Virus record (IMG/VR): IMGVR_UViG_3300032242_003379
Location: 1 to 37,969 of that record
Length of the DNA: 37,969 nt
Source of the DNA: a virus
Reading direction: 5' to 3' (one strand)
In this document: positions 1 to 37,969 of the stretch, one piece after another
Position numbering within the stretch: the first letter of the stretch is position 1
Layout: each line of letters starts with the position of its first letter
Notes under the pieces: generated by a model
Database searches by the model: none
Told to the model about the DNA's origin: nothing
Seen by the model: only the letters and a program-made list of their open reading frames with translations
Made by a program: the position numbers and the translations under genes

Positions 1-93
1 GTGACCTTCAGCCAATCATCGGCAAATCCGAGCGCGCCGTAGGCCAGCGTGACCAGCAGCACCGCCCATACCAGACCGTTGTAGCGCGCCAGC
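1..93 (-). CDS. mraY: MraY fragment (host DNA, phospho-MurNAc-pentapeptide transferase)
   Basis: Host DNA outside the phage. The minus strand encodes about 30 residues, including NGLVWAVLLVTLAYGALGF followed by ADDWLKV. This matches the MraY segment carrying the first catalytic aspartate pair, next to a membrane helix. MraY transfers phospho-MurNAc-pentapeptide to undecaprenyl phosphate at the inner membrane, making lipid I. The reading frame runs off the window on its C-terminal side and is cut by the phage terminus on its N-terminal side near position 93. MraY is normally essential and single-copy, so this junction is unlikely to represent a healthy lysogen. The assignment rests on a short segment but the motif is distinctive. 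Confidence 0.8.
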
Positions 94-140
94 TGACTTT
101 TGAATTCGTGCCATCTGGGTTTTGAAGAATCTTGGAATTC
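94..140. other. Phage right-end terminus with candidate transposase sites
   Basis: After the terminal TGAC, the heptamer TTTTGAA occurs at 98-104 and again at 120-126, exactly 22 bp apart. GAATTC occurs at 102-107 and 135-140. MuA-binding sites are about 22 bp long and sit in tandem at Mu ends, so these look like terminal binding sites. The stretch is clearly more AT-rich than the phage body. The other terminus has TTTAAATTC about 12 bp in, compared with TTTTGAATTC here. The role is inferred. Confidence 0.6.
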
Positions 141-147
141 AAAACCC
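117..147. repeat. Perfect 10-bp inverted repeat near right end
   Basis: GGGTTTTGAA at 117-126 and TTCAAAACCC at 138-147 are perfect inverted arms separated by 11 bases. The repeat lies 23-54 bp from the phage end and downstream of the endolysin stop. On the minus strand no T-run follows, which argues against an intrinsic terminator. It overlaps the candidate transposase sites, and a protein-binding role is more likely. Confidence 0.6.
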
Positions 148-199
148 TTTGTCACAGCAGCCTCTAAGACCGCTCTCATTCCTGCCTAAACAGCCCCTC

Positions 200-745
200 T
201 CAACGCACCATCGCACGGGCCTTTACCCGCACCTGGTCCACCCGTTTCAGCCACCCGCGGCCGAAAGCGCCAAAAGTGCTCAGCCCGCGGTAATAAGCAA
301 CGCGCGCGGCCGCCAGCCGGTCGACCAGGCCGCCGATGTCGTTAACCCCGCGCACCACCCGCAGCGTCGCCGGCCCGATCGCCCCATCCGGGAAGGCCCC
401 GACCGCGTCTTGCAGCAGCCGCACGGACCGCGCGGGCCCAGCATTCACCCCGAAATCGAACACCATCAGGTCCACGCCGGCCGGCAGGTCATCCCCCCGG
501 ACGGTGTTCCAGTAATGCGCGCGATAGATCGCCGCCGCTTCGCCCCGGCCCAGGTGGCGGACATCGTCCGTGCTGACCGGCGCATGCCGCCAGGCTGCCA
601 GCGTGCGGGCGGTAATACCCAGATTGGTGGCCCCGCCGGGGTCGCGCGGGTCGTTCACAAAGCCGCCCTCGGCGGCCAGGATAACCGATAGGCAAGCCTC
701 GAACCGAGAGGCGGGCGCCGCGCCGGCGGCTTGCGGGGCGCCCAT
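200..745 (-). CDS. Endolysin, GH108 N-acetylmuramidase with peptidoglycan-binding domain
   Basis: A 181-residue lysozyme that cleaves the glycan backbone of peptidoglycan at the end of the lytic cycle. The GH108 signature EGGF (catalytic Glu26) is followed by the NDPRDPGGATNLGIT pattern at about residues 30-44. A C-terminal binding-type segment contains DGAIGPATLRVV. There is no obvious signal peptide, so export would depend on the upstream holin. The start is one base after the holin stop (TAG, C, ATG). This is the last gene of the phage; only terminus DNA follows. Confidence 0.9.
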   Translation of the reverse strand: MGAPQAAGAAPASRFEACLSVILAAEGGFVNDPRDPGGATNLGITARTLAAWRHAPVSTDDVRHLGRGEAAAIYRAHYWNTVRGDDLPAGVDLMVFDFGVNAGPARSVRLLQDAVGAFPDGAIGPATLRVVRGVNDIGGLVDRLAAARVAYYRGLSTFGAFGRGWLKRVDQVRVKARAMVR

Positions 746-746
746 G

Positions 747-1178
747 CTATCGCCCCCGCGTCAGCGGCCGCAGGCTTTCGGTGGCGACGCCGCGGGCTTT
801 CTCGAAGCTGCGCAGCACGCCCAAGCCCAGCATGCCGGTCAGCAGCTCCCACAGGCTGCCATCCAGCGTGGGCAGGGGCGGCACCTTCAGCCCCCGCGCG
901 GCAAAGGCCCAGGACAGCAGGGGCACGGCCAGATATTGATAGGCCAGCGCGGCAGCGCAGACCCAGCCCACGGCCGGGCGCCAGCCCGCGACAAAAAGCG
1001 AGGCATTCTGCGCTTCCTGGGCATTGGCCCCGGTCTGTTGAGAATCAGAGGTCTGAAGCGCGGTCATCAGCTGCGCCTGCGCTTCGGCGGCAGCCTTGAC
1101 CCGGGCCTCGGGGTCTGGGATCAGCGCGGCGAGGCGATCCAGGATCGGCGCAAGCGCCGGCAGCAGCAAGGCGAGCAT
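747..1178 (-). CDS. Holin, three-transmembrane family
   Basis: 143 residues counted from the ATG at 1178, which has GGAG about 10 bases upstream; an in-frame TTG at 1205 would add nine residues. An N-terminal hydrophobic helix is followed by an Ala/Gln-rich soluble stretch. The family-like segment FVAGWRPAVGWVCAAALAY leads into a second helix pair, and another hydrophobic stretch lies near the C-terminus. This fits the 3TM holin family common in phages and gene transfer agents of alphaproteobacteria. It should form inner-membrane lesions that release or activate the endolysin encoded immediately downstream. Confidence 0.8.
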   Translation of the reverse strand: MLALLLPALAPILDRLAALIPDPEARVKAAAEAQAQLMTALQTSDSQQTGANAQEAQNASLFVAGWRPAVGWVCAAALAYQYLAVPLLSWAFAARGLKVPPLPTLDGSLWELLTGMLGLGVLRSFEKARGVATESLRPLTRGR

Positions 1179-1238
1179 CAGCGGCGTCTCCAGGCCTGAT
1201 ACCAAATCAATAGGTGAAGGGCGGCGGCGGCGAGTAGC

Positions 1239-1265
1239 CCCGCAGGCGCGGGCGTGCGGGCCCGC
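1239..1265. repeat. GC-rich double dyad between repeat protein and holin
   Basis: CCCGC-AGGC-GCGGG at 1239-1252 and the palindrome GCGGGCCCGC at 1256-1265 lie directly after the stop of the upstream gene. They could form an RNA hairpin limiting read-through into the lysis genes, but no U-run follows on the minus strand. On the plus strand the sequence resembles the dyad of the late-region element at 26874-26889, in the opposite orientation. Confidence 0.45.
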
Positions 1266-1266
1266 A

Positions 1267-1884
1267 TCAGGTGACGATGATCATCACCAGCCGGCCGCCG
1301 GTGTCCGGCACCAGCAGCACCAGGCTGCCCGAAAAGGTGTCCCGGCCGCCCTGAAGGCTGGCGCTGCCGCCGATCCGCGCGGCCAGCGCGGCCGCCAAGG
1401 CATCCGGGCCGGCCACCAGCGCGGCATTGGCGCGGGACAGCATTCCAAGCTGCGCGGCCAGGGCATCCGCCCGGGTCAGCAGCACGCCGGAGGCGCCGAT
1501 CCGCGCGGCCAGGGCGGCGGCTACCGTATCCGCCCCCGGCGAAGCGGCAACCGTTACCCCGATCCGCGCTGCCAGGGATGCGGCCATGGCATCGGCCACC
1601 GGGGCCAGTGCCGCAGTGCCGCTGATGCGGCCAGCCAGGGCGGCAACCAGGCTATCCGGCGCAGCAGTCAGCCCGGCGCTGGCAGCCAAGCGGACGGCCA
1701 GCGCGGCTGCCAGAGCGTCCGACCCGGGCTTCAACGTTCCAGCTGCCGCCACCCAGCCGGTCAGCGCGGCGGCCAGGGTATCCCGCCCGGTAGTGGCGAC
1801 GATTGCCGCCTGCAGGGTGGCGAGCCCCGTGGACGATATCTGGCCGGCAAGCGGCGCGCCAGCGAGAGGTGCAAGGCCCAGCAT
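1267..1884 (-). CDS. Tail/fibre-region protein built of 21-residue repeats
   Basis: 205 residues. From about residue 33 the protein consists of seven consecutive 21-residue units plus a partial eighth. Each has Asp at position 3 and a pattern like xxD-[AST]-[LMV]-A-A-x-L-x-x-R-[IL]; examples are GSDALAAALAVRLAAS and GPDALAAALAARIGGS. The unit is 63 bp at DNA level. The last unit grades into GRDTFSGSLVLLVPDTGG and ends with a hydrophobic tail. I do not recognise a named family. Its position between host-range genes and the lysis genes suggests a fibre shaft or structural accessory protein. The start overlaps the upstream stop (TGATG-like). Confidence 0.7.
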   Translation of the reverse strand: MLGLAPLAGAPLAGQISSTGLATLQAAIVATTGRDTLAAALTGWVAAAGTLKPGSDALAAALAVRLAASAGLTAAPDSLVAALAGRISGTAALAPVADAMAASLAARIGVTVAASPGADTVAAALAARIGASGVLLTRADALAAQLGMLSRANAALVAGPDALAAALAARIGGSASLQGGRDTFSGSLVLLVPDTGGRLVMIIVT

Positions 1885-2291
1885 CAGCCAGCCGCTTCGT
1901 CAGCCGTGCCATCTCGCTGAAGCTCGGCCGCACGCGCTGGCGTGATGGCGCCCACCTGCACAGCAAGGCCAAGCAGCTGCGGCATGCGCGGGCTATCGAG
2001 GTTGACCGTCGCGGTCGGCTCGGCAAGTTGGCACGCCAGCGCGTAGCCCAGCCTTGGGTTAGCCTGCATGCCGGCGTATTCGGTCGGCGTCAAGCGCGCG
2101 AGGAACGCGGCGAGGGTGATGACGCGGATAGTCGGCGCTTGCCAAATACCGTCCATCAAAACGGACCCAACCCTTTTGTCTCCGGGCTGTTCGGTGATAT
2201 CGATATATTCCGGAGGCAAACCCTCAAATGAGACGTTTGTCCAGATGCAGTCGAGCAGCTTGCCGCTTTGAATACGACCGTAGCAAATCAT
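1884..2291 (-). CDS. Fibre-region accessory protein, unknown
   Basis: 135 residues from the ATG at 2291, four bases after the upstream stop codon begins. The N-terminal half (YIDITEQPGDKRVGSVLMDG) resembles small proteins found beside tail fibres. The C-terminal half is helical, with TLAAFLARLTPTEYAGM and a late AITPARAAELQRDG. It might be a fibre assembly chaperone or cap, based on position and weak resemblance only. The 5' half is noticeably less GC-rich than the phage core, like the 3' part of the upstream fibre gene. Confidence 0.6.
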   Translation of the reverse strand: MICYGRIQSGKLLDCIWTNVSFEGLPPEYIDITEQPGDKRVGSVLMDGIWQAPTIRVITLAAFLARLTPTEYAGMQANPRLGYALACQLAEPTATVNLDSPRMPQLLGLAVQVGAITPARAAELQRDGTADEAAG

Positions 2292-2292
2292 G

Positions 2293-3306
2293 TCAAAACC
2301 CCAGCACAAGGACAGGAAACACAATTTCAGATCGACTCAATCCCGCCAGCGGTGTCGGAATAGACGCGGCGGGAGTGCTTGTGCTGGTCCAGACCACTGG
2401 GCCTTGGCTGAACGCATTCGCGATGGACGCAGCGCCTGTCAGATAGGGTTGAATAGGGCCGGCACCATATATGCCCCCACCGGCAGGCGCACCAAACGTT
2501 GTTATATTCATGTTTACGGTGGCACAAAAAACGACCCAAAACCGCCCTGATACAGATTGTCCGCCCGCTGGCAAAGTAATGGTATTTGTGCTGTTCGCAA
2601 CCGCAGTCATCGAAGCCTGGGAAAGAACCGCTGTTCCGGGCACTCCATTGTTATCTGCGACAACACCGGCCGCAATGCTGCCGCTGTTCGTTTGCGCGCC
2701 AATTTGCACGCTAATAGTTTTGAGCGTCGCCGTCCCAATGATGACAAACGGTATGAGATAAATTCTAGCTGCGCCTGTTAATCCGCCCGTTAGTGATCCC
2801 GGCATTGAATAATAGGCGCCGGATTGCGGCACTGGCGCAAACAACGCGCCGCTACTGACCGTCGCCCACGATGGGTTTGCGCTGGCGCCGCCGGTCTGTA
2901 GCACCTGCCCCGCCGTGCCCGGTGCGAGCGCGGCCCACGCCGCAGCGTCGCGATAAATTAGCGCGCCCTGGGTGGTGCTCAGAGCTTCCAGCATCGCGGC
3001 CACGCCATCGGCGGCCGTGGGCGTGATGAACACCTGGCGTGTGCCGCTGCCCCAGGACACCGCCGAGCCGGCATTGCTGCTGGCACGAATGGTGGTGCGC
3101 GCCAGCGTGTTAGCCGCCGCATTGTAAGTCCCAAGGCCGGTTTCCCAGCCGGCGCCGCTGACATCGAACGCCGCGTAGGGAACGACCGATCCTGTGCTCA
3201 GGGCTGCGGCGAAGGTTTGATAGCCAGCCACGGCGCCGCCCAGGACATAGGCCGCAGCCCCCAGCGTGGTGCTGGTTTCCTGAACGCGATCTACAACGAC
3301 CGCCAT
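2293..3306 (-). CDS. Tail fibre / host-recognition protein
   Basis: 337 residues. The N-terminal module (about 1-100: VDRVQETSTTLGAAAYVLGG, then GTRQVFITPTAADG) is a phage tail-region type seen at the start of variable fibre proteins. The centre is low-complexity Gly/Ala/Ser/Thr-rich, and the C-terminus is a beta-rich domain of about 170 residues. Base composition changes from about 2900 downward, where the C-terminal domain is less GC-rich. That fits exchange of a receptor-binding tip. Homology-based function is uncertain. Confidence 0.7.
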   Translation of the reverse strand: MAVVVDRVQETSTTLGAAAYVLGGAVAGYQTFAAALSTGSVVPYAAFDVSGAGWETGLGTYNAAANTLARTTIRASSNAGSAVSWGSGTRQVFITPTAADGVAAMLEALSTTQGALIYRDAAAWAALAPGTAGQVLQTGGASANPSWATVSSGALFAPVPQSGAYYSMPGSLTGGLTGAARIYLIPFVIIGTATLKTISVQIGAQTNSGSIAAGVVADNNGVPGTAVLSQASMTAVANSTNTITLPAGGQSVSGRFWVVFCATVNMNITTFGAPAGGGIYGAGPIQPYLTGAASIANAFSQGPVVWTSTSTPAASIPTPLAGLSRSEIVFPVLVLGF

Positions 3307-3309
3307 CTA

Positions 3310-3909
3310 TCAGGCCCCAAACGCGGTCAGGGTCAGGCTGTTCAGCGTGATCGACTGGCCGCTCACCACGTTGAAATTGTCCAGGGTCATTTCCGGCGTG
3401 AAAGTGATCGTCGCGCTGCTGGCGACGCCGGCCGTGCTGGGCGCGGACAACGTCACGGTGCTGCCGCTGATCGCCGCGACCGTGGCGCCGGACGGCACCC
3501 CGGTGCCGGACACGCCCATGCCCACCGCGATCTTCGTGGTGTCCACCGCGCTGCCAAATGTCAGCACGCCATTATTGGCCGCCGTCGCCGCGCTGGTGGT
3601 GAGGGCCTGCGCCATGCCGGCCAGCCCTTGCACATGGGCGGTGCCGCCGCTGGTGGCGGCCCGGAAGTACCCGATGGCGCCCGTATTCGCCGAAGCGGCG
3701 GTGGCCGTCGCGGTCCCGCTGAGCGTCATGGATCCGCTAGCCGGGGCGCTGTAAGTCAAGCTGGCGAAGGTCGCTACCAGCGTGCCGCTGGCGGCGGCGG
3801 CCACGTTTGCTGGCGCCGCCCCGGCATAAAGCAGGATCTGGCTGCTGGCGCCCAGCGTGGTGCTCAGGCCGGAAAGCTCGGCATTTCGGGCGGCTACGGA
3901 ATACTGCAT
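3310..3909 (-). CDS. Ser/Thr/Ala-rich structural protein in fibre cluster
   Basis: 199 residues, starting MQYSVAARNAELSGL. The sequence is almost entirely beta-prone, Ala/Thr/Ser/Gly-rich, with few charges (for example VGMGVSGTGVPSGATVAAIS). Such sequences are typical of phage fibre or virion decoration proteins. It sits between the large 720-residue fibre-region gene and the 337-residue fibre. I cannot name a family. Confidence 0.6.
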   Translation of the reverse strand: MQYSVAARNAELSGLSTTLGASSQILLYAGAAPANVAAAASGTLVATFASLTYSAPASGSMTLSGTATATAASANTGAIGYFRAATSGGTAHVQGLAGMAQALTTSAATAANNGVLTFGSAVDTTKIAVGMGVSGTGVPSGATVAAISGSTVTLSAPSTAGVASSATITFTPEMTLDNFNVVSGQSITLNSLTLTAFGA

Positions 3910-3923
3910 CGATCAGGTCCCTT

Positions 3924-6086
3924 TCATAGCTGTTTCAGCCGCACTTCAAGGCTGGCCTTCGTCCACGGGCTGGTGGCAATCACGCGCAGCCGATGCGTTC
4001 CTTCGGTCACCGGCAGGTCCGCCACCGGCGCGCCGGACAAGCTGGGCTGCACGCCGCCCGAAAAAGTGAAAGTGCCGATCGTCGTCCAGCTGGCGCCGTC
4101 CCACAGCTGCACCGCGGCCGCGCCGGTAATGGGTGTTTCAGCCAGCATGCTGCTGCCCACCAGCCCGGCCGGGATGCGGCCGCTGCTGGCCACGGGGAAG
4201 GCGGCGACCACCTGGTTCAGCGTGGGCGCCAGCTCGGCAAAGAACGTATAGGTCGCCTCGGTCCGCAGGCGGGCGGTATTCCTTACCCACGAGGTCGGTG
4301 CCAGCTCTTGGCTGTTGCTGCCCGCCGCCGGCGTGTAGTTCAGCCGCGCCACGCCATTGCTGGCGCCCAGCACGACATCGGCGGCTTTCCCCGGCATGGC
4401 CGTGGCAATCAGCTGGACCTGCCCGTTATCGGCCAGCACATCCAAGAACCCGGTGGCCGTGGCGGTTCCGAAAATATCCAGCAAGGTCCTGGCATAACTG
4501 CCATTCGTGAACCGATGGCCACCCAGCCCCTTTGCGTCGTAACCCACCGTCACGTCAGCCGCCGCGCCCCGTGCGGCCAGGGATGGCAACGCGCCCGCTG
4601 GCCCGCCGGCAAACTCTACCCAGGCCACGCTACCGGGCGTCCGTAGCACACGCACCGATTCCTGCCCCGGAATGCCATGCCCCAGAGTGACGAAGCCGTC
4701 CTGATGACTGACTGCCTGAACATCGGTGCCGGGGAAAAGCCCGAACAGGTACTGAACCGTGGTGCCGTCGTAGCCAACGGCAAACCGGATGGGGTAGGTG
4801 ATCGCGCCTTTCGCATTGTCGCTGTAGCTGAAGAAATCGTATCCCCAGCCTGCGCGGGCAAAAGCGCCGAGCGTTTCTTCCTTTTCCCCGGATCGCAACT
4901 GCACATGCCAGCCAGAGACCTGTTGATCGATATCCTGCTTTTGATCGAAGGCGACGCCCACCGCATTGCCGGGCGCAGCATCCAAGGTAAGGCTTGTGGG
5001 CGTGCCGGCCACCACCGAGTATTTCTGTCCAGCGAACCTCAGATAAGAACCACGGAAGGGGATGAATTTATCGCCCGACTTCCAGGTGACGGTGGTGCCC
5101 GATATGTCGCAAAAGCCTTGCGCCCGCGTGATAAGGTACGTCCATGTCCAGTTGGTTTGAGCTGCCCCCCAAGCTACAGGCGCGTCAGTCCACTGGCTGA
5201 CGGTGACTTCGGCCACATAACCCGCTGGCGGCGTGGCGGTGTTGATCGCCGTGATCTTGAAGCCGCCGATCACACCAATCAGCAGGGGATCGCCGATCCA
5301 TGCTGTCTGGGGCAGCAGGTTCGCAGTCTTGATCAGGACGCGATTCGTGCCGGCCGGCAAATCGCAGTCGCCCTGTGCCGGGTTGCCATAGATGTTGAAT
5401 TCGGTGCCGCCATACGGCTGGCCGGTCTGCAGCACCGTCCAGTTGGCGTGGCCGTCCTTCTTGAACCAGGCGCCTGCGGATTCTCCGGGACCTGTCCCGC
5501 CCAGCTGCAAGCCGGTTCCGTCGCCCATATTGGTGCCTACGCGCAGCACTGGGAAAGCCGTGTTTGCGCTGGGCAAGGACCCAAACGGCAGCGCCTTCAG
5601 CTCGCCGTTTTCCACCGCGATCAGGATCAGGCCGTCCGCGTGTTCGAAGACTGGCAAGTAACTCACGCGCCGTGCGGTGAAGGGGCCGCCCGAAGGGGTC
5701 ACCGGCGGGCCCAGATCGTCCATGACCAGCACAGGCCCCGGATCGCCAGGCACCACCTGCTGCGGTTGCGCCGCGAACTCCCTCTCCCGCACCGCCTCGC
5801 CAGGCGTCGCGCAGCGCCACTGCACGCCCCAGGTGCCGGGCACGTCCGCGGTCAGGTCGACGCGATAGCGGCCATCGGCATCCAGCCCGATTTGCTCGGG
5901 CGGCATGGTCACCAGAACACCATCCGGCCGCTTTACCGTGACGGTCAAGCCGCCCGGCTGGACCAGCGCGCCCGCTTCCGTGCGGAACCCGGCATGGGAC
6001 CGGATGGTCTGCCCGACCAGCACGGCAGGCCGGCGGGCGCCGGTGTCCGGGAAGAAGGTCAGCTCTATGGAAAGCGGCGTGACCAT
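3924..6086 (-). CDS. Large tail fibre / receptor-binding protein
   Basis: 720 residues from the ATG at 6086, which overlaps the upstream stop as TGATG; a longer reading frame begins inside the preceding gene and is not needed. The N-terminus (about 1-110) looks like an Ig-like structural domain with GGLTVTVKRPDGVLVTMP and WGVQWRC. The middle contains repeated aromatic beta-strand sequence, and the C-terminal ~100 residues (DGASWTTIGTFTFSGG) look like a beta-sandwich tip. No catalytic motif is recognised. Its size and place after a fibre assembly protein suggest the main host-recognition protein. Confidence 0.65.
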   Translation of the reverse strand: MVTPLSIELTFFPDTGARRPAVLVGQTIRSHAGFRTEAGALVQPGGLTVTVKRPDGVLVTMPPEQIGLDADGRYRVDLTADVPGTWGVQWRCATPGEAVREREFAAQPQQVVPGDPGPVLVMDDLGPPVTPSGGPFTARRVSYLPVFEHADGLILIAVENGELKALPFGSLPSANTAFPVLRVGTNMGDGTGLQLGGTGPGESAGAWFKKDGHANWTVLQTGQPYGGTEFNIYGNPAQGDCDLPAGTNRVLIKTANLLPQTAWIGDPLLIGVIGGFKITAINTATPPAGYVAEVTVSQWTDAPVAWGAAQTNWTWTYLITRAQGFCDISGTTVTWKSGDKFIPFRGSYLRFAGQKYSVVAGTPTSLTLDAAPGNAVGVAFDQKQDIDQQVSGWHVQLRSGEKEETLGAFARAGWGYDFFSYSDNAKGAITYPIRFAVGYDGTTVQYLFGLFPGTDVQAVSHQDGFVTLGHGIPGQESVRVLRTPGSVAWVEFAGGPAGALPSLAARGAAADVTVGYDAKGLGGHRFTNGSYARTLLDIFGTATATGFLDVLADNGQVQLIATAMPGKAADVVLGASNGVARLNYTPAAGSNSQELAPTSWVRNTARLRTEATYTFFAELAPTLNQVVAAFPVASSGRIPAGLVGSSMLAETPITGAAAVQLWDGASWTTIGTFTFSGGVQPSLSGAPVADLPVTEGTHRLRVIATSPWTKASLEVRLKQL

Positions 6087-6460
6087 CAGGCCGGCGGCGC
6101 CGGCCAGGTGATGGCGCCCGGCCAGCCGGGATGGCCGGGCAAGTCGCGCAACGCCTGCCGATACGCCCGCCAAGCTGCCCGCTGAGCGTCGCTCAGCGCA
6201 GCGTCGGGCAGCTGCGTCCAGTCGCTGGCCGCCAGCAAAGCGTCGCGTTTGCTTCGCAGGCTGGCCTCTGTAACCCGCTGCGGCGCCGGGGTCTGCGCCA
6301 TTGGGCCGTCAGGCCCTGGCACGATCTCCTGGCCGCTGGCTTGGCCGTGCATCAGCTCGGCGTACCGCTCCTCCGAAACCTCCACAGCATCGGCCGGGAT
6401 GGCGTTCCCGTGCACGTCGCTGCGATAGAAACTGCGGGTCGATCCGGAATGGAAGATCAT
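6086..6460 (-). CDS. Tail fibre assembly protein
   Basis: 124 residues from the ATG at 6460, three bases after the upstream stop. The N-terminus (EVSEERYAELMHGQASG) and the C-terminal signature (ASDWTQLPDAALSDAQRAAW, then RAYRQALRDLPGHP) are typical of the caudoviral tail-fibre-assembly/DUF4376-like family. These proteins chaperone folding and trimerisation of the neighbouring fibre. It lies directly after a short fibre gene, as in Mu and many other myoviruses. Confidence 0.85.
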   Translation of the reverse strand: MIFHSGSTRSFYRSDVHGNAIPADAVEVSEERYAELMHGQASGQEIVPGPDGPMAQTPAPQRVTEASLRSKRDALLAASDWTQLPDAALSDAQRAAWRAYRQALRDLPGHPGWPGAITWPAPPA

Positions 6461-6462
6461 GC

Positions 6463-7032
6463 TCACGCTCCCACGGCCAGGAACATAGCGGTGATGGTCG
6501 TTCCAGAATTCTTGCCCCGAACGCAGCCTGTAAATCCGCCCGCGTAAAGTCCGGACACCCATGCGCCTTCGTAGCCGGGCACCGATGCGATATCGATCGC
6601 CGTCGCTTGGACGACAAAACACTGGGTGTTGAACGCGATCGGGAACGTGACGGCGATGTTCGTCTTCTCGTAACCGAAGCCGTCATACGAGGTGGGGCTG
6701 CCAGAATACGTCCCCCATTGCAGCGTCAGGCCGGCCGGCAACACCATGAAACCGGTGGTGCCCAGCGACCTGTAGCTGCCGTTCATCATGCCGGGGAACA
6801 GGTTAGCCAGCGCCGCCACCAGCTGCGTGTTATTGGCCGCCGAAGGCACCTGGTTGCCGGCAAGAATCAGGTTAATCAGCTCTTCCTGAACGCCGTTGAA
6901 CCATTCGTAGCCCGGCACCGTCGCCGGCGCGCCGCTGCCAGGATTGCCGCCGCCGAAATACCCCGGCGCACCCGGCGAAGACGGCACCGCGGGCAGAGTG
7001 GTCACCGCCGTTGATCGCGTCACCCGTTGCAT
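6463..7032 (-). CDS. Short tail fibre with gp53-like C-terminal domain
   Basis: 189 residues. The N-terminal part has the WFNGVQEELINLI pattern common in short fibre proteins that follow the baseplate genes. The C-terminal ~90 residues (PAGLTLQWGTYSG, FPIAFNTQCFVVQAT, TAMFLAVGA) match the gp53-like fibre C-terminal domain that forms a receptor-binding trimer tip. The order baseplate gp48, fibre, fibre assembly is standard in Mu-like phages. Confidence 0.8.
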   Translation of the reverse strand: MQRVTRSTAVTTLPAVPSSPGAPGYFGGGNPGSGAPATVPGYEWFNGVQEELINLILAGNQVPSAANNTQLVAALANLFPGMMNGSYRSLGTTGFMVLPAGLTLQWGTYSGSPTSYDGFGYEKTNIAVTFPIAFNTQCFVVQATAIDIASVPGYEGAWVSGLYAGGFTGCVRGKNSGTTITAMFLAVGA

Positions 7033-7035
7033 AAT

Positions 7036-7644
7036 TCAGGCTCCGTAGGCGAAGATTGAGGTCAGATGCGCCGGGGTGGCGCGGCTAATCAGGCACTCCA
7101 TCGCGGCGTTCCCCCACGCGCGAAGCGGGGTGCCGCATCCGTCTTCACAAGTGGCATCCGTCACCGTGGCAGCGGGCGCCTGCACGGTGAACGCAAAGCG
7201 CCACGCCGCATCCATCACCGGGGTCTCGCAGGTGGCTTCGCAGGTCGCCTCGAAGCCCTCGGTGACCGTCACCTGCACGCCAATCGCCGCCGCCAGCGCG
7301 ACCACATCCGCCGGCCGGAAGGTCCGGCGGGCGGTGATACGCTGCATCACCAGGGCGCGGCGCTGCGCCAGGGTCAGCAGCGGGGTGCCGTCCAAGGCGA
7401 AGGCCGGGGCACAGGGGTCCGGCAGGCCGGCCAGGCGTTCCCAGTCCGGCAACAACTTGTCCGCTTGCCGCGGGTCGCTTTCGCTCACCAGCGCTTCGCC
7501 ATTGGCCTCGACCAGCGCCAGCTCGCCAGCCACGCCGGCCAGCAGGCCGGCAAAGCGGCTGCCGGCATCGGCCATGGGCAGCGCCTGGCCGCCGGCTGGC
7601 AGGGCCAGCAAAGCCTCCAGCACGGCGACGGGGGCGCGGGCCAT
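7036..7644 (-). CDS. Baseplate protein, Mu gp48 / YmfQ family
   Basis: 202 residues, starting immediately at the stop of the baseplate J gene. The family pattern shows in DPRQADKLLPDWERLAGLPD and the QRRALVMQRITARRTFRP segment near the middle. A Cys-rich stretch (EATCEATCE, then ATCEDGCG) near residues 132-170 is unusual and might form disulphides or bind metal. In Mu, gp48 completes the baseplate wedge between gp47 and the fibre proteins. Confidence 0.88.
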   Translation of the reverse strand: MARAPVAVLEALLALPAGGQALPMADAGSRFAGLLAGVAGELALVEANGEALVSESDPRQADKLLPDWERLAGLPDPCAPAFALDGTPLLTLAQRRALVMQRITARRTFRPADVVALAAAIGVQVTVTEGFEATCEATCETPVMDAAWRFAFTVQAPAATVTDATCEDGCGTPLRAWGNAAMECLISRATPAHLTSIFAYGA

Positions 7645-8681
7645 CAGATGAAACTCACGGTGCCGAGCGTGGCAAGCTGCGCCGCGCTCAGCGTCACGTC
7701 GCCGGCCGGCAGGCTGCGGGTATGGGCGTATTCGCCGGATGCGCTGCTGATCGCTTCATCCAGCCGGCTGGCGTACAGCGTGCCGCCGATCGCCGCTTCG
7801 GTCTGGAAGAACAAGGCCAGCGCGGATTGCACCGCCGCCCGGGTGGCCGCGGTATCGGGCACCAGGTGCACCGTCACCGCCACCGGCAACAGGCTGGCGG
7901 CCACGGCGGTGACGCTGGCGCAGACCGGGCGCATGGCGTCCAGCGCGGCCTGTACGATGGCAAGCTGAGTGGAATTCGGCACCGCCGGGCCGGCCATGGC
8001 CACCACCACGCCCACCGTGCCGGCGCCCAGCCAGCCGGGCTTTTCGGCGGCATAGGCCACGCCAGCCACCCCCAGCGCCGCCCTAGCATAGCTGCCGGCC
8101 TGGCCGTAATCGGCGCCCAGCCGGATGCGGGCCAGGATGCGGGCGCGCCAGGCTTCCAGCGCTTCATCGTCGGTGCCGACCAGGCCGCCGGCGGCGACCG
8201 TCGCGCTGGTCAAGCCGGCGATCGGCGCGCTGGGCACCAGCGTGGCGCCGGCCGCAAGGTTGCCGGCCGTACCGGTGGCAAGGGCGGTGACCGTCACCAG
8301 ATCCGCGCCGCCGCCCGCCAGGGTGATGGCGGCCTGGGTGACGTAGACCGCACCGCCGGCGGCGGCCAGGCCGATGCCGGCCGGCAGTACCACCCCGGCC
8401 AGACCGTTCAGCGCCACCTGCCCGGTGGGGGCCGTGGCCAGCAGCCGGGACACGCCCCAGATCCCGCCATGCCGCGCCACATCGGCGGCGGTATCCGCGA
8501 ACTGCTCCTCAGCCAGCGAAGCCAAATACAGCCAGGTGTCCTGCGCCCCCAGGGCCTGCACCCCGGCCAGAATGCCGGCCAGACTGTTGCCACTGCGCGC
8601 GTTCAGTCCCGGCACGCCCGCTTCCAGGCCGCCGGCCAGCCGGTTGAACAGCTGTTCCGGGGTGGGGATCGGCCAGGGCAT
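7644..8681 (-). CDS. Baseplate J-like protein, Mu gp47
   Basis: 345 residues, with a TGATG overlap with the gp46 stop. It has the Baseplate_J layout: an N-terminal LFNRLAGGLEAGVPG segment, a central AITLAGGGADLVTVTALATG domain, then the conserved GTDDEALEAWRARILARIR helix followed by YARAALGVAGV. It forms the wedge that links the hub to the fibre network in contractile tails. Confidence 0.92.
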   Translation of the reverse strand: MPWPIPTPEQLFNRLAGGLEAGVPGLNARSGNSLAGILAGVQALGAQDTWLYLASLAEEQFADTAADVARHGGIWGVSRLLATAPTGQVALNGLAGVVLPAGIGLAAAGGAVYVTQAAITLAGGGADLVTVTALATGTAGNLAAGATLVPSAPIAGLTSATVAAGGLVGTDDEALEAWRARILARIRLGADYGQAGSYARAALGVAGVAYAAEKPGWLGAGTVGVVVAMAGPAVPNSTQLAIVQAALDAMRPVCASVTAVAASLLPVAVTVHLVPDTAATRAAVQSALALFFQTEAAIGGTLYASRLDEAISSASGEYAHTRSLPAGDVTLSAAQLATLGTVSFI

Positions 8682-9130
8682 CAGCCGGTGCTCCGCTGAA
8701 TGCTGACGGCCGCGCCACCCAGCCGGGCAACCAGGCCCAGCGTATCGCTGCCCCGATAGACCGCATCCACACTGGCCGGCAGGCCGAAGCCAGCGGCGGT
8801 ATTGGCCAGCGCTTCCCGCGCGGCTTCCATGGCCAGCAGGCGCGTTGCCTCACTCGTTTTCGCCCGCGCCAGCAGCCACAGCCGCGACCCGGCGCGGTCC
8901 GTGGTCAGCGCATCCAGCGGCGTGCCGCGCCGCAGCCGCAGGGATTGCGGGGCGGCGGCATCGGTCGGGGTGTCGGGCAGCGTATCATCCGGGCGCGCGC
9001 GGCGATCCTGCAGCAGCGCCAGCGCCATGGTCGTCAGCGGCGTGGCATCCAGGGCCAGGTCGCCATTCACCACCGCCACATCGAAGCGGCGCGCGGCGGC
9101 ATCCCAGGCGAGCGCGATATCGGCAGGCAT
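8681..9130 (-). CDS. Baseplate protein, Mu gp46 family
   Basis: 149 residues from the ATG at 9130 (MPADIALAWDAAARRFDVAV); an upstream in-frame start at 9166 would run through the conserved element described separately. The N-terminal DIAL...GDLAL pattern followed by an ALLQDRRARPDD segment is typical of Mu gp46/GPW-gp25-like proteins. They join hub and wedge in the baseplate. Confidence 0.88.
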   Translation of the reverse strand: MPADIALAWDAAARRFDVAVVNGDLALDATPLTTMALALLQDRRARPDDTLPDTPTDAAAPQSLRLRRGTPLDALTTDRAGSRLWLLARAKTSEATRLLAMEAAREALANTAAGFGLPASVDAVYRGSDTLGLVARLGGAAVSIQRSTG

Positions 9131-9183
9131 CGCCGCAATCTCGCGCGCGCAAGGTGTGGCAGGCACCCTCGCGCCTGCGAGGG
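9128..9183 (-). promoter_or_regulatory. Late-region repeat element, copy a (before gp46)
   Basis: Read on the minus strand, it has a 7-bp-arm dyad (CCCTCGC-AGGC-GCGAGGG, 9166-9183) one base after the gp45 stop. Then come GGGTGCC, a 10-base spacer, a GCGCGCGCG run and GCGGCG joined to the gp46 ATG. Copy b before the protease gene matches it almost base for base across ~55 bp, and copy c after mor matches most of it. By position it corresponds to the Mu late promoter PP. A weak -10-like GAGATT lies about 35 bp from the dyad centre. Regulatory function is inferred. Confidence 0.6.
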
Positions 9184-9184
9184 A

Positions 9185-9685
9185 TCAGGTCATGGTGGGC
9201 GTGGGCCCGGCGCCGCCGCCGTGGCGGTGCGTGTTGAACAGCGACCGCATCGTGGCCATGGATCCGGTCGCGTCCTGCACCGTGGTCGCGGTCAGCGTGC
9301 CGGCTATTTGCACATCGCCGTGGATCTCGACCAGCGGCGCGGTCAGCTTGATCTTTGTCGCCGCCACCACTTCGGCGATGCCGCCCTGGCGGATCACCAC
9401 CCGGTTGCCCTGGCCATCCGCGAAGGCCACTTCGCCGGCCGCTGCATCGCCCTGGCGGGCGCCGGGTAGGGTGGCGGGCAGTGCCACCAGGTTGCCGGGG
9501 TCCCCATCCACCGCCAGCAGCAGCGTCACGCTGCCGGCCGGCGGCACCGCGCTGAAGCCATAGGCGGAAAACACCGGCACGCCGGTCCGCACCACGTCGG
9601 GATGCGTCTCGACATCCACGGTCTGGATGCCGCCGCTATCGTTCACGGCCAGGACCACGCCGCGCAGAATAGATGGCTGAGGCAT
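9185..9685 (-). CDS. Baseplate central spike, Mu gp45
   Basis: 166 residues. An OB-fold-like N-terminus (SILRGVVLAVNDSGGIQTVD) is followed by a beta-helical segment (KIKLTAPLVEIHGDVQIAG) and the tip FNTHRHGGGAGPT. The HxH motif (H153/H155) binds the iron ion at the point of contractile-tail spikes. The trimer is the membrane-piercing needle. Confidence 0.93.
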   Translation of the reverse strand: MPQPSILRGVVLAVNDSGGIQTVDVETHPDVVRTGVPVFSAYGFSAVPPAGSVTLLLAVDGDPGNLVALPATLPGARQGDAAAGEVAFADGQGNRVVIRQGGIAEVVAATKIKLTAPLVEIHGDVQIAGTLTATTVQDATGSMATMRSLFNTHRHGGGAGPTPTMT

Positions 9686-9699
9686 CGTTCAGACCCTTC

Positions 9700-10965
9700 T
9701 CATTCGGCCGTCAGAGGTTCCGCCGTGCCATCCAGCGCCCGCGGCGCGCGGGCGGCGCCGCGGGTCACCGGGGCGCGGCGCGGCGTCACCCGTCCCACCG
9801 GCCGGGGGCGCGAAGCCTCGGTTTCCGCCAGCAGATCCAGCGCATGGCGCCCGACCACGCGCAGCTTCGTGCGCGCACCGTTCTCGCTCCACTCATACGC
9901 CACGCCGGCGATCAGCATGTCTTCCACCAGCCCGGTATAGGGATCGTCCACAGACACCAGCGTGTTTGGCCGCCAGAGCTGCCGCGCATCCCCCGCCCGC
10001 CAGTCCGCCACCGTATAGGTGGCGCTGCGGCCGGCGCTGCGGGCGACGCGCACCGCCCAATTCGCCTGCGTCTGCGCCGCCGCGCCACCGGCCTGGGTTT
10101 CCGCCAGCAGCACGCGGGGGCGATAGCGGGAGATCTCCGCATCCTCCGCCTGCCCCGCCTGCGCCACGCGGGACAGCGCGGACCGGGTGGCCGTGCTGTC
10201 CGGGGCCGCTGCATCCACCCCGGCCGCGCCCGCCGCCGCATCCACATCCACCGGCATGACGCCGGCATAGGCCAGCGCGGCCGCCGCCGATTGCCCCTTT
10301 ACAAGCGTCAGCGAGTAACGGTCCTCCCAGGACAGCAGCGCATCCACCTGCAGGATATTGCCGCCGAATCGCAGCGCGACGGGCGCCATGACTTCGCCCT
10401 GGCCGCCGCTGGTCAGCCGGATGGCGCCCACGCCATCGCTGACCACCAGCAGCCCGCGCAGCTTGGCGGCCTTCGCCAGCACTGCCGCCACGGTCTCCGC
10501 GGCATCGAGACCCAGCAGCGGCAGTGCCGCGCCCACATCGGCATCCGCCTGCACCGTCAGCCCGAAAGGCTGCACCAGCGCCTGCGCGATCTGCGTGATG
10601 GTCTGCTGGCGGTATTCCACCGGCCCGGCCGGCGCAGCCGCGCAGTCCACCAGGTCGCCCGCCTTGTCCCGGCCAACCAGGTCAATCGTCAGGCCGCCAT
10701 CGCCGGCGCGCAGCGTCAGGCGATCCACATACCCGTCCAGCACCAGGTCGCCATCCAGGGCGATCTGCACGGCATCGCCGCAGGCCAGAATGGCCGCCGG
10801 CGCGGCATCCGCCTGCCCCAGCGCCGCCGCCAGCCGGGCGGCATCAATGCCGCGCAATGTGAAGCTGCCGGCCAGCTCCGTCAGGTCCCGCACCACTTCG
10901 ATATCCGTCCAGGCCGCGATCTGGTTGCCCGCAATGGTGACCACGCAGCGGTCCTGTTGCCTCAC
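9700..10965 (-). CDS. Baseplate hub protein, Mu gp44 (gpP)
   Basis: 421 residues. The N-terminus (VVTIAGNQIAAWTDIEVVRD) and the CGDAVQIALDGDLVLDGYVD segment match the Mu gpP/late-control hub family. It trimerises to form the hub that carries the gp45 spike. The start overlaps the end of the gp43-like gene by 4 bp. The C-terminus ends ALDGTAEPLTAE, almost identical to the end of the small protein at 36965-37219. Confidence 0.9.
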   Translation of the reverse strand: MRQQDRCVVTIAGNQIAAWTDIEVVRDLTELAGSFTLRGIDAARLAAALGQADAAPAAILACGDAVQIALDGDLVLDGYVDRLTLRAGDGGLTIDLVGRDKAGDLVDCAAAPAGPVEYRQQTITQIAQALVQPFGLTVQADADVGAALPLLGLDAAETVAAVLAKAAKLRGLLVVSDGVGAIRLTSGGQGEVMAPVALRFGGNILQVDALLSWEDRYSLTLVKGQSAAAALAYAGVMPVDVDAAAGAAGVDAAAPDSTATRSALSRVAQAGQAEDAEISRYRPRVLLAETQAGGAAAQTQANWAVRVARSAGRSATYTVADWRAGDARQLWRPNTLVSVDDPYTGLVEDMLIAGVAYEWSENGARTKLRVVGRHALDLLAETEASRPRPVGRVTPRRAPVTRGAARAPRALDGTAEPLTAE

Positions 10966-12200
10966 GCCAGCCGCTCCAGCACCGCGCCGGCGGAAATCTG
11001 CGCCGGCTGGCGCAGACGGTTGCGCGCGACCAGGTCACGATACTGGCCGATGATGGTCGCCGGCGTGTCGCCCGCCAGGTGGTTCGCCACCACCCAGGCT
11101 TGCGTCGCAGCCGGCACCGTCAGGGTGGTAACCGCCGGCAGCCGGCCCATCAGGCTCTGCAGGTCGCGCGCCAGCGCCGCCCGCAGCCCCGCCATGGCCT
11201 GCCACACCTGCCCGGCCTGGGGGCCGGCCAGGACAGCGGCCTGCATGGTGGCGGCGATGGCGGCATCCGCCTTGCCCAGCCACCCGGCCGCATCATGCTG
11301 CGATTCGAAGGTGATGGTGCCGATAACCTCCGCCGCGCTGGCCAGGGCCAGGGCACGGGCGGCAATCACCACGCCAGCCGGGCCGGCCGGCATGCCGGTG
11401 GCCAGATCCAGCAGCAACCGCGCAGCGACCCGGGGTTCGATCAGCGCGGTGGCGCCGGCCGGCACGCCCAGCGCCCCGGCGCGCGGCGTGACAGCGGCCA
11501 GGGCGATCGCCGCCGGGGGCGCGGCCAGCGCGGAAGCCACGGCGGGCGCAAAGGTGGCGGAGGCAGGCAGGCTGCCGATGCTGCTCAGGTTCTTGATCGG
11601 CGCCGCCAGCACCGGCAGCAGCCCGATGCCACCCTTGGCCGTCGCCACCAGCGTGCCCAGCACGCTGCCCACCTGCGCGCCGAAGCTCGCCACGGCATAG
11701 ACCGCGCCCACCGCCAGCCGCACCGGCGCCAGCACCTGGCCCAGATAGGCGGTCACCTGGTTGCGCAGCTGCCGCACCGCCGCCAGCGCGGCGGAAAGCG
11801 GGTCCTGCTCCGCCAGCGCGGGCGGCGTGTAAGGTGTGAAGCTGGCGCTGAACCGTCCCACGCGCAGCTCGTCTTCCGCGATGCTGGTGGTCGCGGGATC
11901 GGCCAGCACCACTTCCAGCGTGCCCAGACGCGGATGCACCAGCGTGCCGGGCCCCGGGGTGGCGAAGGCCGCTTCCAGGTCCTGCAGCTGGCCGATGTAG
12001 TCATCGCCGATAACCAGCCCCTGGCAGGTAATGGCACCCTGGAACAGCCCCAGGTCTTCCCAGGCGGACGCATCGGCGCCGGGGAAGAACAGGCGTTGCC
12101 ACCGCCGCCCGACTTCCCGGGTGGTATCCGTGATCCAGAAGGGCACGCCGCGGAAGCTGGCGGGGAAGACGCTATCCAGCAGGCTTTCCCAGGCGGGCAT
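10962..12200 (-). CDS. Tail protein, DNA circulation (gpN) family, Mu gp43
   Basis: 412 residues. The N-terminus has the DNA-circulation-N signature: FPASFRGVPFWITDTTREVG, then VIGDDYIGQLQDLEAAF and GTLVHPRLGTLEV. The remainder is Ala-rich and helical. In Mu this protein sits between the tape measure and the hub and acts in baseplate assembly and DNA injection. The ATG overlaps the last base of the tape-measure stop codon (TGATG type). Confidence 0.9.
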   Translation of the reverse strand: MPAWESLLDSVFPASFRGVPFWITDTTREVGRRWQRLFFPGADASAWEDLGLFQGAITCQGLVIGDDYIGQLQDLEAAFATPGPGTLVHPRLGTLEVVLADPATTSIAEDELRVGRFSASFTPYTPPALAEQDPLSAALAAVRQLRNQVTAYLGQVLAPVRLAVGAVYAVASFGAQVGSVLGTLVATAKGGIGLLPVLAAPIKNLSSIGSLPASATFAPAVASALAAPPAAIALAAVTPRAGALGVPAGATALIEPRVAARLLLDLATGMPAGPAGVVIAARALALASAAEVIGTITFESQHDAAGWLGKADAAIAATMQAAVLAGPQAGQVWQAMAGLRAALARDLQSLMGRLPAVTTLTVPAATQAWVVANHLAGDTPATIIGQYRDLVARNRLRQPAQISAGAVLERLA

Positions 12201-13999
12201 CAGGTGGGCCTCAGCATCGCGCCGCGATTGATCGGTGCCAGATCCACGCCGGAGGCTTCGGCGCTGCGCACGCGGGCGCCTGGCGCGGCTTCAACCACGA
12301 TGCGGCCGGATACGCCATTGCCGGCGGGGCGGAAATTCATCGGCTGGAACAGGCCGCCGGGGCCGCCCGGCGCGCGCGGCGCGGGCGCCGGGCCAGGGCC
12401 GCCGGGCACCATGGGGATGCTGGGCAGCAGGCTGCGCAGGCGTTCCATGGCGCCGGTTACGCGCCCGATCACCGCATCGAAGCGCGCGGTGATGCCGGCC
12501 CACAGCGAATCGAAGAACCCGGTCAAGCCGGACCAGGCGGCCTTGATCGCATCCACCGCGCCCGTGCCGATGCGGGTCAGCCAGCCATCCATCCACCCGG
12601 CGAAGGCGTCCATATTCGCCCGCAGCGCAGCGGAGATCCGCTGCCATTCGGCCACCAGCTCATCCCAGTGTTTTGCCACACTCACGGCGGCCACGCCCAG
12701 CGCCGCCAGGACGCCGATCGTCGCCACCACCGGCAGGGACAGCACGCCCAGGCCGGCCGCGACAGCGCCGGCCGCCAAGCCGAGCGCGCCCAGCCCCACG
12801 GTCAGCACGGCAAAGCCGGCGGCGACGGCCGCCACATTCTCGATCAGCCCGGGAAAGCGGCTGTCCAGCATTTCGATCTTGTCCTGGACGAAGGTCAGGG
12901 CGGCATTCAGCGGGCCCAGCACCACGCTGCCGAAGGCCAGTTGCAGCCGGCGGCCGATCTGGGTCACCCGTTCTTCCACGATCTTCAGGGCGAAGAACTG
13001 CCCGCGCGATCGGCTGGCGAAGTCCGTATCCGTCACCGCGCTGGATGCCTTGCGGGCTGCTTCCAGCACCCGCAGGTATTCCTTGCCGTTGGCAATGGCG
13101 GGCCGCAGGAAGTCCAGCACCTGCTTATCGGCGAACAGTTGGCCGATGGCGAACTGGTCGCCCTTGGTCAGCTTCTTGATCTTCTCGACCATGACTTCGA
13201 CGGGGTTCAGACCCTTCTTAGCGGCATCCTGAAACACCGCTTTGATGTCGACGCCCATCGCCTGGAAGTTGCGCACCGCGTCCGGCGCGGTGATTTTCTG
13301 CATGAAGTTGGCCAGGTTATTGGCGGCTTCGGCGCTGGTGCCGGCACCGCGCCGCGCCACCTGCAGCATGGCGCCCAGGCTGTTCACCCCATCGCGGCCT
13401 TTCAGCCCCAGGGCTTCGGCGGCGGCCGTCAGGGCCGGGAACTCCCGGGCCATGTCGCGCAGCTCGAATCGACCTTCCTTGCCGGCGGCGACCAGCGCCC
13501 CCAGCGCATCGGCCATTTCCTTCGGCCCGGAGATTTTCAGGTTCTGGTTCAGCGCCACGGCGGTGGAACTCAGCTCCTCCAGCGCGGCGCCGCTGGCGGT
13601 GGCGGCCTTGGCCAGCACCGGCAAGAACTGGTCTATCAGCTCGGTGGGCACGTTCGCGGCCACCAGCGTGCCGGCGGCCTTGGCCACGTCCGCGCTGGAC
13701 TGCCCGGTTTCCAGCGCCAGCTTTTGATAGGCCTTGGAACTGGCGGCGACCATGTCTTCCACCGCCCTGCCGGTGGCGCCGGCGGTGATCGCGTTCTGCC
13801 TCAGCGTGTCTTCGAAGGCGGCGGCCTGCTGCATGGGGCCCAGGAAGGACAGGCCCGCCACCAGCCCCAGGCCCAGGGACATCTTGCGCGCGGTGCGGCC
13901 GATGCCGTCCAGCTTCTTCGTCATACCGGCCAGCGGCCCGGAAATGCGATCCACCAGCCGCAGGATCAGGCTGGCGGTCATGTCGCGGTTGGCGGCCAT
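12200..13999 (-). CDS. Tape measure protein, Mu gp42
   Basis: 599 residues. The N-terminal part contains the phage tape-measure core (AFEDTLRQNAITAGATGRAV, SSKAYQKLALETGQSSADVA). Long helical stretches follow, then a hydrophobic block at about residues 375-445 that is probably membrane-active during injection. A Pro/Gly-rich linker precedes the C-terminal ~50 residues. Length sets tail length, and 599 residues implies a fairly short contractile tail. It starts directly at the end of the frameshifted tail chaperone. Confidence 0.93.
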   Translation of the reverse strand: MAANRDMTASLILRLVDRISGPLAGMTKKLDGIGRTARKMSLGLGLVAGLSFLGPMQQAAAFEDTLRQNAITAGATGRAVEDMVAASSKAYQKLALETGQSSADVAKAAGTLVAANVPTELIDQFLPVLAKAATASGAALEELSSTAVALNQNLKISGPKEMADALGALVAAGKEGRFELRDMAREFPALTAAAEALGLKGRDGVNSLGAMLQVARRGAGTSAEAANNLANFMQKITAPDAVRNFQAMGVDIKAVFQDAAKKGLNPVEVMVEKIKKLTKGDQFAIGQLFADKQVLDFLRPAIANGKEYLRVLEAARKASSAVTDTDFASRSRGQFFALKIVEERVTQIGRRLQLAFGSVVLGPLNAALTFVQDKIEMLDSRFPGLIENVAAVAAGFAVLTVGLGALGLAAGAVAAGLGVLSLPVVATIGVLAALGVAAVSVAKHWDELVAEWQRISAALRANMDAFAGWMDGWLTRIGTGAVDAIKAAWSGLTGFFDSLWAGITARFDAVIGRVTGAMERLRSLLPSIPMVPGGPGPAPAPRAPGGPGGLFQPMNFRPAGNGVSGRIVVEAAPGARVRSAEASGVDLAPINRGAMLRPT

Positions 14000-14567
14000 C
14001 AGCGGCGATCCTTATTCAGCCGCTGCCAGTATTCCGCCGCGGCGTTATGCCAGAACCGAGCGTCCGGTTCGGTCAGCGCTTCCAGCTCCGCCCGGGGCCA
14101 GCCGTAGTGCCGGCCGATGGCGGCCAGGATCACCGGCCAGTCGGGCGGCCATTCCCTAAAAAAACGGCGATCACCTCGCTGGCGGCGTGGATGTCGCTGG
14201 CATCCATGCGGTCGTAGATCAGCGCCATGCGGGCTTCGGTGCAGCGGCAAGACTGGGCGAAGGCCACCACCGCCGCGGCGCCGCCGCCGGCGTTCTGGAT
14301 GGCGCGCAGCGCGCCACCGGTCAGCCGGTGCATCACCAGGACATCGATCGTCTCTTCCGTCACGTCGCCGGTGCGGCCGGACCGCGTGCGCAGCGTGACC
14401 GGGTAGCGCAGCGGCAGGCGCACCGCGCCGCCGGGCAGCTTTTCGGCATGCTCCGGCAGGGCGGCCGTGGCCGGCGCCGCTTCGTCCAGGGTGACCACAT
14501 CGGCGACCGGCGCGGCGGCGTCCGCGTCCTCCAGCACCACGATATCGGCGGGGGCGATATCAGCCAT
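13999..14567 (-). CDS. Tail assembly chaperone, -1 frameshift product (gp41/41')
   Basis: The extended chaperone made when ribosomes slip back one base at TTTTTTTA (14164-14157). It would share residues 1-133 with gp41 and continue FFREWPPDWPVILAAIGRHY to the stop at 13999, about 189 residues in all. The extension has high GC at third positions and lacks a good start of its own, so it is best explained as a frameshift extension. The pair lies between tail tube and tape measure, where such frameshifts are conserved in tailed phages. The long form should bind tape measure while recruiting tube protein. Confidence 0.85.
14130..14567 (-). CDS. Tail assembly chaperone, unshifted form, Mu gp41
   Basis: 145 residues. 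The conserved part begins PGGAVRLPLRYPVTLRTRSG and continues with TVE-like TEETIDVLVMHRLTGGALRA, matching the Mu gp41 tail assembly chaperone family. The N-terminal ~40 residues are Ala/Asp-rich. The start overlaps the last codons of the tail tube gene by 8 bp. The zero-frame ends NGRPTGR soon after the slippery site. Confidence 0.9.
   Translation of the reverse strand: MADIAPADIVVLEDADAAAPVADVVTLDEAAPATAALPEHAEKLPGGAVRLPLRYPVTLRTRSGRTGDVTEETIDVLVMHRLTGGALRAIQNAGGGAAAVVAFAQSCRCTEARMALIYDRMDASDIHAASEVIAVFLGNGRPTGR
14157..14164 (-). promoter_or_regulatory. Programmed -1 frameshift site
   Basis: The minus strand reads GTTTTTTTAGGG. In the gp41 frame this is GTT TTT TTA GGG; after slippage it is GTT TTT TTT AGG. 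T TTT TTA fits the X XXY YYZ rule. It sits 30-40 bases before the zero-frame stop, as expected for a tail chaperone slip site. Confidence 0.88.
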
Positions 14568-14922
14568 TCAGGATCTCCTGGAAATCGCCACCCGACCACA
14601 TCAGCTCGATCTTCCCGCCTTCGCCGGCGGTGATGGTCGGGCGCTGGGTCAGGAAGGCGTCCGGGAAGACGTAGGACTGGCCGGTGTCACAGGTCACCTG
14701 CAGCTCGGCTTCCTGCACCGCCAGCAGCGCGGTCATGGACCGGCCACGGGCCAGCGGCATGGTGGCCGTGATCTCGCTGGCTTCGAACTTCTGCGCCCGG
14801 CCCACCTGGCGGCCGTAGACGATGGGGTCCTGCGCCAGGCCGCCCAGCTTCAGGCTGGCGCCGGCTTCGATCGGCAGGGTTTCACCGTTCCACCGGATGG
14901 AAAGAAGACCAAGGACCTGCAT
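14560..14922 (-). CDS. Tail tube protein, Mu gp40 (gpM)
   Basis: 120 residues. The pattern LSIRWNGETLPIEAGASLKL, then GRAQKFEASEITATMPLARG and a central VTCDTGQSYVFPDAF strand match the Mu-type tail tube family. The protein polymerises into the inner tube around the tape measure. It is encoded between sheath and tail chaperone, the standard order. Confidence 0.92.
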   Translation of the reverse strand: MQVLGLLSIRWNGETLPIEAGASLKLGGLAQDPIVYGRQVGRAQKFEASEITATMPLARGRSMTALLAVQEAELQVTCDTGQSYVFPDAFLTQRPTITAGEGGKIELMWSGGDFQEILNG

Positions 14923-14934
14923 TGCGGGCGCTCC

Positions 14935-16398
14935 TTACCGGCTGAATTCGAGGGCAGCGGCGAAGACCATCAGGCTGCCCATCACCTGCACCACCAGCTT
15001 GCCGTTCAGCCGGTTGGGATCGGTAAGGTCGATCTGGAAGGCCGCCTGGGGGATGGTCACCGCTTCGTTCTGTATCCAGCCGTACCGCGCATACAGCTTG
15101 CAGCGGGCGGCCCAGGCATTGGCCATCGCCTGCGGCGTGACAACGCTGGCGTCCGTCTCCGCCGCGATGGACCCGTCCCGCGCGAGCTTGGCGCGCGGGT
15201 AGGCGGTGCGAACATACTGCCGCCAGTCGTAGCGGATGCGGCTGAGCGTGGCGGGGACCATGATGTCCAGCCAGGACGCATCGGCGGCGCCGGTATCGGT
15301 GTTGCGGCGGGTGGTGATGATCCGCTCCAGCGCCACATTGCCATCCGGCGTTGCCGTCCAGGTGGAAATGCCGGCGGTCAGCAGGCCCTGGCGTTCCGTG
15401 TCCAGCCAGCGCAGCGTTGGAATCGGCGGCATGACGCCGGGCAGCACCAGGCCGCGCAGCTGCCGCGCCGGGTCATTTGCCAGCTGCTGGCTGGCGACGC
15501 CGCACAAGGTCGCGGCCCAAATCCAAGGCGGCGTCGGGCTGCTATTGAACCCGATCAGGGTCAGCGTCTTCGCGTTGTATGCCGCAGACAGCGTGGTCTG
15601 GGCGGTGTAAGTGCCGCTGAACCCGGCATATAGGTGCATGTCGCGGGCGACGCCGGCGGTGTAGCGGCTTTCCGCCTCCGCGATCAAAGCCGCCAGAACG
15701 GTGGACGAGGTGCTGGGTACAGCAACATCCGTGTACCAGTCCGAAGCGATGGCGGCGATGGTCGCCGTCACGTCAATATCACCAGAGCCGCCCGACAGCT
15801 GCGTATAGGCATAGGCGCCGGCGAAGGGCACGGTCCACCACGGAAAATAGATTGGAATTCCGTTGCCGACCACGCCGGCATTTTTCGCCGTCAGCGTTAC
15901 AACCGCCAGTGCGCTGGTCGCTATGACCGGCATGCTGGGGATGGCGTTGATGGCGGCGGCAAAGCGCGTCGCAATCGACGCGGTGGTGTCGGTCGGGGAA
16001 ACCAGAATGGACACTGGCGTGCCGCCGATCCACATCGGCAGCGTGCTGGCCTGCGTCGGCAACGACGACACGGTAACCGTGCCGGATGCTTTGACGCCGC
16101 CGGTGGGGTCGGGCAGCCCCAGGACCGTCAGCGGCGTATAGGGGTTGGCGGTCAGGAAAGCCACGGCCATCAGCGCCGCCTGGCTGCCGGCGCCGAAAAT
16201 TGTGGCGGCGTCTTCCTTGCGCGTGATAGCGAACGGCACGTTGTAATTCTGGGTGCCGATCTGCTGCCCGATCACCAGCGCGCGCGCAGGCCAGGTGGCC
16301 AGGGTGGTATTCGTGGGCTGCGGCCGCACTTCCACTAGGGTGGACGGCACCAGCCAGCCGGGCGGGATCTCGGAAAAGGGCGCGATGGTATCGGGCAT
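14935..16398 (-). CDS. Tail sheath protein, Mu gp39 (gpL)
   Basis: 487 residues, typical length for Mu-like sheath proteins. The N-terminus (PFSEIPPGWLVPSTLVEVRP, RALVIGQQIGTQN) and the C-terminal DASWLDIMVPATLSRIRYDW/ARDGSIAAETDASVVTPQAM region match gpL. It forms the contractile outer sheath. Its presence shows the virion is a myovirus. Confidence 0.95.
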   Translation of the reverse strand: MPDTIAPFSEIPPGWLVPSTLVEVRPQPTNTTLATWPARALVIGQQIGTQNYNVPFAITRKEDAATIFGAGSQAALMAVAFLTANPYTPLTVLGLPDPTGGVKASGTVTVSSLPTQASTLPMWIGGTPVSILVSPTDTTASIATRFAAAINAIPSMPVIATSALAVVTLTAKNAGVVGNGIPIYFPWWTVPFAGAYAYTQLSGGSGDIDVTATIAAIASDWYTDVAVPSTSSTVLAALIAEAESRYTAGVARDMHLYAGFSGTYTAQTTLSAAYNAKTLTLIGFNSSPTPPWIWAATLCGVASQQLANDPARQLRGLVLPGVMPPIPTLRWLDTERQGLLTAGISTWTATPDGNVALERIITTRRNTDTGAADASWLDIMVPATLSRIRYDWRQYVRTAYPRAKLARDGSIAAETDASVVTPQAMANAWAARCKLYARYGWIQNEAVTIPQAAFQIDLTDPNRLNGKLVVQVMGSLMVFAAALEFSR

Positions 16399-16400
16399 GC

Positions 16401-16583
16401 TCAGCTCCCCTTCGCCGGCTTCGCCGGGGTCGCGGCCGGATCATCGGCCAGGGTCAGGTCGCCATCGGCCAGCCGGCGGCGGATGAACGGATCGCCCGGG
16501 TCGGCATAGCTGCCAGCAACGGGAAAGAAGGTGCCGTCCGGCATCACCACCGTCAGCCCGGGTTTCGGCCGCATGAACGTCAT
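16401..16583 (-). CDS. DUF2635 small tail protein, Mu gp38
   Basis: 60 residues. FMRPKPGLTVVMPDGTFFPV followed by DPFIRRRLADGDLTL is the DUF2635 pattern, in its usual place immediately upstream of the sheath gene (2-bp gap). The precise role is unknown; it is conserved in Mu-like tail operons. Confidence 0.88.
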   Translation of the reverse strand: MTFMRPKPGLTVVMPDGTFFPVAGSYADPGDPFIRRRLADGDLTLADDPAATPAKPAKGS

Positions 16584-16587
16584 TGCG

Positions 16588-17175
16588 TCACCTCACGGAA
16601 AAGGGCGCCGCCGGCACGGCCGGGGCAAGGGTCGGGAAGTCCCATTCCGCGCCATGGCGCAGGAAATCGGCCAGCCCATCGGCGGCCGCGGGATCGATCA
16701 GCAGGTCGGGCCCGAAGGCCAGCGTCAGCCCGGCCGCGGCCACGTTCAGCGGCAGCCATTCGGCGCCCAGCGGTTCGGCCGCGGTCACCCGCGCGGAACC
16801 CAGCCCGGGGCGGGACAAGCCATGCAGCGCCAGCATCGCCAGCACCATCATGCCGGCCAAGCCCGGCGCGGCGGCATCGCCCAGCAGCCGGGAAGCGGGA
16901 CCAGCCGGGTTATCCAGCACCAGATAGACGTTCCAGGTGGCCGTCACATTCGGCAGCCGGCCGGATCGCGCATCCACCGCCAGCGAGGCGAATTGCACCG
17001 CCACGGCCGGCAGGCGGCGGAAGGTCTGCGCCCAGACCTCGCGCGTCAGCGCGGCGGGCAGCACTTCGAAGTTGAATTTCCCGGCCGGGAACATGGCCCG
17101 CGCGGCGTCTTCAATCGCCGCGGCCTGCGCGGTGATCAGGTTATCCTTCGCCAGGGCGTTCAGGCCGGGGGTCAC
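16588..17175 (-). CDS. Tail terminator-like protein, Mu gp37 family
   Basis: 195 residues, GTG start overlapping the DUF1320 stop (GTGA). The pattern FRRLPAVAVQFASLAVD, TATWNVYLVLDN and the late AAEPLGAEWLPLNVAAAGLT match the Gp37 family. These cap the tail before it joins the head. It lies between DUF1320 and DUF2635, as in Mu. Confidence 0.87.
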   Translation of the reverse strand: MTPGLNALAKDNLITAQAAAIEDAARAMFPAGKFNFEVLPAALTREVWAQTFRRLPAVAVQFASLAVDARSGRLPNVTATWNVYLVLDNPAGPASRLLGDAAAPGLAGMMVLAMLALHGLSRPGLGSARVTAAEPLGAEWLPLNVAAAGLTLAFGPDLLIDPAAADGLADFLRHGAEWDFPTLAPAVPAAPFSVR

Positions 17176-17603
17176 GGATAGACGCCCCCGGGATTGCCTT
17201 CGAACAGGCGCGGCCGGTCGGTGGTACGCGCGGACGCCGCAGCAACACTGATGGCGTCGTGCGCATCCAGCACGAAGGTGCCGGCTCGCACTTCATCCAG
17301 CCAGGCGCGCACGTCTTTCGCGTCCTGGATCATGTCATCGCTCGCGCTGCGGCCTTCGCCCTTCGCCAGCTCGTATCGCGCCAGCTTGCAGCACGCGGCC
17401 TGGATGGCCGGCGGCACCGGGTTCAGCGGCACCTGATACCGGCGGCCGATGATGCTATCGATCTGGCCGGAGACATCGCGCAGCACGAAGGCGACGCGGG
17501 CCCGGTCGGGCTCCCCGTCCATCTGGCCGTCCGGGCTGGCAAGGCGGACCATTTCCACCTCGCCGAACCGGATCACCATGTCTTCGTAGCTGGCGTATGC
17601 CAC
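17172..17603 (-). CDS. DUF1320 head-tail connector, Mu gp36
   Basis: 143 residues, GTG start. YASYEDMVIRFGEVEMVRLA, the IDSIIGRRYQVPLNPVPPAI segment and a C-terminal helix are diagnostic of DUF1320, which resembles head-tail joining proteins. It is placed between the small HI1506-type protein and gp37. Confidence 0.93.
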   Translation of the reverse strand: MAYASYEDMVIRFGEVEMVRLASPDGQMDGEPDRARVAFVLRDVSGQIDSIIGRRYQVPLNPVPPAIQAACCKLARYELAKGEGRSASDDMIQDAKDVRAWLDEVRAGTFVLDAHDAISVAAASARTTDRPRLFEGNPGGVYP

Positions 17604-17606
17604 AGC

Positions 17607-17798
17607 TCAGCCCTTGGCTTTGGCCGGGGCCGGGTCGGGGTCGCCGGTGATGATCACTTCCAGCAGCGGTTCCGCCTGGAGCAGCGCCATCTGTTCGGCG
17701 CTGAAGGTGCTGGCGGGGTATTCGGCCCGCGCGGGGTGCGCCATGCCGGCCCGGCGGAAGCCCGGGACGCGGGAGACGATGGTAACGGTCTGGGGCAC
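17607..17798 (-). CDS. Small HI1506-type protein, Mu gp35-like
   Basis: 63 residues. A GTG start with AAGGAG seven bases upstream decides the 5' end. VPGFRRAGMAHPARAEYPAS, then TFSAEQMALLQAEPLLEVII matches the Mu-like FluMu/HI1506 domain. It is the first gene after the capsid-gene terminator and has its own strong ribosome site. Confidence 0.85.
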   Translation of the reverse strand: MPQTVTIVSRVPGFRRAGMAHPARAEYPASTFSAEQMALLQAEPLLEVIITGDPDPAPAKAKG

Positions 17799-17863
17799 TG
17801 GGCTCTCCTTAGGCTAGCCGGGGCGGGTTGCATGGTGGATGCCGCGCCGGACAAAGGGGTGGA

Positions 17864-17883
17864 GCGGGCGCCGAAGCGCCCGC
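17864..17883 (-). terminator. UUCG-loop hairpin after major head gene
   Basis: On the minus strand GCGGGCGC-TTCG-GCGCCCGC forms a perfect 8-bp stem with a C(UUCG)G tetraloop four bases after the head-protein stop. A pyrimidine-rich CCACCCCTTTGT tract follows. It is a good candidate for an intrinsic or partial terminator lowering expression of downstream genes relative to the capsid, or for 3'-end mRNA protection. Confidence 0.8.
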
Positions 17884-17887
17884 CTGG

Positions 17888-18796
17888 TCAGGTGATGTAG
17901 GGCACTTCGAGCAGCTCGGCGGTGCCAAGCCAGGGGTTGCTCAGCGTCGCCGTGCCGGCGGTGTTGGTGACCAGCATGTTCTTGATCAGCGTGTTCGCGT
18001 CGCCGCGCAGGCTGGGCGGGAAAACCAGATGCGTGGGGGTGACGTTCAGCGGCTGACCATCCGGGCGGCGCCAGGTCATCATCGCGGTGCGCGCGGCGGC
18101 ATAGTTGGCCGGGGTCAGCGCGGCCTTGGATTTGAACGCCAGCTGCCACATGCCGTACCCGGCGGCGCAGCGGCCATCCACGCCCCATTCGAACCGGCGC
18201 TGATAGAAGACGTTCGGGTTATCCAGCGCGATGCGCGGCTGCAGGGCAAAGGGGCGGCGGCGCTGGAAAATGAAGGGGCGGACCGGCTTGGACAGATCCA
18301 TTAGGTACCAGGCCGGGCTGCTGCCGGACTGATAGTTGGCCACCGATATCGACGCGCCGGAGGCATCCCAGGAAGCGTGATCAACATCGAAAAAATACTG
18401 ACCATCCGGGCCAATAGTGGATTGCGCAACATCGGCGGCCTGCCAGACCAGGCGGTCCGGAAACTCGCCCACATTCTGCCCCAGCTGCTGCACCGCCAGG
18501 TTCAGCAGGCCCAGACGGTCATCTTCGATGTCTTCGCGGCGAATGCCGACCGTCTGCTCGAAGGTGCGATTGACCAGGGTGTAGTTGGAAACCGAGATGT
18601 CACGGATGACGCGGTCGCCAAGCCACTCCCGGATGCCGGGCAGCATATCCAAGCGGGGATAGGCTTCGCTCGCGCCGTCGCTGTCCACCACGGTCGCGAC
18701 CTGCTCGTAAAAGCCTTTCGCCGCGGCCAGGAAGAAATTGTATTTGGTGGAAACCCCGACGTTCAGCGCCGAGATGTTGGGAAGCGTGATATCCAC
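17888..18796 (-). CDS. Major head protein, Mu gpT family
   Basis: 302 residues, GTG start two bases after the decoration gene stop. ISALNVGVSTKYNFFLAAAK, the YPRLDMLPGIREWLGDRVI segment and the HLVFPPSLRGDANTLIKNML region match the Mu major head subunit gpT. About 300 residues is the normal length. It forms the icosahedral shell and is followed by a strong hairpin. Confidence 0.95.
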   Translation of the reverse strand: MDITLPNISALNVGVSTKYNFFLAAAKGFYEQVATVVDSDGASEAYPRLDMLPGIREWLGDRVIRDISVSNYTLVNRTFEQTVGIRREDIEDDRLGLLNLAVQQLGQNVGEFPDRLVWQAADVAQSTIGPDGQYFFDVDHASWDASGASISVANYQSGSSPAWYLMDLSKPVRPFIFQRRRPFALQPRIALDNPNVFYQRRFEWGVDGRCAAGYGMWQLAFKSKAALTPANYAAARTAMMTWRRPDGQPLNVTPTHLVFPPSLRGDANTLIKNMLVTNTAGTATLSNPWLGTAELLEVPYIT

Positions 18797-18798
18797 GG

Positions 18799-19188
18799 TC
18801 AGACCTCCACGTAGCTGTAGCCGGCCTCGAAGCCGACCAGCGTACCGAGCTTGAGATTGGTGCTGGCGGTCAGGGTCAGCGTCCCGTCATCGGTCGCGTA
18901 GACAGCCGCGCCGATATTGGCGAAGGTGGCGCTGGGCACAGTCAGCTGAAGCACGCCGCGCCGGGGTTCCACCGTGATGGCGCTATCGGCGCCGGCGGTA
19001 TTGTCCAGGAAGCTGGGGCTGATGCCGACGATGGCGGCCGCGCCGGCATCGCCCGCGCGCACCACCAGGCCCGCGCTGGTCACCGCGATGACCGACCCAC
19101 GATAGAGCTTCACGCCGGCCTTCAGGCCATAGGCGAAGCGCTTGCCGCCGATCCGTTCATCGACCTTGATGTCTGCGGTCAACGCCAT
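18799..19188 (-). CDS. Head decoration/cement-like protein
   Basis: 129 residues from the ATG at 19188, just after the protease stop. It is beta-rich, with GKRFAYGLKAGVKLYRGSVI and a VGISPSFLDNTAGADSAITV segment similar to small capsid cement/DUF2190-like proteins. Its position between protease/scaffold and major head protein supports a decoration role. Family assignment is moderately sure. Confidence 0.72.
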   Translation of the reverse strand: MALTADIKVDERIGGKRFAYGLKAGVKLYRGSVIAVTSAGLVVRAGDAGAAAIVGISPSFLDNTAGADSAITVEPRRGVLQLTVPSATFANIGAAVYATDDGTLTLTASTNLKLGTLVGFEAGYSYVEV

Positions 19189-19189
19189 G

Positions 19190-19702
19190 TCAGTTGCTCC
19201 CCATGAAGCCGGCCAGGGCCAAGCCGGCGCGGGCCTTCTCGGCGGCGAAAGCCTTCGGATCGACCTGCAGCAGCGCAATCACGCTGCGGTCGGCGGCGGT
19301 CAGGCCATCGGCATCGGCCGCCGGCAGCGGGGCCTGGATGCCACCGGCATGCAGGCTCGGCATGGCGGCCAGCTCGCGCTCCACCGCTTCCGGGTCCTGG
19401 GCGTGGCGGCTGATGTAATGGTCCCGCAAGGCCTTCACCGGCTTGCCGTCATGGATCGCCTTGTCGACCACACCAGCCGCGCGCTCGCGCGCGCGCTCGG
19501 TGCGAGCGGCGGTCAGCTCCTCGCGCAGCTGCTGCATCTGGCCTTGCAGGGTGGTTGCGGTCTCCGTCGCCTTGCCGGCGCGCTGCGCCTGCATGGTGCG
19601 GTCCGCCATCACCGCTTCCATCGCGGTGATAATCGCTGCCGCGTCCGCAGCCTCATCCAGGCCCAGAATCGCGCGCAAGCGCTTCATAAGCTCCTCGTCC
19701 AT
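19190..19702 (-). CDS. Internal-start scaffold protein, Mu gpZ-like
   Basis: In-frame ATG at 19702 (residue 163 of the protease gene) with AAGGAG five bases upstream, the best ribosome site in the neighbourhood. The 170-residue product starts MDEELMKRLRAILGLDEAAD and is only the helical scaffold half. Mu makes its scaffold gpZ from an internal start in gene I, so the same arrangement is very likely here. Confidence 0.8.
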   Translation of the reverse strand: MDEELMKRLRAILGLDEAADAAAIITAMEAVMADRTMQAQRAGKATETATTLQGQMQQLREELTAARTERARERAAGVVDKAIHDGKPVKALRDHYISRHAQDPEAVERELAAMPSLHAGGIQAPLPAADADGLTAADRSVIALLQVDPKAFAAEKARAGLALAGFMGSN

Positions 19703-20188
19703 AGCCGCTCCTTCAGCGTGCAGGGTGGTCAGTTGCGGCAGATTGGGCACATTGGTCAGGCTGGCGCGGCGCAGCAGCCGCACCTCCCCATCCGCCTTGG
19801 CGATATCCATCACGGGAGAAATCCCGCGATAGGCGCGGTCCGCCACCAGCGCGCGGCCGGCATCGGTCCATTCTACGCGGCCCCAGATGCCGCTCTCTCG
19901 GGCCTGCAGCTCCACAATCCAGCCACGCGCCGGCGCTGGGGTGCCGGTGGCAGCGCCCAGATCCGTGACGTGCGCTTCATCGATCGGCGCCGGCAGCAGC
20001 GCGGCGCTGGCGGTGATCACCGCCGCGGGATCGGCCAGCCGATAGGGTCCCCGGCCATCCACGCCCCGGAAGACGCCGGCCGGGATCAAGTGCACCCACT
20101 CCGGCGGCTCAGCGCCAAGCGCGGCCTGCAGGGCGATAACCAGGCGCTCTGCCGCAAGCGGCGACGCCAAGGGTCGGGTGCGATCCAT
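19190..20188 (-). CDS. Prohead protease with scaffold domain, Mu gpI
   Basis: 332 residues. The N-terminal ~150 residues form the protease part (WVHLIPAGVFRGVDGRGPYR, RGWIVELQARESGIWGRVEW, YRGISPVMDIAKADGEVRLL, ASLTNVPNL). The C-terminal ~170 residues are a charged, coiled-coil scaffold. This matches Mu gpI, which matures the prohead. The start at 20188 follows repeat element b. Confidence 0.92.
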   Translation of the reverse strand: MDRTRPLASPLAAERLVIALQAALGAEPPEWVHLIPAGVFRGVDGRGPYRLADPAAVITASAALLPAPIDEAHVTDLGAATGTPAPARGWIVELQARESGIWGRVEWTDAGRALVADRAYRGISPVMDIAKADGEVRLLRRASLTNVPNLPQLTTLHAEGAAMDEELMKRLRAILGLDEAADAAAIITAMEAVMADRTMQAQRAGKATETATTLQGQMQQLREELTAARTERARERAAGVVDKAIHDGKPVKALRDHYISRHAQDPEAVERELAAMPSLHAGGIQAPLPAADADGLTAADRSVIALLQVDPKAFAAEKARAGLALAGFMGSN

Positions 20189-20240
20189 CGCCGCACCATC
20201 GCGCGCGCGCCCAGCCTTCCGGCACCCTCGCGCATGCGAG
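20186..20240 (-). promoter_or_regulatory. Late-region repeat element, copy b (before protease)
   Basis: The minus strand has a dyad (CTCGC-ATGC-GCGAG, 20227-20240), GGGTGCC, a 10-base spacer, a GC-alternating run and GCGGCG joined to the protease ATG. The first 20 bases differ from copy a at one position and the total length differs by one base. The location equals Mu PI. No clear -10 hexamer is visible, so an activator-dependent promoter is only one reading. Confidence 0.6.
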
Positions 20241-20298
20241 TGTGAGGCGCTTTCCGAAGAAGCCGCGTCAGAAGCCCGTACAAGCGATTTGGGGGTTA

Positions 20299-20318
20299 GG
20301 GGGTAGCGAGATACCCCC
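20299..20318. repeat. Stem-loop in the gpG-protease gap
   Basis: GGGGGTA at 20299-20305 and TACCCCC at 20312-20318 form a perfect 7-bp stem with a 6-base loop. It lies between the 20-bp-spaced repeats and element b in the only sizeable non-coding gap of the head operon. No U-run follows on the minus strand, so it is not a standard terminator. Confidence 0.6.
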
Positions 20319-20330
20319 GGCGGTCCTGGG

Positions 20331-20380
20331 GCGCCTCTTAGACCTGTCCAGCGCCTCTTATTTTACCCATCCGCGTCTTA
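20331..20380. repeat. Three 10-bp direct repeats at exact 20-bp spacing
   Basis: GCGCCTCTTA at 20331-20340 and 20351-20360, and CCGCGTCTTA at 20371-20380, are separated by 10-bp spacers, so they face the same side of the helix. They begin just after the gpG stop. The core TAAGAGGC recurs at both arms of the repeat at 36929-36967, and GCCTCTAAGACC (160-171) near the right end matches 20333-20344 at 11 of 12 positions. The Mu strong gyrase site lies in the equivalent G-I gap near the genome centre. Function unknown. Confidence 0.65.
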
Positions 20381-20385
20381 GGGGG

Positions 20386-20913
20386 TCACGCCCGCGACAT
20401 CCCCAGGGCGATGCGATCTTCGGCGGCATCCAGCACGTCTTCGATGTCGGCATCCGACAGGCCCAGATAGGGCCGGGCCGGCAGCGTTACCTGGCGCGCC
20501 ACGCCCCACACCTGCCCGCCGACGGTGCGGAAGAACAAGCGTCCGCCCGGCCGCTTGGGGCGGATGGTGCCGCCGAACTGGTGAATCGCCGCATAGACCT
20601 TGTTGCTGCCGATCGCCACTTCGCTGCCGCTGGCGCGGCTGGTGATGCTGCCCAGCAACCCGCCCTGCATGCCTGCGCCAATCAGGATGGACGGGCCGCG
20701 CTTGTGCGGCAGATAGGCCGGGGACAGCGGCGCGAAGCGGCCGCCATCGGGCTGCCGGCCGGCCTGGATGCGGTCCCGGGTATTGCTGGCCAGCTTGGCG
20801 CCCAGCGTGCGCAGGAAGGCTTCCGGCTGGCGGCCCAGCCGCTCTGTCGCCGCCAGCGCCAGCCGAACCCGGTCCAGGCCTTCGAAGCGGGCTTCGATGG
20901 TCGCGCCGGCCAT
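20386..20913 (-). CDS. Virion morphogenesis protein, Mu gpG family
   Basis: 175 residues, TGATG overlap with the MuF stop. RDRIQAGRQPDGGRFAPLSP, then the AIHQFGGTIRPKRPGGRLFF segment and LPARPYLGLSDADIEDVLD are the virion-morphogenesis/tail-completion signature. In Mu, gpG acts at the head-tail interface. It ends at the regulatory gap. Confidence 0.92.
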   Translation of the reverse strand: MAGATIEARFEGLDRVRLALAATERLGRQPEAFLRTLGAKLASNTRDRIQAGRQPDGGRFAPLSPAYLPHKRGPSILIGAGMQGGLLGSITSRASGSEVAIGSNKVYAAIHQFGGTIRPKRPGGRLFFRTVGGQVWGVARQVTLPARPYLGLSDADIEDVLDAAEDRIALGMSRA

Positions 20914-21680
20914 CAGCGGGGCTTCGGCATGGGCGCGGGCGGCGGCGGCGGCACCCGCGCGGCCCAGGCGGCTTCTGCCGGCACGCGGGGGCGGCCATGC
21001 CAGGCCGCGCCGGGGTTGTAATCGAAGCCAGGGTCTATCCCCACAGGCACTTCGGACACTTCCCCGGTCTTCGGGTTGCGCCAGGGGCGGGTGCCTTCAT
21101 TGGGCGCGATATCGACGCCGGCCTTGCCCTGGCGCGACAGACCGCGCCCATTCATCGGCCGCACCCGGCAGCCGCAGCGCCAGCCATTCGGCGGATAGTG
21201 GCTGTCCCACCACGGATCATCCGCGCGCAGAGTCAGGCCGTTCCAGGCCAGGTGCTGGCGGCGCGGATGCAGGCTGCCGCTGTGCACGTACTGCCAATAC
21301 GGGTAGGCGGTCAGCGTGTCCGGATCGCTCAACTGGCGGTACTCGCCGGCGGAATACGCCATCGCCAGATTCGTCTCATAGATGATGGAGGCCCGCCAGC
21401 CGGGTTCATGCGGCTGCACCCAGCCGCGGGCTTCCACGATTTCATCGAACTTCGCCCGGAAATCGGCCAGCGTGGTGCCATCGATCAGCGCCTGCGCGAT
21501 GGCATCCTGAAAATCCTTCAGCAGGGCGTCACTGGCGGCGCCGGCCACCATGAAGGCCCGGGCATGCGCGGTGCGCCAGACATCCGTCCAGTGCGTGGTG
21601 CCGATCCGCGTCTTGCCCAGGAAGTATTCGATCGCCGCTTCGGGCTTCAGGCCGATGGCCTGGATGTCGCTGGGCGTCAT
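20913..21680 (-). CDS. Head morphogenesis protein, Mu F (gp30)
   Basis: 255 residues. RASIIYETNLAMAYSAGEYR, HPRRQHLAWNGLTL and the ending YPPNGWRCGCRV are the MuF minor-head signature. The protein is shorter than Mu gp30 and ends in a Pro-rich tail. It binds portal and is injected or helps assembly. The start overlaps the portal stop by 4 bp. Confidence 0.93.
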   Translation of the reverse strand: MTPSDIQAIGLKPEAAIEYFLGKTRIGTTHWTDVWRTAHARAFMVAGAASDALLKDFQDAIAQALIDGTTLADFRAKFDEIVEARGWVQPHEPGWRASIIYETNLAMAYSAGEYRQLSDPDTLTAYPYWQYVHSGSLHPRRQHLAWNGLTLRADDPWWDSHYPPNGWRCGCRVRPMNGRGLSRQGKAGVDIAPNEGTRPWRNPKTGEVSEVPVGIDPGFDYNPGAAWHGRPRVPAEAAWAARVPPPPPAPMPKPR

Positions 21681-23296
21681 GGCGCGGGCGGGGCGGCGCG
21701 CATTTCCTCCAGCACCTGTTGCTGGCCGGCCAGGTTGGCCAGCGCCATGCCGCGCCCCAGCACCTGCGCCAGCTCGGCGGGGTCCAGCTCCAGCCGGGCG
21801 ATGCGCTGCGCCAGGTCCTGCAGATCGGTCGCGGCCATCAGCTCGGTCTTAACCGCGTCTACCAGCCCGCTGAGAGCGCCCTCAGCGTCCAATGAGACGC
21901 GATCCAGCAGCGCTTCCAGCGCCACCGGCGCCTGCCGCGCATGCAGCGTCCGCAGCCCAAGCCCGGCGGGCGCGGGCGGCGGCGTGCGCAGGTTCAGGGT
22001 GGGCAGGCCCGGGGTCGGCAGGCTGGTGCCCGGCAGCGGGCGGCCGCCGATCACATCGTCTTCGGCGCCGGGCGGCGGCGTCAGGCCCAGGCGGTCGCGG
22101 ATCTCCGATGCCCGCACCCGCAGGCCCAGCGGGCCCAGGCGTTCCACCGCCGTCGCCATCTCGGCGATCGGCACTTCGTCCGGCCGCCCGATCTCCACCA
22201 CCGGATAGGCGGGCTGCGGGCCAAAATTGAACGCGATGATGTCCCGCACCACCTGGGCATTGATGCTGCCGCACAGCAGCGCCGCATCCGCCCTCTCGTA
22301 GTCTTCCTGGACCTGCCGGTGTTCCTTGGACACCGCATGCCCGCCGGCGATCGCATCCGTGGTGGCGGTCTGGCCCAGCACCAGCTTGGACACCTGTTCA
22401 TCGATCCAGCGGCAGCGCCGCTCATACAGCTCGCTGCTCTGCGCCACGTTGCCGGGTTCGATGAACTCGATTTCCATGGACTTCGGGACGATGGCGGCCA
22501 TGTCGCCGGCGATGTTCGCCACCGCGCGCCACAGCGTATCGCGGTCCTGTTCGGTGCTATCGGGGCCGTACCGCCCCAGCCGCACCGGCTGGCCGAAATG
22601 CCGGACAAAGACCGCCCAATCCTGCATGGTGAAGGACTTGTACATCCAGGCCCAAACCGCGACCCGGCCCAGCCCACCGCGCAGCACCTGGCCGGACTTG
22701 CTGACGTGCCGATGCACCACGAACTTATGCGGCGCGAGCGGGTCCCGGCCTTCGCCGTTATTCGTGCGCAGCAGGATGGTCTCCCCATCCCGCCAATCAA
22801 CCTCGAAGTACCGCTGATGCCGCCAGACGAAGCGCAGCGGCAGGACCGCGTTCGGTTCCGTCCGCCATGCGATCTCCAGCACCGAATAGCCTTTCGCCAG
22901 CCCGTCCATCATGTGGAACAGCGCGGCGCGCAAAGCCCCGGTCGCGATCCAGGCGCGCAGGAAGTCCGCATGCTGTTCATGCGCGGGATCGTCGCTGGCG
23001 GCCTTCACCGTGATGGGCAGCTGAGAGACCTGGTTCTTCCTGGTGGTCAGCACCGCACGGTAATGGAGCTCTCGTTCCTCGATATCCTCCAGCAGCTGCA
23101 TGTACTGCTGGCTTTGCCCGATGCCGCTTTGCTGCAGGATCGCCGCCAGGCTTTCCGGCGTCAGGCCGGTGGCCGGGAAATAGTTGGCGAAGGGGCTGCG
23201 CGGCGCGGAAAAGCTGGGTTGCGCCACCGGCTGGCGCAGCCGGCGGATCTCGTCCGCCGAAATCGCGCGGCCGAACTGGTCGATCAGGCCGGCCAT
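21677..23296 (-). CDS. Portal protein, DUF935 family, Mu gp29
   Basis: 539 residues. FANYFPATGLTPESLAAILQ, the DIEERELHYRAVLTTRKNQV helix, MMDGLAKGYSVLEIAWR and VLGQTATTDAIAGGHAVSKE are the DUF935 portal hallmarks. The dodecameric portal is the DNA gateway and the packaging motor's docking site. It lies directly after the terminase and a 60-residue gene. Confidence 0.95.
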   Translation of the reverse strand: MAGLIDQFGRAISADEIRRLRQPVAQPSFSAPRSPFANYFPATGLTPESLAAILQQSGIGQSQQYMQLLEDIEERELHYRAVLTTRKNQVSQLPITVKAASDDPAHEQHADFLRAWIATGALRAALFHMMDGLAKGYSVLEIAWRTEPNAVLPLRFVWRHQRYFEVDWRDGETILLRTNNGEGRDPLAPHKFVVHRHVSKSGQVLRGGLGRVAVWAWMYKSFTMQDWAVFVRHFGQPVRLGRYGPDSTEQDRDTLWRAVANIAGDMAAIVPKSMEIEFIEPGNVAQSSELYERRCRWIDEQVSKLVLGQTATTDAIAGGHAVSKEHRQVQEDYERADAALLCGSINAQVVRDIIAFNFGPQPAYPVVEIGRPDEVPIAEMATAVERLGPLGLRVRASEIRDRLGLTPPPGAEDDVIGGRPLPGTSLPTPGLPTLNLRTPPPAPAGLGLRTLHARQAPVALEALLDRVSLDAEGALSGLVDAVKTELMAATDLQDLAQRIARLELDPAELAQVLGRGMALANLAGQQQVLEEMRAAPPAP

Positions 23297-23478
23297 TACG
23301 CGGCCCGCCCGTCAACCAGCGCCACGCCGCCGGGCAGACGGCTGCCCAGCGGGGCAACAGACAGGGCCGGATGCGGCACATAGACCAGCTGCCCCAGCGT
23401 CGGGTCGCGATAGATCCAGCCGCCCGGCACCGCCAGGCGTTCCAGGCCACCGGCCACCAGCTCCCACCGATCGATCAT
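23296..23478 (-). CDS. Small protein between terminase and portal
   Basis: 60 residues, ATGA overlap with the terminase stop and a shared base with the portal start. Sequence features are RWELVAGGLERLAVPGGWIY and YVPHPAL. There is no family I can name. Tight coupling on both sides and normal codon bias make it a real gene, probably structural or packaging-linked. Confidence 0.75.
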   Translation of the reverse strand: MIDRWELVAGGLERLAVPGGWIYRDPTLGQLVYVPHPALSVAPLGSRLPGGVALVDGRAA

Positions 23479-25061
23479 ATCAAGGCCCCTTTCGACAAGG
23501 CGCGCACAAAGCCGCCGTGGCGGTCGCCCAGCATCGCGTCGCGCGCGGCTTCCGCCCGCGCATCCAGCTGGGCCTGGTAACCCTCCAGACCGGCAACCTG
23601 CGCGCGGTAGCCGTATTCGGATGGTTCGGCCTTGGCCGCGAACAGCGCCAGTGCGGCGGCAATCGCGGCGTCGCCGTGCCGGCCTTCGCCATCGCTATCC
23701 AGCCGGCGGGCCGGCACGCGGATTACGCCGCGTTCCCAGCGCAGCAGGCGGAAATCATCGGCAATGTCCTGGTCGCGCGGCACGCTGAAAGTGCCGTCCT
23801 CGAAGGCGGCTTTCAGCGGCGGCATGTTTTCCCGGTACCAGGGTTCGGTCAGGCTGATCGATAGCGCGCGTTCGCCGTACTTCAGCACCGCCTGTTCCGC
23901 AAGATACATGCCGTTGCCGCCCTCATCCAAGGCGACGGCGCGCAGGCGCGGCAGGCGATTTGCCACGAAGAACAAGATATCGCGCTGCGCTTCGAAGGGG
24001 ACGTTCCGCAGCTCAAGCACGAAGGGCGTGTGCCGGCTGGTATCCGCGGCGATCGTCACCGGCCACAGGACCGAAAGGTCCCTGCGCCGGGCGAAATCCA
24101 TGCCCATGGCGTGCGGCCGCGCGCGGTCCAGCCGGTCCAGCACCGGCGCCAGCTCCAGCCGGCAGAAGGCGTCTACGGCATCCCGCCGTTCCGCTTCGGG
24201 CAGATGCAGGAACCCCGCGTCGCACTTCCAGCGCAGCACCGGCGCCGGCGACATGCGGGCGGTGACCAGGCTGCCAGGAATCGGCGCGGCCCCGCCGCTG
24301 GCCGGAATGCAGAATAGCTCCTCATCCGCGTTGCCCCGGTACTTCGCCAGGATATCCGCTCGAAAGGCGGCTTCGGTTTCCGGCGACCAGGTCTTCCCCG
24401 TGCGCAGGCAGATGCGCTTGAACAGGCCTTCGGCCAGGGCTTCATCGAAGGTGCAGCGCTGCAGCGTGTAGGGCAGGCGCCCGCCCCGGATATCCTGCAC
24501 CAGCCCGTTGAAGGCGTTGTCCTCGCCCAGATGGGTGGACAGCACCAGGACCTTGCCGCCCCACATCAGATAGGCCAGCGCCGCTTTCAGCACGCCGGAC
24601 AGGTCATCCATGAAGGCCGCTTCGTCCAGGATCGCCAGACCCTGCTTGCCGCGCAGCGAACGCGCCATGGATGGCAGGGCGGTCACCTCAAATCCGCTGG
24701 CGAACTTAACGCGGAAGGCGCCCACGCCGGCATCGGGCTTGTCCGGGTCCGTGAAGACGAATTCTTCCACCGGCCGAGCCGCCAGCTGGAACTCCTTCGC
24801 CCAATCGGCCACGTAGCCGATGAACTCGCGGGTCATTTCCCGCTCATAGCCCATGTACATCACATCCATGCCGCCGGCCGCGCGGCTGCGGGCGGCCAGC
24901 AAGGCGGCGATCGCCGCTGCCACCCAGGAAAAGCCGGTGCGGCGGCTTTTCTCCACCACCACTACCGAATCTGTCTCCACTGCCGCGACCAGCCGCTGCT
25001 GGTAGGGCAGCAGGACGGCAGGCAGATCGGCGGCGGGGTCGGGCTTGCGGGTTACCGCCAT
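23475..25061 (-). CDS. terL: Terminase large subunit, Mu gp28
   Basis: 528 residues. The N-terminal ATPase has a Walker A-like loop EKSRRTGFSW (about 37-46) and Walker B LAILDEAAF (Asp146/Glu147). A C-terminal RNase H-type nuclease starts near residue 317 at MGMDFARRRDLSVL. In Mu-like phages it packages phage DNA by a headful mechanism from sites near the transposase end, taking flanking host DNA with it. The ATG overlaps the upstream gene by 10 bp. Confidence 0.95.
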   Translation of the reverse strand: MAVTRKPDPAADLPAVLLPYQQRLVAAVETDSVVVVEKSRRTGFSWVAAAIAALLAARSRAAGGMDVMYMGYEREMTREFIGYVADWAKEFQLAARPVEEFVFTDPDKPDAGVGAFRVKFASGFEVTALPSMARSLRGKQGLAILDEAAFMDDLSGVLKAALAYLMWGGKVLVLSTHLGEDNAFNGLVQDIRGGRLPYTLQRCTFDEALAEGLFKRICLRTGKTWSPETEAAFRADILAKYRGNADEELFCIPASGGAAPIPGSLVTARMSPAPVLRWKCDAGFLHLPEAERRDAVDAFCRLELAPVLDRLDRARPHAMGMDFARRRDLSVLWPVTIAADTSRHTPFVLELRNVPFEAQRDILFFVANRLPRLRAVALDEGGNGMYLAEQAVLKYGERALSISLTEPWYRENMPPLKAAFEDGTFSVPRDQDIADDFRLLRWERGVIRVPARRLDSDGEGRHGDAAIAAALALFAAKAEPSEYGYRAQVAGLEGYQAQLDARAEAARDAMLGDRHGGFVRALSKGALI

Positions 25062-25333
25062 TCGCTCTCAGCCCGCGCCTGCGCGCCGGTCCACGCATCC
25101 GGCGCCGGCGGCTTTTCGGCATCCTTCACGCTTGGCAGCCCGCGCCAGCCGCCGCACCACTGGTCTTCGCGCACGGTAGGCCACACGGTATGCAGCCGGC
25201 CGTCCTGTTCCGTGGTGCGCGGCGGCCGCGCCAAGCAGGCGGCAACGGTGTAGCGCTTGCCGTCCCGCGTCGCGGGGAAGGCCCGCTCCCGGTTCCAGAA
25301 GCCGCAAGCATCGCAGCGCTTTGGATCGCTCAT
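25052..25333 (-). CDS. Small Cys/Trp protein, possible zinc ribbon
   Basis: 93 residues, ATGA overlap with the small terminase stop. KRCDACGFWNRE near the N-terminus, a later Cys, and TVREDQWCGGWR resemble small phage proteins that pair an N-terminal CxxC-FW with a terminal DWCGE-like motif. Probably metal-binding; the role is unknown. It sits between small and large terminase genes, so packaging is a reasonable guess. Confidence 0.72.
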   Translation of the reverse strand: MSDPKRCDACGFWNRERAFPATRDGKRYTVAACLARPPRTTEQDGRLHTVWPTVREDQWCGGWRGLPSVKDAEKPPAPDAWTGAQARAESEWR

Positions 25334-25899
25334 GCTGCCACCCCCAGGATGCGCGCCTTGATCGCGTCCACCGTTTCCCCGGACAGGCCGGCGGCGCGCG
25401 CCATTTCAGCCGCCGCCGAAGCGGCTTCCCCACGAGCCCGGTCCGCCGCCCGCTTTTCCGCCTGCGCCGCATAGTCCAGGTCCGTCCGCGCAGCGCGGGA
25501 CACGCTTTCCAGCGCGCGGGCAAGCTGCATCAGCCCCTGGCTGTCCATCGCCGCGCCGTCGCCATCGGCCTTTGCCGCATCGCGCGCGCGTCGCATCAGG
25601 CTGAGTATCTGATCGTGCAGCAGCTCCACGTTCAGCCGCAGCGCCGCGCTGCCCGGGGCATCGTCCAGGCTCTGCGCCAGATACGCGGCCACGCCGCGGC
25701 TGCGGCGGAGATCTTCGGCCAGCTCCTGGTCCACCCGGCTGATGTGCCGGGCCAAACCGCTGCGGCTGATGGCGGCCGCTTCGCCACCCATGGCCTTCAG
25801 GTGCGCCAGGATGTCGTCCAGCGTGTGCCGTTCGCGCAGCCGGCCAATCTCCGCCTGCAGCTCGATCGGCAGGCGTTCCACCTTGGACCGGCGGGCCAT
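25330..25899 (-). CDS. Terminase small subunit, DUF3486, Mu gp27
   Basis: 189 residues from the ATG at 25899 (TAATG overlap with the upstream stop). MARRSKVERLPIELQAEIGR, then ISRSGLARHISRVDQ form the HTH-containing DUF3486 N-terminus. A long helical C-terminal region follows. It recognises the packaging site and loads the large subunit. Confidence 0.92.
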   Translation of the reverse strand: MARRSKVERLPIELQAEIGRLRERHTLDDILAHLKAMGGEAAAISRSGLARHISRVDQELAEDLRRSRGVAAYLAQSLDDAPGSAALRLNVELLHDQILSLMRRARDAAKADGDGAAMDSQGLMQLARALESVSRAARTDLDYAAQAEKRAADRARGEAASAAAEMARAAGLSGETVDAIKARILGVAA

Positions 25900-26204
25900 T
25901 ACGAGAGGACCCGGTCCGCGACGCCCGGATGATGCTGACCGCGCGCAACCACCAGCCCGGCATCGCGCAGCTTCGCCAGCCACAGCTCCCCGGCCGGCGG
26001 GGACGCAAGGCGTTCCAGGTCCACCAGCCCGGCGCGGGACAGCCACAGCAGCTCCGCCCGCAAGCCATCCTGGCCGGCATCGCCCAGCCGGGCGGCCACA
26101 AACTGCCGCGCCACCCGTTCATTCACCTGGTGGCCATCGGCCTCCAGCAGGGCGTCCAGCAGCAGACGGCGGCGATGTTCGCTCATTAGCGCGGCAAGGC
26201 TCAT
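25899..26204 (-). CDS. Winged-helix-like phage protein, Mu gp26 position
   Basis: 101 residues, ATGA overlap with the DUF2730 stop. Helical segments (SEHRRRLLLDALLEADGHQV, RAELLWLSRAGLVDLERL, LRDAGLVVARGQ) suggest a winged-helix fold. In Mu-like phages a small protein of this type sits between the DUF2730 and DUF3486 genes. DNA binding during packaging is plausible but unproven. Confidence 0.75.
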   Translation of the reverse strand: MSLAALMSEHRRRLLLDALLEADGHQVNERVARQFVAARLGDAGQDGLRAELLWLSRAGLVDLERLASPPAGELWLAKLRDAGLVVARGQHHPGVADRVLS

Positions 26205-26581
26205 AGGCCTTTTTCCTTCTGAAGCTCATGCTGCAGTAGGACGGTCAGCTGGCGCTCTATCCGGCTCATGGTCTCGCTGGTGTGCCGCGTGCTGATCGTC
26301 ATCAGGTCCCGCAGGGCTTGCAGCTCGGATTGCAAGCCGGTCATGCGGCTTTCCACTGCGCCCACCCGGTCCGCCACGCGCTGCAGGTCGGCATGGGTCG
26401 GGATGCTGTTCAGCTTGCCCTCCACCTCGCCCAGCCGGCCGTCGATTTCATCCACGGTGTCGCGGGCAGCAAAGTCGCGCGCCAGGCGGGCGCGCAGCAC
26501 CCAATAAGCGGCGCCGCCGGCGGTTAGGAAGGTGCCGAACAGCGCGGCGATTTCGCCAAAATCCAGCCCGAACAGGGTCAT
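26201..26581 (-). CDS. DUF2730 membrane-anchored coiled-coil protein, Mu gp25-like
   Basis: 126 residues. One N-terminal membrane segment (FGEIAALFGTFLTAGGAAYW) is followed by a heptad-rich coiled coil (about 40-115). This is the DUF2730 layout. Function is unknown; it is conserved upstream of the packaging genes. ATGA overlap with the zinc finger gene. Confidence 0.87.
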   Translation of the reverse strand: MTLFGLDFGEIAALFGTFLTAGGAAYWVLRARLARDFAARDTVDEIDGRLGEVEGKLNSIPTHADLQRVADRVGAVESRMTGLQSELQALRDLMTISTRHTSETMSRIERQLTVLLQHELQKEKGL

Positions 26582-26796
26582 GCCGCGCGGCTCCCCAGCT
26601 CAATCAGCTCTCGGCACGCCACGCAATGCACCGCGCTGGGATAGGCTCGCAGGCGGGCGGCGGGGATCGGCGCGTCGCAATGCAGGCACATGCGCTCTGT
26701 GGCGGCGTCGGCTGGCGCCAAGCGCTGCCTGACGGCGGCGATGGCCAATTCGGTTGCTAGTTGTACCAGCGGCTCCGCCGCGTCCGCGTGGTCCAT
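26578..26796 (-). CDS. TraR/DksA-type zinc finger protein
   Basis: 72 residues with four cysteines (C37, C40, C58, C61) in the CxxC-17-CxxC arrangement of DksA/TraR zinc fingers, plus ARLRAYPSAVHCVACREL. TraR-like proteins bind RNA polymerase in the secondary channel and alter promoter kinetics. Being the first gene after mor and after repeat element c, it could tune late transcription. SD-like AAGGG lies about 10 bases before the ATG. Confidence 0.88.
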   Translation of the reverse strand: MDHADAAEPLVQLATELAIAAVRQRLAPADAATERMCLHCDAPIPAARLRAYPSAVHCVACRELIELGSRAA

Positions 26797-26810
26797 GGAA
26801 GTACCCTTGC

Positions 26811-27266
26811 CTAGCCGCGCCGGCGACGGGCGGGCTCGCGCGCATCCTCGCGCGCGCGGGCAGGCGCAGGCACCCCCGCGGCTGCGGGGTCAGTGGGGAA
26901 CAGGCTGCCTTGCGCGTCGGTCATCAGCGCCGCTTGAAGGTGGCGATGGACGGTGCTTTCCCAGCACCCCAGGCGGCGGGCAATTTCCCGGTAGGACAGG
27001 CCGCGGGCGCGATACAGCCGCATGCGCCAATCCCGCGCCAGGGGGATGCGGATTTCCTCCCCGCCCCGGATCTCCGCCAGGGCCCGCGCTCCAGGCAGCC
27101 CCACCAGCCGCGCCAGCTCGCTGCCCTGGTTGGGAATGCGCGCGCAGTACACCGCCGTGCCGCCGGCTTGTTCGATGGCATGCAGCGCGGCGTCTTCGCC
27201 CACGGCATCCACCAGCCATGCAATTTCCACCGGCGGGCGGATGGGGCGGGGCGGGGCGTTAGCCAT
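26811..27266 (-). CDS. mor: Mor/C-type transcription activator
   Basis: 151 residues. The Mor pattern shows in GGTAVYCARIPNQGSELARL, the short beta strand RGGEEIRIPLARDW, and an HTH (SYREIARRLGCWESTVHRHL). Mu has two such proteins, Mor for middle and C for late genes. Only one is visible here, so it probably drives the late genes directly. The C-terminal ~35 residues are Pro/Ala/Arg-rich and overlap element c. The ATG overlaps the preceding stop by 8 bp. Confidence 0.88.
   Translation of the reverse strand: MANAPPRPIRPPVEIAWLVDAVGEDAALHAIEQAGGTAVYCARIPNQGSELARLVGLPGARALAEIRGGEEIRIPLARDWRMRLYRARGLSYREIARRLGCWESTVHRHLQAALMTDAQGSLFPTDPAAAGVPAPARAREDAREPARRRRG
26835..26889 (-). promoter_or_regulatory. 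Late-region repeat element, copy c (end of mor)
   Basis: The minus strand has a dyad (CCCCGC-AGCC-GCGGGG, 26874-26889) then GGGTGCC, a 10-base spacer, a CGCGCGCGAG run and GATGCGCGCGAG. The dyad-to-run spacing is as in copies a and b. It overlaps the last ~25 codons of mor and precedes the zinc finger gene, the position of Mu Plys. GC-rich repeats can look alike by chance, but the ordered match over ~50 bp is unusual. Confidence 0.55.
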
Positions 27267-27645
27267 CGTCCGGCACCTTGGCGATTGTCAGCCCCCGCTG
27301 CCGCGCCAGCCATGCCTGCAGCCCGCTCAACGCATCCTCGAACTGCGCGGCGGTCAGCTCTTCCGCCGTCCGCACGCCATAGCGCTTTAGCAACCAAGTC
27401 TCGGGCGACGCATAGACGCCGGCCCGGAAAGCCCCGGCATCCGCCAGGTCATTCCATGTCTCCCGGAACACGGACCGGGTCACCGCATGCACCGGCGTCG
27501 CCGCGACCAGCGCATCCACGCTGGCCATGGCGATGGCGACGCGGCTTTCCTGGTCTGCCAGCGCCCGCGCCAGGTCCCGCTTCCCGGCCTGCGCCGCCTC
27601 TCGCATCAGGCCGCTGATACGGGTTCGCACCTGGTCCCGGGTCAT
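27259..27645 (-). CDS. Conserved early/middle phage protein, unknown
   Basis: 128 residues, ATGA overlap with the upstream gene. It is helical, with an Arg-rich N-terminus (RTRISGLMREAAQAGKRDLA) and a C-terminal WLLKRYGVRTAEELTAAQFE followed by LQAWLARQRG. I do not recognise a family. Codon bias and tight coupling support a real gene in the pre-mor operon. Confidence 0.72.
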   Translation of the reverse strand: MTRDQVRTRISGLMREAAQAGKRDLARALADQESRVAIAMASVDALVAATPVHAVTRSVFRETWNDLADAGAFRAGVYASPETWLLKRYGVRTAEELTAAQFEDALSGLQAWLARQRGLTIAKVPDDG

Positions 27646-27851
27646 GGCTGTTCCTCCAGCCGGACGGTTGTCGTAACCGTGGCGCGCTCGCCGCCCGGCA
27701 AGATCACGCTCACCTGCACGGCCACGCTGGCCGGCGGCGGCTGTTCCAGCAGCAGCGCGGCGCGGCGCCCCACTTCCACAGCCGATTTCATGGCGGCGGC
27801 TTCAACCTCAGCCATGAAGGCCAGGCGGAAGTCTTCCAGCGCGGCGCTCAC
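27642..27851 (-). CDS. Small phage protein, unknown
   Basis: 69 residues from a GTG overlapping the stop of the 25-codon gene (GTGA). It is N-terminally helical (LEDFRLAFMAEVEAAAMKSA) and C-terminally beta-like (SVAVQVSVILPGGERATVTT). No known family is recognised. Confidence 0.65.
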   Translation of the reverse strand: MSAALEDFRLAFMAEVEAAAMKSAVEVGRRAALLLEQPPPASVAVQVSVILPGGERATVTTTVRLEEQP

Positions 27852-27925
27852 TTGCGGCGCCCCCGCCACAGCGCGGCGGCCACCGCCAGGTTGCAGCAAC
27901 ACCACCAAGCCAGCAGGTCCGTCAT
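27848..27925 (-). CDS. 25-residue Trp/Cys-rich membrane peptide
   Basis: The predicted peptide is MTDLLAWWCCCNLAVAAALW with a basic RGRRK tail: one hydrophobic segment and positive charges at the C-terminal end. The ATG overlaps the gemA stop (ATGA) and its stop overlaps the next GTG (GTGA), which strongly suggests it is translated. It is too short for most gene finders. Function unknown. Confidence 0.6.
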   Translation of the reverse strand: MTDLLAWWCCCNLAVAAALWRGRRK

Positions 27926-28362
27926 GCCTCGCGCTCCAGCCGCTGTTTCCAGGCCTTCAGCCCTTCCAGGACGCGGTTCGCCTGGGCGGGGGAAAGAAAG
28001 TCCGGCGCCGCGACGCCGTTGGGGCTTGCGGCCGTGCGGGTCTGCCGCGCCACGAAGCTGCGCAGCGCAGCATCGCCGCCATCGCGCAGCAGCGGCTGCA
28101 TGTCCTTCCACACCGCGTAGATCATGCGCACCTGCGGCTTGGCGCTGCGCGCCTTGGCGCGGCCCGGCGCGCGGAAGCCCAGGCGGTGAAATTCGGCCAG
28201 CACCTTGTCCAGTGCGCCGGCGTCCAGCGCGCCGGCGCTGTCCTGCCCGGTGATGCGGCGCAACAGGTCGCGGTAGCTGTCATCCGTCAGCGCCAGCTGC
28301 TTCTTCGCCACGTGGATCTTCGCCAGCATGGCGCGCCGATCGGCGGCTTGGGCGGCGGTCAT
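27922..28362 (-). CDS. gemA: GemA-like regulatory protein, Mu gp16 (DUF1018)
   Basis: 146 residues from the ATG at 28362 (ATGA overlap). KIHVAKKQLALTDDSYRDLL, then VLAEFHRLGFR and a C-terminal FLSPAQANRVLEGLKAWKQR are the DUF1018 hallmarks. In Mu, GemA affects host gene expression and DNA topology. It usually sits close to mor, as here. Confidence 0.92.
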   Translation of the reverse strand: MTAAQAADRRAMLAKIHVAKKQLALTDDSYRDLLRRITGQDSAGALDAGALDKVLAEFHRLGFRAPGRAKARSAKPQVRMIYAVWKDMQPLLRDGGDAALRSFVARQTRTAASPNGVAAPDFLSPAQANRVLEGLKAWKQRLEREA

Positions 28363-28787
28363 GCCGGCACCGCCTGGCGCATCGCGCACCAGCGATGTCC
28401 CAGCAGCGCGGCCTTGGTCAGGGCCAGGGCGACGGTGGTGCCGCTGGTTTCAAAGTAGGGGGGATCTGCGCCGCGCTCTGACGAAACCGCGGCATAGGGG
28501 ATGCCGCGTGCAACGCCGACGCCCCAGCCCCAGCCGTGCGGCACCAGCCGCGCGGCATCGTGCACAAAAATGGATGGCCAGGGCATGGGCTGAAAGCCAG
28601 TCTGGACCGGGCTGCGCATGCGCCAGCCGGCCCTGCCGCTGGGTCGCAGCACCTGCCAGCCCAGCGCGAAAAAGATATCCGCGTCGCGCTGCAGGCAGCC
28701 GAAGGGCTTGTCTTCCAGCGCAGTGATGGCCGCCTCGATCGCCGTCACGTCGGGCGAGAAGGTGTGGAGGCTGGTTCCGCTAGTCAT
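28359..28787 (-). CDS. ABA-sandwich-like phage protein
   Basis: 142 residues, overlapping the upstream stop by 8 bp. FSPDVTAIEAAITAL, DADIFFALGWQVL and the C-terminal VALALTKAALLGHRWCAMRQ follow the layout of phage alpha-beta-alpha sandwich proteins often found in early operons. The role is unknown and the family call is tentative. Confidence 0.65.
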   Translation of the reverse strand: MTSGTSLHTFSPDVTAIEAAITALEDKPFGCLQRDADIFFALGWQVLRPSGRAGWRMRSPVQTGFQPMPWPSIFVHDAARLVPHGWGWGVGVARGIPYAAVSSERGADPPYFETSGTTVALALTKAALLGHRWCAMRQAVPA

Positions 28788-29040
28788 CCAGGTGCGCTCC
28801 TGTCAGGATCAGGGTGTTCACGCGGTTGATGCGCTGCATCCATTCCATGCTGGGGTGCTGGCCGGCGTTCAGCAGCGCCACCGTCTCTTCATTCAACAGG
28901 TTTACCGCTGTCAGCAGCGCGCGGGTTGCCACCTTGCGGGCGGCCGATGTTTCCGGGTTGGCCAGCCGACCCGACAGCCGCACCTGCCGGGCCGTGCAGT
29001 CTGCCAGCACCCCCAGCAGGGCGACTGTCCCGGCGCTCAT
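28780..29040 (-). CDS. Small helical early protein, unknown
   Basis: 86 residues from the ATG at 29040 (ATGA overlap). It is mostly helical: VALLGVLADCTARQVRLSG, ARKVATRALLTAVNLLNEET. No recognised family. Position and coupling place it in the early/middle operon. Confidence 0.7.
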   Translation of the reverse strand: MSAGTVALLGVLADCTARQVRLSGRLANPETSAARKVATRALLTAVNLLNEETVALLNAGQHPSMEWMQRINRVNTLILTGAHLDD

Positions 29041-29237
29041 AGCGGCAGCTCCGGCGCTTGCTCGGTGTCCAGCAGGGCGATCGCGTCTTCCAGCAGGGCG
29101 ATGCGGCGCGCCATGTCCGCCGCGGTCATCTTCCCGGCGGCGACCCAGCGGGGATAAACCCGCTGCCGCATTTTCAACTCCCGCCGCAGCTCGGCGACCA
29201 CATCGCGCACCGGCGCGGGCTCTCGCGCGCCGCTCAT
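29037..29237 (-). CDS. Small conserved early protein
   Basis: 66 residues, ATGA overlap. DVVAELRRELKMRQRVYPRW followed by VAAGKMTAADMARRIALLED resembles short helical proteins common in alphaproteobacterial phages and prophages. Function not known. Confidence 0.75.
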   Translation of the reverse strand: MSGAREPAPVRDVVAELRRELKMRQRVYPRWVAAGKMTAADMARRIALLEDAIALLDTEQAPELPL

Positions 29238-30226
29238 CGCTGCGCCGCCCGGGCGCTGGCATCCGCCGCCGCCAGATACGCCAGCACCTGGGACAAAGGC
29301 GCGCCCGTTTCATCCGCGATTTCCCGGCCGCGCTTGCCCTGATCACGCAGCGCCAGGATCTCCGCCCGCAGGTCGCCGGGCTTCACCACGGCGGGGCTCG
29401 GCGCGGGCCGGGGCGGCGGGGGCGGCGGCGGCGCCGGTGGCGCGTCTGGTCCCCGGGCCTGCACTTCGGCCGGCGCTATTGCGTAGGGGCGCGGCGTTTC
29501 CAGCTGTTCTGCCCTTGCCCGGCTGTAGATGCTGCCCTTGGACATGGCCGGGCCGGGCAGTGCCTGCAGGCGCTGTTGCACATCGCCCATGCTCAGCGTG
29601 TCATCAACCCACAGCTCGCGCAGAAGCTTGCGTCGGGCCGGCGTCCAGATGGTTAGAGGTTCTTCGTTATCGCCTGCTGCAGGCGCAGCACAGCCAACAT
29701 GGCGTTCGGATATCCCATCTGCGCCATCAGCAGCGGCAGCGGGATCAGCAGCAAGTGCACCAACGTTGCAGCGTTGGTTATCAGGGTCACTCTCACCAAC
29801 CGCCAAGCAGTGGTCAGGTAGCTTTCGAACATTCCTCGCATCCCCCTTATCCAGCGCCGCAGCGCCCCGCGCCCACACGGGCAGATCCAGCACCAGCCCC
29901 ACCGTTTCCAGCCGATGCGCCACCGCGGCGCACGGACGCTTGCCGCTGACCACCCACGGCATGATGACAAAAAGCGAACCGGCGGCGCCGTGCGCGCACA
30001 CCAGCTTGCCTTCCGCATCCGGCACCAGCGCCAGCCGCGTGCGGGTGACATCCGCCTTGATCCGCACCCGGGTTTCGCCCGGCTGCCAGCCAATCGCCCG
30101 CAACAGCGCGGCGCTCAGCACCAGCTCCCCGCCCGGGCTGCCCTTGCCGGGCAGGCGCCAGCCCAAGGTCACCCGTTGCGCGCTGGGCGGCGCGATCGGC
30201 CGGGTGATGTCGTCCCAGCCGTCCAT
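29234..30226 (-). CDS. Two-HTH early protein with low-complexity linker
   Basis: 330 residues from the ATG at 30226 (TGATG with the gam stop). The N-terminal ~133 residues form a compact domain of unknown family. Residues ~133-193 are an acidic Ala-rich linker whose DNA also encodes a hydrophobic ORF in another frame. Next comes a GcrA/Myb-like HTH (TIWTPARRKLLRELWVDDTL), a Pro-rich tract, and a C-terminal HTH (ALRDQGKRGREIADETGAPL). It is probably a DNA-binding regulator. Third-position GC collapses only in the linker, so a fusion or indels are possible. Confidence 0.65.
   Translation of the reverse strand: MDGWDDITRPIAPPSAQRVTLGWRLPGKGSPGGELVLSAALLRAIGWQPGETRVRIKADVTRTRLALVPDAEGKLVCAHGAAGSLFVIMPWVVSGKRPCAAVAHRLETVGLVLDLPVWARGAAALDKGDARNVRKLPDHCLAVGESDPDNQRCNVGALAADPAAAADGADGISERHVGCAAPAAGDNEEPLTIWTPARRKLLRELWVDDTLSMGDVQQRLQALPGPAMSKGSIYSRARAEQLETPRPYAIAPAEVQARGPDAPPAPPPPPPPRPAPSPAVVKPGDLRAEILALRDQGKRGREIADETGAPLSQVLAYLAAADASARAAQR
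29653..29832 (-). CDS. Embedded out-of-frame membrane ORF
   Basis: 59 residues, MFESYLTTAW followed by a hydrophobic stretch from about residue 12 to 36 (VTLITNAATLVHLLLIPLPL). It is inside the 330-residue gene in a different frame. By hand count, 48 of 59 codons end in G/C here, against 22 of 59 third positions for the enclosing frame. AAGGGGG lies nine bases before the ATG. Local GC is lower than the flanks. It may be a small inner-membrane protein, or the trace of a gene into which the flanking frames have been joined. Confidence 0.5.
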   Translation of the reverse strand: MFESYLTTAWRLVRVTLITNAATLVHLLLIPLPLLMAQMGYPNAMLAVLRLQQAITKNL

Positions 30227-30744
30227 CACGCCACCTCCCGCAGTGCCAGGCCGGCCGGGATCGCCTCGAACGCCTCCGCCTGTTCGATGGACACGCCGGG
30301 CAACGTGCTGGCGACGTCCGGTTCCCGCAGCAGCGCTTCCTTGTCCAGCTCCACCTTGGTCCGCAGGAAGCGCGGCAGCGCCAGCTCCCGGATCACGTCG
30401 ATCAGTTTCGCCGCGCTGGTGCCGCGCAGCGCCACGGACGGCGGGTTGGTGCGCCAGCGCAGCTCGCCGGTGGCCAGCGCGATCGTTTTGCCGTTGCCCT
30501 TCGTCAGGGTCTGACGGTTCGCCACGGCCCAGATTTCCAGGCCATAGGTCGCGGTCTCCACCACCGCGCGATGTGGTGCCGCCAGATCCTCCGCCTCCGC
30601 TTTCGCGGCCGCCACGGCTTCATCCAGGCTGGCCTGGATGCTGCCCAGCGCGCGCTGCGCCTCGCCCAGCCGGGCCAGCTCCGCCGCCGCGTCGGCTTCG
30701 GTCTGCGGCACCGTGGTGGTGATCGCCTTCTTTTTCGCTCGCAT
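30226..30744 (-). CDS. gam: Gam host-nuclease inhibitor
   Basis: 172 residues. After a Lys-rich start, a helical coiled-coil arm is followed by GNGKTIALATGELRWRTNPP, SVALRGTSAAKLIDVIREL and FLRTKVELDKEALLREPDVA. These align well with Mu Gam, a Ku-like dimer that binds DNA ends and blocks host exonucleases. TGATG overlap with the DnaA-like gene. Confidence 0.94.
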   Translation of the reverse strand: MRAKKKAITTTVPQTEADAAAELARLGEAQRALGSIQASLDEAVAAAKAEAEDLAAPHRAVVETATYGLEIWAVANRQTLTKGNGKTIALATGELRWRTNPPSVALRGTSAAKLIDVIRELALPRFLRTKVELDKEALLREPDVASTLPGVSIEQAEAFEAIPAGLALREVA

Positions 30745-31094
30745 CAGTTATCCTCCAGGGTTAAGCGCGCCACTCTCAGCGCGGCGGCGAATTGCTCGTC
30801 TTCCAGCTCCAGCCGCATGGCCGCGCGCAGGCTGTGCTGGACGGTGCTGTGATCGCGGCCCAGCAGCCGGCCAATCTGATGGAAGCTCTGGTCCGTGCGC
30901 TGGCGGGCCAGCAGCACGCAGGCATGCCGGGCCCGCACCACCGAACCGATGCGTGTCTCCGACAGCACCCGGTCCGGCAGCACCTGGAAGGCACCGGCCA
31001 CAGCCGCCACAATGTCCCGCAAGCGCGGCGGCGGCGGCACGCTGGCCAGGATCGCGGCGCGATCCGCCAGCGCGGACTCGAAGCGCCCGCTCAT
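30744..31094 (-). CDS. Free-standing DnaA domain IV protein
   Basis: 116 residues from the ATG at 31094 (overlapping the B stop as TGATG; a GTG at 31097 is the alternative). RHACVLLARQRTDQSFHQIG, then RLLGRDHSTVQHSLR is the DnaA box-binding helix-turn-helix and signature. The AAA+ part is absent. It could recruit or compete with host DnaA at DnaA boxes during replicative transposition. It lies between B and gam. Confidence 0.88.
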   Translation of the reverse strand: MSGRFESALADRAAILASVPPPPRLRDIVAAVAGAFQVLPDRVLSETRIGSVVRARHACVLLARQRTDQSFHQIGRLLGRDHSTVQHSLRAAMRLELEDEQFAAALRVARLTLEDN

Positions 31095-32059
31095 CACGCC
31101 GCTTCCGTCAACGGGCCATTGCCCAGCTGCGCCCAGGCCATCTTCAGGTGGTCGACGGACACCGCCGCGCGTTCCCCGGACGCCATGATGTGCGCCAGCT
31201 TCAGCGTCTTGGTCAGCGCCCGCAGGGCGCCGGGCTTGCGGGAGATAACCCGCAGGAAGTCCCGGCGCGGCTTGTCATCAATGCCCCAGGCATCGATCAG
31301 GGCGTCCGCATCCGCCGTCTTTGTCTTGGCGGCCAGGCGCACGCCCACCCGGCTGAACAGCTGGGCAAATTCCGCCGTCCGCGCGCCGCCTTCCAGCCGG
31401 CTGAACACCCGGGCATTGCCCAGCAGGGCGAGGCCGCATTCGGCTTCGTCATGGATGCTGCGCAGCTGGTCCAGCGCCTCGCTGGACAGGTGGTTGGCTT
31501 CATCCACCACCACCAGGGCCTTAATGCCCCGCAGCTTGTTCACCAGGGCGCGGTGCTGCATGTGCAGCATGCCCCCGCCCGGCAGGCCGATCAGCCGAGA
31601 AAGCTCCGTCAGCACGTCGCGCGGCATGCGCAAGCTCGGGTTGGCGGTGATCTTGAAGACGTTGGCGGTCTCCCGCGTGTACCGGCAGGCCGCCGTGGTC
31701 TTGCCCACGCCCGGGGCGCCGGTGATCACGCAGAAATCCGGCATGTGCTGCGCCTGGCGCAGCACCGCCAGCACGGAATCGGCGGTCTCGGTCAGGATAA
31801 AGCCGGGCGCGGTGGGCGCGCTGGCCAGGGTCTCAGACCGTTCGCGCCGGGTGTTCAGCCACTTCTGCACATCCATCGCCACGCGGTCAGACCGCCCGGC
31901 GTACTTGGCCGATACCCAGGCCGCGAAGGTGGCATAGGCGATGCCGCTTTCCTTGGCGGCGCTGGCCACGGACCCGATCTCGCCGATCGCCGCGCGGGCC
32001 AGCACCCGCACCGCTTCGATTTCGTCCTCGCTAAGAACCTTCTCAGTGGTCTCTGACAT
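31094..32059 (-). CDS. B: Transposition ATPase B (target-DNA activator)
   Basis: 321 residues. An N-terminal HTH-like region is followed by an AAA+ core with Walker A GAPGVGKT (114-121) and Walker B LVVVDE (182-187), and a small C-terminal domain. The length matches MuB (312). It binds target DNA, delivers it to transposase and gives target immunity. AAAGGAAG lies just before the ATG. Confidence 0.95.
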   Translation of the reverse strand: MSETTEKVLSEDEIEAVRVLARAAIGEIGSVASAAKESGIAYATFAAWVSAKYAGRSDRVAMDVQKWLNTRRERSETLASAPTAPGFILTETADSVLAVLRQAQHMPDFCVITGAPGVGKTTAACRYTRETANVFKITANPSLRMPRDVLTELSRLIGLPGGGMLHMQHRALVNKLRGIKALVVVDEANHLSSEALDQLRSIHDEAECGLALLGNARVFSRLEGGARTAEFAQLFSRVGVRLAAKTKTADADALIDAWGIDDKPRRDFLRVISRKPGALRALTKTLKLAHIMASGERAAVSVDHLKMAWAQLGNGPLTEAA

Positions 32060-32060
32060 T

Positions 32061-32085
32061 CGACTTCCTTTCGACTTAACGACTT
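32061..32085 (-). repeat. Three AAGTCG repeats in the A-B junction
   Basis: On the minus strand AAGTCG occurs at 32085-32080, 32077-32072 and 32066-32061, between the transposase stop and the B start. The ribosome site lies within the array. It could be a translational or protein-binding control, or chance. Confidence 0.4.
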
Positions 32086-32097
32086 GGCGGGGGTGGT

Positions 32098-34101
32098 TCA
32101 GTCGGTGCCGTCCCCCTCGCTCGGCACCACAAACAGGCCGCCCGCCGTGGCGGCGGCCCGCATCCGAAGACCTTCGATCATCAGCCGCTGCGCCCGCTCG
32201 GCGTCCGGCTCGGCGGGCGCAGCCTGCAGCGCGGCATTGCCGGCGTAAGCGAAGACCGGGCGCAGCACGCGCGGCTCCGGCCGGTCCGCCGGCGCGGCAT
32301 CGGCGGCGGCATGCAGCGCGGCCAAATCGGCCACGGACATCCGGCGTTCCGCGTGCAGCATGTCCTTTTGGGCGCGCAGCCAGGCGCGGCGGGCGCGGCC
32401 ATGCTGGCGGGCGGCTTCGGTGCTATTGAAGCCGGCGGCTTCCAGGCATTCCGCTTCGCCCAGGAAGCTGCCATCCGCGCGATAGACCTGCATGGGTTCA
32501 TGCAGGCTGTCCGGATCGAATCGCAGCGTGACCGGCTGCCCGATCAGCTCCGCCAGGTGCTCTGACCAGTACCGGTTTGCGGCGAAATGCACGGTGCTAT
32601 CCGCGCGCACCTTCACGGCTTCGGCCGCCAGCAGCCACAGCCGGCGCTGCGCGGCCGTGGCGCGGCGGATCGGCGCCGCCTCATAGGATTCGGCGAAGGT
32701 CGCATCGAAGCTGCGGCCCCGGCACAGGCCGCCGGTGCGGCCGGGCCGGGCGTTATGCTCGACAACCGCCTCGCCCACCGTGGCAATGAAGTCATCCAGC
32801 GGCACGGCCGCGCTGCCGTAGTTTTCCGGCTTCGCGGTGGGGTTGTTGCCCGTGTACGCACCGGCGAAACGGGGGTGCTTGGCGGTACCCCCGGCGAAGT
32901 CCCGGAAGGCGCGCTCGATCGGCTTGGACTGGCCGCTGTAAGGCCGCGTCCAATGGACCTGCACGCCCATCATTGGCAGCACGCCCAGCGGCTCTTCCGC
33001 CTTCACCTTGAACCGGAAGCGGGTGGCGACGCCGCCCGTCATCGTCTTGTTCGCGGCCGCCCGGGTGTTATCCAGCCAGATCTGGTCGGGGATGCCCCAG
33101 GTCTCCACCAGGTCGCCGAATGCGAGGCGGAAGCTGTGCGCGGACTCTGTCCGGTCCACGCGCCAGGCCAGGATTTTGCCCGAATACAGGTCCTGGAAGG
33201 TGGTCATCATCGGCCGCGCGACGCTGCCGTCCGGCCACTTAACGAAGACATCCCACAGATGCCCGTCCGCGTTCACCGCCTCCAGCGCATGGAAGACGCC
33301 GCGGTCGCGTTCCTGCGCCGGGTACTTGCGCTTCAGCGCGTCCTCGCCTTCACGCGCCAGGGTCAGCACGGTGGCGGGCAGGGCTTCCAGCCGGCGGCGC
33401 AGCGTCCGGGAAGACGGCAGCACCCAGCCCATCGTCTTGGCGCGGGCCTGCAGGCGCCGGTAGCAATCGTTGAACGCCGGGGCTTCCAGCCGCAGGTAAT
33501 CGGCCTTCAGCTCCTCCCACGCCTCTGGCGGGCATTCCGCGCTGGCGGTGGCGCCGGCGTAGTGCGGCGCCAGGTGGGGCAGCCAGTCCGCTTCCGGCAC
33601 GCACAGCACTTGGCTTTCCCAATTGTACAGGCTCTGCACCGTGCAGCCGTGCTGATCCGCCACCTGCTGCATGGCCCGCAGCTTGGGCGTGCCGGTGCTG
33701 CGCAGAGCCTTCACCGCCAGCAGCACCTGCAGCCGATGCTGCGCGATGGCTTTGATGCGGTCCGGCTTCGCGTCGAACCATTCCCAGCGTTCAGCGCGCA
33801 CCAGCGCATCCTGGGTGGTGGTGCGGGGCAGGGTGGCCATCCGCGTGGCCTCGCCCCGCGCTTCCGCCGGGTAGCGGACCGCCAGCGCGGCTTGCTGCGC
33901 TTCGGTCAGGTTCCCGATGTGGTACTCGACGCCGCCGCCGCGGCCGGCGCGGGTGCGCCAGCCGGTGCCCTGACGGTCGGCTTTTTCCCAGCCGGCCCGC
34001 TGAATTTTCAGCGCCCAGCCGCGTTCGGTAGTTGGCGCCCCGTCAAGCGCTTCGGCCGCCAAATCAGCGGCAGTAAACCATTCGCGTGCGAACCGGGTCA
34101 C
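32098..34101 (-). CDS. A: Transposase A (DDE recombinase, MuA family)
   Basis: 667 residues, close to MuA (663). The order is an N-terminal Mu-type winged helix, end-binding helical domains, the catalytic core with D279 (NADG), D344 (LDNTRAAANK) and E396 (SKPIERAFRDF), and beta-barrel and B-interacting C-terminal regions. MuA catalytic residues are D269, D336 and E392, almost the same spacing. It cuts phage ends and joins them to target DNA. The start overlaps the upstream gene by 4 bp. Confidence 0.97.
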   Translation of the reverse strand: MTRFAREWFTAADLAAEALDGAPTTERGWALKIQRAGWEKADRQGTGWRTRAGRGGGVEYHIGNLTEAQQAALAVRYPAEARGEATRMATLPRTTTQDALVRAERWEWFDAKPDRIKAIAQHRLQVLLAVKALRSTGTPKLRAMQQVADQHGCTVQSLYNWESQVLCVPEADWLPHLAPHYAGATASAECPPEAWEELKADYLRLEAPAFNDCYRRLQARAKTMGWVLPSSRTLRRRLEALPATVLTLAREGEDALKRKYPAQERDRGVFHALEAVNADGHLWDVFVKWPDGSVARPMMTTFQDLYSGKILAWRVDRTESAHSFRLAFGDLVETWGIPDQIWLDNTRAAANKTMTGGVATRFRFKVKAEEPLGVLPMMGVQVHWTRPYSGQSKPIERAFRDFAGGTAKHPRFAGAYTGNNPTAKPENYGSAAVPLDDFIATVGEAVVEHNARPGRTGGLCRGRSFDATFAESYEAAPIRRATAAQRRLWLLAAEAVKVRADSTVHFAANRYWSEHLAELIGQPVTLRFDPDSLHEPMQVYRADGSFLGEAECLEAAGFNSTEAARQHGRARRAWLRAQKDMLHAERRMSVADLAALHAAADAAPADRPEPRVLRPVFAYAGNAALQAAPAEPDAERAQRLMIEGLRMRAAATAGGLFVVPSEGDGTD

Positions 34102-34562
34102 AGCAGCCCCCCTGATTTCGCCTTGCGCCGTAGCTGTTCCGCGTGGCGGCGGACTTCGTCTTCGTGCTCGCGCACCGCGGCCAGCTCGATCAGCGGCAGG
34201 TAGCGGCGTTCGATGACCGCCAGCCCGAATTCATCGGCCAGCAGCTGCAGCAGCCGCGCATCGCCGGTGACATGCACCAGCGCCATCAGCCGGCAGGCCG
34301 GCACCCGGTGGCCTTCGCGCGCTTGGCTGGCGTAGGCGTCCAGGGACGGCACCCGCACCGGCTCGCCCAGGTATTCGCCCATCCGCTGCGCCACCTCTTC
34401 GCGGTCCAGCTTGCAGTCCCGCAGCGTGGCGGCCACGGCCCGGGAAATCCGCTGGGAAAGGCTGGCCGCGCGCACCTGGTCCGCCGGGAAGCTCGCCACC
34501 GGCTGGGGCGCCTGCCAGGTCAACAGGTCCATCTGTCCAGGGATGGGGGCGCGCGGCGGCAT
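34098..34562 (-). CDS. Conserved early protein upstream of transposase
   Basis: 154 residues from the ATG at 34562, two bases after the preceding stop. The middle (SLSQRISRAVAATLRDCKLD, REEVAQRMGEYLGEPV) looks like a Cro-type DNA-binding or cofactor helix set. The C-terminus is highly charged (AVREHEDEVRRHAEQLRRKA). Proteins of this kind lie next to transposase A in Mu-like phages; the role is unknown. Confidence 0.72.
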   Translation of the reverse strand: MPPRAPIPGQMDLLTWQAPQPVASFPADQVRAASLSQRISRAVAATLRDCKLDREEVAQRMGEYLGEPVRVPSLDAYASQAREGHRVPACRLMALVHVTGDARLLQLLADEFGLAVIERRYLPLIELAAVREHEDEVRRHAEQLRRKAKSGGLL

Positions 34563-34564
34563 GC

Positions 34565-34906
34565 TCAGCGCCTGGCCTGCGTCAGCGCACCGAACAGCAC
34601 GGCCCGCGCCGTGAGCCAAGGTTCAGAGCAGCTAAATGGCGGGACATCATCCTTGGAAACCATGGGCGCCGGCGGCACGGCATCGCGCCGCATCGGGCCT
34701 TCCCCTGTCGCCAGCCAGTGCAGGCGCACGCCCAGCCCTTCGGCGATCTTCATCGCTTGGCTGAGCCTCGGCTCCATCCCCGCCTGAATGCGCAGCAGGG
34801 TCGACAGCGGCATCCGGGTCTCCGCCGCCAATTTCGACGCGGCCGGGCCATCCTTCAGCGCTTGGACAATCCGCGCGTGGATGTCCTGGGGATCGCGGCC
34901 GCTCAT
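34565..34906 (-). CDS. Second HTH regulator
   Basis: 113 residues from the ATG at 34906 (ATGA with the small membrane gene). The HTH is AASKLAAETRMPLSTLLRIQ, followed by ALKIAEGLGV-like MKIAEGLGVRLHWLATGEGP. The end of this domain (HWLATGEGPMRRDA) nearly repeats that of the repressor (EWLATGKGPMRDA). It is probably a related early regulator or antagonist of the lysogenic repressor. Confidence 0.78.
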   Translation of the reverse strand: MSGRDPQDIHARIVQALKDGPAASKLAAETRMPLSTLLRIQAGMEPRLSQAMKIAEGLGVRLHWLATGEGPMRRDAVPPAPMVSKDDVPPFSCSEPWLTARAVLFGALTQARR

Positions 34907-35022
34907 GGCGCCACCCCCAGGGCAACCAGCACCAGCGGGGTGCCCCAGAACACCGCGAACATCATCGCGGCGAACAGCAGGGCGCCGGCCGCGACCTCCG
35001 TCACGGTTCGCAGGCCGCTCAT
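34903..35022 (-). CDS. 39-residue membrane protein
   Basis: The peptide starts MSGLRTVTEVAAGALL and continues FAAMMFAVFWGTPLVLVALG, so about 30 hydrophobic residues follow a short soluble start. The ATG overlaps the ParB-like stop (ATGA) and its stop overlaps the next start (ATGA), which supports translation. Function unknown; superinfection exclusion is a typical role for tiny early membrane proteins but is only a guess. Confidence 0.68.
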   Translation of the reverse strand: MSGLRTVTEVAAGALLFAAMMFAVFWGTPLVLVALGVAP

Positions 35023-35813
35023 GCCGCCACCTTCGCCAGGAAGGCGCGGAAATTCGCGCGCACCGCATCCGATGCGCCGGTCCACAGCACCAGCAGCTTG
35101 GCGTAGTCACGTTCATCGCGCGGCTGTTCCTGCCGGGGCTGCGCCAGCCCCAGCCGCTGCAGGGCTTCGGCCACGGTCCGCGCGGGGCTGTCTTCCGCCA
35201 GCAGGGCGGCGGCTACGCGCCGCTGGTCCACCTGCGCCAGGCCGGCCAGCACATCCAGCTGGGCGCCCTTCATGGCCACCGGATGCCCGGTCAGCTGGGC
35301 GCGCACATCGGCCGCGATGTCCGCCCGGGCAATCGCCCGGTCGATCGTGCGGGCGGAAAGCCCCAGCTTCCGGGCGGTGGCCACGCTGAACCGCTCTTCC
35401 AGCGGCGCGTCGCTATTAGAGACAGACTTGTCTCTAATGCGCCGGCCCGGCTTGGCGGTGTGCGGGTGGATCTGCTGCCAGACCGCCCGGCGTTCCGCCA
35501 GGAACACGGCGCGGTCCAGCTCGGACAGCTCCCGCCGCATCAGGTTTTCGTCAATCTCGACCAGCCGGGCTTCCAGGTCGGAACCCTGGAAGACGCTGGC
35601 CAGGATCGTCTCCCAGCCCAGCGCCTGGGCGGCCCGCAGCCGGTGCAGGCCGGCCACCAGGGTGAAGCCGCCGGCCTCCGGGCGAACCTCAATCGGGGTG
35701 CGCTGTCCCCGCTCCCGGAAGCTTTCGGCGATGGCGGTGACCCAATCGGGGTCTGCGGCGCGCAGCCGTCGTCCGACTTTGATCTCGGAAACGTGAAGTT
35801 CTGTACCTGTCAT
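35019..35813 (-). CDS. ParB-like nuclease-domain protein
   Basis: 264 residues. The N-terminal ParB/Srx fold shows VRPEAGGFTLVAGLHRLRAA (G55-x-H-R) and ENLMRREL (89-96). A central HTH region follows (FSVATARKLGLSARTIDRAI). ParB-like proteins bind DNA and use CTP or act as nucleases. In Mu-like phages of alphaproteobacteria such genes precede the transposase. A perfect inverted repeat lies inside the gene at 35415-35438. The ATG is two bases after the ner stop. Confidence 0.88.
   Translation of the reverse strand: MTGTELHVSEIKVGRRLRAADPDWVTAIAESFRERGQRTPIEVRPEAGGFTLVAGLHRLRAAQALGWETILASVFQGSDLEARLVEIDENLMRRELSELDRAVFLAERRAVWQQIHPHTAKPGRRIRDKSVSNSDAPLEERFSVATARKLGLSARTIDRAIARADIAADVRAQLTGHPVAMKGAQLDVLAGLAQVDQRRVAAALLAEDSPARTVAEALQRLGLAQPRQEQPRDERDYAKLLVLWTGASDAVRANFRAFLAKVAA
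35415..35438. repeat. Perfect inverted repeat within the ParB-like gene
   Basis: ATTAGAGACA (35415-35424), spacer GACT, TGTCTCTAAT (35429-35438): two perfect 10-bp arms. It is AT-rich inside a GC-rich gene and encodes the linker IRDKSVSNSD just before the HTH region. It could be a parS-like or operator site. A translated hairpin with no DNA role is the alternative. Confidence 0.65.
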
Positions 35814-35815
35814 GA

Positions 35816-36133
35816 TTAAGCGGCGTCCCTTTTCTGACTATCGCCGCACCGCGCTGAACGATTACGGTGCGTTTCGAAAACGGGCCTAAGGCGCGGCGTT
35901 CCATTTGGAAGCCAACGCGCCGGCCAAATACGATGAGGGTGGACCGACAGGGCCTCGGCGATGCGGCGCTCAAGGGCGATCGAGTAATCGGTCTTTCGCA
36001 GTGCGCAGGTGATTGCGGCCCGGTTGTATCCCCACGCGACGGAGAGAACCGTGATGGCACCATGTCGGCGTTGCAGTTCCGCCTTGATGCGGTCCCGCCC
36101 CCAACCAGCTTCGGCGACTGAACTCCGTCCCAT
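35816..36133 (-). CDS. ner: Ner-like DNA-binding protein
   Basis: 105 residues from the ATG at 36133, with GAGG six bases upstream; a longer frame to 36262 would cross the operator region. GWGRDRIKAELQRRHGAITV, then LSVAWGYNRAAITCALRKT and RRIAEALSVHPHRIWPARWL are the Ner/Nlp signature. Mu Ner represses the early promoter and the repressor gene. The C-terminal ~25 residues are an Arg-rich extension. Confidence 0.93.
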   Translation of the reverse strand: MGRSSVAEAGWGRDRIKAELQRRHGAITVLSVAWGYNRAAITCALRKTDYSIALERRIAEALSVHPHRIWPARWLPNGTPRLRPVFETHRNRSARCGDSQKRDAA

Positions 36134-36298
36134 CCAGCCCTCACGCGAAACCCAAATGGGACGAACCCCGCCCCGTGTTGCCGCAACACTACCCAAACGA
36201 AGGCGTGATATGCAACCCCTATTCGGCAAAACGTCCCGTTCGGAGTTCACAAAAGGCCCCATTCGGAATCTTTGGGCGTATTTTCAAGGAGTTAAGGC
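36134..36298. promoter_or_regulatory. Divergent ner/repressor control region
   Basis: 165 bp between the divergent ner and repressor starts. It contains the inverted repeat GTGTTG-CCG-CAACAC (36175-36189) near the ner side and TTCGG motifs at 36222, 36239 and 36262 near the repressor side. A possible leftward promoter reads TTGCAT, 18 bases, TAGTGT. The repressor has AGGAG eight bases before its GTG. In Mu the equivalent region holds the early promoter, the operators and the transposition enhancer. Confidence 0.75.
36175..36189. promoter_or_regulatory. Inverted repeat, candidate Ner operator
   Basis: GTGTTG and CAACAC are perfect 6-bp arms with a CCG spacer, about 45 bp upstream of the ner start. 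Mu Ner binds inverted 12-bp-type sites between its own gene and the repressor. The position suits autoregulation. Confidence 0.55.
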
Positions 36299-36931
36299 GT
36301 GACCGGGCATTCTGATGAGGATTTCGGAGTTCCAGAACGGAACTCCGAAATCGAATCTCGTGCCCAGCGGCTTCAGAAAGCTGTGGACGAGGCGGGCGGA
36401 AAGTTTGCGGTGGTGAGGCGCGCAGGCATGGCGCCTGCGACGCTCGGCAACTATTTGGCTGGCCGCGATATGAAGGCGCAGGCGCTGGTAGACTTGGCTG
36501 CGGCTTGCGGCGTCGCGCTGGAATGGCTGGCAACCGGCAAAGGCCCGATGCGAGACGCCCTGGCGGCTGAACCGCCCGCTTTGCGGTATGTGGACTTCGA
36601 AAATCTGTTGTCCGGCCTGGAAGTCGCCGAAGAATTGCAGCCGGAAGCCCCGCCGCATGCCAGGATTTCCGCCGCTTTGCGCGTTGCCGCCCGCATCCGG
36701 GCCAAGCAGCAGGCCGGCGAGGCGACAGAGGTGGATGAACAGGAACTGGGACGCTGCCTGGCGATGGTGGAAACCCTGTTCGGCCGCAAGCGCCCGCGCA
36801 TCCAGCGGCTGCGCATGGCCGCCAACGCCTATGAAATCATCCGGGATAACCCCGGCGGCCCGGAAGACCAGCCGCCGGCGGCAGACGATGACGACATCGA
36901 AGTCCTGCCGGATGAACCGAAACCGGCCTAA
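36299..36931 (+). CDS. Lysogeny repressor, HTH Cro/C1 type
   Basis: 210 residues; GTG start with AGGAG eight bases upstream. It is the only rightward gene. An HTH region covers about residues 20-75 (FAVVRRAGMAPATLGNYLAG, LVDLAAACGVALEWLATGKG). The remainder is helical and ends in an acidic Pro-rich tail. No LexA/S24 peptidase motif is visible, so induction by self-cleavage is unlikely. It should shut off the early operon that starts at ner. Confidence 0.88.
   Translation: MTGHSDEDFGVPERNSEIESRAQRLQKAVDEAGGKFAVVRRAGMAPATLGNYLAGRDMKAQALVDLAAACGVALEWLATGKGPMRDALAAEPPALRYVDFENLLSGLEVAEELQPEAPPHARISAALRVAARIRAKQQAGEATEVDEQELGRCLAMVETLFGRKRPRIQRLRMAANAYEIIRDNPGGPEDQPPAADDDDIEVLPDEPKPA
36320..36352. 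promoter_or_regulatory. 33-bp inverted repeat in repressor 5' codons
   Basis: GATTTCGGAGTTCC (36320-36333), spacer AGAAC, GGAACTCCGAAATC (36339-36352): perfect 14-bp arms at about codons 8-18. TTCGGAGTTC also occurs at 36239-36248 and TTCGGAATC at 36262-36270. It is a likely operator for the repressor, or an mRNA hairpin controlling its translation. Confidence 0.7.
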
Positions 36932-36967
36932 GAGGCAAGCTTTCGCAATCTAAGAACTCGCCTCTTA
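36929..36967. terminator. Shared inverted repeat between convergent genes
   Basis: TAAGAGGC (36929-36936) and GCCTCTTA (36960-36967) are perfect 8-bp arms with a 23-base loop. The two arms contain the TAA stops of the repressor (plus) and of the small gene (minus). It could act as a weak bidirectional terminator, although the arm sequence is also that of the 20-bp-spaced repeats at 20331-20380. Confidence 0.55.
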
Positions 36968-37219
36968 ATCCGCCGTCAGCGGCTCCGCCGTGCCGTCCAG
37001 CGGCTTCCCGCGGCGGCGCGGCGCGGGCTTTTCGTTCGCCGCCGCCTGCAGCGCGGCATCCATGGCCGCCGCCGCCGCCGCGCATTCAGACGCCATCGCA
37101 GCCGCCTTTAAGACCCGGCTGAGAAGCTGGCCGAAGGCCCGCCGCGAATTCAACAATCCCGTGGCACGCACGGCCGATCGGCGCCGGTATTCAAAAACCG
37201 CAGGCGCCGCCGCGCGCAT
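36965..37219 (-). CDS. Small protein at the transposase-end terminus
   Basis: 84 residues from the ATG at 37219; the frame stays open to the terminus, so another start is possible. It begins MRAAAPAVFEYRRRSAVRAT, then an Ala-rich helix and a basic segment, and ends KPLDGTAEPLTAD. Most codons end in G/C, which supports coding. The last 30 bases match the end of the baseplate hub gene at 27 of 30 positions. No family recognised; it may be a moron or a relic of another phage gene. Confidence 0.5.
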   Translation of the reverse strand: MRAAAPAVFEYRRRSAVRATGLLNSRRAFGQLLSRVLKAAAMASECAAAAAAMDAALQAAANEKPAPRRRGKPLDGTAEPLTAD

Positions 37220-37228
37220 CGCCCGAGG

Positions 37229-37316
37229 CGCCAAATTTTGGCGGTAGCTGTAGGCGCGCGTCCCGTGACGTCCCAATGGGTTCCGGCCAGTCCCGGAATT
37301 TAAATCTCTGGTGTCA
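37229..37316. other. Phage left-end terminus
   Basis: Read inward (minus strand) it starts TGACACCAGAGATTTAAATT, with three GGGAC motifs within the next 50 bases. About 75 bp in is the near-perfect palindrome CGCCAAA-T-TTTGGCG (37229-37243). Transposase and possibly IHF-like proteins should bind here. The site assignment is inferred from Mu. Confidence 0.6.
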
Positions 37317-37969
37317 AGGAACACCGGCGCGATAGATCTCCCGCGCGATGGTGCCGATCTTGCCGGCGAGGTTGGTCGCGCTGGGATAGAGCGGGGCGAA
37401 GCGCGCGGCGCCGCTTTCCAGCCGCTGCATCACCGCCCGTGCCAGCGTCTCCGCCCCCGCGCCGCCATCGGCCCAATGGGTGCAGAGGATCGCTTCCGTG
37501 CCGAGTGCTGCCATGGCCTCGCCCACCGCGGCGATCTCGGCCGGGGTGTCGCCATTGAAGCGGTTCAGCCCGACGATGACCGGCAGGCCGAATTTCCCCA
37601 TATTCTCGACATGCCGGGCGAGGTTGACCACGCCGCGCTTCACGGCGGCGACGTCTTCCGTGCCGAGCGCCGATTTCGCCACGCCGCCATGCATCTTCAG
37701 CGCGCGCACGGTGGCGACGACCACCGCCGCGCCGGGTTCCAGCCCCGCCGCGCGGCATTTGATATCGAGGAATTTCTCGGCGCCGAGATCGGCCCCGAAG
37801 CCGGCCTCCGTCACCACCACATCCGAGAGGCCGAGCGCGAGGCGCGTGGCGATCACGCTGTTGCAGCCATGCGCGATATTGGCGAAGGGCCCGCCATGGA
37901 CCAAGGCCGGCGTGCCTTCCAGCGTCTGCACCAGGTTGGGGGCCAGCGCATCGCGCAGCAGCGCCGCCA
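37317..37969 (-). CDS. fhs: Formate-tetrahydrofolate ligase fragment (host DNA)
   Basis: About 217 codons, open to the window edge. [20 protein letters not shown], then [20 protein letters not shown], the [20 protein letters not shown] segment and [18 protein letters not shown] are unmistakable Fhs. Fhs makes 10-formyl-THF from formate, ATP and THF. The N-terminal part is beyond the window. The C-terminal third is lost at the phage end, where the terminal TGA supplies an in-frame stop after EIYRAGVP. It belongs to the chromosome, but not next to mraY in any ordinary order I know of. Confidence 0.95.

Follow-up and report, generated by a model that had tools for sequence, protein, structure and literature searches.

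The window examined here, that is the whole analyzed stretch of 37,969 nucleotides of viral DNA, has a GC content of 69% and carries three similar elements on its minus strand: copy a at 9128-9183, copy b at 20186-20240 and copy c at 26835-26889. A preliminary description had placed them at these positions, and all three were found there. Copy a leads directly into the gene of gp46, a baseplate wedge protein (8681-9130, minus strand; PF07409, phrog_180), whose start codon at 9130 was set by alignment with relatives, and copy b into the gene of the head maturation protease, a homolog of Mu I (19190-20188, minus strand; PF10123, phrog_328). Copy c lies within the ORF of a Mor/C-type late activator gene (26811-27266, minus strand). 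The first gene after it encodes a DksA/TraR-like zinc finger protein of an RNA polymerase-binding family (26578-26796, minus strand; PF01258, phrog_54), which may act on the GC-rich discriminators of late promoters.

The order of parts given earlier was confirmed; each copy has a dyad followed by GGTGCC, a spacer of 10 bp and an alternating CG run. Copy a reads CTCGCAGGCGCGAG-GGTGCC-TGCCACACCT-TGCGCGCGC-GAGATT-GCGGCG-ATG. Its dyad CTCGC-AGGC-GCGAG (9168-9181), the proposed site of the Mor/C-type activator at the gp46 promoter, has homologous dyads in relatives; GGTGCC (9162-9167) occupies the -35 position, the CG tract (9143-9151) lies in the spacer and is conserved in relatives, and the proposed -10 hexamer GAGATT (9137-9142), in which the relatives conserve A and T, is followed by the discriminator GCGGCG (9131-9136). 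Copy b reads CTCGCATGCGCGAG-GGTGCC-GGAAGGCTGG-GCGCGCGCGC-GATGGT-GCGGCG-ATG, with the dyad CTCGC-ATGC-GCGAG (20227-20240), a proposed activator site of PI that also has counterparts in relatives, GGTGCC at -35 (20221-20226), the CG tract (20201-20210), the proposed -10 GATGGT (20195-20200) and the discriminator GCGGCG (20189-20194). In copy c, CCCGCAGCCGCGGG-GGTGCC-TGCGCCTGCC-CGCGCGCGC-GAGGAT-GCGCGC, the dyad CCCGC-AGCC-GCGGG (26875-26888) is the proposed activator site of Plys and is followed by GGTGCC at -35 (26869-26874), the CG tract (26850-26858) and the proposed -10 GAGGAT (26844-26849), a hexamer also found at a site of the related phage G004 (25242). Over their first 20 bases, copies a and b are identical at 19 and thus differ at one, as described before, and copies a and c are identical at 17.

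Two other features of the window were noticed. Near-identical 24-base segments at 1369-1392, 1495-1518 and 1559-1582 (minus strand, within 1359-1583) are probably repeats inside coding sequence. A CCCGCAGGCGCGGG dyad on the plus strand at 1238-1253, close to where the late region ends, has neither CG run nor -10 and is outside the promoter set.

The activator gene gave the only significant Mor/C match in the window (phrog_836, E 2.4e-20, with alignments to relatives), and in 33 records a strong match of this kind occurred once per phage. All 20 of the 20 homologs of the window protein were matched by phrog_836, and 10 of the 20 by Pfam Mor PF08765, which did not match the window protein itself. 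A structural model of the protein (pLDDT 88) was compared using Foldseek and VIA, and only HTH proteins were among the matches listed, 1RR7 not being one of them. The sequence profile reached 1rr7 at E 0.33, a weak match, and gave a weak alignment of 40 columns with Mu C (probability 35%), with which an HTH and a C-terminal Q-x-D-L-F motif may be shared. A scan with the single window protein gave no matches, and one alignment contained no block of sufficient conservation for a scan. The phrog_836 and Pfam Mor matches give good support at the sequence level for membership in the Mor/C family. The nearest Mor relatives are those of G020 (55% identity) and G033 (54%). We also noticed that the stop codon which usually follows the conserved Q-x-x-L-F end is missing from the mor-like ORF (26811-26895), and the ORF runs for about 28 further codons through copy c; a similar, shorter extension is present in G004.

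The similarity of the three copies within the window is, by itself, marginal evidence. An equally good three-way match in shuffled DNA, which the preliminary description had counted against the elements, was absent from 82 of 89 dinucleotide shuffles and present in 7 (20-mers, one strand), and the window holds further equally good 20-mer triples in coding DNA. A descriptor built on the relatives (dyad, CG run and ANNNT at a fixed distance) matched only copies a, b and c on both strands of the window; at least three matches arose in 22 of 100 shuffles. The three-way similarity was therefore dropped as a proof, and the case rests on the relatives.

A blind IUPAC scan for GGGCATGA-N(9-16)-GCGCGCGCGATA over 2.9 million viral contigs returned 47 stretches, and the spacer was exactly 10 in 43 of the 45 distinct matches. 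Most of them lay directly before a gp46 gene; others followed a mor-like gene or were at different points of the late region. We then relied on an unbiased set of 52 nonredundant upstream regions, gathered by gp46 protein homology alone. An alternating CG run of at least 8 was present in the last 40 nt before gp46 in 88% of these, as compared to 0.8% of random 40-mers from the same loci and 5% of dinucleotide shuffles. The run usually ended 11-15 nt before the ATG, and the tract sits near -23 to -14, in the spacer next to the -10. Where a clear dyad was seen (39 upstreams), its center was 42.5-46.5 nt before the ATG in 35 and exactly 44.5 or 45.5 nt in 29. L126 and L127, which have the gp46 proteins closest to that of the window (66-70% identity), show CCGCGCGCGCGAAGATGCGCGCG-ATG or a near copy of it. 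The tract is still ACGCGCGCGCG in a phage of 47% GC (L166) and is GCGTACGCG in one of 43% GC (L138), with the alternation of purines and pyrimidines kept. Assembled genomes of alphaproteobacteria yielded 24 prophages, and all 24 had the layout, their hosts being Rhizobium, Agrobacterium, Brucella/Ochrobactrum, Mesorhizobium, Shinella, Afifella, Amorphus, an Acetobacteraceae MAG and others. Among 385 sampled alphaproteobacterial genomes the strict pattern occurred in one, that of Agrobacterium vitis, which carries such prophages; one of its sites (L286) is directly after a mor gene. An AT-rich gp46 query yielded 3 loci only. The phage collection that we searched held no match to alphaproteobacterial gp46 of this type, so it offered no annotated isolate usable for the gp46 promoter. 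In some relatives, additional late promoters of the same layout were seen elsewhere in the late region (G001 at 25283, L081 at 1300 in reversed orientation, L085, L097 and L101), with a leader of at least 20 nt instead of an immediate ATG.

The preliminary description had found no good -10 hexamer. The relatives indicate otherwise, since [TCG]ANNNT is present at the right spacing in them and in all three window copies. Of the gp46 upstreams, 46 have a CG run, and ANNNT with its A at -11 to -14 occurred in 40 of these; shifting the frame upstream gave no such signal. The hexamer ends about 6-8 nt before the gp46 ATG, with the A and T spaced like -11 and -7, and it falls in the classes TANNNT, CANNNT and GANNNT. 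The window hexamers GAGATT, GATGGT and GAGGAT belong to the GANNNT class, which is also used by G020 and G033, where an identical GATGGT is present at Plys. The -35 position is occupied by GGTGCC or CATGA and holds no good -35 element.

In copies a and b the position of the -10 puts +1 on the ATG, thus leaderless mRNAs are predicted for gp46 and the protease, with transcription starting on the A of the start codon; counted from there, the dyad center is about 44.5 nt upstream in copy a and about 45.5 nt in copy b. The GCGGCG joined to the start codon would have the same implication, which had been missed earlier. Shine-Dalgarno 4-mers were found in 2 of 52 upstreams of gp46 and in 0 of 27 of the protease, and the sequence features expected of leaderless genes, a missing Shine-Dalgarno site and a -10 six to eight nt before the ATG, are both present. 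Leaderless mRNAs are common in alphaproteobacteria, with 375 reported in Caulobacter (PMC4117421) and 171 in S. meliloti (PMC3616915). With those the window genes would share a start codon at +1, besides the missing Shine-Dalgarno site and an alphaproteobacterial host; however, they come from host genes, whereas here activator-dependent phage structural operons are predicted to be leaderless.

On the protease side we examined 20 viral contigs with a relative of the protease, 16 of them extended, plus the isolates D3112 and RC1. In each genome, the 400 bp that precede the protease were compared without gaps with all other sequence. In about 10 genomes a dyad or dyad-like stretch recurred a short distance behind the mor-like gene, at other late-region positions, or both, with a sequence that varied from phage to phage; some relatives (G025, G037) had no dyad directly after mor. 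In 22 of 27 protease upstreams, a dyad scoring at least 6 preceded an in-frame ATG by 43.5-46.5 nt. The CG tract was present in 1 of the 27 and TGG at the extended -10 position in 10; the tract is replaced by TGGCA, an extended -10-like motif, in G023, G026, G034, G047 and others. Sigma-54 was considered for the TGGCAC at some of these promoters and rejected, because on inspection the GC element was missing from where the spacing would require it. The scan of related Mu-like phages thus recovered a conserved dyad before both gp46 and the protease, and it is this independent conservation at homologous positions that excludes chance. The dyad of gp46 scored 18.7/22 against PI of its own phage and 14.3/22 against PI of other phages (p 9e-13), and 18.0/22 against its own Plys and 14.0/22 against Plys of others (p 4e-9); both p values are nominal, because related phages are not independent.

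Dyad distance between phages correlated with distance between the Mor HTH regions (Mantel r 0.54), and the correlation persisted after gp46 distance was removed (partial r 0.43, p 6e-4). Given Mor, no residual correlation with gp46 distance was left (r 0.02). This covariation is the best sequence evidence that Mor may bind the dyad. The earlier suggestion that the elements are sites of the single Mor/C-type activator gains support from it, as well as from the conserved position, the center near -44.5 and the one phage-specific dyad used three times. Because the elements are conserved in relatives and the dyad tracks the Mor HTH and not gp46, we consider them very probably to be late promoters of a Mu-like phage, namely Plys, PI and a tail promoter at gp46, the phage most likely being one of alphaproteobacteria. 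Each would most likely consist of a landing site for the activator followed by an unusual CGCGCGCG stretch, a layout common to dozens of related phages. In the proposed mechanism, a dimer of the single Mor/C-type activator would bind the dyad about 44 bp before the transcription start, as Mor does at Mu Pm, and would recruit or isomerize host RNA polymerase of the sigma-70 type. The polymerase would use the non-consensus -10 ([GTC]ANNNT) with no usable -35, and the alternating CG tract fills the part of the spacer that adjoins the -10. Transcription of gp46 and the protease would begin on the A of the ATG and give a leaderless mRNA with no Shine-Dalgarno site.

The CG tract is the most universal part of the layout at gp46 and is present in all three window promoters. 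It is not indispensable, since it was absent in 6 of 52 gp46 upstreams (L185, for example, has the dyad before gp46 without it) and was rare at the protease of relatives. Mu C at Pmom is reported to alter the DNA conformation in the spacer next to the -10 (as cited in PMC4461284). Most likely, the tract would act as a non-melting, stable or torsion-sensitive spacer, and the promoter would stay off as long as the activator has not distorted it. A rather doubtful extension of this idea makes the tract a core-promoter element of its own, a torsion switch of left-handed or unwound DNA next to the -10 which locks the promoter in the closed state until activator binding and negative supercoiling flip it, so that late leaderless transcription would be coupled to the state of phage transposition. 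We found no description of a conserved CG tract in a promoter spacer in the literature.

The preliminary description had offered a role at the RNA level as the alternative. In such a case the dyad would form a hairpin within an extended late transcript and act in translation, stability or antitermination, with the CG run and GCGGCG in the 5ʹ leader. GC-rich dyads with short loops would indeed fold as RNA, and copy c lies inside a transcribed gene. This reading loses ground because the dyad is upstream of the inferred start; moreover, the dyad and the start codon enclose a -10 signature whose conserved A and T keep a fixed spacing, the distance of the dyad agrees with that known for DNA-bound Mor, its sequence follows the DNA-binding domain of Mor, and there is no Shine-Dalgarno site for a leader to control. 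We therefore regard it as improbable. Equally slight is the chance that the promoters are the same and the dyad is bound by another host or phage regulator, the Mor/C-type protein acting indirectly. The dyads of the closest Mor relatives, G020 and G033, are unlike those of the window, which would fit such a regulator; however, the partial Mantel correlation is with the Mor HTH and not gp46, the dyads have the Mor geometry, and each phage has one Mor/C gene, usually beside its own Plys.

Intrinsic or factor-dependent terminators or attenuators between the late operons would explain dyads at operon borders, one of them just after mor, but are hardly credible, as the parts 3ʹ of the dyad stay constant up to the next start codon; the intrinsic form, a hairpin with a T run, was rejected because no T run follows any of the three copies. 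That CG-rich DNA of a 69% GC genome produced the dyads and CG runs by composition fits the shuffle counts above, but has almost no chance of being right in view of the conserved position in relatives, including those of 47% and 43% GC, and of the single genome with the strict pattern among those sampled from the class.

As probable Mor/C-dependent late promoters, the elements can be compared with those of phage Mu, which we mapped on the Mu record using the published promoter oligonucleotides (PMC4461284). At Mu Pm, which is activated by Mor, the dyad is centered at -43.5, with no -35 and no extended -10 (PMC4287176); in the window copies and most relatives its center is 44.5-45.5 nt before the inferred +1. 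Unlike the window elements, Pm is one promoter for the C gene, without a CG tract and outside any set of structural-gene promoters. The C-activated Plys, PI and PP share with the window a Mor/C-family dyad overlapping the -35 and a non-consensus -10 and -35, and in both phages one promoter follows the activator gene and one precedes gene I. The proposed match of the three copies to PP, PI and Plys thus holds for copies b and c; copy a, directly before gp46, corresponds to Mu PP only approximately and is not at its place, since PP maps within gp43 at a distance of about 350 bp from gene P, on its upstream side. Mu Plys and PI start about 24 and 25 nt before their genes, and the Mu promoters have no CG tract. 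Whereas Mu makes C in a separate middle stage under Mor, the window has a single Mor/C-type gene. New with respect to Mu would be this single gene, the predicted leaderless operons of protease and gp46, the tail promoter before gp46 and the CG tract. Our search found no literature on such late promoters outside Mu.

On this comparative evidence, the elements appear to represent a known kind of system, Mor/C-dependent late promoters, in which the core promoter is built in an unusual way and the structural operons are predicted to be leaderless. Activation of the Mor/C type would thereby reach beyond Mu to a large set of alphaproteobacterial phages, most of them unstudied, which would provide dozens of natural pairs of activator and operator from which to deduce the recognition code of Mor/C proteins, and in which the head and tail operons are predicted to be expressed from leaderless mRNAs.

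Follow-up and report, generated by a model that had tools for sequence, protein, structure and literature searches.

A candidate membrane-protein gene nested in the linker region of an early Mu-like phage gene

Within an early gene of a Mu-like phage there is a run of 180 bp over which the gene's own frame loses its third-position G/C bias and another frame of the same strand gains it. That other frame is an open reading frame (ORF) for a small hydrophobic protein. Which of the two frames is the gene here, or are both?

The enclosing gene and its surroundings

The DNA analyzed (the window) is virus record IMGVR_UViG_3300032242_003379 of IMG/VR, positions 1 to 37,969. Judged by gene content it is a Mu-like transposable phage, with the locus in the early region on the minus strand: MuA, MuB, Gam and GemA follow in order on one strand, each above the Pfam cut-off (PF02914, PF09077, PF07352 and PF06252), and the full order is MuA, MuB, a DnaA domain IV-like protein, Gam, the enclosing gene, a 66-aa gene and GemA. 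A portal match to Rhodobacter phages suggests a host among the Alphaproteobacteria. All comparison is based on one pair: the window and a locus (L001) on a 15,346-base IMG/VR virus contig from a related phage, the one record found by searches of viral contigs to carry a relative of the outer gene. The features are as follows.

34101-32098, minus strand: transposase MuA
32059-31094, minus strand: MuB
30226-30744, minus strand: Mu Gam-like end-protection gene, directly upstream of the enclosing gene (PF07352, E 1.5e-26)
29234-30226, minus strand: enclosing gene, 330 aa, open in both alleles
29846-30226, minus strand: N-terminal part of the enclosing protein, residues 1-127, no family
29842-29849, minus strand: Shine-Dalgarno sequence TAAGGGGG, 5' of the inner ATG, called from sequence and anti-SD energy
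29651-29845, minus strand: linker, residues 128-192, predicted to be disordered (pLDDT about 25)
29653-29832, minus strand: candidate small membrane-protein gene, 59 aa (MFESYLTTAW...ITKNL), ATG to TAA, in the +1 frame of the enclosing gene
29237-29650, minus strand: C-terminal part, residues 193-330, two weak HTH-like helix bundles and a Pro-rich joint
29037-29237, minus strand: 66-aa gene, directly downstream of the enclosing gene (phrog_19667, E 5.4e-8)
747-1205: holin (phrog_3427)
200-745: endolysin (phrog_315)

Two details may be added, both on the minus strand. The DnaA-like protein between MuB and Gam (30744-31097) stands alone and carries the C-terminal DNA-binding domain of DnaA (PF08299, E 6e-17), and beside GemA (27259-27645) there is a second, weak GemA-like protein (18.9 bits, below cut-off; phrog_286, E 0.0013).

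The enclosing gene starts at ATG 30226 (GTG 30229 is possible too), overlapping the stop of Gam, and its end at 29234 overlaps the start of the next gene. The initial annotation described it as a two-HTH gene. Two HTH-like stretches are indeed present, both within the C-terminal part, which contains helices in the structure model; assignment to HTH families is weak, the Pfam matches being below cut-off only (HTH_23, E 0.0054; HTH_20, E 0.011). The N-terminal part has no convincing match, and the structure model of the whole outer protein is poor (pLDDT 45). A Pro-rich stretch of the protein (29432-29482, minus strand) carries a 9-base in-frame unit that differs between the two phages.

By comparison with the relative, both flanking parts of the outer gene are under purifying selection, and in the outer frame only: dN/dS is 0.24 for the N-terminal part (127 codons) and 0.11 for the C-terminal part (137 codons), and exceeds 1 in the other frames of both. 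Neither allele has a stop in the N-terminal part. Between residue 125 and W194 the outer frame of both alleles is devoid of ATG and GTG; each has one TTG there, at non-matching places, and the next ATG comes some 19 codons beyond W194, inside the conserved C-terminal part. With no break in the outer frame of either allele, selection on its flanks and no intervening ATG or GTG, one fused protein is preferred: the enclosing gene is most simply read as encoding a single protein.

Coding signal in the embedded frame

Recounting upheld the reported switch in third-position bias over the 180 bp of the embedded ORF (the cassette): G or C occupies this position in 22 of 59 codons of the enclosing frame and in 48 of 60 codons (stop included) of the embedded frame. 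The cassette is also lower in GC, as reported, at 56.7% against 72.6% and 73.0% in the flanks. The embedded ORF runs from ATG 29832 to TAA 29653, at a frame offset of +1, and is preceded by the well-spaced Shine-Dalgarno sequence that had been claimed for it: TAAGGGGG lies 9 nt before the ATG and has an anti-SD energy of -11.0 kcal/mol, a value that 0.3% of 582 ATGs on the minus strand attain. The one-TM-like character was likewise borne out, in that the 59-aa ORF has a single hydrophobic segment (maximum 19-residue Kyte-Doolittle hydropathy 1.89); its AlphaFold2 model is helical (pLDDT 78).

Codon log-odds, trained on 11 other genes of the window, give the same picture. Per codon they are 0.50 for the N-terminal part and 0.36 for the C-terminal part; within the cassette the outer frame scores -0.55 and the inner (+1) frame 0.52. 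A scan of 1508 overlapping 55-codon segments from 36 genes, the enclosing gene among them, recovered just four in which the gene's own frame is beaten by more than 0.5 per codon by an open alternative frame of the same strand, and all four lie in the cassette.

Hydrophobicity alone is not unique to the embedded ORF, given that 17 of the 242 ATG or GTG ORFs of at least 45 aa in the window contain a hydrophobic stretch of at least 1.7, several of the 17 being antisense to the genes, on the plus strand. The outer linker was also resampled synonymously. The embedded frame remains open in 82% of draws (82-88% for both alleles), and the fraction of recodings that match its hydrophobicity is 5e-5 of 20,000 draws (for the relative, 0/20,000). 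A longer inner ORF, beginning at TTG 30093 (146 aa), was considered and dismissed: the frame is closed upstream in the relative. Elsewhere on the minus strand, at 34903-35085, a further small hydrophobic ORF (60 aa, maximum hydropathy 2.20) overlaps the end of a ParB-like gene; it is probably another small membrane gene.

Comparison with a related phage

At the same place and in the same frame the related contig carries a hydrophobic ORF of 61 aa; as in the window, the outer ORF contains it entirely, on the same strand but in another frame. Aligned with each other, the inner proteins show 14 identities and no internal gap (Z 8.0, 0/2000 shuffles; P 5e-5 when blocks of 10 residues are shuffled), share the pattern MF..Y...AW...HL.L.P..L....GY, and have Kyte-Doolittle peaks of 1.9-2.0. 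Similarity of linker to linker is barely above that of shuffles (Z 1.3, P 0.11). Codon log-odds in the relative repeat those of the window (N-terminal part 0.55, C-terminal part 0.30; cassette outer -0.45, inner 0.42), and its Shine-Dalgarno sequence keeps TAAGG, with an anti-SD energy of -7.5 that is reached by 5% of the 582 ATGs. A conserved linker with stops in the embedded frame – the pattern named in the initial annotation as speaking against its reading – is the opposite of what is found: the membrane ORF is kept as a protein and the outer frame is open in both phages.

The DNA around the cassette tells of a different history. Flanking DNA is 95-96% identical between the two phages and the cassette 43-57% identical per 60-bp block; elsewhere the phages are about 67-81% identical across aligned pieces. 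The borders of the cassette coincide with the inner ORF, identity continuing until the TAAGG 5' of the start and resuming from TGG, two to five bases beyond the inner stops.

Which frame is selected within the cassette was examined by random placement of the same substitutions over the first 44 codons. The similarity seen in the inner frame is reached in 0.38% of 20,000 draws (P 0.0038); that seen in the outer frame is reached in 81% (P 0.81), and is thus no better than random. The 14 identities among 44 inner-frame residues do not exceed the null expectation (mean 12.5, P 0.32), and the three inner codon positions match about equally often (26, 26 and 23 of 44), so that the inner-frame signal, as read from this alignment, is one of conservative replacement only, not identity. 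Cassette dN/dS is 1.38 for the outer frame and 0.53 for the inner, the latter a weak value with synonymous sites near saturation. When the inner protein is recoded synonymously, the outer frame stays open in 75-77% of cases: openness at this rate by chance means that selection is not needed to explain an open outer frame. Because recoding the linker rarely gives a hydrophobic inner frame and recoding the inner protein usually keeps the outer frame open, the acidic, Ala-rich linker sequence is best explained as the frame-shifted shadow of a Leu-rich helix. Within the 180 bp, selection is visible in the inner frame only, the outer gene reading through. Judged on this one relative, the inner frame has both coding signal and conservation at the protein level. 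This pattern supports what the initial annotation had offered as alternatives, dual coding or a membrane gene whose surroundings later became one open frame; the two are compatible.

Synonymous divergence (pS) gives the age of the pieces. The cassette stands at 0.56; Gam, p66, p28780 and p28359 stand at 0.06-0.17, GemA at 0.25, and ten other genes farther away at 0.33-0.55. The old divergence between the phages is thus kept in the cassette, and young flanks adjoin it on both sides. Between about 30740 and 28112 most 60-bp blocks are 92-100% identical to the related phage; identity drops at 28711-28652 (77%), 29191-29132 (88%), the Pro-rich stretch with its 9-base gap (82%) and the cassette. 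Taken at face value, this segment, from Gam to GemA, is a recent exchange between phages. A single allele replacement inside the recently shared block would explain the arrangement with the fewest events; two separate recent transfers, one on each side, would also do.

Competing explanations and known systems

We consider it probable that the cassette is a nested membrane gene, lying in the +1 frame within an interdomain linker, that the outer protein is read through it, and that the gene exists as divergent, exchangeable alleles. The inner gene, with its one hydrophobic helix, would occupy the linker of an early gene between gam and gemA, and its protein would be translated from its own ATG and Shine-Dalgarno sequence on the same mRNA. 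Ribosomes on the enclosing gene would pass straight through, giving one protein with two conserved parts and a disordered linker. Old, divergent alleles of the inner gene may circulate in the phage population and pass between near-identical flanks by homologous recombination, the tolerant linker permitting such swaps provided that it remains open and in frame. Translation of both frames, membrane insertion and allele exchange as the mechanism are what we infer from these patterns.

The strongest competitor, unlikely in our judgment, is a row of three genes (N-terminal, small membrane and C-terminal), the last starting at ATC or ATT by coupling and the through-frame being a by-product. The C-terminal part does open with an Ile codon, ATC in the window and ATT in its relative, and the inner stop falls there, as in a tight operon; the outer frame inside the cassette is not under sequence selection. 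However, the N-terminal frame has no stop, so that any ribosome on it makes the fusion; ATC and ATT are poor start codons; their third base varies between C and T as in an Ile codon; and neither allele departs from the frame or closes it. Where the inner stop lies suggests an earlier state with three neighboring genes, each on its own, and we infer that these may have been fused by loss of a stop and a start. For nested spanins, a passage of PMC6139136 discusses a route in which a stop codon is lost and a gene extends over its neighbor.

Very little probability attaches to an assembly or base-calling indel, or a decayed locus, having fused separate genes. That both records are IMG/VR virus contigs speaks for it, but two distinct contigs with different cassettes have the same frame relation with no indel required, which makes a base-calling error unlikely, and purifying selection on both outer parts speaks against this reading too. 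Just as improbable is a programmed +1 frameshift at the border of the N-terminal part and the cassette, yielding a membrane-anchored N-terminal part with no independent inner start: the inner frame is indeed +1 of the outer and the window has a G run (AAGGGGGA) at this border, but the relative lacks the run (AAGGAAGG) yet keeps the ATG and Shine-Dalgarno sequence, and its inner frame has an upstream stop (ORF 4922-5050 ends before 5183). That the embedded ORF is a chance open frame, the enclosing protein alone being made, is hardly credible: recodings of the linker usually leave the frame open and long ORFs are common in GC-rich DNA (132 of at least 120 aa in the window), but its hydrophobicity, the inverted coding signal found here only, the homologous ORF and the strong Shine-Dalgarno sequence all count against it.

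Returning to the nested membrane gene, what might it do? The inner proteins match nothing in PADLOC, PHROG, Pfam or NCBIfam, so family libraries lend no homology support for a function. An Rz1-like o-spanin was rejected, neither allele having a cysteine and hence a lipobox, as was a holin or single-gene lysis protein, the holin and endolysin being located elsewhere. Early position, membrane character and allele diversity would fit host interaction or superinfection exclusion; our guess, by analogy, is a role in host takeover or superinfection exclusion.

Searches for further relatives were negative within their scope. Genome contigs yielded nothing, solved structures gave no meaningful match, and three viral contigs (L021-L023) share only a motif of the 66-aa downstream protein. 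Tblastn against phage and plasmid records found no match to the whole outer protein (parts at best E 5), and for the inner proteins hits of E 8 at best, mostly to a transposase. The N-terminal part, both C-terminal parts and both inner proteins gave chance-level hits (best E 0.38) against ten records: the phages RC1, RhkS_P1, ThpS-P1, PeaS-P1, RS1, RR1-B, RcapMu and YPCBV-1, compared whole or in part, and plasmid prophages of Azospirillum and Pannonibacter. In YPCBV-1 gam is followed by a small hydrophobic gene, but this one is separate and shows no detectable similarity.

Several known systems resemble the locus in part, as far as the cited passages describe them. Rz1 of the phage lambda spanins is, like the inner gene, a small envelope-protein gene in the +1 frame of another phage gene, Rz (PMC6139136); unlike it, Rz1 encodes a lipoprotein of the outer membrane and belongs to the lysis cassette, whereas the inner gene is in the early region and has no cysteine. 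PhiX174 E likewise encodes a membrane-spanning protein in an alternative frame within another gene, D (PMC8227390), where disorder is also said to ease gene overlap; however, E is the lysis gene of an ssDNA phage, and the present phage is a transposable one with dsDNA that possesses lysis genes of its own and has divergent inner alleles. The Pseudomonas B3-type phage Fc02 is Mu-like and has small overlapping genes, olg1/olg2 and gene 10, of which Olg1 (7.9 kDa) and Gp10 cause superinfection exclusion, as demonstrated experimentally (PMC9936078); unlike the inner gene, these genes lie beside the repressor, and Olg1 is soluble with an exonuclease-like match. Searches of phage records taken together gave no match to the inner proteins. 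Plasticity regions of Pseudomonas Mu-like phages also hold short variable genes at fixed sites, some of lower GC, but as blocks between core genes (PMC4378225); here the variable gene is inside an open reading frame. Nested phage membrane genes such as Rz1 and E are thus known; the protein family and the linker allele cassette are new, and among the titles, abstract openings and passages surveyed none tells of an allele cassette placed within a linker.

Of two overlapping genes, gene-calling programs usually discard one, as a passage on o-spanins reports (PMC6139136), so that nested membrane genes of this kind go uncounted. In this overlap the selection signal sits with the inner gene, the outer gene merely tolerating it. 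If allele exchange inside the linker is true, it joins three subjects usually kept apart: overlapping genes, disordered linkers and the swapping of phage accessory genes. More tentatively, the linker may be a docking place for a polymorphic membrane gene with many alleles, all in the +1 frame and all leaving the linker open. If so, one recombination event would swap a host-interaction protein with no added genome length.
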